Source: Calocera cornea HHB12733 (Eukaryota; Basidiomycota; Dacrymycetes; Dacrymycetales; Dacrymycetaceae). Taken from it: a DNA stretch of 64,000 nucleotides. Positions 1 through 64,000 of the stretch are shown here, piece by piece. The notes beneath the pieces are model-generated. The model worked only from the letters and a program-made list of their open reading frames with translations. It was not told the DNA's origin and did not search any database. The translations under genes and the position numbers were made by a program. Every line of letters begins with the position of its first letter. Position 1 is the first letter of the stretch. The DNA is taken from assembly GCA_001632435.1 (NCBI GenBank), contig KV424005.1:62001-126000 (forward strand), read 5' to 3'.

Positions 1-282
1 CTTGTCGGGGTTCTGGGCGGATGTCAGTCCCGCATACAACAATCAAGCACATGGCTCGAAGAGGAAAAGTGGTGGAAGGGCATGGGAGGGTGAATTGTAG
101 CGTTGAGAGGAGTGAAGACGTACCCAGCGGTAGATCTTGAACTCCTTCATGTGTGGTGCCTTCTTCCCCGGCGCCGGGCTCTCCTCGACAGGCACTGCCT
201 GCGCGGAGCGCGCAGAGCTCGCGATGCCCCTTACGAGCAGGGGCCTGATCGCCGAGGGGCGGACGATGCGTGCGAGGGACAT
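1..282 (-). CDS. SDH2: Succinate dehydrogenase iron-sulfur subunit, 5' part (runs off left edge)
   Basis: Exon 1 is 282..124 and encodes MSLARIVRPSAIR, an Arg/Ser/Ala-rich mitochondrial presequence, then Pro-Gly-Lys-Lys and KEFKIYRW. The donor GTACGT follows the TGG codon at 123; the acceptor CCGCCCAG ends at 13 and exon 2 (12..1) reads N-P-D-K, giving KEFKIYRWNPDK, the conserved start of mature SdhB. This is known as the Fe-S subunit of respiratory complex II, in the mitochondrial inner membrane, which passes electrons from succinate oxidation to ubiquinone. The Cys ligands for the three Fe-S clusters lie outside the window. The start is the first ATG that gives a presequence; the open frame reaches further upstream but that extension is Pro/Ser-rich and looks non-coding. 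Confidence 0.9.
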
Positions 283-695
283 TCTGGAGGCGTTGGGGGA
301 CAGCGAGGGGGGGGTGGGGTGGCCGGCTGAAGGAGAGAGGAGGGGGACAGCGAGCAGAGGGGGACGGGAGGGCGGGACGACCTCGAGCGGGTAAAGGTTG
401 GCTGAGGGCGGCACAGAAACGACGGCGGAGCAGCCAGCGGAGGCGTCGGGTCCTTTGGGCGGGCGAGCAACCCCGGCCGCACCCGACCCAATCAGAACAT
501 CCGCGTTGGGATCGGCCGATTGGTCCCGCTCGACCCCGCACAAAGGGTCTCCTCGTCCCTTGGCCCGTGCACTCTAGCTTTACACTACTCTACATGGTCG
601 ATTGCTTGAATCATGGCTGGCTGATGTTACAGTGCGGTTCATGCGGCTTAATGTACAGTGCGATCATAGCGTCTTGGAAGTCCTTGCAGGTTCAT
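283..695. other. Intergenic region, SDH2 5' flank
   Basis: This stretch between the 3' end of the helicase gene and the SDH2 start must hold the SDH2 promoter, since both genes run leftward. It is GC-rich with G/A-rich tracts at 300-380. I see no clear TATA box and no gene. Confidence 0.5.
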
Positions 696-3600
696 CTACA
701 TACTGGATCTCGTGAAAAGGAAAGTCACGGCTCCACCCATCACCTCGCTCATATTCGTCAGTTTATGGGCGGAATCATCGTCAGAGTCACCCGCGTCTTG
801 CATCTTTCCGATGTCGATCTGAGCTAAAAGTTTATCGGCTCTTGATTTGTCGCCCCCACCAGTCTCATCGGAACTTGATTTCTTCTTATTGTCGTAAGCT
901 TTAGTTATGACGTCGCGCAGTAGACTGTCCTTGATGCTCTGGCGTCCGGCAGAGCCCATACAGTTGATATGCGTCCATTCGTCCAATATCTCCAGTTCTT
1001 TCTTCTTCTTCTTTGCCTTGGCGCTGGCCTGCTGATCGTGAACCTGAGAGGCGAGCATCCACCCACGGTGCGGAGCCTCGGAACCGTCATCACTGTCGTT
1101 CGGCATATTATCATCGGTATCGTCATCGGCATCGTCATCGTCATCGTTGTCAGCGGCTGTTTCGTCGTCGTCTTCGTCGTCCAGAGCTTTGGAAGCAGCA
1201 CAGTCGCAGTACAAGAGGTCATGGGTGTGGCAAGGTGTATGCGGATGGACGCGGAAGAGATCACGCAGCTTCAGAATGTCAGTGATACCCATGCAACCGG
1301 CGCACAATATATGTACCTCAGCGGGAGTGAACGAATCCACCTTGGACTTTCCATCACCATCCTGCCATGAGAGTTGTTAATATGCGGGTAAAGTAGCATC
1401 GACAAATGAGATAGATACGCACCCCAGCCATGAGCGCTGCGATTAAGGTAAGAATGGGGATAACTTACATGAATATAGACGCACCATTACTGAGGCCCAT
1501 CTTAATGACTTGTCTCATGTATATCTTTTCATCGATTGTCCCGGTCGTCAAGAATCGGTAGATATGCACTGGCTTCTTCTGACCATCACGATGAATACGA
1601 GCCATAGCCTGCAGGTCATGACTACCGCTCATCAGTATGAGCTTCTTGGCAGCAATATGACATACGCTGGGTTCCACGAGCTGTCCAGCAGGATCAAGCG
1701 CGAGGCTCCGACTAGGTTCAATCCGACGCCTCCCGCTTTCAAGCTTAAGAGAAATACGACTGCTGCCGGGTGAGCACGATGCACAACAGACTGTATTCCC
1801 CCACTCACAGCATGACGATTGGTCGCTCCTGTTAAACTCGGTCACTCTACGATCCCGTTCGTCTTGTGCAGTTGAGCTTGAGCGGGTGTTAGCACTTTCC
1901 ACTTGCTTGGAATGAGGGACCACGCACCCGTCGAGACGCGTCCTGGACCACCGCATCTTGTTACAGATGGCTTCGATCAAGTCCAGAGTTTTGGTAAACT
2001 GGGACACGATAATCGCCTTCTCGTCTGTGCTCTACGAAGCATCAGTCAAGGGCATCACCTTACTTCAGCGCCAATAGTACCTTTCGAAGGGTACTGAGCA
2101 GATTGACCAGCGTGATCAGTTTACCTGACGTCGTCAACATGATGCACAGCATGCAGAACGACGGGACTAACCACTAGTGGAGCTATCACTCTCTTCCATT
2201 TGACGTGGTAGAATCGACTTCGTGTTCTTCATTTCATCAGAGCCGGGGTCTTCCACCGCATCGCCGGCCTTCAAAAGAATTGGACTTGTACAAATCTTAC
2301 CAAGGAGATTCATCATTTGGAGTGATTGAGCCATTCCGCTGCTTATGAGACGAGTTACGGACTTGTCGGACAGCATGGACGCCATCAAATCCAGTTGCAG
2401 TTGAGTTGGACGTATGAAGACAACGTATTCGTCTGAATAAGGAGTGAGTATAGAGGGTATGCGCGGAGTTCGGACGCATACACTTCGGAGGAAGATACGA
2501 GGTGAGAATATCAGCAGTGCGGCGCAGAACAAATGATTTAGAAGCGGTCAACAGTTGCTCTGAGCGAGCGTTGCCGAGCTCTTTGTTCTTGGAAGTGCAA
2601 TTGGGCATACGGGATCTGAGGATTGGTTGCTCGTAAATGCGCTTGAAGCTGTTGTAGTCGCCTGTGTTTGGGTCAGTTTTATTGTTTGCATAGAACATCC
2701 TTCCCTACCTAGCAACCCAGGATTGCAAAAGTCCGCCTATTCCATGTTAGTACCGACGTCTGTGTTCCTCCTTTACGGCGCACCATAGACCAAAATTCAG
2801 ACAAGTCATTCTGAATTGGAGTACCGGAGAGAATGATGCGACGCTTTGTCTTGAGCGCATCAAACATCTTGGAGGTCTTGTTGTTTGCGGACTTCAAACG
2901 ATGCCCTGACGAAAGCGTTACAGCCAGAACATAACAGGCTATAGCAGAGTTGTTTCACCTTCATCGCAGATGATCAAGTCTATCTCGGGCCTACACGATA
3001 ATCAGGGATTGATCCGTCAAGTGAGAGACAGCATACTTGGCAGACGCCAATGTCTTACTGTCGGCCCGAGTCACCAGAATCAGTAAAGGAGCCACCGTGT
3101 GCGAAGACGAAGACTTACATCACGGCGCGTAGTTTCTCATAGCCAATAATGAGGACATCATGACTGCGACTACACATATGGGTTATTGTCTGACCAAAGA
3201 CCAGTCCGAAAAACTTACGAAGAATTGAATTGCTGAACAAGTTTCGTCTCATCTGCAACAAATACGCCCATCCGGTCCCTACCCAGCCTAGTGAAAGCTG
3301 ACGCGTTAGCAATCCGAGTTTCAGGCAACGTCCTTACTAACCATTTCCAGATTTCATTCCGCCAATTCTGTTAGGTACATGTCATGAGTCACCCTTATCT
3401 GAGAGAGCGAGTGGTGCTCACAGCGACGAGTGATACCGGACAAACGATGATGGCCTTGCCAATCTCCCCGTGTTCCCGATGACGAGTATTGGCTGGATGG
3501 TAGGGAGTTTGCCCTATACGACTGTCAGAAATCGCCCTGGGTTACCCCATTAAATCATACTCAGAAGTGTCCAAAGCAAAGCGATCGTCTGGGTCGGTTG

Positions 3601-5311
3601 TCAGGTCCTACTCTCACTACAGAAAAGCAAGTTCCTAGCTTGTAGCGTTTTGCCAAGTCCCCTGGAAAGACCGGTCAGTCAAGCTCCAAGACTGAGTCCG
3701 AATCACATACATCTCATCTGCCAATATTGCCCCGTAGCCTTCATGTCTTCTCATCCCCATCACAGCCTCATAAAGGAAGAGTACACCTTCTTTTTGATGA
3801 GGCCGTAGCCTTTCTGACAACAGCGGATCCACGACCACCTCGACAATCGATTTATCGCTATGCGTCGCTCAGTTCGCCTTCTCAATACAGGCCGCATGAA
3901 GCTCGCACCTTTTTCCTGCTTTCAGCTGTTGTGCCGCTGTTGGCCGCGGCAACACGAAAGCACCCACAGCGTCTGGGTCATAACTAACGATAGTGTCGTC
4001 AGTTTACAGGTCGCATGTGGCAAGCGGACGAGCTTCAATTACCGTGGTTCTCCTGTCTTCACCATCAAATCTGTTTCTCTCCCATTGGGTATAACTGGCT
4101 GAAATTTGGGCATGGACGCCGTGCGACCAGGGACTTCCGGCTCGAGGGGCGGAAGGCCGCTGCACTGCTGACGAAACTCCTTCTCCGTTATGAGGTTATC
4201 AATCTCGACCTGTGAGTGAACCCTCTTAGTCGATCCTTGCATGGCTATGGCATCGCCATACCTCTTTGCCGCCAAGGTGAATCACGCTTCCTTCCAACCA
4301 AGCCTGATTCCACGTAGCCGTACCCATGCTGCATTAGGATGAGTGGCATCCAGAATAGCATGCGAAACGGCATACGATCGTCCACTCGCATCTTGCATCA
4401 CGCAGTAATCCCCCTTAACCACGAGGTATGCATCTCCGTCCCAGGTCTTGAACTTTTTGGTCTGCGGCTTACGCCTAGCAAACACCTCTCTCAGCGAGCG
4501 AAAACTCTCTCGAGGACGACTCACCAGTTGACTGTATAGTATCGTACAGCCTTATAGTCTGCGTCTGTGGGATGATCCATAGGCTTTGGTTGAGTAACTT
4601 TGGGTGGAACTAAACTTGGCTTGCGGGCCGGGACGAGCGGCCGCGAGCCTAAGGCAGGAAGCGGTATACTGGGACCTCCTGTATCTTTGCGAATAGGCCT
4701 GATGGCCTGGAACTTCGGAGCAGGTGGAGGAGGGACGTATACCGAGGAAGATGAGGTGAAACACCTCCCCGATAGGTATTCTTCCTTGGATATCGGACTG
4801 TCTATCTCAACCTAGAGGTGTACTTAGCCACAACGCAAGAGAATACGGGACACACTCGAACCTCCTTGCCGCCAACGCCAAAAGATGCGCCAACTTCAAT
4901 CGCTCCTGTCCGACTAGAGATAGTACCGGTAGCAATGCTGCATACATCAGCTGGCAGCATATATGTAGTACGATGCGCATACACTTTGTCGTCCAGTTCT
5001 TTAAGGGTCATTTTGGTGCCGGAGACGATGAGCACACCGTCACCGTCCCATGTCTTGTGTTTCTTGTACTGAGGTTTGCGCCTGGAGCATTGTTCAGTTT
5101 GCTTGAAGCGCATATACATGGGTGCATACCATTGTACGGTCCAGTAGGTCTCGTCCTTGTTGGCGCCGGCGTCCTGTGATGCTTGATATGCGACAGCATT
5201 CACGACGAGGCCCAGCGGATTCCGACCAGCAGGAGGCTTGTGTCCTGGTACAAAGTCCTCGTTCTCATCGGACTTTCTCTTCGAGGGTATTAAGGATCTG
5301 TAGGTAGACAT
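696..5311 (-). CDS. RDH54: Rdh54/Rad54B-like SNF2 recombination helicase
   Basis: A multi-exon gene read leftward. SNF2 motifs appear in order: GAILADEM with GLGKTLQ (near 3720-3640; Walker A), ICDEGHRLK (near 2980-2900; motif II as DEGH), SGTPIQND (near 2830), FVLRRT (near 2530), [12 protein letters not shown] (near 2000), [11 protein letters not shown] (near 1730), NPA, then after an intron [14 protein letters not shown] (near 1600; motif VI). The C-terminus has [14 protein letters not shown], typical of the Rad54B/Rdh54 branch. Known role of the family: ATP-driven DNA translocase that works with Rad51/Dmc1 in homologous recombination. The N-terminus carries a duplicated module: [22 protein letters not shown] at about 5180-4800 and [22 protein letters not shown] at about 4560-4190. 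One intron (3639..3589) uses GC-AG borders. An acidic Asp/Glu tract lies near 1180-1080. The start ATG 5311 opens the exon with SKRKS; an earlier exon cannot be excluded. Confidence 0.85.
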
Positions 5312-6248
5312 GTCGTGGGTAAGTGAACTCGAAGTGAACGGAAGCAAGATGACTGGGCGAGAAGTGCACGCGTCTTACATTTCGACGCGTCCTCAAGCGG
5401 AAGCAATTGATATTCCGTCATGTGCTGTCACGTGCCTCCGTGTCACTGCTCCTAAGTCACCAGCTCCTGAATCGTCCAATTTTGACAAGGTCCTTGAACT
5501 TAATTACGCTTGGATTTTGCTTTACTTACAATCACTTGTATGAGTAGAACAATGCATGTCTATAGGACGACGTTACACAGCAGGCAAGCTATACCTTATC
5601 GTCCTTGTCTATGACTTGATCAGTTCAACAGCGACCCGGCTCCTCTGAGTGCATTCTTATTGTCGATTCAAAGGAGCACCTGAAACGTAAGCATGACATG
5701 ATCAGGGAGCCCCAACTGGTATTTGATATTGAAGTCCTCTCCCATGTGCACATAATGGACCCCTCTACCGGCTTGTCGACTGATGCGCTCAAACCCCCAC
5801 TGACAGGCACTTTGATCCGCATCGGCCCGGTACTTGTCCCATCTGCTAAGGTTATCAACGGGACTACTCAGACATTGCTTCGACACGCGAATGAAATGCC
5901 AATCGGAGAAAATGGCGGTCTACGCCTATCGCTCGAGGGCTGGCCCGTGTGGTCTGATCAGGCGGTACTACAGCCGAGCGGAAAGCAAGACGACCCGCAG
6001 GCCGGCGAATGAACTGCAAGAACATTAAAATGCCGATTCTAACATACTGGTGCTCCGTTGAGTTCTCGTACATGTCTAATCAAGAAGTTTTGGTGACTAT
6101 ACCTCCCTTGGCTAGCTCGAGAGCTGATGAGGGTGGTTACCCTCCGCATCACCACAAGGCTGGCAAACAGGCTAATATTGTACAAACCCCAGCGCGATAT
6201 ACAAGAACAGATTCCTTGTCAGTTGAGACACTAATCGAGGCGCTGCAT
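5312..6248. other. Stretch without a supported gene
   Basis: Several open frames cross one another here on both strands (for example 5698-6012 forward and 5886-5625 reverse), but none carries a recognisable motif or consistent splice sites. It would hold the RDH54 promoter and the 3' end of the Zn2Cys6 gene. Confidence 0.4.
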
Positions 6249-7043
6249 TCAATCATAATGACAAAAGAAGTGATCCCAAGGAATTCCCTCACCATCCTCC
6301 TCCGGCTTGTTACTGCCCTGTGGATTATTCGCCCGGCTGACCTCGACATGCTCCGAAGGATGTACCGGCGCTTGTCCCCAATATTCCATCGGCACGAATT
6401 GGTGCCAATAGGGAGGGTTGCTATAAGTTCCATCGTATGACTGAGCATCGTAAGCAGAAGCAGCCGGAACCGTCCCGAGGGGGGCACCACCGGTGGGGCC
6501 AGTCTGCGACGCTTGCATCCCCTCCTCACTAGACCCGGCGTACTCGCAGTGATATTCCGGCTCTGACTTGCGCCAGAAGACGCAGACCTCCCGTCATCTA
6601 CTGTCAGCATCTTCGCCTGCGATCCGGACAGTAGTGACACACCGTCTTGAGGGCAGCGCAGCGCCCGCATGGTGTTCCATCAAACGGCAAGTCGCGCCTG
6701 TCACACTGTGCGTACTGATTGAGAACACTCCTGATCCTGTCCAAGACGCGGTCTTACCCTGCGCTTCTTATTGTGACATACGATGCACACCTCGAGGTGT
6801 CTATATCATTATGAATCAGAATGATTCTCACCGTATCGCCTTTCCGCCGGTGCATGATACATACCTAGCGCGGCCACGCCCTATGGGGTCGTTCGCTTCT
6901 CCCACTCGTTTAGCACGCATCCAGTCGTACAAGTACATCTTAATGTCCGGATGGAGGGAGTCGAGTGACACAGCTGACGGACTGCATGTGGCAGAAGCCG
7001 GGGGCAAGGTGCTGCTTCCCTTTCGATGGTTGTTCGCGGTCAT
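6249..7043 (-). CDS. Small Zn2Cys6 (fungal binuclear cluster) DNA-binding protein
   Basis: Four exons give an uninterrupted 207-residue protein: 7043..6865, 6800..6758, 6705..6643 and 6587..6249, all with GT-AG introns and matching phases. Joining them creates a complete Zn2Cys6 motif at about residues 64-97: CIVCHNKKRRC, then 11 residues, then CGRC, six residues, C. Zn2Cys6 proteins are fungal transcription factors that bind CGG half-sites through this cluster. Two of the cluster boundaries are exon junctions, so the motif is invisible in any single open frame. The protein lacks the usual long middle-homology region and ends in a Tyr/Pro/Gln-rich tail closing with WDHFFCHYD. Start ATG 7043 is the first in frame after an upstream stop-rich stretch. 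Its targets cannot be told from the sequence. Confidence 0.72.
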
Positions 7044-8165
7044 TGTACAGGCAATCTTGTGTCTGATGGTAAGTCGCTGGAACTCGAGGAGGATGTCCGT
7101 CAACTAACCTCTGAACCACAGAATTTATAGCAACCTGCTGCCACATTTCTGCCGCAAGGCACATACTCAGGAAGCGCCCCCAGGCCAGAAGCCTGGCCCC
7201 TCCCCGGCCTCCTCAGCGGAAAGAGATTATCGAACATATAAGGCTCTTCTGTCCGCCTTGTATGCCAAGTTTGGATGCTATCGCGTAATCAGGAGACGAC
7301 AATGATATTAGTTAACCCGTTTGGGCAACAGCTCCAGCAACGTTGCCGTTACTCACGAGAAGGCAATGTTCCTGAGTCTTGGTATTACCCAATGCTGCGC
7401 CATCTCCACATCAAGGGAGTGGGGTCGCTGCAACCGCGCCTGTCAGGCATGGCGTTTCTGTGGAAGATAGAATCCCTTGGTTACGGCCGACATCTCTCCA
7501 CAGGAGAAGCAGTAGGACAGGAGAGGGGGGTCCCGAGGGCTTGAGATAGCAGGAAGCTAGTGAAGCGCCGAACCTAGAGGGTGGTCTATTCTCCACTGAG
7601 ATATGACGCGAAGATGCTTCTTTATTCGGTCTCCGACCGCTTCCCGATCGGCATTTCAACGAAAGCAGCTGGGACAGCGACAGGCTCATACTAACTTATG
7701 GGTGAGGCAGTGAAGCAGGTATCGTTGAGAATCCAGAATCAGGCCTAGCCCATTCCTCGAAGGGTCGAATCCTCAGCGCCCCACTCGGTTGTCATCACAT
7801 GGCCAGATGCCCATTGTCCAAGATAATCTCCGACGAGCGCGAATACGGATTCGAGATTGTCACGTGTGTGCACGTCCATGGCATGGTTTTGCGGAGACGA
7901 AGGAGCAGCTGGGCGCGGACCAAACTGCAAAATCGCACGAGATCGCACCCGATCGAGCGATAACGGAGCTCGATCCCGTTCTGCCGCATGCTTCTGAGTC
8001 CAAAAAGTGCTCATCCGCAGTGCCAGATGGACCGATCAACCAATCCTGCCGGGGAGAACCACCGTCAGGGCAGTTGAGACGTAGGCTAAGGGAGCATCGG
8101 CAAAAAACGAGGAGAGCGTACGGCGGCTGAAGAATCAATCTGATACCGTCAAGCTCCGACCGGCG
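7044..8165. other. Stretch without a supported gene
   Basis: Short overlapping frames on both strands, none with a motif or a good splice model. It contains the promoter side of the Zn2Cys6 gene. Confidence 0.4.
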
Positions 8166-8913
8166 TCAGCGCCATTGTGATTTCCTGCTCGGGAGGAGGG
8201 AGGCCTGCGTCCTTTCCGGCCGGTGAGGTGGTAGCCGACAGCTCGGTCTGCTTCCATATTGTAGAGATCTGGTAAGGCCGACGGCGCCATCTTCTAGCTC
8301 CTCGGCGTTCGTCTTGGGTGGTCGACCCTCGCGATCCTCCAACTGCGATATTGTGTGATGCCGGTACAGAGGCGAAGCGGGATCATGCGATGCGCTGCGA
8401 TGGTCGGTGATGAGCCGCAAGCAGGCGAGGGTCCAATCGCTACCCTTGCCCATGCCGGTGGTAAATCTTCGGTGTTCGGCCAGATACGTCGCTGTGAGCG
8501 CCACCACGAATGCAGCAATGTTCTGCTGAATAACAATCCATGACAATCAGGCTAGTTTGTTCTGGGCCAGATCGAGCACATACCAAGCAAAGCAACGCGT
8601 CGCACAGAAAACAGTGTAGCATCTTGGGCCCCAAAACTTGCTTCCCCGCCTTGTCGCCCAAAATTGATAACAACAGAACAACCAGTACAAGATAGCCGAG
8701 CCTACAAATGTCCAAGCGCCAAGCATCCGGTACACACGCGGCGGCAGCTCCAGCCCCTCGCCTATAGAGCGGAGAATGCGAGCCCTTTCGATAGACCAAT
8801 CGCGAGCACGTGATGCCACCCGCCGCCCACCGAGCTCCAGTTTCCAGGCTGACTGTGCGCTTGGGTTCGGGTTCGGGGACCGCCGCCCGTGACCGGCGAT
8901 TTATTCGGAACAT
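8166..8913 (-). CDS. Hypothetical membrane protein (tentative two-exon model)
   Basis: A plausible intron (donor GTATGT near 8590, acceptor TTATTCAG near 8532) joins an open frame from ATG 8913 with a downstream frame. The result has two hydrophobic stretches, around GYLVLVVLLLSIL and NIAAFVVALTATYL, followed by a hydrophilic tail ending at 8166. A second frame over the same first exon also encodes a hydrophobic segment (from ATG 8819), so the true frame of exon 1 is uncertain. I do not recognise the family. It may be the remains of a larger gene extending to about 9300. Confidence 0.25.
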
Positions 8914-10978
8914 CTGCCATCAGGCAGGAAGCAGGAGGCAGGAGGCGATGGTTGGTCAGCCGGCTCCTGATAGTTAGGTCGCACCGCCGGTGCCAGCATC
9001 CGTCCAGCACCAGCTATAGCCCGCATCGTCGCATCGAACAAGTATACCACGGAGCATAGCAATCGTCTAACCTCGGTCCGGGCCCACCAGAATACAGAAA
9101 CACAGGAGCGCATTGAGAGCGCGTAAGATCGGGCCGGGTCCACCAGTATTGAGAAGCCCCGCACACAGGAGGCGGGCATTCAACGGGCATCTCGGCGAAG
9201 TACTGCACAGGGTACCCCTCCGTGGAGAAGCGGAGCAGAAGCAAGCTGTGGTGCGCGGTGCACTGCATGTCCTCCTGAGCGGCCAGAGTCGCGCGACAGA
9301 ATAAGTAGCACACTGTAATAGAGTAGTAAGCTTAAGCTAACGATGTTGCATATATATGCCAAAAGCAAGGCTGACAGAGAGTATACATTGCGTAAAACCC
9401 AGGCTGCTTCATTATTTTGTCACCCGATTCAGGATCAGCGAGCAGTGCACCGAGCCACATGCCGACGCCGCTTACCTCATCCCCTGCTCATCGCTCATCG
9501 CTCATCGCTCGCCGGTCGTCCGAGCCCGACGGCCGAGCTCGCCGGCTCGGGCTAATTGAGCGCACGTGTCCCAAGGCACCTATCTGCTTCCTGCGCTCTG
9601 CTTCCGCTCCGGGGCTAAAGGAGAAGGGAACACCAACGGAGAGCATCACGTGCATCACGTGCGTCACGTCATCGGCTCGTCATGCTTTCCCCTGCTTCTG
9701 GTGCGCTTCGGGCGGGTCGCGCGTGACGCAAGCCGAGGTCGCTGTTTGTTTACTGTACTAGGGCGGGCGCCACAGCGCGCCCTGAAACTGGCATGGATAT
9801 GTCTGCGACGTATGTATGTATTGATGACAGGGAAGGAGGGGGCGGGCAGGGCACGGCAGGCACGGCGCAACCTATTAATTCACCGGCCAGCCCGGCCGGG
9901 ATTGGAGATGAGCCCAGGAGGTGGACGGGCACCTCGGGCTGGGCTGGGATGACCGGGAGGGTTGCGGGAAAGGATGGGAAGGCCGCCGGCCGGGAAGAGA
10001 GGGGGATAGATAGGGTGGGGGGTCAGGTCTCCTGTCGTGCTGCCGGGGGAATGTCAAGCAGATTGATGGGCTGCGCCCTGGGGCTGGAATGCATTGCGCT
10101 GAGGGATGGAACAGGGTGCAGGGATTGCGAAATTGTGAGATTGCGTCTTTGTAGGCTATGTACGAAATAAAATTTCTGGTGGATGTGATTTTTTGAAATT
10201 TGGGACAGGCGGCACGCAGAGGGTCGGGCGCGCCGGGGGCTATCAGGGCACTGGTGCGGTGCGATGATTGACAGCGGCTGGCTGGTCGGGCGGGAAGCGA
10301 AGATGTGATACGGTACGTACATACAACAATAGAGCATGCCGTGCGCACCAGGGTCGGATATCATTAGCCCGCGCCGGGCGAGGGTCCGATAGGGCGGAGC
10401 CAATAAGCGGGCGTGTATGGTGTTTCTTGTGCGAGGCGGGAAGCGGGGGGACGATAAGCCGGTTGCTGGCTGTGGTTCTGTGGGCGTTGTGAGATGAGAT
10501 GAGATGAGAGGACCATATTAATGCGCGAGAGTTGCGCCATAGTTGAGTGGGTTGTGTCAGCCTTGTGGTGTCAGCTGTAAGACTGTTTCGTGGGACTGGG
10601 TGATGGGCGATGTGCGAGCGAGGCCAGGGACCGGAGGCAAGTGACTGGGCTAGGGGGAATGGGACGCGCCGGCGGAGGCAGGCCGCAGTCGTAGTGTCGG
10701 ACGCGGCGGGAGACCTGGCAGGTGATCGTGGCCTGTGCGACGCACGAGGAGGGGAATAGGGTCACTTGCTCACCCGGGGCGGCGTGCGATGATCCATGCC
10801 TAATTAGACACGCCGTGTGTACACTCAGTACGGTGTGCTCACCCCCTTAGAACCCGCTCACCCAATCCAATCTGGTGACACCCCCCTGGCTTCTCGACAG
10901 TCCCGCCGAATTTCCAAATTTCGGATCGGTAAACTCAGCTCCCCGTCACTCTCTCCCACCCTCACTCACCTACCGCTG
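8914..10978. other. Long stretch without a supported gene
   Basis: No frame here shows a recognisable domain. It contains a short tandem repeat, three units of GCTCATC at 9486-9510, and several repeated CACGTGCATCACGT-like palindromic words near 9648-9670. The right part (about 10800-10980) is the promoter region of the C2H2 gene. Confidence 0.4.
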
Positions 10979-10997
10979 CTCTCTCTCTCTCTCTCTC
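10979..10997 (+). promoter_or_regulatory. Pyrimidine (CT)n tract upstream of C2H2 gene
   Basis: An almost pure CT repeat about 190 bp before the start codon at 11183, followed by C-rich leader sequence. CT-rich tracts near transcription starts are common in highly transcribed fungal genes; its role here is inferred from position. Confidence 0.45.
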
Positions 10998-11182
10998 CCC
11001 ATCGTCCTCGTCGACCATCGTCGCAACCCTCTCCCCACCCACCGCTATCTGTACCGCTCTCACCCACGACAACCACCACGACCTCAACGACCACCCGCTC
11101 GAGTGGACCCCCCCCTCCCCCGCTGCATACACCGACTCCCCGCCGCTGCAACCCCCTATCGCACCCACAACCAGCACGCACA

Positions 11183-12316
11183 ATGTCCTCCCCCTTCAGC
11201 GCACTGCACGACCTCTCCGCCCTCGCATCCACCCTCTCCCACTCCCCCATGATCACACCCGCCTCCCCGCCAATCTCCTCCCCAATCCCCATGCTCGCAA
11301 CATCCGCTTCCCACGCCCATCCGGCCCGCAACTCCCATACCCCACCGAGCGAGGCATCCTACTCCTCCACGCCCAGCCTCTCATTCTCCACCTCGGCAGC
11401 CTCCCACTCCCTCTCCCCTTATGCACCCAGCCTCCCAGCGAGCTACGCAACCTCCACGCCCGGCGCAGGCGGCCTCGCCGCGGCTGCAGGCAAGGAGCAC
11501 CGCAAGCACCGCAGGCAGTCCAGCTCCTCCGGCCACAAGCGGAGGCTCAGCGACGCCCGCGATGCCCTCAGCATGACCAGGCCCTTGTGAGTATCCGCTG
11601 CTCAGTGACTGGAATCCTCCTCACCCCTGCGTAGCATCACGGCCGACTCGCCGCCCCTGCCTCCCGCGCTCACCTCCCAGAGCGTGCCCGACCCCAGCTA
11701 CATGTCCGCCCGCCGCGGATCCACGACGAAGCGGGAGCTCTCGAGCAAGTCCGCATCCAGCGACGACGGCAAGGATGGCAAGGAGGCCAAGGACGCGCGC
11801 GACGCCAAGGACGGCAAGCGCATCTACGTATGCGAGGACTGCCAGAAGATCTATCGCCATCGCTCGTGCATGGACAAGCACCGCTGGGAGCACTCGCCCC
11901 ACTGGCTCCCAAGCTCAAAGTTCCTCCTGAGCAAGCACCAGCAGGTCCAGCTCCTCGAGGCCGCTGCCATCCTCTCCCACATCTCGGCCCCCGCGCGCAG
12001 CCTGCCAGATGACCGCTCGATGTGGCCCAAGTACCTCGCTGCGGTCGCTGGAGCCCCACCCGCCTCTGCTGCGGGTGGCAAGCGAGCGACGCGCGCACCC
12101 AAGTGGACCGCCGTGAGCGGGCGCAAGAGCGTGAGCGTCTACGATGGTGAGATCGACATGGACGACGATGACGTCGACGTCGTGGGCGAGGACGACCGCT
12201 CTGTCAGCGGGAGCGTCTCCGCCATGGGCGTCGATGAGGAGGACGAGGAGACAGAAGACGAGATCGAGGTCGTCCGCCCGTGGGAGGGCGTCGGCGGCCT
12301 TGAGATGGAGCTCTGA
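11183..12316 (+). CDS. C2H2 zinc-finger protein, Ser/Pro-rich, putative regulator
   Basis: Two exons, 11183-11586 and 11635-12316, with a 48-nt intron (GTGAGT...GTAG) that joins TT|C, give 361 residues. Residues 1-135 are low-complexity Ser/Pro/Ala with a basic patch (KEHRKHRRQ ... GHKRRLS). A single C2H2 finger, YVCEDCQKIYRHRSCMDKHR followed by WEH, lies near residues 180-202. It is followed by a helical stretch (FLLSKHQQVQLLEAAAIL) and ends in a strongly acidic tail (DMDDDDVDVVGEDD, EEDEETEDE). One finger with basic and acidic flanks suggests a nuclear regulatory protein; target unknown. A long A/G-rich repeat (CGAAC units, about 12515-12575) lies in its 3' flank. Confidence 0.8.
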
Positions 12317-14270
12317 GGTACGTCGTCCCCTTATGCGCCATGAACAGGGACTGATGGCTCTGTAGGCGGCGAGCACGGAACGAGGACCGAAATCTTGAGA
12401 GAGCCCGCATATATACAGAACCTGATACCCGCCGTTCACCCCTTCAACCCAACCCGCCCGAACCTGCATCCATCATCCCCGCATCCGCCCTCCCTGCACC
12501 CTGCATCCCCACAAACCGAACCGAGCTGAACCGAACTGAAATCGAACCGAATCGAACCGAACTGAAACCTGAACCAAATGAAATCGAACCTGCTTTCGTA
12601 CCCAACTGTATTACTAGCCCCTGCACGCGACCCCCGCCCGCCTGTCCCCCTGTCCCCCATTTCTTGCCGACCGCTGGTCGACCCCCCATACATGCATGTA
12701 CCATCGTCGAGCTCCGATCGACTCGCCTCGGCCAGTTGTCCACGGACGACCACCGCCAACTTCCAACTTCAACTTCAACCTCACCCTCACCCGCCACTTC
12801 CAACCATCCAACAATCGCCTCCACGCTCACTGCCATCCTTCCGCTCCGCCGTCGCTGTACCATCACGGGCCCTCGCGTTCCCTTTCCCCGCGCCTTCTGC
12901 CTGCCGTCTCCGCCGGCCAGTGCAGTTCGCTTGCGCCCCTTTGCTGCCCCTGCCGTTCAGGAGCGCAGTTGTACCCACCACCAAATGTTCTCACCCTGTC
13001 TCCCTCTCGTGTTGTCATTCCTCCTTTGGATCTCCTGTACGACTAGGGCGAAGCCTTTCCCCTGTTCCCTGCCAGCCAGCCAGGCATTCAAGATGTTTCC
13101 CATTTCTATGATCGCTCTTTATCATTCCCCATTCTCATTCCATTCCATTCCATTCCATTCCGCCTCCTATCGTCTCGCTATCTGTTGTTGTGCTGTGAAC
13201 CGTCGTCGATGCCGCGAGGTTGTCCCGAAGCGGGAAGTAACCCGTAGCCAGTAGCCAGTAGGAAGCAGGAGGAATCTGTAGCAGCCGAAAGATACCGAAA
13301 TGAAATGAAATCAACATGTACAGGAAAACTGGTTCGGGCTGGAATGGAAGGAAGCACCAACCTCCCCAAACCTAATCGTCGCACGGGGCCGCATGCGTAC
13401 CCTGCCACTGGCAGCACCCTCGAATTCCCCGCCGAACTGTTCGGCCTTCCGGTTCCTTCCCCTACCCACCCTGCCAACGTGCAGGCTTGTGCATCCGAAC
13501 GGGAACGTGCTGGCCAAACGGCTCCCTGGGCTATCAGAGCGCCTCTGCGCTGGCACGGCTCGCGTGTGCGCTGTCCCGCTCGCGGGTGGGTGATGCGGCC
13601 GAGGACCGGGCGAAAGATGGGTGCACGTTCTCCCTGCTGGGCCAGGTCTGGGCCTTGCCCTCCCCTATGGGTTGCCGGCAGTCGCTTGTCCGTAACATGC
13701 TGTAGTGGACGAAAAGGGGAAGATGTTGCCTCCTGGAGCTGTTGGCATCGGTGTGCTGATCCGTTGCCACTACAGTAGCCTTTAACCGGGCGAGCTCATG
13801 ACGATTCCGATCCATACCGTCGAGCTGCTTTTCGACCGCGGCTGATCCGGCTTGTCTGCTCGTGTCTGCCCCTGTATGTATCACCTTGGATCGCCTTCGT
13901 GTCGGATTCTGCCCGAAGGCTTTCTGGCATCGGGCATGGCTTGCGACCTCAATACCTGCACGACGCACGGGCCGCAGCATTCCGCGCGACGGCGCGGTAC
14001 AGGATCGCGTGGACTTCGTCGTGCACGTCCAGATGGTTGTCTTACGTACTTCTTTCCACGGAGTGAGCACTCTCTCGGTGCTTTGATAGTGCACAGAGCA
14101 GCTGCTACAAGTCGTCTTGCTATGATCGAATGGGTTTTCATGAAACCAGTCCGTGCAAAATGCGGTTGTTCTAGTGCCTACAAGGGTATCCTCTCCCACT
14201 AGGTCACCGACTAGGCCGGCGAAATGAATCGAGTCCAAATGTCCGTATACCAAGAGTCTCCTGCAGTCAG
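12317..14270. other. 3' flank and intergenic stretch, no supported gene
   Basis: Contains the C2H2 3' UTR, a (GAACC)-type degenerate repeat at about 12515-12575 and a perfect CATTC microsatellite (five units) at 13136-13160. A 239-codon reverse frame at 14253-13534 has no motif and unusual composition, so it is not called. Confidence 0.45.
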
Positions 14271-15394
14271 CTACACGATCTCGCCTGCCTGCGAGTGGGT
14301 CGACTCAATATGGTTTAGTTCCTCCTGGCTAGCGGGAGTTCCCGGCAGCTCCTTGTCCATGCCCCTCGTCCTCCTCTGCCTCCGCCCACAGCAGCAAAAG
14401 CAGCATCTCCTCCCCTTCTTCTTCTCGAACTCGCCCCCTGGACCCACGAGTGTAAGACCGGGATGCACGGCACAGAACACGACTAGGGCGAGGAACATGG
14501 GCGTAGCGTCTAGCACGTAGTAGTACACTTCGTGCGTCGTGACGTCGGTGATGATCGCCCCGCTCGCGTACTCTGCGAGACGGTAGATGATCCGAATCTA
14601 CAAGATCTTGGATGAGCACGTAATCCTCTATGGGGAAAAGGGAGCAGCTTACAGTGATTAGCAGGAGAACGGTGTACATTGCGATGAGCAAAGGGCGCCA
14701 GTTTGTCGCTGTCCGGTGTCGCCCTTCTCGAGAAGGCGCTTGTGGAAGCGGACTGCGATCGCGAAGAAGAAGCAGATGAAGAGCTGCTGCAAGGCTACTC
14801 CACTCGTGTAGACCAGAAGGGCTATACGGACAACGTTGACATCCTGCGTACCGTCGGTCGCGAGGCCGCCTCCTGCCTGGACGACGAAGGAACTAGGCGC
14901 TGACCGTAAGCATCGCTCTTCTCATGCAGTGGGAACAGACGTACGTGATGTCACGCAGATGAAAATGACTGCCACCGTCTCCGCCTTGATGCCCAATACC
15001 CGTTCGGCCGGGAGGAAGTAGTGCATCGTCCGTCGCAGGCACATGTACACGAAGGCGTTGATCCAGATCGGAGCGAGCAATACGAGCGGCTGTGAGATGG
15101 TCGCAAAGGTCGTCTGGGTTTGATCGAGCGTCGACATTGTGCGAGTGATGAGCCCCGTCAGCTCCCATATGCTGCCCATGATAAGCACCCAGCAAAAGGG
15201 CTTGCGGTATGCGATCGCTTGGCCGAGGCGAGCGACTGTGGTCAGTCCGAAGAGGACGCTGAACAGGATTGCTGCCGGGAAGGAGGCGCGTTAGAAGTAT
15301 GTCGCATTGGGGTCGGATGGTGCTGCTCATGATCAGATTTGCTTTCTTTGCTTTGAAATGAGGCGGACATACGAAGACAGTGCTGGTCGGGCAT
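14271..15394 (-). pseudogene. RTA1-like lipid-translocating membrane protein with apparent frameshift
   Basis: Hydrophobic exons match the RTA1 family (seven-helix fungal membrane proteins tied to lipid translocation and sterol or drug stress). From 15271: AILFSVLFGLTTVARLGQAI, then LLAPIWINAFVYMCLRR, then after an intron with donor GTACGT the conserved FVVQAGGGL, LLVYTSGVALQQLFICF and RFHKRL; last exon IRIIYRLAEYASG, YYYVLDATPMFLALVVF, and a Cys/Lys-rich cytosolic tail to 14271. Between RFHKRL (near 14730) and WRPLLIAMYTVLLLIT (near 14690) the frame changes and I find no splice sites that would bridge it. It is thus either a recent pseudogene, a sequence error or an unusual intron. The N-terminal exon is unresolved; ATG 15394 with donor GTATGT is one candidate. 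Confidence 0.6.
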
Positions 15395-16006
15395 GCTGGA
15401 AAGTTGACGAGTTCTGTTCGAAGGTTGAGGTGCAATGGTCCGCCAAGCCGGCAGGTGCTCTGATCAGGAGACCCCGGCGTAGATGTTGCAGTGAGTAGCG
15501 ACATTACTCGACCAGGAGAGCGAGACATCTTATACGCCAAACGACCGAGGTCGCTACTACCAGCAGGCACCCAGCCAAGCTGCGTACATCGGTGCAGCCA
15601 ACAACTCCCTCACCAGCGGCGGTTAGAGTTGACCTCGAAGCAGATAGGGTAGCGTCTGTCCGTCATCAACCTCGATACAGACGCTGCGGGGAAGCACGAG
15701 GCAAGCCGTGAGTAACGAGAAAACCATTGCGATCGGAGAGGGCGATGGGTTGTTCGAGATGGCAGAGATGCCTCCTTCGCGCCCCCTGAGAGGCTGGGGC
15801 TGTACCCCACTCGAGGAGAGCACCCTCTCCGTAGTCATCCCGGAATGGGCTTACGACTGTTCCACTGCGTAATCGATCGAAATTGAGACTTGAGAAGTAA
15901 AGCAGGGCTCCCACGCCCTTGAGCCGCAGCTCAATAATGCTGCGAGAAGCTGTTGCGTCACGTGCAGCCGCAGTGGAGACGCGGAGGAGGGCAGTGCTCC
16001 AAACAA
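15395..16006. other. Stretch between RTA1-like gene and MULE
   Basis: A reverse open frame of 130 or so codons (to 15666) runs up to the MULE insertion point and would continue on its far side if the element and one target copy were removed, but it carries no recognisable domain. Nothing else is supported. Confidence 0.3.
15998..16006 (+). repeat. Left 9-bp target-site duplication of the MULE
   Basis: TCCAAACAA at 15998-16006 is repeated exactly at 18121-18129, directly outside the two terminal inverted repeats. Nine base pairs is the usual target duplication of Mutator-like elements. Confidence 0.92.
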
Positions 16007-16108
16007 GAGGTAATTCCTCCGATGTCCCCTCTGCGGAGGTGGAGTTCCCACAATGTCGCAGCGGGCACAATTGCCCAAATTGTCCCCCTGGAGGAATGAC
16101 CGGCCCTA
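16007..16108 (+). repeat. MULE left terminal inverted repeat
   Basis: Begins GAGGTAATTCCTCCGAT and pairs, without net gaps, with the reverse complement of 18019-18120, ending at CCGGCCCTA. The outer third is nearly identical; the inner part diverges but keeps AATGTCGC and TGTCCCCC words. Confidence 0.92.
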
Positions 16109-16251
16109 AAGCACCTTCTTGAGAAGATGGTGGTTAGTGAGAGAGGGGCACAAGGGTCCGGTAAGCCTCGCGTCATCGCTTTTGACTGTTTTCTCTGGCA
16201 CGCATGTTTTTGTGCCTCAACATGTATCATTATCTATTGTAGCATAATATA

Positions 16252-17886
16252 TTAGTTTGCTGCTACCCTTGGCTCCTTCCGCTTGACTGTGCGTCGTCCT
16301 CTGGCTTGTCTTTCAGGGGGTGGATTGATATTTGTATCACGCTCGAGTTCCGAAAGGAGAATTGGCGGATATGCGATTCTGTAAGTTGCCCGAAGGACAT
16401 CTGTTGAATAGTATGCACTGATATAATCGATAGGTGCCAGCTTGGAGACCCGGCAGAGCTTGACAGCATGACGGCAGGGTATAAAGTGCTGTCGGAAGAA
16501 GTGACAAGTACACATTCCGACATGGTGTTCGGTATCAAGTTGAACTTCATATTCTTCTCCGTCGATTGTTTCTAATGCCTTGAGTTTTGCATGTACTGGG
16601 GAGGAGAGCCAAATACCATATTGATTGGCTTGTGCAGCTTCCTGCTGAAAGAGCTTGAATGCCGTTGGTGCAATGTTACCGGGAATTGTGGCAGCCTTAA
16701 TTGCGCGGGCCGCAAATTTGGTCATCTGATCTGTCCATATGAAATCAAGAAGCTGGAGTACTGGGTATTGGCGTGCTCGTGCATATGCACTGTTCATGAT
16801 CTCGACAGAGTTGGATGTGACTTTTCCGAATCGGCTGCCAGGGAATGCATAGGTGGCCCAGTGTATATGGGGAATCTTGTTGATATACTCGGCTGCGGGC
16901 TCGCTTATCGTCTTCAACTTGTTGAGCTCCTCGTCAAAGAGCTTTGCTGTCCTGGCATATACCAAGGGCCAGACCCGGTACTGCATAGCATGACCATATC
17001 GGGTTTCCATGTTGGACAGGATATGCCGGGCACAGAAGGCTTCAATGACATTTGGGAGCTCGGACGAAACTGCGTTGAGAAGGCCTTTTTGACGGTCGGA
17101 GATGAGAACTGTTCCGGGGGTGTTGAGGGTGGGAAGAGCCTCTTGAAGGCAGCGAAGGAACCAACACCATGTTGGAGTGTCTTCCTGTGGGGCGAGCCCC
17201 CAGGCCAAAGTGATGATTTGGTCATCGGCATCATATGCAGTAGCGAGCATAAGGATATACTTGAAGCCGGTTTTGGTGAATGCACCATCAACTGCAATAA
17301 AGCGACGCAGATGGGTCCATGCATTCTTGGCTGGTGAAGGGCAGATGAAGACAGAGTGGAAAGTATTGTCTGGATAGAGGTGAAAATCGATGGACGCATT
17401 TGGATCGCATGCCCGAATTTGCTCGATGTAGGCTGGGATCTTCTGGAACTCGGTGCGCTGGTCGGAATTACTGTCTTGGAGAAGGTTTTGCTGGGCACGC
17501 CAGGAAGCCTTGTAGTTGACATCGATGCTTTTTTTTACAAGCAGTGTTTGCAAGACTTGAGGGGCAATGTTCTGTGCAGGGAGTAGCATGGACTGGATGA
17601 CGTGATTCACGTACTTCGATCAACTTGTTGCAGCACGTTGTTTCTTCACTTCTCCTTGACAGTTATGGTCGGAGACCAGTGAAACCACCCGGAAGGAACC
17701 TCTCCAGGCACGGACAGATGCCTTGAATGGGCACTTCGCATGGTCACAGACCATTTGGAGCCAACCACGCTTTTTATCGTTCCGTGAAGTCCGACAAGAA
17801 GCACCTTGAGCATTAGAATGAGTTATCAAAGCGAAGGAAGCATCATCTAAGCTCTCAAAGAGCTGTCCGGCCACCACAGAAGCCAT
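16252..17886 (-). pseudogene. MULE transposase with SWIM finger, one in-frame stop
   Basis: The N-terminal part (ATG 17886) has a MuDR/FAR1-type zinc-binding region: WLQMVCDHAKCPFKASVRAW then VSLVSDHNCQ. After KKQRAATS comes a TGA at 17622-17620, then the same frame continues SKYVNHVIQS without any shift. The catalytic part has the DDE pattern of MULE transposases: AVDGAFTKTGF (first Asp), LISDRQKGLLNAV (second Asp), CARHI, and acidic residues in FDEELNKL as a likely third. The C-terminal SWIM finger is MCTCHFFRQHFIPCRHAVKLC in outline, with CxC and CxH. Family role: cut-and-paste transposition by binding the terminal repeats. The single nonsense codon is the only visible lesion. Confidence 0.88.
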
Positions 17887-18018
17887 TAGGTACAAGTGCG
17901 CCGCTGAGAAGTTTGCAGAAGACGCGTCCGGGCGTGTTGTATCAACACCAGACGCGTCAAGGCTCGGTCCCTTGTGTGCTCCTCTGTCTCTTACCACCAC
18001 GTCCCTGACAGCTTTGCT

Positions 18019-18120
18019 TAGGGCCGGTCATACCACTGGGGGGACATTTTAGGAATCTGCGACCGGAGCGACATTCTAGGAACTAACCCTCCGTAGAGGG
18101 GATATCGGAGGAATTACCTC
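18019..18120 (-). repeat. MULE right terminal inverted repeat
   Basis: Reverse complement of the left repeat; reads GAGGTAATTCCTCCGAT from 18120 leftward. Two mismatches in the outer 33 bp relative to the left copy. Confidence 0.92.
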
Positions 18121-18129
18121 TCCAAACAA
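18121..18129 (+). repeat. Right 9-bp target-site duplication of the MULE
   Basis: TCCAAACAA, identical to 15998-16006. Confidence 0.92.
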
Positions 18130-18572
18130 CGACACAGCCCATTTCGCCTTTCTAGGAAGAAAGGTCCCGTCAGACGCGTCGCCTCACTTTGGCTAACTTC
18201 GATGACCTTGGACATGATAATTCGTTGTGGCCTATTCCTCGACGTGCCCAGCTGTGGATGTCCTTAACGTGCTCATATATTTGGATGACTGGCAAAAAGA
18301 GCAACGATACCATTCACTGGCATCAATCATGCTCATGAACGATACCTAGCATAGCCGGCGCTCGGATCGCTCACTGGGAATGTATAGTCGGACAGGTGAA
18401 GCTCTATAGACTGAGCAGGCAATTGTTATACTAACCGGTGAACAGTACTTGTCCCTATGTCTGACTACCGTATCTATGACTATACGCATGTCAATCTCTG
18501 CGCTTGATGCACAACGGGACCTTCGGGCCCTGGTCGAGCTGCCCCTTCTGCATGGAGATCTGAGTTGCTTCA
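18130..18572. other. Stretch between MULE and P450 gene
   Basis: No gene supported; 3' flank of the P450 gene. Confidence 0.4.
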
Positions 18573-20609
18573 TCAGGTCATTCTACGACTGAGGATGAAA
18601 GCTACACTGCATACTGTTCCAGCGAATGATCCATCTCTCCACAGCACGTAGTTTGGGTCCGAGATTGTGAGCTCGAAGTGGCGAACAATCACGGCGAGGA
18701 AGACCTGCATCTCGAGGACGGCAAACCGCCATCTGCATCATTACGTCAGTAGAGAGTACAAGCTTTCAGATCAAGCAGCTCTGATACCCTAGGCAGACCT
18801 TTGGACCCGCTCCGAAGGTTGCTCTTATAATTGGTGAGTAAGTTCGATTTGCACCCCAAGTACTGCAAGTCTCACATGTTTGCATAAGGAGAATCGCATG
18901 CGTTTTCGGGCTTGACCGATGTCTCGTTCATCTCGATCCATCGTTCGGGTTTGAATTCGTGTGCATCTTTACCCCATACTTCTTCAAGGTGATTGAACCC
19001 GTCCAGGTGGCACATCTACCGTGTCTATCAATCGATGTCCAACGCATCCTGAATTGCCGACTTGCCACGCGCTGTCCTTTCTTCACTGGAATGGCCTTGA
19101 CACCCTCATTGGAATCCCCACGAATGGGTCTAGAGAGGGGAATCACGATATCTTTGCTTGCAACAAGCATGAAAGAGTGCGCGGCACTGTGTACACGAAG
19201 CGTCTCGTTCACTACCGCCGTCAAGTATGGCAGCGTTTCCACGACCGAGTGATCGAACCCATCGGTGAGATCGTTCTCCTTGGCCGAGCCTAGGACGCTC
19301 ATAACCTCTTCATATAGCTTCGTCTGGACCTCCGGGTGACGTGCGATCTCAAGGAGCGCGAAAGCCAGAGACTGCGCCGCCGTTTCGAAGCCTGCCATGA
19401 AGATTGTGCTGTACCGCGTCAAGCAAAGCACAATTGGCAGCGAAACCACTCACTTCAACTGGTGGTGCAACTCCTCGTCCGTCAATTGTTGAAGTCCCAC
19501 CTTCTCATTTCCCATGTTAGCCTTTGTGAGCACGCTGCGTACGTCATTGTCTCCTGAACCGTCGCTATCGTGCGCGAGTGCCGCTTTCCTTCGATCAACT
19601 GGATCAGATACTTGTGGATCATCGCTTTCGAGTGTTGCAGCCTCTTCATCGCCGGAAGAGGTAGCTTGTCGGTGATAAAGATGAGCCAGGTCGGAACATA
19701 CATGATGATGGCGCCGAGTACGATGCTGAGCTTGCTCACGTGGGAGAACGATTTGTTCACCATGCTGGCGTACGCTCTACAGGATTCCGCCTCAGCATTG
19801 CCCTCGGCCCAAAGAAGAACAGAACCAGCCTCAGCAAATCATTCGAACCACCTTCAACAGCACGAAAGTCGACTCCAAAGGCGGCTATTGACCCAGGTCT
19901 CATTAATAATGGATCACCGGTTTAGATGGATGGTACCTACTCAACCCGACGGCGGTCGTTGTCAGGCGCTCCATCCAGTGACAGGCCTCCGTATTCCAAG
20001 TCTCAGAGGTGCGTCCCTCTGCCGTGATCTGAGAGTTCCATTCATTGACGAGCTGTTCCAAATCAGCAGTTTGTTGTCCCTCTGATGCACGTACATACTC
20101 TGTATGCGCAAGTTGCGAACGTTGGAGTCAAGGTCTTGATAAACGAAGGTGTGAAGGCCGGCTGCAACAGCCTCTTCTGTCGGACGTGTTCCACTCCTTG
20201 GGCATACACGACACCTTCTCCTGCAACGAGGCGCACAAACTCTCGGAAAGATTTCTCCATAAGGAAACTGTCGTTTTGACCTTTCAAGACGGCCTGAAGG
20301 GCAAGAGGATCATTCAGGACAAGAAATTCCCGCTTGGCGACATTCGTCAGTATATTTCCATGCAATGCTTGTTAAGCCGTAGCTCACCCCGAAGCAGCTC
20401 CGAAATTTGTACACCAGGCCATATTCCGCTTTCCAGCGTTCGTTTGCGACGCCAACTTCGGACAGCGCCAGATCGGCCTGGCTTCCCAGGAGCCAAGAAT
20501 CCGGTTTCGGCCCATTGATATAGTCGGGCAGCATACTCTTCTGCGATTGCCTGAACTTCCAGACCGCCATGGCAATGCATAGTGCGACGATGAGCCAGAG
20601 GAGAGACAT
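18573..20609 (-). CDS. Cytochrome P450 monooxygenase, likely intact
   Basis: Starts at ATG 20609 with a hydrophobic ER anchor (MSLLWLIVALCIAMAVWKF), followed by the Pro-containing hinge and by FLMEKSFREF, VVYAQGVEHVRQKRLLQPAF (helix C region) near 20200. Then LVNEWNSQITAEG, a Pro-rich helix region (MYVPTWLIFITDKLPLP), I-helix FMAGFETAAQ near 19400, K-helix ETLR (VVNETLR) near 19210, PERW near 18950, heme-binding loop FGAGPKVCLGY near 18800 and WRFAVLEMQVFLAVIVRHF near 18700. The stop is TGA 18575-18573. All canonical P450 signatures are present across eight or more short exons. Known chemistry of the family: heme-thiolate oxygenation using electrons from ER P450 reductase; the substrate cannot be inferred. 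Two decayed paralogues occur at 54.9-56.5 and 59.3-60.0 kb. Confidence 0.85.
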
Positions 20610-22006
20610 CGGTGGGTACGGTTCTTGAGATGATCGCTGTGTGCACACACGCATGCAAATAAATGCTTGCCAGCCTTCATGGTGGTTGTCCTGCATGCTC
20701 GAATCCAGTCGAGTGCCTCCACTTCACTGAGCGCCAGCCTCATCTTCCTCCATGCTGTACATGCTGTCCTACCCGCCCGTTTCGGCGCCTCAAGCTACCT
20801 TCTTGTGCAGGCCACCTCAATCTACAGCCCAGCCTACGTATGAGTTGGCGTGGTGCTGTCGCGCAGAAATCTAAATTTGTGAGAGGTGCGATAGCAAGGC
20901 ATCTCTCGTGAAGATGCCCGCGTAACCAACGGGCACAGCCGGTTGAGCTTCCGGAAGTCCCATCTCGCCAACGCATACGCATATCAGGTGTGTGATACTT
21001 GGGTATGGAAGGGTCCAGGACTTGCGCTGAATTATACAGAAGTGAGCAACAATGTGATGTGGGTAACCACAAGTCTTTCATGATCATACGCTGCACATCA
21101 TTTTCAGCCGAGTATACCACGAGATCTAACACGCTACTAGTATGCAGTGTCGAACCACTTCGTGAAGTCCGGGAACCCCCCCCCCCCCACGTGATGCCCA
21201 AGGGGGTGAGTTTAGTAGCCACCTCTAATATCAAGAGTTGTCGATCAGAGGAGTAACCTCCGATACGTATTGTATTGAGTGCGGGACGTCGGTTTTGTCC
21301 CAGGAGATCTAGTAGATCAACGATGCTTAACGTCAGAGAAGCGGGCTCTGCGGATCCGAAGCTATTGTTCATCACGATGTCCGGAAAGATAGGGATGGTA
21401 CGCAAAGTACTGTGTTTTGAGGGCCAGCAGGGCTTGCCAGCTTGCCTGGAAGGAATCAAACATTAGTCTGTGTTGCGATTTGGCAGCGCATTTAAGACAT
21501 CTGATAGAGTGTCGTTCGTGCCGCAAGCAGGGGTGTAAACGATACTGATAATGGAAGCGAAATGTGTGCGAAGTGCCTCAGAAACCTGGGATTGACCGCT
21601 TCAGCGCCTGGTAGGGCGACGTGTTAACGTTGCAATTCGGAATAGTGGCCAGTTGACGATCTCGAAGGGGAATACCTTGAATGCTAAGCTGTGCGTAGTG
21701 GGGAGGCGGTTCTTCGTGGGATGTGTTTCATTCCACGGCATCACATCGGGAGCATGGGCGTCTATGTAAGTTTGATGGAAACGTGGCACATCGTATTTGG
21801 AGCATTCTTATTGTGAGTAAGATGGTGACGGTGTTGACAACTGCCAGCACGGTGGAGTTTATGTACAGTAATTATGAGCGTATGAGGTCCGAAGGAAGAA
21901 TTCGTGTAAGGACAGGTTGTGCCGGCCGTTGGGTGTGTTTCTGTGAAGGTTTAAGTGACCATCAACCAGAAGAATGAACACGGCATCGCGCACCTCTCCA
22001 GTGGGT
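20610..22006. other. Intergenic stretch between P450 and F-box-like gene
   Basis: Holds the P450 promoter. Apart from a possible short glycoside-hydrolase relic at 21225-21375 I see no gene. A C10 run occurs at about 21180. Confidence 0.4.
21225..21375 (-). pseudogene. Possible relic resembling a GH79-type glycosidase N-terminal region
   Basis: A reverse frame contains SLTLSIVDLLDLLG followed by IRIGGYSSDRQLLI. The pattern of a leucine-rich helix followed by IRIGG and S-x-D resembles the conserved N-terminal segment of fungal GH79 proteins. Only about 50 residues look coding and the rest of the frame does not; the assignment rests on a short motif and may be chance. Confidence 0.2.
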
Positions 22007-23410
22007 CTAGCGGTAGGGGAAGCTGCCATACCAGGGCCTTAGATCTTCTCGTTCCTCTATCGTGATGCCGAGACGAGCAAAGGCGGGTTGAACATCGTCC
22101 CACCCGCCTCGATGATGGTCGCATGCGCCAAGCCGTATCTTGTCGAGCTTCGGAAGACGCCCTTCTTCAACCGCCTTTACCAGCTGGCTCATCTGCCCGA
22201 ACAAGCTGTTTTCCTGTGAGTGCGACAGGGTACGAAAGAGGGTGACAGTCCGTAGGTTTGGGTGGATTTGTGGAGGAAAGACGTTATTCCACCTTGCTTT
22301 CGGCCAATCTAGTAGCCGAAGGTGCTCCAGATTGGGCAGAATGTCGATAATGCCTGGCAACGATTCTTCGCAGTCAAACTCTTGATAGTAAAGGCTGACG
22401 ATAGTTGCAGCATGTTGACGTAGCAGGTCCCGATCGCCCGATCGCACAGGCGAAACCCGGCCGTTCAGGATGGACAAATGTCTCAACTGGGGCGAGGGCT
22501 GTCGTAAGGCTTTCAAGCCACGGGTTGATTGGAGGAGGAGAGTGTGCAGCTGCTGCCCCTGCTGCGGTAATGGTAGGGTCCCTGACCAATTGGTCGTAAT
22601 CGAGCTGCTGTTGTGCCCCAAGGACACCTGAAGATGGGCGCTGCGAATGACCTCTAAATTGGGCAAGCCACTCAGCATGGGTTGCAAGTACGGCTCCGGA
22701 AGTTCGCAGCTCTGGGCGAGCTCGAGCCTGCGAAGTGTCCCGCAGTATTTCTTGGTCACGGTGCGCGCGAATACCTCAGAGCAGGTGACTGAATATACGG
22801 CTCCCGAAGGGTGATCAAACCCAAGACAGTCCCGTCCATGGAACAGTGGTCCATCGCCGTTACGAACGCCGAGAGACCACTCCAACATCCAGGCCTGGCA
22901 TACCGGTTGAAATATCAGCAGCTCAACATTCGGACAAGCCGGCAGTAGGCCCCAAAGTGAATCCCAGGATGTCGTCCAGGGGGAGTTTACACGAAAGTCC
23001 AGCTCGAGCCTGCGCACACGCTCGCCGCGCGGGCGAATCCGTTGACGAGGGGTGTGGTGTCGCCTTGTAGTCCGAAGGAAAGAGGCGAAGAGCTGAAGGG
23101 CGGTACATCCGGGGAACCGTGTGAGCAGGATGATTTCGTGCATGTATTCGTCGACGAGGATGTGGAGCGACTTTGAGACGAGGCTGAGGGACCGCTTGGT
23201 CCGCAGGGACTCGACGATCTCGCGACGCGTCCTGGTGCGGTCTTCGTCCATTACAGACTCATGGCGCGTGTCGAAGGCGATGGGAACGTCGGTGGCTAGG
23301 CGGATGATGTACCTGACGAGCTCTACGGGAAGCGTGTCCTGAAGTGAGGCAGCACCTTGTTGAGCATGCCTTAGGCGATGGCGGTGGGTGTGAACTGCAG
23401 ATAGTGGCAT
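22007..23410 (-). CDS. F-box-like protein with leucine-rich C-terminal half (copy 1)
   Basis: A single-exon frame of 467 residues from ATG 23410. The N-terminal LPVELVRYIIRLATDVP fits the opening helix of fungal F-box-like domains, followed by SLVSKSLHILVDEYMHEIILLTRF. The rest has irregular leucine-rich segments: VRRLELDFRV, LWGLLPACPNVELL, LRRLELAQ, LRHLSIL, LPNLEHLRLLDW, LRTVTLFRTL, ending in REDLRPWYGSFPYR. Such proteins usually recruit substrates to SCF ubiquitin ligases through Skp1. The frame extends upstream without a further ATG. A close paralogue lies at 56952-58451 on the other strand, and both have a P450 copy just downstream. Confidence 0.72.
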   Translation of the reverse strand: MPLSAVHTHRHRLRHAQQGAASLQDTLPVELVRYIIRLATDVPIAFDTRHESVMDEDRTRTRREIVESLRTKRSLSLVSKSLHILVDEYMHEIILLTRFPGCTALQLFASFLRTTRRHHTPRQRIRPRGERVRRLELDFRVNSPWTTSWDSLWGLLPACPNVELLIFQPVCQAWMLEWSLGVRNGDGPLFHGRDCLGFDHPSGAVYSVTCSEVFARTVTKKYCGTLRRLELAQSCELPEPYLQPMLSGLPNLEVIRSAHLQVSLGHNSSSITTNWSGTLPLPQQGQQLHTLLLQSTRGLKALRQPSPQLRHLSILNGRVSPVRSGDRDLLRQHAATIVSLYYQEFDCEESLPGIIDILPNLEHLRLLDWPKARWNNVFPPQIHPNLRTVTLFRTLSHSQENSLFGQMSQLVKAVEEGRLPKLDKIRLGACDHHRGGWDDVQPAFARLGITIEEREDLRPWYGSFPYR

Positions 23411-24112
23411 GATATGACGGCGGCCTCGGAGGAGCGTGATGGGAATGAGAACGTCTAGTGCAAGCCCGTGAGGCCGCAAGGGGGGGCTGCGAACAAAGCC
23501 GGATGTATCTGCGTCGAGGGTCCGTGCGCGGGCTGGCACCGGCCCTAATCTCTTTGAAGGTTTGCGGTCTCGTCGCGGGACTACTGGATGATCGGTGTAT
23601 GGTCTTTGGGTCGCCCCTGTATGTAGGTCGCTCTAATATATTGGTTCTTCGCCCCCTGCTTGCCCGTACGCTAGGCAGCCTGTTTGAGAATCTAACATGT
23701 AGAGCATGAGGAGGGACCGAACAGCAGCCATGAGTGACTGTATGCGCGCACAGAGAGAAAACACCAGGCACGTGACGGGACGTGACGAGACGAGACGCAT
23801 ACAGTGCTTAATGCGTCCTGGCAGAACAGATCACCCAACTGCTCCGGAACCCTCAAAAGAGCAAATGATATACTACCCCCTCCTCCACGGTATAATAGAT
23901 ACAGCTGATGTTATGGTATCTAGTTTTCGCATGCGACTGGCTGGCTCCAAAACAGCACCAGCACCAGTGTCCAGAGCGTGTCTCCCAGCTGGCTTTTCTG
24001 CCCTGCACCGCACCGCATCGCGTGGTGCCCCGGTCGATCCTTCCTGCAAGTTCGCACCATCGCTTCGACTCTGCATTGGGGAGTGGCAGCGCCGCAGAGG
24101 CGTGCTGCGGCA
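23411..24112. other. Intergenic stretch
   Basis: F-box gene promoter and 3' flank of the glycosyltransferase gene; no gene supported. Confidence 0.4.
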
Positions 24113-25453
24113 CTACCGCCCCTCCGCCGCGTCCGCGTCCCGCTCCTTCAGCAGCCGCTTCTCGACCTTTGTATCCTCGGGCCCCACGAACGCGCGGACC
24201 ATGCGCGTGAAGCTGGATTCGCCCTTCAGCACACGGGACGGGGTGAGCGGCTCGAGGTACTGCATCGCGAGGGATTCCCAGGCATGATACCTGTGTGAGC
24301 GCGTGAGTGTGTGAGCACAGCGGGCAGAAGTGAATCGAAGGAAAGGGGGGAGTGCGAGTGCGAGGTGCAAAGTGCGCAGTGCGGGGGCTAAGGTGGGGAT
24401 TCGGAAGGAAGGACGCACGTCAGCTGCCCGGACTTGAAGAAGTCCCACCCGCCCTTGCCGGCTTCGGACGGCACGTGCACCAGGTCGATGTCCTCTCCCC
24501 TCCAGAGCGGGTAGAACATTGCCCGATTGCCCAGAACCGTGAGTTCGCGGGGATACAGGCGGGCCAGTTCCTGTGCAGCCGCGTCAGCCCTATTCCGGGT
24601 ACCGAGGTGGAGGGAGAGGGGGACGCACCCATGGCTTGGCTACGCTGTGCCCGGCCCAGACGCTCCCGTCAAAGCTCTCGTACGTCGCCAGCCAGCGCTG
24701 CAAGAATGGCGCCTCCGGCCGCGCGACGATGACGGCGTTGCACAGCCCACCGGGCTCGAGAGCGGTCCGCCGGCTGTCCGGGCTCATCTCCATGCCGAGC
24801 ACGACGTCCTGCGTCATGAGTCCCGCACGGTCAAAGTTGCGCAGGACGTAGGTGTCGATGTCGACGTATATGCCGCCGAAGGCGATGAGCAGCTGCAGGC
24901 GGAGGACATCGGCCTTGTGTGCGAAGTGCGTAAGGCGGTGGCCGTACACTTCTGTGGGGGGCGTGAGCGGGGAGAGCGTGATGTGCGGGGCGAGCAGGTC
25001 CCAGTACGGCCCGTGCGGGGGCGAGGAGTGGTGGTGGTGCATTAGCATGAGGCGGGGCTTGAGCGAGAGCAAGGCAGAGCGCAGGGCGAGGTAGTGGAAG
25101 TATGGCAGCGGGGGCGGGCGGTCGCCTGAGAGGTGGTAGATCGTGTGCACTATCGGGGGGACTTGATTGCCCTTGGTCGGGGCGGGAAAAGCGGAGGTGT
25201 TGACTGCGAGTGGTGGGAGGGGTGGGAGGTCCTTGGGGAGGTTGGGGGAGGGGAAGAGGGAGGGCGGGACGTAGAATGGGATGCGGGCTGTGAGGGCGAG
25301 GGAGGCGGAGGCGTACGGCGGTGTGGTTGTGAGGGGGATAGGGGACAGCCTGCCGAGGTAGTACGCTGTCGAGAGGGCGAGGAGGGCGAGGAGGGCGAGG
25401 AAGAGGCGGTGGGGGAGGAACGGGAAGGGGATGGGCAGCGTCAGGCCGAGCAT
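24113..25453 (-). CDS. Type II membrane glycosyltransferase with DxD motif (GT32-like)
   Basis: Three exons, 25453..24629, 24570..24419 and 24290..24113, give 384 residues with consistent phases. ATG 25453 begins MLGLTLPIPFPFLPHRLFLA followed by more Leu/Ala, a single signal anchor as in Golgi type II enzymes. The catalytic part has PPIVHTIYH, HKADVLRLQLLIAFGGIYVD and IDTYVLRNF: the R-x-x-x-L-x-x-x-GG-x-Y-x-D-x-D block of sugar transferases that use a DxD motif to hold metal and nucleotide sugar. Later blocks are GLCNAVIVARPEAPFLQRWL and LVHVPSEAGKGGWDFF. The GT32 family (Och1-type and related) is the closest fit; donor and acceptor are unknown. An in-frame upstream ATG at 25573 would bury the anchor, so 25453 was chosen. 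Confidence 0.8.
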
Positions 25454-26056
25454 CTTGCGCGTGTCGGGCTCGTGCCGCTGGCCGTGGGTGCTGGGCAGCG
25501 GCGAGCGGGTCGGTTTGGGCCGGAGGGGGAGCGCAAGACGCCCGGCGCGTCGAGAGCGGGCTTGGGCGAGCACGTCGTAAAGGTCGGCGCCGCCTGGCTA
25601 GAGTCGGCTCGCGTGGGCTGCTGCGCTTGCACTCGCGCCGCGTTGGAGGGTTGGTCCCCTGCTCCCGCTCGTCTGTTCAGCAACGCAGCAGCGAGATGGC
25701 AGTTGCAGAACAAGCGCACCCCCTGCCGGAGTGACAGAATCGGACGCGGGACGCGGATGAAGCCCAGATCAAGAGCCGACAGAGACGGGGTGGGGAGGTG
25801 TGTAGGTGATACCGATTGTTGTCGGCGGAGGAAGAGGAAGAGAAAGAGGTCTGTCAGTAATTCTGGGCACTGCCACCAAGGGTGTATAGGGTCGCGTTGG
25901 GCGCCACGCATCCAGGGCGGCAGCACGTTTCACGTCTCCCGCAGGGAGGTGGGGGCGTTGCTTGGGAGCATACACCGAGCTACCGCCTGCTGCCACCTGC
26001 TTGTACGCCATCCTGTACCTATCTGCACTCTTGATCCCCAAGAACCAGCAGGAGCC
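25454..26056. promoter_or_regulatory. Shared divergent promoter region, glycosyltransferase and GNA1
   Basis: About 600 bp separates the two divergent start codons, so both promoters must lie here. No clear TATA box was found. Purely positional. Confidence 0.5.
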
Positions 26057-26789
26057 ATGTCCCTCTTCCCGCCCTCCCTGCTCCCGCCCAGCACCCTCCC
26101 GGACGATCTCGTCCTCCGGCCCCTGCACACAGAAGACCTCCAGCTCGGCCACCTGGACGTCCTCTCCGTGCTCTCCCCCACGCCCGCGCTCTCCCCGGCG
26201 CAATACACGGCTATCGTCCAGTCCATGCTCGCCCGGCCAGACACGTACGTCTCTCCCTCCTCATCCCCCGAGCCAGCTGACACATATCCGGGCGAGAAGG
26301 TACTACCCGCTCGTCGTCTTCTCCCCCTCGAGCAACAAAATCCTCGCCTGTGCGACGCTCATCGTCGAGCGCAAGTTCCTCCGCGGCGGCGGGCTCGTGG
26401 GGCACATAGAGGACGTGGCCGTCTCCCAGCTCGCGCAAGGCAAAGGGCTCGGCAAGGTCCTCGTCGTCGCGCTTGCGAGGCTCGCGGAAAGCTTGGGGTG
26501 CTACAAGTGCATATTGGACTGCTCGCAGGATAATATCCCGTTCTATGAAAAGTGCGGCTTCTATCAGAAGGAGTATGAGATGGTGCGTCTGCACCGTTAC
26601 TCCTCCTCCCTGCGGCGGGCTGTGCGCAGAGTGGCTGGCGGGCCCGCGGCGGGGAGAGGTCGCTGTAAGGATTAAAGCTGACGCAGAGCGCAGGTACAAT
26701 ACTTCGGTGCAGCGAAGAAGTCGCAGCCCACACCGAGCGCGACCAGCACGGCCGCTGCACCCGAGCCTTCCAAGCCTGCAAACCTGTAG
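26057..26789 (+). CDS. GNA1: Glucosamine 6-phosphate N-acetyltransferase
   Basis: Exons 26057-26244, 26300-26582 and 26694-26789 join in frame to 188 residues. The GNAT core is clear: LVLRPLHTEDL at the N-terminus, YYPLVVF, ILACATLIVERKFLRGGG, GHIEDVAVSQLAQGKGLGKV (acetyl-CoA pyrophosphate loop), LGCYKCILDCSQDN, and PFYEKCGFYQKEYEMVQYF, which is the Gna1 signature. The enzyme makes N-acetylglucosamine 6-phosphate in the UDP-GlcNAc pathway, which feeds chitin, N-glycans and GPI anchors, in the cytosol. The C-terminal exon adds a Pro/Ala/Ser-rich tail of about 27 residues not usual in yeast Gna1. It is divergent from a predicted glycosyltransferase gene. Confidence 0.9.
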
Positions 26790-28307
26790 CCTGCAGCCCG
26801 GAGCCCGGGGGCGCCCAACGCTCTGGCTCTGCACACTGTGCGATGCAGCAGAGACCGGTTTCGGATCGGAGCATGTATGTCGCGCTGGGGTCGTACGACC
26901 GGACCACGTATGTATTTTAGCCCCCACGAGCAAGGGCATCAAGCGACTATTTGCACCTATCCGAGCGGCGAGGTCCGATGCTCCGACGATGGTCGATCTG
27001 AACAGAACAGATCGCTCGCGACTGTGCTGTACAGCGCGGCAGGGGACAGGGGACAGTGGCGGCCCAACAGTCTCCGACACGGGGCAGTGGGGCGCGAAAC
27101 TCGAACAGGCAGCGCGTGCCAAGCCCTGCCAGGAAGAGGCCTGCCAAGCGCATATTGCATACGTGTACCGGGCTGCAGTCCTGCATACTGCAGAGCACGT
27201 TGTCCTCGTCTCCCGCGTCGAGGGGACCTCTGATGGTTTCCCGTCTACTGCAAACGGTCTGTGCAGCGCAGCCCTGACGGGCAGGCGCGATGTCAAGGCT
27301 TCGCCCCTCCTCCTATCGCTATCGCCCTCCTGCCTGTACTCACTGCAGCTCAGAAGGTCCACAGCTGTCAGCGCACGATAGCGGATCTAGCCTGCTGATG
27401 TTCTGAGCTGATGCTAATCTAGCCACTATCTTGGCGTCCAGAGCCTTGTGAATGGTAGCGCATCCGAGCGCTCCGGGTTTTGCGATCGCGCCCTTCCGCT
27501 TCGACGAACTGAACGGCACGGAAGGCGCACTCTCCGCAGGTCCGCCGTGCACCGGGATCCGGTCGGCAGCCGATGCCCCAGCCTCCAGCCTCGTGCTGCA
27601 GTGCAACGGCGCTTCGAGTCTTCGACAGAGGCCTTCATTTCCAACCCAAGAAGCACGACAGTGAGTGCACAATCACAGGGTTGTACATAAGAAGTACGTC
27701 GACTTTGTTTGCAACTGGTGATGGTTGCCCCCTACCCGTCGCTTGTGCCCGTCAGCAGTAGATCCCCGGGAAGGTAGTCAGGAGCCCGAGCCCGGCCGGC
27801 GCCTGATGCAGTGCGCTGTGGAGCCCCAAGCCGTGCTCTTGCGCACCGCGCCAATAGTAGTAGTAGTGTAAGTCCCGCGTACATTGTCAAGCGGTCGTTG
27901 TGCACGGTCGTCCCAGGACGGGTTGCGGGCACAGGCTCGCTTATCGGCGTATCGCTCTCAGCAAGAAGTGTGGTGCCGGCATTTGGTATTTCGTATTCAG
28001 TGCACTTCATTCGAACGTGTTCGGGTAGCAGCAGCATATCACAGGACCGGTTGCTTGCAGGCAACCTCAGATAGGCTTCGAGTAATACAGTTTTCTTATT
28101 CCGACTTCCTGCACAACCCTTTGGGGGAGCGTGATGCCGTTTCTTGACCTATTGAAATGTCGGACCCGCGCGGGGAACACCACACGATGTATTGCGCCGT
28201 GGGGACAACGAGCACCCCGGCCGCGGAGAAGAAGCTAACAGGGCGCGATGCCGGCAGAGGGCCAGCGAAGGCGCACGAGCCCCGCCCCAGTAACACAGCG
28301 TAAATCG
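26790..28307. other. Stretch without a supported gene, left flank of the large element
   Basis: Long frames over this stretch are artefacts of GC-rich composition; none has a motif or splice support. It ends at the putative left terminus of the 23-kb element. Confidence 0.4.
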
Positions 28308-28326
28308 GACAAAACCTCCATACCGG
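28308..28326 (+). repeat. Left terminal inverted repeat of the 23-kb element
   Basis: GACAAAACCTC, four bases, CCGG. The reverse complement of 51308-51327 has the same two blocks with a five-base spacer. Confidence 0.55.
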
Positions 28327-28337
28327 AAGCTATTCCC

Positions 28338-28470
28338 TACTATACTGACCCGTACTGGCTGGTACCGTCCGGTACTGTCCGGTACTGACGGTATCGCTCA
28401 GTACCCGTCCGTAACCGTCCGTACGTGTCAGTACATGTCAGTACCCGTCCGTACCCGTCCGTACCCACCC
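28338..28470 (+). repeat. Left subterminal GTAC repeat array
   Basis: A cluster of about a dozen short copies of GGTACTGTCC and CCGTACCCGTCC type words, many palindromic around GTAC. The same words occur in inverted orientation inside the right end. Likely binding sites for the element's integrase or another element protein; this is inferred from position only. A few further copies extend to about 28620. Confidence 0.75.
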
Positions 28471-28743
28471 TGTATCCTTCTGCTTCCCTCTGCCTGAACG
28501 CGTGGTCGTCCCTGTACCTACCGGGACCGACCCGTACCGACATCTAACCCTGAAACCGGATGTGTCGGGATCTGATTACCCCATGTAAGGACCCCGTACT
28601 GTACGGTACTCACGGTATTGGTTGTTTTATTTCTCGGTCAGCTTCCCCGCAACGCGGATTTCCCGCGCGCCATTTCCTCCCATATTCCACACATTTGACT
28701 GCTACTGGGGTCTATCTTTCGATCCATCAAATCACTGTTTACC

Positions 28744-31700
28744 ATGACGCCGCTCTATATCGGCCTTTTTTTCCGCCGCATCCTTTCCCTCCTCCCGCGC
28801 AGTCCCGCCGTATCTTCCACTCCCGTTCTGGCGTTCCCCTCTCTCTCAAATCGTCCCTGTACTTCATCCCTTTCCACCCTTGCCAGTTCCCACCCATCCC
28901 GTATCGCTTTGCGGCAGGCGTCCACCCTCCCATACAGATTGCGCCCTATGTTCCATTCAAGTGCTCCCAGTACTGTGCGGCACTATGCCCATCCCTGCAG
29001 CCAATCTCCCACCCCCCCTTCCGACATCCCGTCCTCCTGTCTTTGCACCTGCTACGTCGTACCACCTGAACATCCAGGATTCGTCCTTATCAATGGTTCC
29101 TATCCGCCTCTGGACTCTTCCCTCCTTTTACTTCCCTGCTTGACGTGCACTCACCCCCTCTTACGTCACCTCCCTGCCTACCCTTTACCAATAGCTCCTC
29201 AAACGTCCCCAGGTTTCCTAGCCTCCGGAGGTCCGCCAGATCTTTTCTCCCATGCTACCCCTCAAGACCCCGCCCTGGCACAAAATCTTCTCAGCATCCT
29301 CGCTCCAACTGGTCCTGGTCGGCACAACACCCAGGACGCTGTTCGGCGCATTCTTGCCTCCCACCAAGAGCAGTCTAGTACGGAACCCCATGCAACATAT
29401 CCCGCTCATCTTTCCCTTTCACCCCCTCTTCCATTCCCAGTAACCCACTCCGATGCTCGGACTTATACCCTTGCCTCTCGTAATCGCAGTATGCAACGGC
29501 ACACCGCGCCTACCACCGAGGAAACTCACCTCCGACAACATCCAGTCCGGACCCGCCGAACCATTCCCCCGCGATCGGATGTTTCTTCAGAATTCCTTGC
29601 TTTGCTCCGTGTCGATCCTGTCTATAGCCAATCCAACCCATCCGTACGCTTTCTATTCGTCCCATCTCGCCCATCCAGGCTCTCTTTCTCATATGTTTGT
29701 CCAGCCCGCCGCTCCCCCTCACAAGCGCTACGTTACCGCTTATATGCCCTTCCTTGAAGTGTACTACAACCCCTCCTCTTTCCCCTACCTCGCTCATTTA
29801 TCTGCAGGAGTAACGCTGCTCACCTTCTTGCCGCTGTAACCTTGCCAGACCAAACCAAGCTCCCTCGCCTTATCGCCACGCTCATATCAGTCTTTCCTCA
29901 TCTCAACATTCCGCCATGTCTTTCGCCGTCGGGCTCTACCATACCGTCCTTCGAAACCTCCCTACCTTTGGTACCATTGATACCCGACTCATCCTATATG
30001 GTTCCCGCCGGCGACCTTGACCGCTTAACAGTCGGTGGACTGCTGAAGTCCCTGTCCAGATATGTCCGCGGCAAGCGCAAAGCCAACGCCTTGCCACTCG
30101 TCATTGAATTCGGTTCGCATCCCATCTCACCGCCCTACCCCCTTCTTTCATACTTATAAATACCTTCATGCAGGACCTACGCATCAGCCTCTCACCCTTC
30201 GCGACTCCTCCACCCCGTCCAGCGGGGTGTGGTCCTTTATGGAACACTTCAAAACCGATAGTAGAACTTCTACTTTCCCTGTCCCCAGGGTCGGTTATCC
30301 CGTCTTCCCATTCTCCCACGGCTGACCTCTTACAATAGAAACCAATTATCTTGGCTGAGCTTCGGCAGCTCACCGCTGCCGCTCTCCACGCACCCTCCCT
30401 ACCTCTTCTCCGGCCCTCCTCATCCCTCTCATCTCATCTCCCCAGTCTCCCAAATCCAGATTCACCCTCTTCTCCTCCATCATCCCGGTCTCATCCGTCT
30501 CTTCGCAATGGAAATCCCGGACCTCTCCCTCAGCGTCCCAGCTCATACCAAGCCGTCCCCGCTTCCTACCCAGGTGTTTACCCCTCCTTTCCCGGCACAT
30601 CGCAGAACCATCATCTGCCATCCACTTCCCAGGTTCCCCAACAACGTCTCTCTCCCCTCCACAACGATCCATTGGCGCATACTCAGCTTCCTGTTCCCCT
30701 CCCTCTCCCTCCTCCCAATCTGGCGTCTCCGCACGTCCCTCTCACGGTGTCCACCCCCCTACCTCTCTTACCATCTCCCCATTCCCATTCTCTTCCCCCC
30801 CGGGTCCCGGCTTCACCGCCGACTATATCCACCACTTTCCCCCCCTCCAGTATGCTCCAGCCTCCCCCTACAATCCTCCCACTTCCTGAACCTTCCTCCC
30901 GCGACTACAGACCCCTTTCGTACCCCCCTGCAGTTGCTTCTTCCTTGGAGCCTCGCCCCGGCGTTTCTAACCCACAGTCTGATCCCCGCCTCTCTTCTAC
31001 ATATCAACCTCCCTCCTTCCCCCCTCCAACGCAATCCTCTGTCAATCCTTCCATTACTTCCCCCCCTTCCCAAGAGTCCTGGACCACCCTTACCTCTTCG
31101 TATCGTACACCCATCCCTCCTTCAAGCGGTCCTCAACGATTGGCTCCCTCCACTTCTCCTGCGCCATCTTCCCATCGTGTCTCCCCCACGGATTCCGGCA
31201 TCTTTTCCTCTTGGAAAACATGTGTCTCCCTCGCCAATCCCGTACCCTCCGCTGCTGACTTGGACTATTATCCCCCGTGTGATAACCTCGAGGAAGCAGC
31301 TGCAGCTCTCCGGGACTATTTGCGCGACGCCGTCAAACCCGTCCTCGGGCTGCAACCGGATGTTCACCGTTCGATCCCCGCGTTGTTGTCAGAGCTTCAC
31401 TTCCCAATCATGGCGTGAGTTTGACTTCCTTCGTGAGACCTGACATTCAATTCTTCATCAGTGGACGTGGCATCGGTAGCGGAGCCAATCTCGAAGTATG
31501 CCAAGCTACCCTAGATCGCTTCGCCCCACACCTCATTTCTCTCTCCTTTGGGGATTACAACACCTTGCGCATCAAGTCTTTTGGTGCCAGTGCCCCTCTT
31601 GAGGCTCGCTATCTATCCGAAGAGGCTAAGGTCGATTTCGCCGCCCTCGGCCTGCTTGTCGTCGTCTTCCTTAAACTATTTCAGTTCGGACCAGCATCCT

Positions 31701-32850
31701 TCTCCCCACTGACTGTACTCCTCGCCATTGCTGGTCACGACTCCATCACTCTAAGGTCTCTCCGTTCTTTCGCTCCTGAAATGGCACGATTTGTGGAGCT
31801 ATTTGAGCTCATGGGCCCCAATGGTTGCCTCAAACCTTTCTCTCACAGTATGGTACGTTACAGACAATCTTGCACGCGCCACGCACAATAGTCACCGCAA
31901 CACTCACACCTCCTCCCAGGAACCTGCCCATCCCGAACATTTCATCGCCTCAGTCGTTTACGGCGTTGCCAACCTAGAGGTTCGATGCATTGTTTCCATC
32001 CCGTCATCGTGTATCTCACAGTCCGGACGGTTGTCTCTCTCGCAGGATGGCGACTTGGCCACTCCCCGCACACCGGCACTTCATCGTGCTTGGCTGTCCT
32101 CCATCTTACATAGAGTCTTGTTTCTATCCGATCGCAATGACACTCATACCTTCGACGCCTTTGCGGCCGGCCTCAATGCACCTTTCTCCCCTCTTTCCTT
32201 GAGAGATGCCGTTAGTATTCATCCATACCATTCCTATCCCTACTCATCCAGCCTTCTAGTTTCTTCGGCAATTCAACATCTCGCCTCTCTCATTTGTTCG
32301 CTCTATGTGGCCTGATCGACGCATTCACGTCACCGCCGACGTGAGTAGCCGCATTCGCTGGGATGACGTCCCGGTCGATCAGATCCCTCTCTACAAGCAA
32401 CTCGCTCTGCATGCCGCTTTCACACGTTTCCTTCATGGTACCGGCGTCCCTCCGCGTGCTGCCTTGCGACAGTCCGTCGGGGATTGGGTCCCGCCGGCTT
32501 CGTACTCAGCAGACGCTACGGAAGATCCTCTGTTCAGAGCCGTCATGTTCTATCGTGTTGCAACAGGCGTCCCATATCTTCTACCTTCGTCCTCCCGTCT
32601 TTTTGTGCGTGCTTCGTCTCTTTGCAATCTGTCTCTGCTCATCTCTCCACAGATCAAGTTAGATAAGAACCTCTCCCACTGCAAATTTCAAGCGTGCACC
32701 CAGCAAGTATCCATTCCTCTTGAGCGGGGTACCTCGTCATGGTACCATCAAACCAGTCCTGACTGGGAAGAGGATTACGAGGCTATGTTGTTTATTCAAA
32801 TGATTGGTGATGCTCGAATTGGAGACACGTTTTCAATGAACACACTCTAG
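28744..32850 (+). CDS. Long Pro-rich protein with HECT-like C-terminal lobe (multi-exon)
   Basis: A run of compatible coding segments on the forward strand. The N-terminal segment (from ATG 28744) is Pro/Ser-rich with QDPALAQNLLSILAPTG. Then HLLAAVTLPDQTKLPRLIAT, LDRLTVGGLLKSLSRYV, a long disordered Pro/Ser region (about 30370-31180), and folded segments AADLDYYPPCDNLEEAAAAL, LEVCQATLDRFAPHLISLSF, FAPEMARFVELFELMG, TFDAFAAGLNAPFSPLSL, and the last exon with FYRVATGVPYLLP, QACTQQVSIPL and DYEAMLFIQMIGDA. The order F-x-x-x-TG-x-P-x-x-P, then A/T-C-x(5)-P-L, then a helix with I-G is that of a HECT C-lobe, with the Cys of QACTQQ in the place of the catalytic Cys. That is an inference from motif order. 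Exon borders are not fully resolved and two genes are possible. Confidence 0.5.
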
Positions 32851-34301
32851 ATCTAGACTAGATACGCGTTTGTCACCAGGGAGCTCCTTTAGTGTAGTAT
32901 TCCGCGTCACTCAGGCGCTCATACTTCATTTGCCCCTCTGTCGGATCTCATTTATGGATGTCATTCTTTGAGGACCTCAATGTATCAACGTTTTGGAGGC
33001 CCCTTATGTCCCCATCTCACTCTTCCTGTAGCCTACCTCCAGGCCATCCCATGGTCTCAACGTACCACACTGTCATCGCTCTCATCCGGAGGTGCTGAAT
33101 GGATGCGTCCAGACGGTATCATACCCGCCAGGCACGGCCATCACTGCGTTCATTGGACACTCTATGGCAACATTCCCTCACACATCTCTCCTCTCTGCAC
33201 GAGTCCGAGGGGCCGGGATGGGAAGAAGGCGCCCACAATAATTCCTGTATGCCGTATGCTTCAAGGTGCAACGCTCCAGTAAATCCCTCCGGCTTTTGCC
33301 ATATCATCTCGCTTTGCTGGCTTTCTAATGACCCCCTACCCGTATGGTCATCAATGTCTCCATCTGGTCAAATACGGTTCGCTGGACCTTCGCCATCGGC
33401 GGTGATACGCAGCAGCACAGGTAGTTCAGTATAGCCCTCATTCTCTATCTTTCTCAGTCTTTCTCTCGCGGTCTCATATCATCATCTGTCCGAAGTCGGC
33501 GCATCCGCCTGGCTTGGTCTGAATGCGTCCGGCTCGCTTCAACAACATCAACATCACACTCGGCTAGCTTAGCATGGGAGCGCTCCGAACCATAGGATCT
33601 TCTCAATATACATACACCGGTCCCATCCAGCTTACTCCTTCCACCGTCCATGTCGTAAATGGTTGCGCATCTGTACGATAGTCGCTTATCGTCAACAGGC
33701 GTCTCTCCTTCATCTCTAGGCGCTTCGTGCCCAGTTCACTGAGTCTTATTTAGGTATTTATGTCTGTTCGGCTGGCGCTGTTCTCTCTTCGGTTGCTCGG
33801 GTCTCGTCTCGCACAATGTGGAGTTATACCGTCTTACCCGGCCGGTCCCGGACTGTCCCGGACTGACTGGCGTCTCTCCTTCATCTCTAGGCGCATCGTG
33901 CCCAGTTCACTGAGTCTTATTTAGGTATTTATGTCTGTTCGGCTGGCGTTGTTCTCTCTTCGGTTGCTCGGGTCTCGTCTCGCACAATGTGGAGTTATAC
34001 CCTCTTACCGGCCGGTCCCGGACTGTCCCGGACTGACTGGCATACACTCTGAAAGCGTCCCGCACTGTTCCGTACACGTCATCGTCTCCTCTGGCGCACG
34101 ATATTTCAATCCGATCACATTAGCCCCCCCCCCCGCCCGGCAGTAGGTACTCTCAGCTACCCAGAGGTCGTCGGCAACAATATCAGGTCTTCAACAGCAC
34201 ATCGAATCAGAGCAGGCATGAGCCTAGGTCACTCGCTTCCCACTCTTCCCCTTCCTCGTCCACGTTCAGTATCTCCTGAACATATTTAGATGTCAGCAAT
34301 C
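32851..34301. other. Stretch without a supported gene, contains a tandem duplication
   Basis: Between two convergent genes. Apart from the 171-bp duplication at 33698-34040 and a C-rich run near 34127, nothing is recognised. Confidence 0.4.
33698..34040 (+). repeat. 171-bp tandem duplication, two copies
   Basis: 33698-33868 and 33869-34040 are nearly identical, with a handful of substitutions and one single-base difference in a C run. Each unit ends in the CCCGGACTGTCCCGGACTGACT motif family, itself an internal short repeat. Confidence 0.9.
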
Positions 34302-35908
34302 TCAGATGGCATCTGGAACACTGACACACGATAGTTTGTTGCTGAGCTCCCCCTGGGAGTTGTTCAGCCATGTCTCCACCTTCTGCTCGGCCGGCGTCTC
34401 CACCTGTGGCGGCACGTAGACGCGACCGTCCGCGGATCCAGTTAATGAAGGTGTGTATCCGTCCGGTTCGCCCAATTCCATCCCGTCGTCTCCCCCAATC
34501 GAATCGGTAGTGAAAACACTCGTATCATCCAGATCGTCGACCCAGTTCTCCGTCTCGGCATGACTCTGCAAAGCTTCCAGGAGGTCGTTTGTAATAGGAT
34601 CGAAACCCGGACCACCTTCCATGTCCGTATCTCCGTTCAGAGCCGGCAACGCTAGGCCACCCCAAGCCGTCACCGTCCTTTTGGTCGGACGCTCCTGGCC
34701 TGTATCACCTCCTGGTCCCCTGGGGTTGGATGCCTCGCTCCGCTTCCTACGCTTGGTCGGGGTTTTAGGATCCGGTCCTTGGATGCCGGGATACATTTCT
34801 TCGAGCGGGTTAGGTCGATCACCGTCCGTCCCATCTTTCGACTTGTTTTCTTCTTCCGGATTCTCACCATCCTTCACTTGAATCGCTTTCACCTTGGCGG
34901 TCCAGAGTCGGTGAAACTTCCGGATCCCATCGTACCGGAAGCGTTGAGCAGACGTGAGTTGTCTCTCGTGGATACGGTATCGTAGCCCCGCTGTGATCGT
35001 CATCACCCAAGGGTGGGCGTGGTGCCGGAACGTGGGAAATGGCGACCCGTCTGGACTGCGATAAGTAGTTTGGGTGTCTTCATCCTCCAAGTCTCCCACC
35101 GGCAGATACGTCGTGAAGGCAGCATGAGACGAGTCAGCGTCCTCGTATTTGGGCTTTTTGCGCCTAACGATAGGGACGTCCATCCCGGGAAATGTGGCCA
35201 ATTCATAGGTGTACCATGAGGTATGGGTAGGATCCTCCACGTTCGCAGAAGTCCACATCTACACCATGGATGTTGAGCACAGACCAGACACATCCGCAAT
35301 GCTATTGACCTACTCCTAGGTACGTGGGATCCTGTGTATGCTCCAGGTACCCCGTCATTCTTTCCAGGCTGTTTGCTGTTGGTACGATAGCCCATGCGAA
35401 TCGGTCGAATAGCCCATGCAGAGTCGGGTCCACTGCTCAAATCAGCGTCCATCGCATTTAAGGTGTGCACTCAATCCACGTACGGGTCATCAGGTTCTTG
35501 CGGCTATGGACGTCGAAGATAACACCGTTCTTGCGGAACTTCAAAAGCTAGCAGTTCCATTATGAGCTCTTGATTACGATGTGGTGTCAAGATTCAAGTA
35601 CGTACGATGTTCTGGTTGACGCTTCGCCGTACGATGTGGGCCACCTGCACCACCGGGTGGTCTAGCTGCGTCATGACGCATGTCCTCTTGTCCACCCTCG
35701 CGAGCGCTGACTTTCTCAGCTGTGGTGTCTCTGAATTCACCTTGGATTCCGCGTAGGGTGTCGTGAACAACGGTGCCCCCGGTGCGTTGTCAGGTGGTGC
35801 GTGATCATCTTCCTGATCAGCCAGTTGAACAGCTGCCTCGAATGTAGTTGCATCTGGCTCCAGACCATCGTCCAGTGCAGCTAGAGATTCGTGATCGGTC
35901 GTACTCAT
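34302..35908 (-). CDS. HNH nuclease-domain protein carried by the large element
   Basis: Exons 35908..35606, 35547..35484, 35432..35314 and 35258..34302 join in frame to 480 residues. The HNH_2-like domain spans about residues 78-160: RTCVMTQLDHPVVQVAHIVR, then FRKNGVIFDVHSRKNLMTLD and LHGLFDRFAWAIVPTA. These give the pattern C-V-x-T ... A-H-I ... N-L-x-x-L ... H-x-x-F-D of fungal HNH nucleases, in which the His residues bind metal. C-terminal part: a conserved segment AHPWVMTITAGLRYRIHERQ and then a charged, disordered tail with nuclear-type basic patches (PTKRRKR). The N-terminal 75 residues are acidic. Two exon junctions fall inside the nuclease domain. A role in element excision or homing is possible but unproven. 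Confidence 0.75.
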
Positions 35909-36473
35909 CGCTAATGTGAGGGATGACGGGGTGGAGTGTGGAGAAGAACAGGATGCGAGAAGAACAGGATGCGAGAGCGGCGTCCCGTCAGGGGCTGCGA
36001 TCGCAGCACCATCGCGCCACCGTGGACACGTGATGATAAACACCGGATGTACCCAACCGTATCGGGCCGTACAGCTCCTCTTGGTTTGTCCATATCATCG
36101 AAGCAGCAGGGCAAGGGACTGATTCAGCGCCATTTTCTTGGTCATTCATGCCGTATCAGCTATCTGCTACATATCATTCGAGAACTCCATATGAATCAGC
36201 GTTATCATGTCTTTCCCATCCTTCCCATCACAGCTCTTCTTGGAATAGCATCGGCTTCATTGATCATCGATCCTTATCGTCCCAGCCCAAAGGTGAGACT
36301 GCGTCCCACTGTTGTCCCGTCTCAGCTCAATATTTCGTCCATCGCCGTCCCGGCCCAGCTCAGCTCAGATATCGTCAGAGTTTCAGAAACATTTTGCCAC
36401 CGCGAGCTTTGGTCCCTGCACCAATCCCCCTTCGTCCATATCAGCATCTGGTCTTCAGTGGAGATAAAATCAC
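35909..36473. other. Intergenic stretch within the element
   Basis: Promoter region of the HNH gene and 3' flank of the next gene; no gene supported. Confidence 0.4.
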
Positions 36474-38173
36474 TTACTTGACCCGCCGCGTGACCTCCTT
36501 TTGCATCTTTAGACACGCCTCCGGTTTGGCCAGCTCAAACCCTTCCAGATTATCCATCACCTCATGATACGTATCTTCGAGTTCGACCGGGTCGATAACG
36601 TGTCCAGGCTTCTCCAAACCGTCCCACCAGGATTTCAAGTATGCCCAGATCTATTATGATCTGTGTGAGCGAAGATGTCATCATTCCTATGTCCTGTGGG
36701 TACTCACTCCGCACGTTGCGACAGCAATGATGCCCAGTGGCATCGGATCGAAGATCTCATCATCCATACTGTTCATCGCGCTTTTCCAGGCACTGCCGAT
36801 TACAGCCACCACGACGCTGCTGAGAAACGCCGTCCCGAGGTCCGAATTGGACTGCATATAGGTATTGCCCTCGTAGATGAAATGATAGTCTTCCAGAAGG
36901 TGGCGCACTCGCCACGCAATCACGCCTGGGTCGCCCGTGAAGATTCCTTGGTAGGCTACGGGAACCTCCGTGGCGGCACTCTTGAGGACGGTATCTATGA
37001 GGTCTCCGCTGTGGTTGCGGATCTACCCGAATACATCAGTGTTCTGAATTAGCGCACTCTCCTTGTAACGCACCTCCAACAGCATCTCCAGCCGACGTTC
37101 TCTCAGCAAACGCGTCACAGCCAACATCATGGACTCTCCTCCGTTCGCCGTTACTCCGGCAACCGCACTGGATAGTGCGGTTTCTGCCCACTGTACAGCC
37201 AACTTCTCAGAGGGGAACATCTGCAGACAGGCCTGTTGAAGCTGCCAAACGGGGATGGCATCACCGATGAGACGCTGTTCGAGCTTGGCCTTTGTATTGG
37301 TCGGCGTAGGCTTCGCCGTCTGGCCCGGTTTCGTATGGACGGATGCGGCCCCCTTCTTCTGGGTGGAGGATGATGACGAAGCAGCGTTAGTAGTAGTTAT
37401 GGTCCTGCGGTGTTTCGTAACGTTCTTAGCGGAGGTCCCCTCCTCTTCGTCGTCATCTAGAAGGTCGATGACATTAACAGGCTCCGTCTTGATGCCGTGG
37501 GGCTTCTTGAAGAGAGTCCGGACTTCCGACGGATCGATGTGGCTATCGACGATACGTTCGAAAACCATGACAAAGCGTCCATCCAGCAGCTGAGCGACCC
37601 CCCACGGCGGCTTCGCACCCACTGTGACCTGTGTGGCATCGATGAGCGTCGTGGGACTTCCTTGTCGCGCTCCACTCCACGCACCACGGGCGATCCCTCT
37701 CCATAACCTTCATTCAGTCTGCGCTGCTTCCGAGCACTGCCCTCCTCCTCCACATCTTGACTCTCGCGCATTCTCTTCTGTACGGACGGTGTTATAAGCA
37801 TGTGCATATATGCTGCGTCTCCCTGCGTACCTCAGCTTGCTTCCCTAGATCTACTGCCCCGGCCTCCAATACCCCCGCCTCCACCGCAGTAAGTGAGTCT
37901 TGCACATTCTTGCTGATCGTCGTAAACAGATTGGACAGTCTCCCCTTATCGCGGGACGCGCCTAGTACACGACCATCAGTCAGTCTGCAGCAGCTCCCAG
38001 GCAAGTATGGTCTCACCAGTCTCCGTGATCAACCCCTGCACGTCTTGCCCAGTCCGCCCTCCCTCAGGCGTTTCAGGGAGCTTCGGAGTCGTATCCACTG
38101 CCTTGTCCGCAGTAGGACTCAGCGGGGTCTGCGTGTTCTGTGCGTTCGGATCGTTGCTGATAGCCATCTGCAC
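36474..38173 (-). CDS. DUF6532-like protein of the large element (copy A)
   Basis: Coding segments in order on the reverse strand: MQMAISNDPNAQNTQTPLSP, LSNLFTTISKNVQDSLTAVE, KRMRESQDVEEEGSARKQRR (basic), GVAQLLDGRFVMVFERIVDS, SEVRTLFKKPHGIKTEPVNV, an acidic and Ser-rich linker, IPVWQLQQACLQMFPSEKLA, VIAWRVRHLLEDYHFIYEGN and MPLGIIAVATC followed by IWAYLKSWWDGLEKPGHVID. The C-terminal third follows the pattern of DUF6532 (element-rich family in Agaricomycetes, function unknown): a short-helix start, a vxxLLxDxxFxY segment, PxxIaxvaT, then a Tyr-rich helix. Exact exon borders and the last exon are not resolved; a TAA at 36476 or a GTAAGT donor coincide there. Confidence 0.5.
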
Positions 38174-38687
38174 GGTCGTGGAGAAGTCAGAGTGGATCGT
38201 CGAGCTCCTTCACCGAGGACTCACCGGTGAAGATCTCTAATGGCGATGAACGTAGTCGCAGTGAAGTGACCCGTGGGGGCGTTTCTACAGAGCAGACGCG
38301 CTCTGGACGCGTCTATTTAACCTGCCGGGCAGCATGGCATGGGCGGTGTGCCCCGAATCTGGTGTCTTCTGAACTTGTCCGTTGACATGTGAACGCGCGG
38401 CGCGTCCACATCCTCCGCTACATCCCGCCTCCTCTCCTGTACTCTTCCGTACTGGCCCGTACTCTTGACCGCGGTTGATATTGTTGCACTGAACTGGCCC
38501 GTTAGTCTGTTGGAGAACACAAGGATGTGTACATAGATGTGCTCAGCGATTTACCGATCGCATTTCTATACAGTGATCTACACTTCCATATCCGGTCCGA
38601 TGCCCGCAATGTGGCTGTGTAGTCCCGTGTCGGCACCAAAACACAACACTAAACCTCCGTCCCACCACGTGCTTGCTCAGTAGGTGA
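38174..38687. other. Divergent intergenic stretch within the element
   Basis: Lies between the reverse DUF6532-like gene and a small forward frame. Contains CCGTACTGGCCCGTACTC at about 38448-38465, a stray copy of the terminal GTAC words. No gene supported. Confidence 0.4.
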
Positions 38688-38693
38688 TATAAA
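38688..38693 (+). promoter_or_regulatory. TATA box
   Basis: TATAAA about 80 bp before ATG 38772, followed by a pyrimidine-rich leader. Spacing and leader fit a fungal promoter. Confidence 0.45.
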
Positions 38694-38771
38694 CTCCCCG
38701 CCCGGCGACAGGGTCTTTCCCTCTCTTACTCACATCCTCTTCTTCCCCCCCCCCTCCCGTCGCGTCCTGTT

Positions 38772-39113
38772 ATGGCTCGTCTCAGCCTTGTCGATGCTAC
38801 CATTATCGCTCAGTCTGCTGTCCTCGGTAACCAGCATCGTCCAGCACTGTCCAGACAAACGTACGCTCCAGTGCCTGATATTCGGCAGCCGGGAATCACC
38901 TCGGTATCAATCCATACTGTCGTTCGACCCGTCGTCTATCCGCCTCTACCCACCGCTTTCCCTGGCGGACTCAACTCAGTCACGAATAACCCGGGACATC
39001 AATCCATCTCAGGAGGTGTACTCGTATCCCCGATCTCCTCCCCACTACCTTTTCCTTGCCCCGCCTTCGCCGGTCATTTCGCGGTTTGGACCGTCACGGG
39101 CGTACCTGTCTGA
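38772..39113 (+). CDS. Small hypothetical protein of the element
   Basis: A 113-codon frame just after a TATA box and CT-rich leader, beginning MARLSLVDATIIAQSAVLG. No domain recognised. It could be the first exon of a longer gene; support is mainly the promoter-like context. Confidence 0.35.
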   Translation: MARLSLVDATIIAQSAVLGNQHRPALSRQTYAPVPDIRQPGITSVSIHTVVRPVVYPPLPTAFPGGLNSVTNNPGHQSISGGVLVSPISSPLPFPCPAFAGHFAVWTVTGVPV

Positions 39114-39357
39114 ATGGACGTTGTCAACAACGGTTGGCTGTCTTCCATGGGCATGACGCCACCATGGGCAGCGTCACACTCGTCGGCGTCGACGCGCGTC
39201 AGGGTGGCGCGTCGACCCCACCCGGACGCGTCTCCACCTGGACTCGTCCCTCTCGTCACGTCCGCCTGCCTCTATCGTTGGTCCCATTTCGAACTACCGA
39301 CTGCAAGCTCGCTCTCGTTCTTCGTCGTCCACGCCCCCCATCGCATTCACTTCTACG

Positions 39358-39684
39358 ATGGCCTACTACGGACCGATCGCCCCGTATGCCATCCCACAAG
39401 TCCTACCGCCTCCCTTCGCGTATACCACGGTCCCGGTTGTTCAGATGTGGCAATGGAACGCCGTCGTCCCCAACGGTGCCGGACTCTCTCCCCCTGCGTA
39501 CGCCTACCAGTACCTTCCCTCCCCGCCCATGACTGTCAATGCAACCTATCCCCCAACCTGGATCGGTTCAACGCCTCCCCTCGCTGGCAACGCCCAGACC
39601 AACGGCGGCTGCTGCACCTTCAGTACCGCGTTCGCCGAATGCGTTACGGTAATCCTCCAAGCCGTAGGGGGGGGCGGTTGTTGA
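39358..39684 (+). CDS. Small hypothetical Pro/Tyr-rich protein with Gly-Cys tail
   Basis: A 108-codon frame. It is Pro/Tyr-rich (MAYYGPIAPYAIPQVLPPPF) and ends with a Cys-containing helix and GGGGC. Composition is biased and coherent, which favours coding, but no family is recognised. It may belong to the same transcript as the preceding small frame. Confidence 0.35.
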   Translation: MAYYGPIAPYAIPQVLPPPFAYTTVPVVQMWQWNAVVPNGAGLSPPAYAYQYLPSPPMTVNATYPPTWIGSTPPLAGNAQTNGGCCTFSTAFAECVTVILQAVGGGGC

Positions 39685-41040
39685 GGAGGTTAGGATGCTG
39701 TCGTTTGCTGTGATACTATCGTGCGTCTCGCTTGTTTCTTTCCTTGTCCGCATGCGCTCATTCGCGAGCCGTAGGTGGTCTTACACTTTCCGTCTCTGGT
39801 ACAATGGTATTCATGGTGCGTCACCGAACCCTTCCCCGCCCGCGTATTACTGAGTTTTATATTAGGTTCATCGCTCGTGTAGTGACCTCGTTTTCCAACC
39901 ATTCTTCATTCGCTTGACCGACACATACCTGTATGTACTAGTACGCATGGTTCAGAATGCATGAATTGTTACACCGAAACTGGCCACTCGGCGCACTGTG
40001 CAATGGCTGCATCTCTACGCCTCCGCCAGGACGCGGCAGTGCGTCCGGTGACCGGCCGCACGACATTTACAGTGAGGCCCCTCCTCGCAGCGAGCAGTGT
40101 GCGCATGATCGGTTTGATCCCCAGGATCCCTGGGCTCTGGGGACTGTGCAGCTCCGTTCGGACTGATCTCACGATGTACGAGCTCGCTGGGATTCGTCCC
40201 ACCAACTTCGCGGCCTCACTGTACTCCCGCGGTGGGCGGTTTCTTATGGGACCGTCTTATGTGAGACGCAAAGGACTAAATGCGCACGCATCGGATAGCA
40301 CGGCAATACAAGCAGCGTCTTCGCCGGCGAAACTACTGTTAGACATCTTCCCCGCGGACCGTCCCAAGCCGTCATCGAATGGATCGTAACTGTGCCGTCC
40401 AGCTCATCGCTGTGCTTGCTGCACTGTCGTATTGTGAGACTGGCGCGTTGCCTCCACACTCAGGGCAGGGTCTCCTCATTATAATTAACATCTTGACGAA
40501 TAAGAACGGTATCTCGTCTGAGGACGGTCAAGCCCAGAGGGCCCAACGCGGTCGACCCCCGGACACCGCTGCCCCTGGTCCCACACTGGGGCGCGGTGCC
40601 AGATTGCCTCCGCCTGACCGAGACTGGGGGTTCCCAACGCGTAACTGTCAGTGCCTGTCAGTCCCCGGCAGTCCTCATCCCTACTTACATCCGCAAGCTC
40701 ATCTGCCTCTGCCACTCCGACAACATCGAGTCTCCTCACCTCCTCCGGCCCCTGAACCTAGTCATCACTCTGGCAACTAGCGTCTGACGTTGCGTAGCGT
40801 GCCGTCCAGCTCTCGGCGTGGCGTATCCGGCTCCAGTATCTGGACGTCGCGCGTCTCCCGCCACCAAGCCAGGTCGCTGGACAGGAAGTCGCATCATCGG
40901 ACGCGATCGACATCCACTGAGAACAGCAGCTGCAAGTTGGTCTTCCCCGCTTCATGGAGGGTAGTGCTGGAGAGACCTCGACGCCTGCTCGTCGCATTCA
41001 GTTTCGTGTGTTTTATCCTATCGTGTCCCCCGTACGTACG
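39685..41040. other. Stretch without a supported gene
   Basis: Short frames on both strands without motifs. The right end is the promoter side of the forward DUF6532 gene. Confidence 0.4.
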
Positions 41041-43066
41041 ATGTGCTACTGTCCCAAACACTTACTGATCGCCGTGGACTGTCAGGCTACCCCTGGTGGT
41101 GTCCTTCAGCTGGGAAACGCGCTATCCAACATCTCCTTTCCCACAGCTTCCATTCGCCTGGCGGACCTGCCTCAATACCCGGGGCCTTCGTCATCGCTAT
41201 TGATCCAGATGCCTACTGCTTCGACCTCCACAGTCCCACAAGCTCCCCACGGGCCCTCCCAGTCCCTTAACGTCCCAGCTGGAAACCAGACGTCCCCCCC
41301 CCACATGCAACCTCCACGTGGTACGTACCATGTTGTCATCAGTCACACGCATGTCTTCACGTTCGTACTGCAGTCTCCTCTGGCCCCGTCGGTTGGTTCA
41401 AAAGGCAGCGCGAGGCAGACTCAATACCCATCGCCCCGTCTCCTCCGCACCTTCCCCCGCCCTCGCCTTCAGTCTCTGAACCGGGCGACGACATGGAAGA
41501 AGTGGAGGAAGACGATGATGACTACAATCCGGATTCTGACTCTACGAGTTCTGCAGCTAGTGTGGTCTATACCGTGAGTTACACGGGACTCCTCCGTGCC
41601 TGACTCGCATATATTGACCTACCTCCTAGGGATCAGGCACGCGGAGCCGCCCGGCCAAGCTGAATACGACAAGCCAAGTGAAGCCGATCGACCAGAAGAA
41701 GAAACAGCCTCAGTCCAAGCAGGTTAAGGACAAGGTCAAGGTGGAGGTACGCGTCATATGCTCCGTGCAGACGCATACATCTGACTGCACTCTTCACCAT
41801 TAGAAAGCGTCCAAATCCAAGGTAGTCAAGAAGCAGGTACGGCCACATACCCGTCTCGGCCGGGTCTCTCTCACTTACTTTGACCGCCATAGCTGCAGAA
41901 GGGGTCCCGCTCTACGGGCAAAGGGAAAGGGCGCCAAGCCAAACCTGCGCCTCCGTCCAACCCCGTCCCAATCCAACCCTCCAGCATCCACGAGCCTCCG
42001 CCTCCCATCCAGCCGACTCCGGGAGGCTCATACAAGTTAGAGTACTTCACCCGAGAAGAACAAGAAACGATTCAAGAAGCCAAGGTCCTACTGCGTCTTC
42101 AACATTTCACGATCAATCTGTATCCGGACAAATCGCAAAAGAACGCGTTCTTCGAGACCGCAATCACTATCGCCAACAAGGCGGCTCACCAGCGGTGGGT
42201 GCGCCAAGTCACCGAGGGTAACCCTAGAGCCATCAATGGGAGCTTATTGGGTGTCGGACTGCGCCACTCGAAGTCCCTAGTAAGTGTCCAGGAGGGTCCG
42301 GAGTCGTCCCAACTCAACTCCATTTGCAGATCACGCACTACGGCGTGTGGGGCCGCACCCTGATCAAGTCCGTCGCGCAAGTGGTTGTAAAACAATGCTA
42401 TCCTGAACTGTGGGCGAACGGTGTCACGGCCAACAAGCGACGCGAACTGGTCTCGATCCTAATGCATAAGAATACGTGCCTGTACCGCAGTTACAGGGTG
42501 CAGGACCTCACACGCATGAAGCTGAAACGAGAGGGGCCTTTCGCGCATCCCGCGTTGAAGGAGATGATCGTGCAAGCGTTTTTCGGGCACAGAACGAAAG
42601 GGGACGGACACTGGTTCCCAGAGCTGTTCACGCCCGAGCGGCAGCCGGACGGGCTCATAGCTGCTGCTGGCGTCGCTGTAAGTCCACATGAGCTACTACT
42701 CTTTCTTGTTGACTAAAACATGTCCTCCTAGCTGCGCTTCGCCTTGAGCCAGTACAGCACCGGGACGATGGTGGACTCCACATTCTCTATGTCGAGTTGG
42801 GAACCGCACTACAAAACTATTCTGACTAGCATCCAGTACATGAAAGGGACCGAGAGTCTGCGCGCGGAGTATGATGCTCTCATGGAGGATATCCTCCGGG
42901 TGGCTACGTACGTCACGGGAATCCCTTCTGCTTTGTGGACGGTGGCTGACTCGCATACTTTAGGGATGTCATCGCAGCCCGTAGGGCCGAGAAAGCTGAA
43001 GCGATGGAAGGGAATTCTGACGACAACGAGATGGGATTTCTCTCTCAGGACTCGGATGATGAATGA
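41041..43066 (+). CDS. DUF6532 protein of the large element (copy B)
   Basis: Eight exons (41041-41320, 41374-41573, 41630-41746, 41804-41836, 41893-42279, 42330-42677, 42732-42907, 42964-43066) join in frame to 547 residues with GT-AG introns throughout. The N-terminal half is disordered with an acidic patch (DDMEEVEEDDDDYNPDSDS) and then a Lys/Gln-rich basic linker, giving a likely nuclear protein. The DUF6532 domain covers about residues 230-520: LLRLQHFTINLYPDKSQKNA, GVWGRTLIKSVAQVVVKQCY, LVSILMHKNTCLYRS, FAHPALKEMIVQAFFGHRTK, HWFPELFTPERQPDGLIAAA, LRFALSQYSTGTMVDSTFS. It ends in an acidic tail. Function unknown. The intact splice structure over eight exons indicates a functional gene. 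Confidence 0.78.
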
Positions 43067-44081
43067 TTCAAGCCTACGGCCACTACCACTCGAGATGATT
43101 CGCGTGCGATCGCCACCACCCGACGGTACGGGTATCATCTTCGACTACTTCGATCTGTGCGTGCAAAACCTCGAATTTCTGTGTCCTCATATCAAACCCA
43201 ATGGGACGGCTACGGACGCGGCTGGATGCCGACACCCGACCGCCTACCCGCAATGAAACTACTATCGTGTATCCCTACGGCCTCTATCTCTACAACCAAG
43301 AACCTCTGTTTTCTCACTCTCATCATATCAACCTTACTGGGACGGCGACGGACGTGGCTGGACGTCGATCGCCGTGCGCTTACCCGAACTACACCCTACT
43401 CTGATGTATCGGAACCAGAACTATCTCTGCCTGCAAGAACCTCGATTTCCTTTCCGTTTCGTCATATCAACCGTCAATGCGACAGGAACGGCCCTGGGTG
43501 GACGCCCTTCACCCTCCGCCTGCCCAAACTGCAACGTACGATCGTGTAGCCTGTCTTCTCATTCTCCAAGAAGTCTCCTCACGATGAGACCCGGTTTCAA
43601 TCCCTCTTCAACCGTGCCTTCTCCTCAAATCCATGACCCGGTTCTTCCGGGATACTGTTTCCAGTCCGATGCCCCCAAGACTACACTCTTCTATGACCTA
43701 TGCTACTCCTAATCCGTCCCAATCCGTATGTCACAATTCCCCATATATCCAGCGCCCAGTGCGCCGGATATCACAACTGTATCTCCCGCAATGTACCCGA
43801 GGAAGCGTATGCGATAGTCTCTCTCGCCGCCTGACGTCCTGTATCATACTGTCATCCTAGCTTAGTGCATCGACTAGGGACGTCATAGGTCGTTATCAAT
43901 CAAATAGCGTCGGCTGGAGCTAGGACGGTCCGATCGGCTGACACACACATGTATTCAGGGCATAGTGAAACAGACTTGTGGAAGGAGTACAGACGGAACG
44001 GACGGTATCATTGAACGGGGAACACAGGTGGTATGCGCAGGTCTCGCTACATGTAAGCAGATCACATCGTGGGCTAGTGTC
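43067..44081. other. Stretch with tandem repeats between convergent genes
   Basis: Contains the triple repeat at about 43166-43560. Otherwise no gene supported. Confidence 0.4.
43166..43560 (+). repeat. Three imperfect tandem repeats of about 137 bp
   Basis: CATATCAA words at 43188, 43324 and 43463 mark three copies, spaced 136 and 139 bp. Each has an AACCTC(G)ATTT-like lead, CATATCAAC, GGGACGG...GGACG and CCCG/CCAAACTAC blocks. They lie just past the stop codon of the DUF6532 gene, so they are probably 3' UTR or intergenic. Confidence 0.75.
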
Positions 44082-46572
44082 CTATGCCCTATTATCTTCG
44101 CCAGGTGTCACGGCTGTTAAAGGTCCACCTCGACGCTTCTTGATGTTACGACCAAGACTGGAGAGAAACGGGAGAACGGCCTTGGCGCGGGCGTGCAGGT
44201 CTTTCTCGTTGATGGTGGCGGCAGTCCGTTCACCAATGGTAGTGCCGGCCCCCCTCGGTTGGGGAATGGGACGGTGGGGATCAACGAAGTATCTGAGGAT
44301 CTCGGGCAAGTCTGGATCGAACTGGCAACCAATATCCTCTGTCTCGATGACGATATCATCAAACAGCTTGACTAGAGTGCGTTTGTTCTTGAAGGTGTTG
44401 TACGGGTATCCCATCCAATCCAGAACTTGATTGGCGATGATAGGGACCCCATTGACCATCATACTGCCTTCCGCGTGTGCGTCTTCATCAAGGACATCGA
44501 GGTGACGTAGGACCGCTTTCACCGCATGCCATCGGCGAAATTTGAAAATCGCAGGCGAGCGCTCGGTCGTAGCCCGCAGCGCTAGATCTAAACAATCATC
44601 CCAGCCGGGCATATCCCGAAGGCGACGATGAAGTTCATCCTCCAAAGCTGCAGTCATGCCTCGTCCTCCCACGGCGACGGGGTTTCCATTGGATGGGGCG
44701 GTAATGGGTGCGGTAGTACTTATAATGTTGTGCAAGGTCATAGCATTGGATGTCGTGCCGGACGGTACGGGATGGGTGTGGTATTGGGATGTACCATTAC
44801 GGGGATCGCCTGCATCTGCGCTCAAGCGCTGAATTGACCCATTATTGCGCGATGGATGATCGGGAGGACGCTGTGTGGCCGCGTCCGTACCCATGGCGCT
44901 GGGGGGCCGCGTTGGCGGTAGAGATGTGTGGTCGGCTTGGATCGTCCCCCAATCCGGAAAGGGAGGAATGGCGTCGGGGCTGGCTGGAGCAGCGCCAGAC
45001 TGATTACGACTGCCTTCTGCGACAGATCTCACTGGGGCGGTGAGTAGAGGTGTATCTTCATCCAACGGTATGGACTGTCGAGGATCAGGGGCGGTAGACG
45101 ATGTTCCACTGCTCTCGGGCTCCACGGGAAGAGGATCTCCAAAGGGCAACGTACTTTCCTAGCGCAACTGGCATCAGATGACCGTACGAAGGGAATGGAA
45201 GAAGGTCAAAGTATAATAGACAAGATAAAGACCGACCTTGAGTAGCTCAAAACACAACACAAATAATGGTTCATCAAGGTGCGCCATGCGGAGGATATTA
45301 GAGACGAATGCACGCGTCAGCGGCGCGGTGACCAGGACTGAGCTGATGCCTCTGGCAGTGACCAACTGACGACGGACCGCATCGCGAGCGCTTGAGAGCC
45401 ACCACCCACCGTGAACACGACCATCTACGGCGTGGATCGCTGCAGGGACTCGCGACAACCAAAGCTCATGATACGCTTCGTATGTCGGCCATCCACGCTG
45501 TGGGGTTATATTGGACAAAACGATGTCCATCAAAGCGTCGACTGTAGTGCGCATGACACCATCGTCCAGACGATACAGCGTTTCGTCCACCGCGTAATGG
45601 CGAAGCAGATATCTTTCCTCCACGGTAGAACCCGGGCCAGAAAAGAGAACCAAAATGCTGCATCGTCCAGGAGAGTGGGCTGAGCGACACGGAGCCGCAA
45701 CCTGGATGATGAGATCGGGCCCCACGCCGCACGCGTTCGTATGAAATGTGGCCGATTGCTGGGTCGCAAACGAATGAATAGTGCTGGGATGAACATCCCA
45801 GCCCTCAGTTCCGATCTGAGGGGGTCCCCAACCACCGTCGGACAGAGGAGTGGTGGTGTGGGGAGGGGAGTCTCCAGCATCACCCTCCAGGTCGTCCAAC
45901 TGTTGTTCGGAGGTGCTTGGAATGAATCCGGACATTGGCGAGGATTGCTGCTAGATGTACAGAGATTAATGATAAACCAGAAGGGAAAGTTCAGCGACGC
46001 ACGGGCATTTGCGGGTCTATCGGTTCTGGCGGAACCGAAGAGGAGGGTTGTCTGCCCTCGACTTGGATGAATTGAACCGGCTGTATCACGAGAGGTGAAG
46101 GAATGGATGACCAGGAGGAAGTCGGCCGGACAGAGGGGTACGATTGGTTACTGCCGATATCGACGTTGTCCGGGCCCGTCTCGGCGTGGGCCGTAGTGGG
46201 CGCCAGCATTGGCGGCGTGCTTATGGTGGGTGCCATTGGGCCAGGATCTTCCATCATGAGTCCGTCTGCTGTTCCATAAGGTCCGGATGAGAGGGGATTG
46301 TCAACCTGCTACGTGTCAGAGCTATTCTGCTCGACTCAACCCAGAGCAGGACTGAAACGAACTGGAGGAGGCGCGGAAAGGTCCACACTTGTACCACTCG
46401 TACCACTCGTCCCACTCGTCCCACTCGTCCCACTCGTCCCACTCGTCCCACTCGTCCCACTCGTCCCACTCGTCCCACTCGTCCCACTCGTCGCGTTGCG
46501 TTTACGTTTATTGGGCCGTCGCGCTACGACGACAGTAGGGGTCAAAGTACGGTTGCGGAGCTGGTCGACCAT
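44082..46572 (-). CDS. Hypothetical element protein with Thr-Ser-Gly repeat N-terminus
   Basis: Exon 1 from ATG 46572 encodes a basic start (RRPNKRKRN) and 11 TSG repeats. A possible intron (donor GTTCGT, acceptor CACGTAGCAG) leads to exon 2 with MMEDPGPMAPTISTPP; another (GTGCGT...CATCTAG) to exon 3 starting QQSSPMSGFIPSTSEQQ; a third (GTCGGT...GCGCTAG) to the last exon ESTLPFGDPLP, stop at 44082. Folded segments: LLRHYAVDETLYRLDDGVMR, GWPTYEAYHELWLSRVPAAI, RRLRDMPGWDDCLDLALRAT, HAVKAVLRHLDVLDED, VLDWMGYPYNTFKNKRTLVK. It ends in a basic tail (GRNIKKRRGG). No family recognised. Present only in the element's context; the first two introns have weak donors. Confidence 0.5.
46384..46493 (+). repeat. 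9-bp minisatellite coding for TSG repeats
   Basis: About 12 head-to-tail units of CCCACTCGT (first units ACCACTCGT). On the reverse strand each unit encodes Thr-Ser-Gly in the exon 1 frame. Confidence 0.93.
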
Positions 46573-46673
46573 GTTGAGTGTCTGATGAAGCGGGCCCTCT
46601 CTGCTTCAAAAGGAGGAGGAGGAGGCTGAGGCGGTCAAGGTCCTAAGGTGAGTTCGCTGGCAAGAGTGGCGGG

Positions 46674-48535
46674 TTGGAGCGGGACCCTTGGGGACTGACA
46701 CTGACCGTCAGTACCGGACGATACCCCATTAGTAACGAACGGGCGAGGGAGGTCATGTCATTGCCGGAAGGCGTGCATGAACAAACATTACTCCAATGGT
46801 ATGCAGCCTTGCATCAAATTGGGGATCACTTCGAGCGTGGTCTTCGGGGAAATCCAGGCGACCAGACCTATTGGCGGAGAGTGCAAGCGGAAGGGCTGCG
46901 GTTGATCGATGTTCTGGGCGAGGTGCGGATGCTCCTTTTTACACCGGCCCCAGTGCATTCAACCTTGAATAGATATGGAACTTACTCCCGGAGGAGGAAT
47001 GTTTTGGAGCCGAAACTCAACTGAGAGATATCCTGGATTATGCGGAGTCTGTACCGGAGCAGCAAGATCCAACTATAACTGGACAAGGGCAGCCTGCGGC
47101 CTGGATTGGCTCAGACGCCGCTTGTGGAGGGAGACCGAAATTCGTGATCAACAAGGATTTCCTCGTCACGGCCATGCGAGTGGTACCCCGGAAAACCGAC
47201 TTGGCCAAGGTGTTGGGCGTTTCGGCACGTACACTACAAAGACGCATTATTGAGTACGGTTTGCAACGTCCAGGCCGTCCGGTATATGTACAGCGGCGAA
47301 ACGAGCAGGGGGAGATTGAAGTGGAACACAATCCGAACCGCTCGCGTTGCACGTGGGACGACGAAACATTGGATCTGTCAATCAAATGGGCTTTGGAACG
47401 ATTTCCCCGGCTGGGTCGCAAGATGTTGCAAGGGTATTTCCATGCGCAAGGGCTCTACGTGCCGGAGTGGAGGTTACAAGATGCGTTGCGGCGCCTAGTG
47501 CCGCATCGCCAATTTGGAGAACGATTACCCCTGGAGCGGCGACGGTACCAAGTCGCCGGACCCAACGCTCTTTGGCATGTGGATGCTCAGCTCGGTATGC
47601 ACATCTCTAGTCTGAGTCGGGTATAGTCTAACTTGGAATAATGTGGAACCCAGGGAACGTACGCTACGGCCTGGTATTCCACGGCTTGATAGACGGGGAT
47701 TCCCGCCTATGCGTGGTGCTTCAAGTGGCGACAAACAACACGAAGGAAATGGCCTTCAGAGCCTTCCGGGACGCCTGCCAGCGCTACGGAACACCCTCCC
47801 GGGTTCGAGGGGATCATGGCGTCGAGAATCTAGACATAGCGACTTGGATGAATTATAGAAGGGGGGTCAATCGAGGCTCGTTTCTGTGGGGAAGGTCAGG
47901 AAATGTGTGATCGTTGCTGCCTAAGACAGGACTGAAAATATTTGCTCAGATCGGTTCATAACGTGCGCATCGAACGCATGTGGGTCGATGTCACGAAAGA
48001 TTTTGGTGGCAAGTGGAAAAATATTTTCATCCACTTGGAGACGTACTACGGACTAGATATTCAACTCAACGCTCACATCTGGCTGCTTCATCATCTGTTT
48101 CTGGATGACGTTAAGGCCGATGCGGACATGTGGCGTGAGACGTGGAATGCACACCGGATGCGCACGCCGGGGGAACCGATGCAATCGCCCAACCAAATGT
48201 GGTTTCTCGGGATGATCCTCAAGGGGTATAGAGGAATCCAAGACGAGGGTCTGTGGAGAAGAGCTCCACATGAAGGTGGTGGGGATATGTACGGGGTGGA
48301 CTGGCGAGAGCTTCAGGATGATGCGTTGATGCAGCACCATGCAGGCTCGCACCCTACCGGTTTCACGGAGTTCCGTGTTGACGACCCCACTTGTCCTCTG
48401 AGTCCAGAGGAGATACTCCAGCTGGACAGAGATATCCAGCCGTACATGGAGGGGTGGACGGCGATAGACTATTACAGGAGGTGGGCCATGGGATTGAGGG
48501 CGTTGTTGCAGCTACAATACTTGCGAGACGCGTGA
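46674..48535 (+). CDS. Integrase core (rve-type DDE) protein, probable transposase of the large element
   Basis: Exons to 46922, 46973-47594, 47654-47894 and 47950-48535 join in frame; the first exon and true start (left of 46755) are not resolved. The N-terminal helical part (EQTLLQWYAALHQIGDHFER) is followed by GGRPKFVINKDFLV and a helix-turn-helix (LAKVLGVSARTLQRRI), then a catalytic core: LWHVDAQL (first Asp), GLVFHGLIDGDSRLCVVLQV, ATNNT, VRGDHGVENLDIATWM (second Asp), RGVNRGSFLWGR and SVHNVRIERMWVDV (Glu). These form the D,D-35-like E arrangement of retroviral-type integrases, in the branch with the HGxIDGxSR and HNxRIERxW signatures. Family chemistry: metal-dependent strand transfer of DNA ends. 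It is the only recognisable recombinase in the element. Confidence 0.8.
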
Positions 48536-49173
48536 CGAGGATGGTAATGGTTGTCAGTTAGAAGCAGGATCGCTGAACGGCGCGCAGGTCATTATCAGTG
48601 TGTATTGACGGGGAGTAATTATAATTGTGTATAAGCGGCCAAAGCCCTCTGACCGAGTGGGTAAATCGCAAGGCTAATATTGCCGCCCCCGGACATATTA
48701 GGTAGTGTAAGTACGAAAATCAGGAGTCTGTGTATGGTATAGAGGTGAAGAGATCGCCGTGTACCAGCACAACGGATAAGGAGTTAGAATGGACGGTTGG
48801 AACGGGGACATAAAGGAAAACGAGCAGTAGACAGACAGCAGCGACGCAAAAAGAAAACTCGGTAAATAGGGCGCGTGTATTTAAGGTCTACCGATGGAAG
48901 GAACATCTTGGTCCATGAAATCTTCAATAATGGAATATACTACTGCTCTAATATCTGGGAGTGAAGGTCGGATAGCGCAGCGGGACAGAGAGAGACTTAG
49001 AGCAAGGTGTCGAGGACGGACGGAGACTGGATAGGACGGACGGAGACTGGATGGGACGGACGGGTTTTGGATGAAAAGGGGATGGGAAGGGAAGGATGTA
49101 TGAGGAAGATACAGGGTGGGACGACTGAGGACTACGGTATAAGGAACATGATGGAATTGCTACCCCAAGTAAA
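48536..49173. other. Intergenic stretch within the element
   Basis: Between convergent genes. Holds about two and a half units of a 20-bp repeat (GGACGGACGGAGACTGGAT) at 49014-49065. No gene supported. Confidence 0.45.
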
Positions 49174-50688
49174 CTAGTGACCCGTCGATAAATGGGAATG
49201 CCAATATTTCTGGACACCCCGCGCGGCCTGATCAGTCCAGTTATCGAGGAACCAGGCCATAAGCGTAGTGTAGAAGTCTTCGTAATCAAATAAGGCGATC
49301 ACTCGTTCGGGGCTGGCGTTGAGAGAGAGATCAAGAGGCAAAGTGCCAGAAGGACGTGGGTCCGCGGCAGGAGTAATCGTACCAGGCGAAGGGACGTCGT
49401 CCACCACATCGCGAGGATTGGCGAGGGCGTAATGAATCTAGCGAAGGCAAATGGAATAAGGCAAGAGGTACGGAACATAGATAATGGTACGAACGCGTAC
49501 GGCCAAGTAACAGAGAGATGAGACGAAGTGATGGGAAGCAGCCGTGCCCAGGAGAGTGATAGTCGACGAGGTGGAGGTGAGCTTGAATCCGTTGGTATGG
49601 AAAAGCTGGACATAGAGCTGACAAATACATAGGGTTATAAGTAGAGTGGGACGGGTTCGGACGAAGTGAAAGTGCATACTTGGAGGAGCGCGGGCGCACA
49701 AAAACGGCCGTCCGCGGGAAGGTGCGGACAGCGCTTTCCGCCAGGAAACAAAAATGTCGGCAGGCCAAACGGGTCATGTTCGTGGGTAAGATGATCGACA
49801 TCGTACAGGAGAGCCGGGACTGGAGGGATGAACTGAAGGGAAGGGATGTTGTACTGCCCGATGACATTGGGCAGGTAGTGTCGAATCAGGAGGTCATCGC
49901 GATCGAGGACCCATGCGCGTCCGATATCAAGCTGGGTGGAGGAGTAAGAGGGAGGTAGGAAGGAAGGGGGGAGTGAAAGGTGTTGACCTCTTTAGATAGA
50001 GGACGTATCAGGTCCTCACTCATGAGGGAGTCTCTAATACGGACAGCAGCCTCGAGCAAGAGCTGAACGTGGTCCCGAGTGACCTCCAATAACCTACATG
50101 CGCTTAATTAAGGAGCTGCAAAGGCAAAAAGAGTTGGAAGGGGTACTCCAGAGGCGGGATAGGATGAGGGACCGCGGCGCCCAGCTCAAGCATAATGTCC
50201 CGAGTAATATGAGCAGCACTGGTGACAAGATGAGCATGGGATCACGTCGTACGGACGGGAGTATAGACCTTTCCGGTGTGATGCGCTTGGATGCCACATG
50301 CGCTTCGAGGGCGGCCAAACGTAAAAGCGGTTGGAACGGGAAAGAAAGCGCCCCGAACTGGGTGTAAACAGCACCCGCCAAGATGACAGGTGAGCTTTAA
50401 TGCCGGTCAGAAGTGGACAGGGACAGTAGGGATAGAGAGCGAACATCGAATTGGGGTTGGCGGCAAGACGGGGAGGGAGGGTACAGTGAAGTCGATGGAA
50501 AATCCACATCTAGAGGTAGGCCTCAGAGTGAGAGAACGAAAGGGCGATAGAGGTAAGCGGAAACGTACCGCTGTCTGATGGGCAACAGAGCAATAATAGG
50601 CTTGCTGGCAGCGCGCACAGCGGCGTAGGCCAATTGGGGAGGCGCAGAGGCCGCAGCGAGGGGAGGAGTTCGGGACAGAGTAAGACAT
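49174..50688 (-). CDS. MYND-type zinc-finger protein of the large element
   Basis: ATG 50688 begins MSYSVPNSSPRCGLCASP followed by RRCARCQQAYYCSVAHQT: C-x2-C ... C-x2-C ... YC-S-x3-H, a MYND finger, with the last His/Cys pair expected after the first intron. Further segments on the same strand are FQPLLRLAALEAHV, RDPMLILSPVLLILLGTLCL, LLLEAAVRIRDSLMSEDLIR, FPGGKRCPHLPADGRF and a C-terminal exon VVDDVPSPGTITPAADPRPS to ALFDYEDFYTTLMAWFLDNW, stop 49174. Exon joins are plausible but not fully set. MYND fingers bind proline-rich peptides and are numerous in Agaricomycetes. A rich set of Pro-rich proteins is coded by the same element, which could be partners; that is speculation. Confidence 0.6.
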
Positions 50689-51069
50689 GTTGGGGAAGGG
50701 GGACGGGGGGAAGAGGAGGAGGAGGAGAAGGAGAAGGGGAGCTTTAGTGGAGCAGAGGGAAGCTGGGGGGACGGGGGCCTGTTGAGGGAGGGAGGGAGAC
50801 TCAAACGGATAGGGAGTGCGGAAATTACTGCGGGGACCAGCGGGCGGGGGGTGGGGAGGAAACGGAGAGGCTTGTGCGTCCAATGAGAATGGTCCGATAG
50901 AAGGATAGGGTCGCTGGGAACGGAGGGGCAGACTGTGGCCAAGGAGACCCCAAAAGTAGGCATTAAGAATGAAGAGGACGGAAAAAAATTGAAAGCGTAG
51001 AGAGTGGGCGTAAAGTATGGGAGGCGTGGCGAGGGGCGGGGTGAGTTGGGGAGGGACACCTGGGGGTCG
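50689..51069. other. Promoter side of the MYND gene
   Basis: G/A-rich on the forward strand, i.e. pyrimidine-rich in the direction of MYND transcription. No gene supported. Confidence 0.4.
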
Positions 51070-51298
51070 AGACGGACGGTATGCGTCAGTATGGGACGGT
51101 ACACGACGGTACGGTGAAGTATACATCCGGGGCGTGGGAAACGCGGAAGCATCATAGCAGTATAGGTAGGTACCGGATAGGTACCAACGTGTACTGACAG
51201 TACCGGACAGTACCGGACAGTACCGGACGGTACCGGACGGTATTGGTCAGTACGGGACGGTACACGTCAATATGGATGAGTACAGGTAGGTATACCTC
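51070..51298 (-). repeat. Right subterminal GTAC repeat array
   Basis: About 15 short copies of GGACAGTACC and GGACGGTACC words, in inverted orientation to the left array. It shares the core GGTACTGTCCGGTACTGTC with the left side when reverse complemented. Confidence 0.75.
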
Positions 51299-51307
51299 CG
51301 CCTGTGA

Positions 51308-51327
51308 CCGGAAGCAGAGGTTTTGTC
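51308..51327 (-). repeat. Right terminal inverted repeat of the 23-kb element
   Basis: CCGG, five bases, GAGGTTTTGTC: the reverse complement of the left terminus blocks. Confidence 0.55.
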
Positions 51328-52494
51328 GCAAATGTGCTGCGATACCCCAGGCCTCCACAGCGCTTCCCTCGCGCTTCGCGTCAGGAGCCGGAGGGGAAGG
51401 CAGCTGACCCGAATGCGTGCGCGGGTCCGTGACGAACAGATGCAACAGATGGGTGGTGAATCTCTGCTATCACGCTGGGTGACAATGTCGCACTGGGTGA
51501 TGCGCGATCAGGTGCTGTGGCAGCCCGAGGGGCTCGGAGGGTAGTTTCCCGGAGCACGGGGCAACGCGCCAGCATGGCGAGCAGCTGACGCACGGCCCGA
51601 GTCAGCAGGCATCCTCGGTTTCCGCTCGTCCACATCCCCACGGACTGCAGCGCTTGCATCCCGGCGGTCCGGAATAAAGCTGAGTGGGTGGAAGTGCAGG
51701 ATCGGGCCGGGAAGGGGGTAGATGGAGAGAAGAGAGGACGGCACGAGGTGTCTCGGCCGACCCTTGATGCTGACCGTTATGCCGTATCGCCTTCTCAGGC
51801 GTATCACGCTACGGCGGACCCGTTGGCTGGCCTGCCCGATCAGCCTCGCCCTCCTGCAGCGGTCGGCCGGGACTTGGCATAGCGATCGATCACCGGCCAC
51901 GTTTGCCGTTTAGGTTTGCTTTTAGGGTTGCGTCCGGCTCTTGCAAATAGCGCCGCCCCTATTCGCGGAGCCGCGACGCCTCAAACGCGTAGTAGGGTTG
52001 CAAGCTACGGGACGTCACACGACAAGCAAAGATTGACTTGCAACTCGAGGCCTCCGCGTGCCCACTCTTTGTCCTTTCACTCGCACAGCGCTGCAACGAC
52101 AGCGTGCCAAATCTCTGGGAAGCTGAGTCTCAAACGGTCTATTGCTAGAATTCGCGTCTTCTCAGATCTTGCACCGGCCGCATCAGGTTCGCACGTCTAC
52201 CTACCGCCTGGGCGATTCGCGCTCGGCGTTATCGGCTGAACGTATCCATCAGCGCATTCACCTGCGTCTGCTTGCACAACCGTGACGCCCGCTGATTCGT
52301 TACCCACGGCCCTGGGTTGCGGCTGCGACCTGTCGCAAGCTTCCCCCGACGACTGACTCGCCCAGAGCCGAGACCTGCGTGAGCTTCCCCGGTAGCATGG
52401 CTGCTGCTGTTATCTCGGCACTTCTCCGTCATGCGCTAACGTTTCATCGAAGCGAGCCCACCTCCATCCTCGCCGGCACCACCTCCTCGCAGAG
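51328..52494. other. Right flank of the large element, no supported gene
   Basis: Unique sequence between the element and the acyltransferase promoter. Frames here have no motifs. Confidence 0.4.
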
Positions 52495-52503
52495 TATATA
52501 TAT
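52495..52503 (+). promoter_or_regulatory. TATA box of the acyltransferase gene
   Basis: TATATATAT about 130 bp upstream of the start codon 52627, followed by a pyrimidine-rich leader. Confidence 0.6.
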
Positions 52504-52626
52504 CCCGCACAAATCGCACATCGATCTATAACCCTCCTTGTCCCCCCTACATTCCCGACTTCCCTCGGGTTTCATTTGTGCCTCCGCATCCGCGACACTC
52601 TTCTATCAACACCGCACCCACCAAAT

Positions 52627-53890
52627 ATGTTGGTCATCAACTGCAAGGGTACTCCACGCGAAGTATGCATTTAGAATTTATATTCTACCGCGCTAGTCCC
52701 TGCTTCTATTCTGACGTCGTCCTTCTAGATCGGCCTCGAACATGGGGCCAAGGCTGCCCGTCAGATCAAGAGCGGTATCGAATACTACAAGCTTCAGTTC
52801 GGGCGCACGTCCGCGCTTACATGGCCCGAGGTGTGCAACACTGCCATGAAGTTCGATCCTCAGCTGCAGGAGCGTTACCCCTGGCTCAGGGAAGAGATGC
52901 AAGGTATGTCGCCGCAATTGATCCGGACAAAATGATATGCCAATATCGTGATATTTTTGTAGCGATCGCCGATAGCGCTGGTGTGCAATACCCCGAGATT
53001 CTCGCCTTGAACTTCAGGCAGGAGATCATCTTTGGGCTCTACGCTGATGGCTGCACTTCGCTGGCCTGGAAGACGACTGAGACGAGCTTCCTCGCCCAAA
53101 ACTGGGATGTACGCCGTTCAAGCTTGAAGTCTCTCTATAGATTTGATGTTCTCCTTGTGGTCTGATCCAGTGGATGATTGAGCAAAAGGAGAACATCATC
53201 GTTCTCAACATTGACGCTCCCGGCAAGCCCCGCATGAGCATGGGCACCGAAGCCGGAATCATTGGCAAGATTGGTGACGTAGCATTATGTCCACATGACG
53301 ACACTCGGCTAACACAGGGTACAGGCCTCAACTCCTCGGGTGTCGGTGTGTGCGCCAACGGTATCCGTGTGCGTGGGGTGGACTACAACGGAACTCCCGT
53401 GCATATCTGCCGACGGCTTATCCTGGAGAGCGAGACTCGCGATGAGGCTATTGCCAAGATTGAGAAGTACGGGACTGCCGCATCTGGGCATATGCTCGTT
53501 GGCGACGCTACTGGCTGCATTAGTCTGGAATGCACCACGAAGGGGATCATCAAGCTGCATCCGGACGGTAAGGGCCGTCTCCTGCACACCAACCACCTGC
53601 TGGTAAAGCACGAGGGGACGTACGACAACCTGTGGCTGAAGGACAGCCCGGTCCGTCTGGAGAGGCTAACCGAGCTAGCGAACCAGCTGGGCCGTAACCC
53701 CAGCGAGGCCCAGATTGCAGAGCTGTTCAAGGACGAGCACAACCTCCCGTACGCCGTCAACCGCATGGCGGACGAGAAGGACCCGGCCGAGACACTCTTC
53801 AACATCATCATGGACCTGACCAAGGCGACCGCTATATTCAAGTTCGGTCGTCCCTCCGAGCCCGAGGAGGTGCTCATCCTCACCCCCTGA
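52627..53890 (+). CDS. Acyl-CoA:6-aminopenicillanate acyltransferase-like protein (C45 Ntn hydrolase)
   Basis: Five exons, 52627-52662, 52729-52903, 52963-53108, 53171-53273 and 53325-53890, join in frame to 341 residues. Start MLVINCKGTPREIGLEHG matches the family's N-terminus. Self-processing is expected at Gly-Cys in LYADGCTSLAW (near residue 105), which would free the Cys as N-terminal nucleophile; then FLAQNWDWM, IIGKIGLNSSGVGVCANGI, ATGCISLE and LLHTNHLL follow the alpha/beta/beta/alpha Ntn fold. The penicillin enzyme of this family swaps side chains on 6-APA, but most fungal members act on other amide substrates, and no beta-lactam genes are nearby. No peroxisomal SKL-type C-terminus is present (ends LILTP), so the protein is probably cytosolic. 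Substrate unknown. Confidence 0.87.
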
Positions 53891-54858
53891 TGCGCGTACA
53901 CTAGTAGAGCAGCATGCTATTCCAAATCAAGCCCGGCTGCGCCGAGCATCACACTAGACGCATGTTGTCTTAGAATCATGTACATAACACTTTCGGTCAC
54001 TAATGGGAAGAATACGCTGTTACAATCACATTTGTGGGATAATTGACACGTCAAGAGGAGTCCGCCTAAGAACGAGCTTCTATGAGCCAGACCAGTGTCG
54101 GTAAAACCGGACACGATTACATGAGGAAGCTGTCGAGTCTGCAACTGACAACGCAGACCATTCATCCAGCGTTTGAGCTTAACGCCTACAGTGTTGTTTG
54201 TCACTGCAGACGCATGTGGTAGCATAGCAGTGCATTCACCATGATAGGCGTGTGCTTGGGGATGCATATATCTCTCGAGCTCTGAAGGAAAGGAGATTGC
54301 GACATCCCCGCGGGAACATCGCGTTCGACGCCAGCGAGGGAATAGTTGGTGCCGTAGCCTTTATGCCAGTTTTGACAGAGTATGTTTTAGGCTTGCCGAT
54401 TGAATGAATGACACAGCTTGTGGAAATAAGATGTAGCCATGTCCTGTTACAGTAAGTTATACGTAGCTGTCGCAACAACGGTCATCAGCTGTCATCGTCC
54501 GTTCCGAGTGGAGAATAAGCTTTCGGAAGCAGAATCGGGCGATGAAGCGGCCTTCGCCCGACGCACCTTCCGAACTCGGAAACACCCTTCACTGCTCGAC
54601 GACGACGATCAGACGAACGCTTCTAGCTGAATACTCAACGTCCTCATGGCCATGATTGATGAGATTGGAGCACATTGCTATTTTTCTTCTATGGATTATC
54701 TTGAAGCAGATTAGCATGACATCATGCTGTTATTTGCGTCGCCAATGCCGCTACGAAATCGGTGGTGTGCTCGGCGACGATCTCACGCTTCGGAGGTTTG
54801 AATCGGTATATCATCCGGCATTCCTGGCGTCGCTTCAAATCGTGTCCTCAAACAAACA
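53891..54858. other. Intergenic stretch
   Basis: No gene supported between the acyltransferase and the P450 pseudogene. Confidence 0.4.
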
Positions 54859-56492
54859 ATGGGCCTGCTCTACGCTATTATAACCGCCCTGATCATCTAA
54901 CTACTATATCTGGAGATTAGATCTCAGAAAAGCTTGTTTCCAGAACACATCGGCGGTCCGAAACCGGAGTCATAGATGCTCGGCAATCGGGCAGAACGTA
55001 CACTGATTTAATCGTCGGGCAGTTTGTCAAAGTATGGAATAAGCAGATCGAAACGGAAGGATCAGCCAACGGGTCGTGGAGCACCATTGTCTCCCACTGG
55101 ATGGAGCTGTTGACGATGGAATCGCTCGGCTCTAGTGTGCTCTTCAATGATGATACGACATATGCATAATCTATACACCCTATTATTCAGCTTCGTTTGG
55201 CGCTCGTTTTGGTGCTCTCGAGGGTGGATCTCATGACTTGTTGGAGTACGTTGCCCTTCGTCTCATCAATGTTCACTGTTAACTGTCTTCAGGAAGAGCA
55301 CACGCCAGCCTGGTCAGTAACACCTTATCGAGGTCGGACAAGTTCGCCATCGCTATGAATGCCATCATGCTATACGTGCCAAGCTGGCTTATTCATGTCA
55401 CGCACAAGCTCCCTTTCCCCGCGATCAAGAAGTTTCAGCATGCGAAGGCGGCGGCTCGCAAATATGCAATCAACATGATCGAGGACGAGAAGCGGCAGAT
55501 TTCACTCGACAAGTATCGTGGTGATAACGACCTTATCACTGTGCTCGCGAAGGCAAGCGTTGCGCGCGGCAAGATGGCGATGGACCCTCTCACTGACAAA
55601 GAGATCCATCATCAACTTACGTGAGTTATTCAGAGTGTATCGGTTGATAGGGTTCCTCATGCAATCATTAGCACGTTTTTCATGGCTGGCTTAGAGACCG
55701 CCGCCAACACGGTCTCTTTTGGCTTCATTGATCTTGCACAGCACCCTGCCGTCCAAGCCAAGCCTTACGAAGAGGTTAAGAGCATATTAGGCTCGGCGGA
55801 GGATCGCGATCTTGCAGAGGGATTCCACTTTTCGGTCTTGGATACGATGCCCTATCTCATTGCGGTCATCAATGAGACGCTGCGCTTGCATGGTGCGGTG
55901 CATTCCATGATTCTCATGGCCACAGAGGACAATGTGGTCCCGCTATTGTAGCCAATTAGAGCTCGAGATGGGAAGGGTCTTCATGTTATCCCCGTAAAAA
56001 AGGGTCAGAGAGTTGTATGTCGGATTTTGCCCGCCTGCCCGTAGCAGCTGCTGACGACGTCGGAACTGTGCCACTTTGACGGATATAACCATCTCGAGCA
56101 AGTCTGGGGCTCTGACGCTCATGAATTTAGACCGGAGCGATGGATTGATATGGGTGAGAGTTTTGTCACACCAGAAGCGAGCATTGGTGGACCTTTCGCC
56201 AATCTGTGAGCCAGCTTCAACCTTTGCAGTTGATTGACACTGAAGCCGCTCCAGAGGCACATTTGGAGCAGGACCAAAGGGCTGCATTGGGTATGCTTCC
56301 TCCCAGGAATGGGGAGTGTTGGTTGCTGTTGTCTCACAGCTGGCGATTTGGCATACTTGAGTTACAGGTGTTCGTTGTCGTCATAGTACGCGGGTTCGAG
56401 CTCGGTCTCTGACAGTAAGTACAAGCTTTGGAGGGACGGTTCATTTGTTGGCACGGTACATTTTCGTGCATGTTTTGCAAGCCCGTGCTAAT
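54859..56492 (+). pseudogene. Decayed cytochrome P450 (copy 2)
   Basis: ATG 54859 opens MGLLYAIITALII then stops. The region coding for the helix B-C part of the intact copy is missing. Then segments of the paralogue follow in order: VGQFVKVWNKQIETEG and SHWMELLTMESLGSS (55010-55140), MLYVPSWLIHVTHKLPFP (55370), FMAGLETAANTVSFGF (I-helix, 55680), YLIAVINETLRLHG (K-helix, 55850), a stop at 55949, FGAGPKGCIGY in another frame (near 56262) and WRFGILELQVFVVVIVRGFE (56340), then a one-base shift before YKLWRDGSFVGTV. The coding stretch 55355-55951 is still open, so decay is fairly recent. Paralogue of the P450 at 18573-20609. Confidence 0.85.
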
Positions 56493-56624
56493 TGTCACTT
56501 CTGTGCTCAAATACCCATGCAGGAGGGACGTTTGGAACAAGGACCTCAAGTGCCTGTAGCCATCAGGCACCGACGGAGCTAGCCTTGTATACATTTCTGT
56601 GGGATTTACTTCTGCCCGGTGGCT

Positions 56625-56746
56625 GCTATTGCATCGATAGTACTTGCTATCCCGAAGATATTCTTGTTTGGAAATCCTGTGTACTGCTATTGCATCGATA
56701 ATACTTGGTATCCCGAAGATATTCTTATTTGAAAATCCTGTGTACT
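56625..56746 (+). repeat. 61-bp tandem duplication
   Basis: Two adjacent near-identical copies starting GCTATTGCATCGATA, at 56625 and 56686, a few substitutions apart. In the gap between the P450 pseudogene and the F-box-like gene. Confidence 0.9.
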
Positions 56747-56951
56747 GGAGGGGACGCGACTTTCTCCGAACGCTCGTCCGAGATCATGCCGTCCCTAAAT
56801 GACGTCGGAATGGAGGGGCTCGTGGGCAAATGGGCGCCCGATGATTAGAGATGCACATTTTAATCGGTCTCGTCTCGATTTTCTCCTGTTAACTGATCGA
56901 ATTTTCCAAGGTGTCGGCGCGCGGTAGGATGCGACCGGCGTGAACATCGCT

Positions 56952-58451
56952 ATGTCGCAGTGTTCCGCCGTCTTTCGTCCCCCTCGTTGCGGATTAGGGC
57001 CGGTGCACACTCGCGCACGGACCCTCAACGTAGATACATCCGTCAGCGCAGTCAGTCCTTCCGACGGTCATCACGGGCTTGCACTGGTTGCCCAGTCCGG
57101 TCGACCTCGTTTTGCGACCCTGCTCCAACTCGTCCTACGCAGAATGCTCCCCGTCGAGCTCGTCCGGTACATCATCCGCCTGGCCACCGACGTCCCTGTC
57201 GCGTTCGACACTCGCCACGAATCCGTGCTGGACGAAGACCGCGTCGCGACGCGTCGCGAGCTCCTCGTATCCCTCCAGACCAAGCTGTCGATCAGCCTCG
57301 TCTCAAAGTCGTTCCACGTCCTAGCCGAAGAATACCTGTACGAAGTCCTCCTGCTCACGCGGTTCCCAGGATGCAGCACCCTTCGTCGCTTTGCCGCTTT
57401 CCTCCGCAGAGGAAGACGCGGGGGGCTGCGTCCTCGTGGCAACCGCGTACGCCGGCTCGAGCTGCACTTTCGTATCGATGGCCCGTGGACGATTTCGTGG
57501 GATTCTCTCTGGGGCCTGCTCCCCGCTTGTCCGAATGTCGAACTGCTACTCTTCCAACCGCTCGGTACCGTCGTACACCCAGCGCTGAGGCCCACTACTT
57601 CCACCTACGGTCGCTATCTGCGCCATGGAGTCGAATGTCTACGGTTTGATAGGAACGACGTCTTCCTTTTCACTTGCACTGAACCGTTTGTGCGCGCTGT
57701 AGCCCGGAGATATGGCGGGACACTTCGCAGGCTCGAAGTTGGAGCATGCTGCGCAGTTCGTTCGTTCTACTTGCAACTGATGCTGGCCTTTTTGTACAAT
57801 TTGGAGGTCATTCACATCGCTCCTGTCCAATGGCGCTTGGGAGAAAACAACGACTCGGAGTCTATTAGGAAAAAATGGGCAGAGACTCTACCGATACCAC
57901 AGCAGAAACAACAGCTGCATACAGTTCTCCTCCACCAGGCATGTGGCTTGGAATTCATCCCGCAGCTCTGCCCACAGTTGAGACATGTATCCATATCAAA
58001 CCGCTTTTTTACTCCCTTCCCATCCATCATTCGGAACCTGTTACAACGAAACGCGGCATCCATCATCAGCCTCTACTATCAACATTATTATCACTCCGAA
58101 AACTCGCTACCTGATATCGTTGACCTCCTTCCCAATCTGGAGCACCTTCGGCTACTGGATTGGTTCGGAGCAAGCTGGGACAACGTTTTCTCGCCTGGAA
58201 TCCAGCCAAGGCTACGGACTCTGACCTTGTTTCGTATCATGTTGTCGGGTAGCGATTTGTTCAAGCACATGAGGGAACTGGTACAGGTGGGACAAGACGG
58301 ACGTCTTCCAAAACTCGCCAAGATACGACTTGGGACATGCGAGCATAATAGAGGGGGTTTAGACCAAGTTCAACCCGCATTTGCTCGTCTCGGTATCACG
58401 AGGGAGGAACGAGAAGATCTGAGGCCATGGTATGGAGGGTTTCCGTACTGA
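56952..58451 (+). CDS. F-box-like protein with leucine-rich C-terminal half (copy 2)
   Basis: A single-exon frame of 499 residues from ATG 56952; an alternative start at ATG 57144 would begin MLPVELVRYIIRLATDVP and may be the real one, since copy 1 aligns best from there. Blocks shared with copy 1: AFDTRHESV, SLVSKSFHVL, LLLTRFPGCS, WDSLWGLLPACPNVELLLFQ, QPAFARLGIT and REDLRPWYGGFPY at the end. Expected role is substrate recruitment to an SCF ubiquitin ligase, from the F-box-like N-terminus only. It lies between two P450 pseudogenes and is on the opposite strand to copy 1. Confidence 0.72.
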   Translation: MSQCSAVFRPPRCGLGPVHTRARTLNVDTSVSAVSPSDGHHGLALVAQSGRPRFATLLQLVLRRMLPVELVRYIIRLATDVPVAFDTRHESVLDEDRVATRRELLVSLQTKLSISLVSKSFHVLAEEYLYEVLLLTRFPGCSTLRRFAAFLRRGRRGGLRPRGNRVRRLELHFRIDGPWTISWDSLWGLLPACPNVELLLFQPLGTVVHPALRPTTSTYGRYLRHGVECLRFDRNDVFLFTCTEPFVRAVARRYGGTLRRLEVGACCAVRSFYLQLMLAFLYNLEVIHIAPVQWRLGENNDSESIRKKWAETLPIPQQKQQLHTVLLHQACGLEFIPQLCPQLRHVSISNRFFTPFPSIIRNLLQRNAASIISLYYQHYYHSENSLPDIVDLLPNLEHLRLLDWFGASWDNVFSPGIQPRLRTLTLFRIMLSGSDLFKHMRELVQVGQDGRLPKLAKIRLGTCEHNRGGLDQVQPAFARLGITREEREDLRPWYGGFPY

Positions 58452-59347
58452 AAACATGTGAGGAGGTGGGACGCCGCGTTATCTTACCGAGCGAGGGTCA
58501 CTCATGTTGTGGCAGAAGTATGCAAACAAAGATGCCCGTACAACGTACTGTCCTTCACATGCGAATGCCCTTACTTGATGCTGCCTAGAATCTCATACTT
58601 TCATCATTAGACTCCATCGCTTTACCAAGTTTTGACACGTAAATGCCTTGAACGTACCACGTTTAGGATTGGGGAAACACGCATTCAGTACTCCAGTGAA
58701 ATGTATGCATATAGCCCTGTTATCCTACGCTTGATCCTGTCTGCTCTGCACTCTGAACCCACAGCGAACTCGCGAACACCTCCGAACCATTTAGACTTGT
58801 CTGTGGGATGAATCGCACAGCTCCTCGCCAGACAGACAGCGGATGATCTCGACAACCAACATCTTGCATTGTATTGTATTGTATTGTTCATTGGAAACCG
58901 AGTTGACGTCATTATCCGACCTGCTGCGGCCAGCGGCGCAGATCGGCGGCACTCGGAAGCAGACCGGCGAGAAGCCAGCCCCGAAGCGCGTCAGTGAACC
59001 GTCCTGCGCGCTGTTTACCTCCTCGACGACAACCGCGATGGACGAGTTTTGTAACTACCTATGGACATTACCCCTCGCCAATGGAGAAAGAGAGGAGGAC
59101 GAGTCGCAACGTGCGACTGGCAGACGTAAGAAGAGACCAGCCAGACCCCCGCGTGTATCGATTTGACGATGTTAGCGAGGAACAGCGAACTGCTCGCAAG
59201 CTACTGAATCTCTCAAGACGTCGGCTAGCGTCTGTCTCGAGCATGCCCGACGCACCCATTGCAACATCTTACCCTTCTGAAGCCTCGCCGTTGTATGTAT
59301 ATTCATGACCGCCGACATGCAACCATCGCTTCGGTCGGGGACTATCG
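58452..59347. other. Intergenic stretch
   Basis: Contains a GTATT microsatellite at about 58866-58885 and two overlapping short frames near 59038-59308 that are rich in Arg and Glu without a recognised motif. No gene supported. Confidence 0.4.
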
Positions 59348-59998
59348 ATGAGATCGGAGACGGTTTTCAATGGATCCCACACGTATTACCTCAAAACAGA
59401 CTGCTTTGATGTCAAACGTCACGACAACCCCATTACGGACTCTGTGGAGCTCCTGCGTCGAAGGTTTGACCCAGTCTGCTACAATATCGAACTCGTGGCC
59501 GGCCAGGAAAGTCGGGCCATCCGTGCTAAAGGGTCAGCGAGTGGTGAGCTGAATTCAGTCCCTGAATATGTAGATTGCTGACGACAACTGCAGATGTGAC
59601 ATCTCGATGGATATCACCAGCTCGAGCAAATCTTGGGACCAGATGCGCACGAGCGAAAACCCGAGCGATGGATGGATTGGCAGAGGCTCCCGGTCAAGCC
59701 GAACGCCAGCATCGGTGCCCCATATGCAAGGGCGAACCTGTGAGCTGGCCGTTTCGGAGGATGTTTTGATACGATAACAGTGTCGCAGTGGGACGTTTGG
59801 AGCAGGACCTAAAGGCTAGATTGGGTTTGCGCCTTGTCGGGTTTCCTGAGCGAGTTGCTGATCGTAAGTGATAGATGGAGATTCGGCATGCTTGACCTAG
59901 CAAACTTCGTTGCCGTCCCCATTCGCGAGCTCACGAGTAGCATCTCCGATCCTGAGTACATCCTGTGGAGAGGCGGTTCGTCCATAGGCACGGTATGA
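59348..59998 (+). pseudogene. C-terminal P450 fragment (copy 3) with heme Cys replaced by stop
   Basis: Pieces of the P450 C-terminal third: GPSVLKGQRVVS before an intron-like break (59510-59550), DAHERKPERWMDWQRLPVKP (PERW region, 59645-59700), then FGAGPKG followed by TAG and IGF (59793-59820), where the codon of the heme-ligand Cys should be; then WRFGMLDLANFVAVPIREL and SDPEYILWRGGSSIGTV (59875-59998). The N-terminal two thirds are absent. Non-functional. It lies 0.9 kb downstream of F-box copy 2, as the intact P450 lies downstream of F-box copy 1. Confidence 0.82.
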
Positions 59999-62577
59999 GA
60001 CTTTGCAGATCATCATGGGCCGGGCTGATTCTTGATTCTCGGGCAGATATGCAAAAGAGGCACTTTGATAGTAGACGGCATGTACTCATGAGGATGAGGA
60101 GCCGGCCCACATAGCCTTCAGATCAAGTTGGGACTTCAGCCCACAATGACTGGCTGTGTAGCGGTGCAACTTTGCGCCCATTAGCATGATCAACCGCATT
60201 TGATTGGCTGCGCGCTCGTTCGGTTATCCACCACCTCCAACTCTCCTCCGCAAGTACTACCCATATCAACTCTGAGTTGCCGCGAGGCATCACTGTCAAA
60301 ACCCGGGAGTAGCCTGTGAGCGGCTCCTTGCCCATATGGCTCCTTTGCTGCGGAGTCGTCGGATCCTTTCTTTCCTTTGCCTGGCACCTAGAGCGAGGTA
60401 TGCATAGCCGGGACCTCATCACAAGGGCTCGTCCGAGGAAGGATAGCAAGCAGTTGGGTGTGCAGCCGGTGTGCCTCCTGGACAGTGCTCCTCCCTCCTC
60501 CCCTCCTCCCCCACCCCGCGTGGGGCTCCGTCCGAGGTGCGCTCCGATCGGACACCCGCTGGTTGGAGCCGGTGTGGAAGATTGCATACAAACCAGGCTC
60601 CTCATGACTGGACAAGGAATATGTATGCATCGACCTTCTGTAAGCGCTCTTCCATGTCTTGGCAAGTCGAAGAAATTATACGAAACTCTATTCGCGACTC
60701 GACCTGCGACGTGCGATGTCCTCTCCTGGCTGATCTCGTTCTTGACTTGCCCCACCAACTAGTGCTCACCCAAATTTGACAGAACAAACTGATTCTGGAC
60801 CAGTATTCGGGGAACGAGATCACGCGGGTTGGTATGACCTTTACATCAGGTAGTTTCTACGTACAGGCCCTAGTCGAAACCCTGGCCGAGCCATGCATTC
60901 TAGACTGACTGGATGATGTTCTGGGAATGTCCAGCATCAATAGCTATCTTGTGCTGCTTCGCATTTACCTTTCCGAATATCGTCGAACCGAGCTCGGGTC
61001 CGACCGAGAAGACGAGAATGGTATGGAATGTACTTAGAACAATAGGTTTGGGCAAAGAATCTATCGGCCGGGGAAATTAGTGACCTTTATTTCGGCCCAA
61101 ACGCCTGACATATTATTCTGATGCGCTCTAGACGAATGTCCAGCATGTATTCACTCGTCAAGAGCTAGTGGTCGGCTCCGAGCTCCGAACGCAGCACTAT
61201 CACACACGCACATCACTTGACTTGCTGACGATCGAGGGAATCCAACAAGGTCACTTCACCAGTGTTGTGTGCACCACATCCACCACTGGATGACAAATAG
61301 GGATGCGCCGAATCATTGGTGGGGCCATTCCCGAGGGAACTCTGTGAGTTGGGAAAAACTTCAAGTGACCCAGACGGTCAGTGACACTGAGTTGAGCTTG
61401 CATTGTAGCAGGACCGTGCAGCCGGGATACAAGAGCGGACTTCTAGCAGTTCTCAGAGCCAACTTAGGGAAAATGTCCACCTGAGAAAGAGTTATTGTAA
61501 CAGACGAGATGATCAATAGTAAGGTGTTCTTAGAGGCTAGCTCACTGCTGATCTGTCAACTGCCAGCAATAGATAGTTTAGCATCTAGCGGCATGTGGGT
61601 ACCGTATGCTCTGGGAGAGAACCGGCACCGAAGCGAACGACCGGTTATGAAGCAGGAGAGACTGTCCCTTCGTCCTCATGGTATCGAGCAAGCTTAGAGA
61701 ATGTTCAAGCGCTCGAAACATACGTCCCTCGGTATTTCACCCCCCATCGAGCGGGATTACGGACCACATACCTTATCTCCGTGCTTGCCAGAGACTTCTG
61801 TTGACTTTCGACGTAGTCTTGATGACCTGACACGGGAGAGCGCACCGGCCCAGGGAAGTAAAGCACCACAACTAGAGGTGGATTCTCCCGAACGCTTGGG
61901 GGGCAGGTCGCAAGCTGTAGAACGGGATCACGAATGTAAGCATTGAGATGAGGAACTCGAGGTCAGTAGAACGCCCATCTCGGTTCCAACCAATATCGCG
62001 TTAGGAACCTTCTGACTCGACAGGCTCTACACTTCCTTCACAACCCGGGTTGACGAGTCAACCAGTACCGTACCAGGAGTTTTCAATGTGCGGCGCCCTT
62101 CTGCATCTAAATGACGGTAAATAAGACTCGGATTCGCCCGCGAATTGCGATTTACTGACAGAACCAGAGTTCCAGCGGAACCGCCAGTCTGACCAGACCC
62201 CGATCTGTTTCAGGCACCGTTGGTATCTATTCACCCAGCCGAACAGCGAGTCAAAGCAGGGAACACGCTCTTACACGAGCGTCTGTGTTTATGTCATGAG
62301 AACCTAAAAGTAGTGGAGGAAAGACGCATTGAACCTTCAGCATGGATGCGCTGGCCGGGGATGTGGCAAAACTTGATCATCACCGAGAGCTGGCTTGCCT
62401 CTTCAACAACGACGCTCCTTATTACCACGACTGATTGAACGCTTACAGGTCGTGCGCGAACAGCACCATCAAGTAGAACCTAGCTGTGATGGATGGAGTC
62501 ACCGTATTCCCGAGCATTCGCAAACCTGACCTGCCCGAGAATAACCTTCCTAAGACTAAGACCTCTGTCCCTCGCAC
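59999..62577. other. Long stretch without a supported gene
   Basis: Many short frames, none with a domain or convincing splice sites. AT/GC balance is more even than in the left half of the window. The right end is the promoter of the cyanovirin-type gene. Confidence 0.4.
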
Positions 62578-62585
62578 TATATAAT
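62578..62585 (+). promoter_or_regulatory. TATA box of the CVNH gene
   Basis: TATATAAT 63 bp before the start codon at 62648. Position and sequence fit a core promoter. Confidence 0.6.
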
Positions 62586-62647
62586 GCAGCCTTCAGCTCA
62601 CTCGACCATGTCAGTCAGGCAATAGCACACAGCCCAGAGGCAACAAG

Positions 62648-63154
62648 ATGCGCTCCCTTCACAAGCTTCTCCTTGTCGGCGTCGCGATCCAGCTCTCTTC
62701 GGTTGCAGTCTTGGCTTCTTTCACTGATACCTGCACTTCGTATTCTTTGCAAAGCACTTGCAACAACGATGCATGCCTTTTCGAAGCGCAATGCCGCGAC
62801 AGGGCCCAGGTTTACGTGACGACCGAGATTGATCTCAACAACTGCGTCACCAACAACAATGGCAACTTGGGCTGTGCCCGTGGAGGGTATGCCTGTTTCT
62901 TTGAAGCTGCAATAATTCAGCACTGCTCACTGCCGTCCACAGAGGAGGATTCGATTTCAGCTGTTATGGATGTTATCTGAATGGTGCCGATCTGGTCTGC
63001 CAGTGCCGACAGAGGAACGGCAACTATGATACTACCTCGATCTGGCTTGGTAAGCAACCGTGTATCCTTCCACTACGCAGCTGTGAGTCCTTATCTTGGG
63101 GCGAACACAGGGAACTGCATGGACAACAACGACGGGGCTCTCTACTGTGGCTGA
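62648..63154 (+). CDS. Secreted cyanovirin-N homology (CVNH) protein
   Basis: Three exons, 62648-62886, 62943-63049 and 63111-63154, give 129 residues. Residues 1-24 are a signal peptide (MRSLHKLLLVGVAIQLSSVA then VLA). The mature part has the two-fold CVNH pattern: FTDTCTSYSLQSTCNND, LFEAQCRDRAQVYVTTEIDL, NCVTNNNGNLGCARG in the first repeat and FDFSCYGCYLNGADLVCQCR, YDTTSIWLGNCMDNNDGALY in the second. CVNH domains are small lectins, often mannose-binding. Ten or more Cys residues suggest several disulphides, more than in the founding protein, as is common in fungal secreted members. Likely extracellular; ligand unknown. Confidence 0.85.
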
Positions 63155-64000
63155 GCTCTTTTACAACGGCGAAGGGGAGAGGGTAGGGTTGCGAGAATAA
63201 GAAAGGCTGCTTTACTATTCTACACCTTGAGGCTGGACCAAGTTCCAATTCGGCCTACAGATGATTCACTGTAGTATAGAGTATCCGAAACCATTATGTT
63301 TCATCAGAGAGCCCAGAAGAGCAAGTACTTCAGGGTTTCAGCGAGCGTTGTTGTTTCAGAGCTTGTACTCTCCATCTTACAGGCAGGCCGACACCCCTAG
63401 CTTCCATAAATCAGCAAACACATTGTCCTCTTGGATGATTGTGCGGGATTTGTTACTCTTAAAAGCGACACTAGACGAAAGTTCCGTAGCGCTGCTCGAG
63501 GGCGCGATCGGACAGGATGGTGCAACTGCAGATGATGTCGTTGCCGTACTGGTCTACTCCTCTTCGATTCGGAGGAGAGGGAGGGTGTTGTTAATGGCTA
63601 GTACTCAAGTGCTTTTAAGTTCCATGCGAACAATGCTGTGTTGCATTCATGAGTCGATGAGCTTCATTGCGGGATACTCAACCACTTCGAGATTAACAAG
63701 CCGATGAAGAGCTCTCTACTTCTTGCTTTTCCAACTCCAAGTCTTACCCATAGGTGACGACCTACCCCCGTGACTCGCATCTCAGTCCACTACTCCCTAT
63801 GCAGGATGGTCAATGTTCTCTGTACTGTATGAGTTGCCGGCCCTCCAGCAGGCACCCACTGAACCAACAATTGGGGAAGGAAGTATGTTCAGGTCGCTTC
63901 CAGCCAACTACGCGAGGTGCTTCATACTAACAGGATTCTGGCAGAACCAGGGGGAGTGCCCTGCAACAGACGTGATTGCCTTCTGGAGTGAGTAAGGGAG
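63155..64000. other. Right end of window, no supported gene
   Basis: Frames at 63261-63707 and 63813-63995 have no motif and no splice support. A gene could start here and continue outside the window. Confidence 0.35.

What the first reader, a model, noticed from the sequence alone, without database searches (positions are those of the whole stretch)
28308..51327. A 23-kb mobile element with integrase, HNH, HECT-like, DUF6532 and MYND cargo
Seen: short inverted ends (GACAAAACCTC ... CCGG), inverted GTAC repeat arrays just inside both, and about seven accessory genes with no housekeeping gene in between. Known: rve-type integrases mobilise DNA by joining inverted ends, and HNH domains cut DNA. 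Inferred: the whole block moves as a unit. The size, the eukaryotic integrase and the ubiquitin and zinc-finger cargo resemble no element class I can name; ascomycete Starships use a tyrosine recombinase, which is absent here, and no protein-primed polymerase of the Polinton type was seen.
Basis: partly seen in the sequence, partly recalled or inferred. Interest (0 to 1): 0.88.

Follow-up and report, generated by a model that had tools for sequence, protein, structure and literature searches.

The report
Giant cargo-carrying fungal DNA transposon
A 23-kilobase stretch of this fungal genome is one copy of a family of giant transposons that carry a retrovirus-like integrase and about seven other maintained genes, and relatives in the same genome appear to have moved recently.

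Summary
The genome holds six more complete copies (20.9-30.0 kb) and, by inference, two split across contig ends; all nine have TA..TA termini and matching 6-bp duplications, two predicted from one end before the other was read. Three left ends with different flanks are 99.7-99.9% identical, so members moved recently. Termini, duplication length and DDE integrase (Pfam rva_4, 1.5e-54) fit the IS3EU/GingerRoot superfamily, whose fungal member Styx has 7.9 kb and four genes; this family is 2.6-3.8 times longer. Exon searches find a core (gene A, DUF6532, gene F, transposase, MYND) whole in six of seven complete copies; a close HNH relative is in two of seven. All eight window genes show purifying selection against the C179 copy (dN/dS 0.07-0.31). 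Ends carry 10-bp-phased repeats, 18 of 18. HECT was not confirmed; the transposase was not compared with named IS3EU sequences. Verdict: new giant variant of a known kind.

The parts
28285..28290 (.). left target-site duplication CCCCAG
   Evidence: identical to 51345-51350
28291..28316 (+). left 26-bp imperfect terminal inverted repeat, starts TAACACAGCG, ends GACAAAACC
   Evidence: 18 of 26 identical to the right repeat; the extended motif recurs at nine places in the genome with up to 3 mismatches, control 0
28344..28463 (+). left subterminal array of 10-bp-phased GTAC-containing repeats (putative transposase-binding sites, inferred)
   Evidence: spacing 10,10,10,20,10,10; autocorrelation best at lag 10, z 11.6
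28948..32850 (+). gene A (about 1,000 aa, multi-exon; HECT-like by eye only), core gene
   Evidence: two gene models, probably one gene (the Calocera protein P0001, resembles both by eye); dN/dS 0.17; exon matches in 7 of 7 complete copies and at C196, C239
34302..35908 (-). gene B, HNH_2 endonuclease, 480 aa, variable cargo
   Evidence: PF13391 7.3e-11; close relative only in C179, weaker hits at C36 and C14; dN/dS 0.17
36474..37709 (-). gene C, first DUF6532 protein; lies in a segment inverted in the C179 copy
   Evidence: PF20149 7.9e-08; inversion; dN/dS 0.31; not searched genome-wide
39358..39684 (+). gene D, 108-aa protein, Pro/Tyr-rich with Cys-rich C-terminus
   Evidence: 68% aa identity to C179, dN/dS 0.17; not searched genome-wide
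40954..43066 (+). gene E, second DUF6532 protein, 540 aa, core gene
   Evidence: PF20149 2.4e-16; exon matches in 6 of 7 complete copies and C196, none in C94
44082..45935 (-). gene F, 591 aa, no known domain, core gene
   Evidence: exon matches in 7 of 7 complete copies, C29 and C196; dN/dS 0.23; no Pfam or PDB match at E up to 1
46755..48535 (+). gene G, DDE transposase (rva_4/rve core, weak HTH match upstream), core gene
49174..50688 (-). gene H, MYND zinc-finger protein, 373 aa, core gene
   Evidence: PF01753 4.9e-08; exon matches in 7 of 7 complete copies, C29 and C26
51194..51282 (-). right subterminal array of 10-bp-phased repeats, inverted relative to the left one
   Evidence: z 8.2
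51319..51344 (-). right 26-bp imperfect terminal inverted repeat, outer end ...CTGCGATA
51345..51350 (.). right target-site duplication CCCCAG

Best explanation
The window holds a complete copy (28291-51344) of a giant, multi-gene DNA transposon of the IS3EU/GingerRoot kind. Shown: discrete ends, 6-bp duplications, a DDE integrase-type transposase with its catalytic residues, nine copies in the genome, near-identical left ends of a sister subfamily at different sites, a short non-autonomous derivative, and purifying selection on every gene. Inferred: the transposase binds the helix-phased decamer arrays just inside both ends through an N-terminal helix-turn-helix, pairs the ends, cuts at the TA..TA termini and joins them to target DNA with a 6-bp stagger; repair of the stagger leaves the duplication. 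The conserved partners A, E, F and H are element functions, most likely helping synapsis of long DNA, host control or protection from silencing. HNH, and perhaps other genes, is variable cargo.
For: Duplications match in 9 of 9 copies, 7 on single contigs and 2 bridging contig ends; two were predicted in the notebook before being read. TA..TA termini in 9 of 9. Exon searches find A, F, G and H in 7 of 7 complete copies and E in 6 of 7. The transposases of the seven form one clade, SH-aLRT 100, quick method. The eight genes have dS 1.0-1.8 and dN/dS 0.07-0.31 against C179. Left ends at C27:2969, C239 and C278 are 99.7-99.9% identical with different flanks. Non-autonomous copies have identical 18-bp ends and duplications in 3 of 3 complete copies. 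Superfamily traits: PMC10045372 and PMC12730594 (passages); Styx: PMC10853768 (passages).
Against: The transposase was not compared with Repbase IS3EU sequences. The TIRs are 26 bp and imperfect (16-21 of 26 identical), whereas TET-bearing rust IS3EU elements have TIRs over 30 bp. No empty site or excision product was seen. Of 12 other own-genome loci with transposase relatives, none showed a TA..TA end pair with a 6-bp duplication within about 1.5 kb. The window copy has no near-identical sibling; C179 is at dS about 1.4, so this copy may be old. Copies were found exon by exon and some matches contain in-frame stops (introns or decay), so intactness of the other copies was not established.
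Confidence: 0.85

Rival explanations
1. A distinct, still unnamed superfamily of integrase-type giant transposons that shares TA..TA ends and 6-bp duplications with IS3EU only by common rve ancestry.
For: No named IS3EU transposase could be aligned here; size and gene set differ from the IS3EU passages read; the giants with C28 and C292 form a clade on a long branch.
Against: Termini, duplication length and lack of an HHCC pattern agree with IS3EU.
Confidence: 0.1
2. Only the transposase and the ends matter; A, E, F and H are host genes trapped by chance.
For: HNH is variable, so gene gain or loss does occur.
Against: A, F, G and H recur in 7 of 7 complete copies and E in 6 of 7, some at 36-60% aa identity; the window genes are under selection. 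A-like pieces also lie beside distant transposases at C28 and C292.
Confidence: 0.15
3. A Polinton/Maverick-like or viral element with an rve integrase.
For: Size, rve-type integrase and 6-bp duplications are shared traits (Polinton duplication length from PMC10045372, passage).
Against: No polymerase, ATPase, protease or capsid family appeared in the 26 queries scanned (10 exon frames, 10, 6 gene models); not every open frame was scanned.
Confidence: 0.02
4. Several unrelated elements and genes nested by chance.
For: A segment (about 36.4-39.8 kb) is inverted between the window and C179 copies; the F-G block is inverted in C27 and C153 relative to A and E.
Against: Nine copies share the kind of ends and seven complete ones share core genes; eight genes have similar dS.
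Confidence: 0.02

Closest known systems
Styx (Zymoseptoria), IS3EU superfamily, PMC10853768 (passages read)
   Same: DDE/integrase-type transposase, TIRs (36 bp there), 6-bp duplications, several extra genes, recent bursts
   Different: 7,927 bp and four ORFs (transposase, GATA, CCHC, DUF3577) against 20.9-30.0 kb and eight genes in the window copy; its partner domains were not seen in the models scanned here; the paper found no Styx-like element outside Zymoseptoria
TET-bearing IS3EU of Pucciniales and Tuber indicum, PMC12730594 (abstract and passages)
   Same: 6-bp duplications, termini TAYGG..CCRTA in the rust families (the non-autonomous copies and some right ends here begin TATGG), extra genes
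   Different: they carry TET/JBP and alpha-kinase genes; neither appeared in the models and exons scanned here
IS3EU/GingerRoot superfamily in general, PMC10045372 (passages)
   Same: TA..TA termini, usually 6-bp duplications, no HHCC motif
   Different: size, conserved five-gene core and helix-phased decamer arrays; I saw no mention of these in the passages read
Starships of Pezizomycotina (PMC12134995, start of abstract in search listings)
   Same: giant, cargo-carrying fungal element
   Different: their classification centres on a tyrosine recombinase; here the mobility enzyme is a DDE integrase
Polinton/Maverick (PMC6431247, passages; PMC10045372)
   Same: rve-type integrase, 6-bp duplication
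   Different: no polymerase or capsid found in what was scanned

Membership tests
IS3EU/GingerRoot | TA..TA termini | tested here: met
   9 of 9 elements, both ends; non-autonomous copies TATGG..CCATA in 3 of 3 complete copies
IS3EU/GingerRoot | 6-bp target-site duplications | tested here: met
   9 of 9 elements, two of them paired across contigs; 3 of 3 complete non-autonomous copies
IS3EU/GingerRoot | rve-type DDE transposase without HHCC | tested here: met
   rva_4 1.5e-54; D, D, E present in 18 of 18 own rows; HHCC pattern in 0 of 18 own rows (some partial) and 1 of 118 homologues
IS3EU/GingerRoot | transposase nests with named IS3EU sequences | not testable with these tools
   no Repbase sequences at hand
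IS3EU/GingerRoot | TIRs over 30 bp (stated for rust TET-bearing families only) | tested here: inconclusive
   26-bp imperfect TIR, then inverted arrays; homology beyond 26 bp was not delimited
Starship | tyrosine recombinase captain | tested here: not met
   no such family in the 26 queries scanned, which did not include every open frame; the mobility enzyme found is a DDE integrase
Polinton/Maverick | protein-primed polymerase and capsid genes | tested here: not met
   none in the 26 queries scanned, which did not include every open frame
HECT ubiquitin ligases (gene A) | HECT domain by profile | tested here: inconclusive
   no Pfam family for the gene-A model; for the alignment only a weak DUF543 match in 2 of 6 rows and one unrelated weak PDB hit, E 1.2; a PF00632 search of the genome listed 14 matches, none in these elements; structure model too poor. 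An invariant Cys in AC[TS]xQVx[IL]PL and TGSARLPPRG in a distant relative look HECT-like from recall only

The most novel reading that the evidence does not exclude
A basidiomycete class of giant DNA transposons in which an integrase-type transposase works with an obligate set of element-encoded proteins (gene A with a possible HECT-type ligase domain, DUF6532, gene F, MYND) on helix-phased end arrays. This would let a DDE transposase move 20-30 kb units with exchangeable cargo, as Starships do with tyrosine recombinases.
Probability: 0.35. Interest if true: 0.82.

Novelty: new variant of a known kind. Interest (0 to 1): 0.64.

Why it matters
From my own knowledge, most eukaryotic cut-and-paste transposons carry one or two genes; a review states that DNA transposition efficacy drops over about 6 kb of cargo (PMC6431247, passage). 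This family spans 20.9-30.0 kb, keeps a five-gene core across deep divergence and varies in at least one cargo gene. It would be a counterpart to ascomycete Starships with a different enzyme, and it poses a directly testable question: which accessory proteins let an integrase-type transposase move long DNA or escape silencing.

Tried and rejected
HECT identity of gene A was not confirmed by Pfam on the gene model and alignment, PDB profile, the PF00632 genome search, a distant relative's open frame or a structure model. The model of P0001 had mean pLDDT 37.6 and was not searched. A protein-database search with the gene-A alignment found nothing among 7,996 scored candidates; the length filter excludes proteins such as P0001. 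A 4-bp duplication was considered and replaced by 6 bp once the short copies were compared. Simple elements around 12 other transposase loci: no TA..TA end pair with duplication within about 1.5 kb. A PDB sequence search with the transposase profile found nothing at 0.01; only the fold searches linked it to integrases. Ten paper searches showed no description of this family in the titles and starts of abstracts listed. Passages were read in five papers (PMC12730594, PMC10045372, PMC8955403, PMC10853768, PMC6431247); no paper was read whole, and preprints, most subscription journals, Repbase and Dfam were not searched. For the arrays, two of the 18 outer flanks show lag-10 autocorrelation of 0.41-0.42, as high as the weakest ends (0.35, 0.40).

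Full report
Observation. A search of the own genome with the left end gave a second place on contig C179 with matches about 23.7 kb apart in opposite orientation. Comparing the two showed that the conserved end goes 17 bp further out on each side, and a pattern of the extended left end occurs at nine places in the genome with up to 3 mismatches, its control at none.

Ends and duplications. The window element is 28291-51344, 23,054 bp, between two CCCCAG. The other complete copies are C179 (23,784 bp, CCCGAG), C32 (21,502, CACAAC), C27 (20,862, CCAGTC), C153 (21,219, GTGACG), C104 (21,015, GGCATG) and C94 (29,963, GTAAGG). For C104 and C94 the left-end duplication was written down from the right end before the left end was read. 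Two more elements are inferred across contig ends: C196/C26 share CTCCTG and C278/C29 share CCTTAT; they were paired from four left-only and two right-only ends. The remaining left ends, C27:2969 and C239:5472, run into contig ends. All nine elements begin and end with TA. A non-autonomous derivative of about 560 bp has three complete copies, two of them 95% and 97% identical to the third, and two partial ones at 92% and 70%; the complete ones have identical 18-bp ends and duplications GTGTTC, GAAGAC and CACTGG.

Arrays. Inside the TIRs lie GTAC-containing repeats spaced by 10 bp. Autocorrelation of bases 27-250 from each end peaks at lag 10 among lags 5-15 in 18 of 18 ends. C94's right end is the weakest (z 2.9), and C104's left end keeps the period without any GTAC. 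Ten base pairs is about one helical turn, so I read these as protein-binding sites on one face of the DNA; this is inference.

Genes. Aligned to C179 they show 46-83% amino-acid identity, dS 1.0-1.8 and dN/dS 0.07-0.31. They look maintained, and the similar dS suggests that they diverged together. dS above 1 is near saturation, so the ratios are approximate. The finder's exon 3 of G ends at 47885; the sequence printed and the homologues suggest 47894.

Core and cargo. Own-genome searches with one exon each found A, F, G and H in 7 of 7 complete copies and E in 6 of 7, not in C94. Several of these exon matches contain in-frame stops, from introns or decay; whether the other copies are intact was not established. 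The HNH gene has a close relative only in C179, with weaker hits at C36 and C14 outside the elements; a very divergent HNH gene could have been missed. C and D were not searched genome-wide. In C27 and C153 the F-G block is inverted relative to A and E. At C28 and C292 a more distant transposase has an A-like piece nearby. Order and orientation can therefore change while the set is kept.

Activity. The left ends at C27:2969, C239 and C278 are 99.7-99.9% identical over 602-1,525 bp, with different flanks; a further 1,446 bp of C27 and C239 is identical. All three run into contig ends, as expected for recent copies that break an assembly. The window copy itself looks older: its closest relative found is at dS about 1.4.

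Comparison. Published IS3EU elements end in TA..TA, usually make 6-bp duplications and lack HHCC (PMC10045372, passages). Rust-fungus members end TAYGG..CCRTA, and the TET-bearing ones have a TET/JBP and an alpha-kinase gene (PMC12730594, passages). Styx, 7,927 bp with four ORFs, is the nearest published fungal case, and its authors infer a non-replicative mechanism (PMC10853768, passages). The present family agrees in termini, duplication length and transposase type, but is 2.6-3.8 times longer than Styx, with a different and larger gene set and shorter TIRs. I found no description of it in the searches listed under Tried and rejected. I rate it a new giant variant of a known kind; membership by transposase phylogeny remains to be tested.

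Noticed in passing
28344-28463 and 51194-51282; ends of all nine copies: Subterminal repeats phased at 10 bp in 18 of 18 ends, suggesting helix-phased protein-binding sites.
   Followed up: partly
L016 5068-5638, L015 4580-5159, L013 6967-7536: Non-autonomous derivative of about 560 bp with identical 18-bp ends and 6-bp duplications, three complete copies; the C29 copy sits next to the right end of a giant element.
   Followed up: partly
window 16255-17619 (-): Separate MULE (Mutator) transposase frame with a weak SWIM match, outside the element.
   Followed up: no
window 22010-23632 (-) and 56928-58448 (+): Two related large open frames, 55% identical, no Pfam match at 0.01, on either side of the element in opposite orientation.
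   Followed up: partly
window 39358-39684 (+): Gene D: small Pro/Tyr-rich protein with a Cys-rich C-terminus under purifying selection; looks like a membrane-associated cysteine-rich protein from recall only.
   Followed up: no
L027 3024-3596 (-): Distant gene-A relative beside a transposase has the motif FWQMATGSARLPPRG, like a HECT C-lobe from recall, with no Pfam match.
   Followed up: partly
C52, C21, C48, C2, C14, C34 (L028, L030-L034): Other own-genome matches of the transposase query with open frames of 481-531 aa and no recognisable ends nearby; possibly larger elements or domesticated genes.
   Followed up: partly
window 25890-26672 (+) and 53147-53887 (+): Genes beside the insertion: a GNAT acetyltransferase on the left and an AAT-type acyltransferase on the right; the insertion looks intergenic.
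   Followed up: partly
PMC8955403, passages: A Ganoderma genome paper reports more IS3EU copies in G. leucocontextum and, separately, DUF6532 among extra domains of G. boninense and G. leucocontextum; whether the two are linked there was not tested.
   Followed up: no
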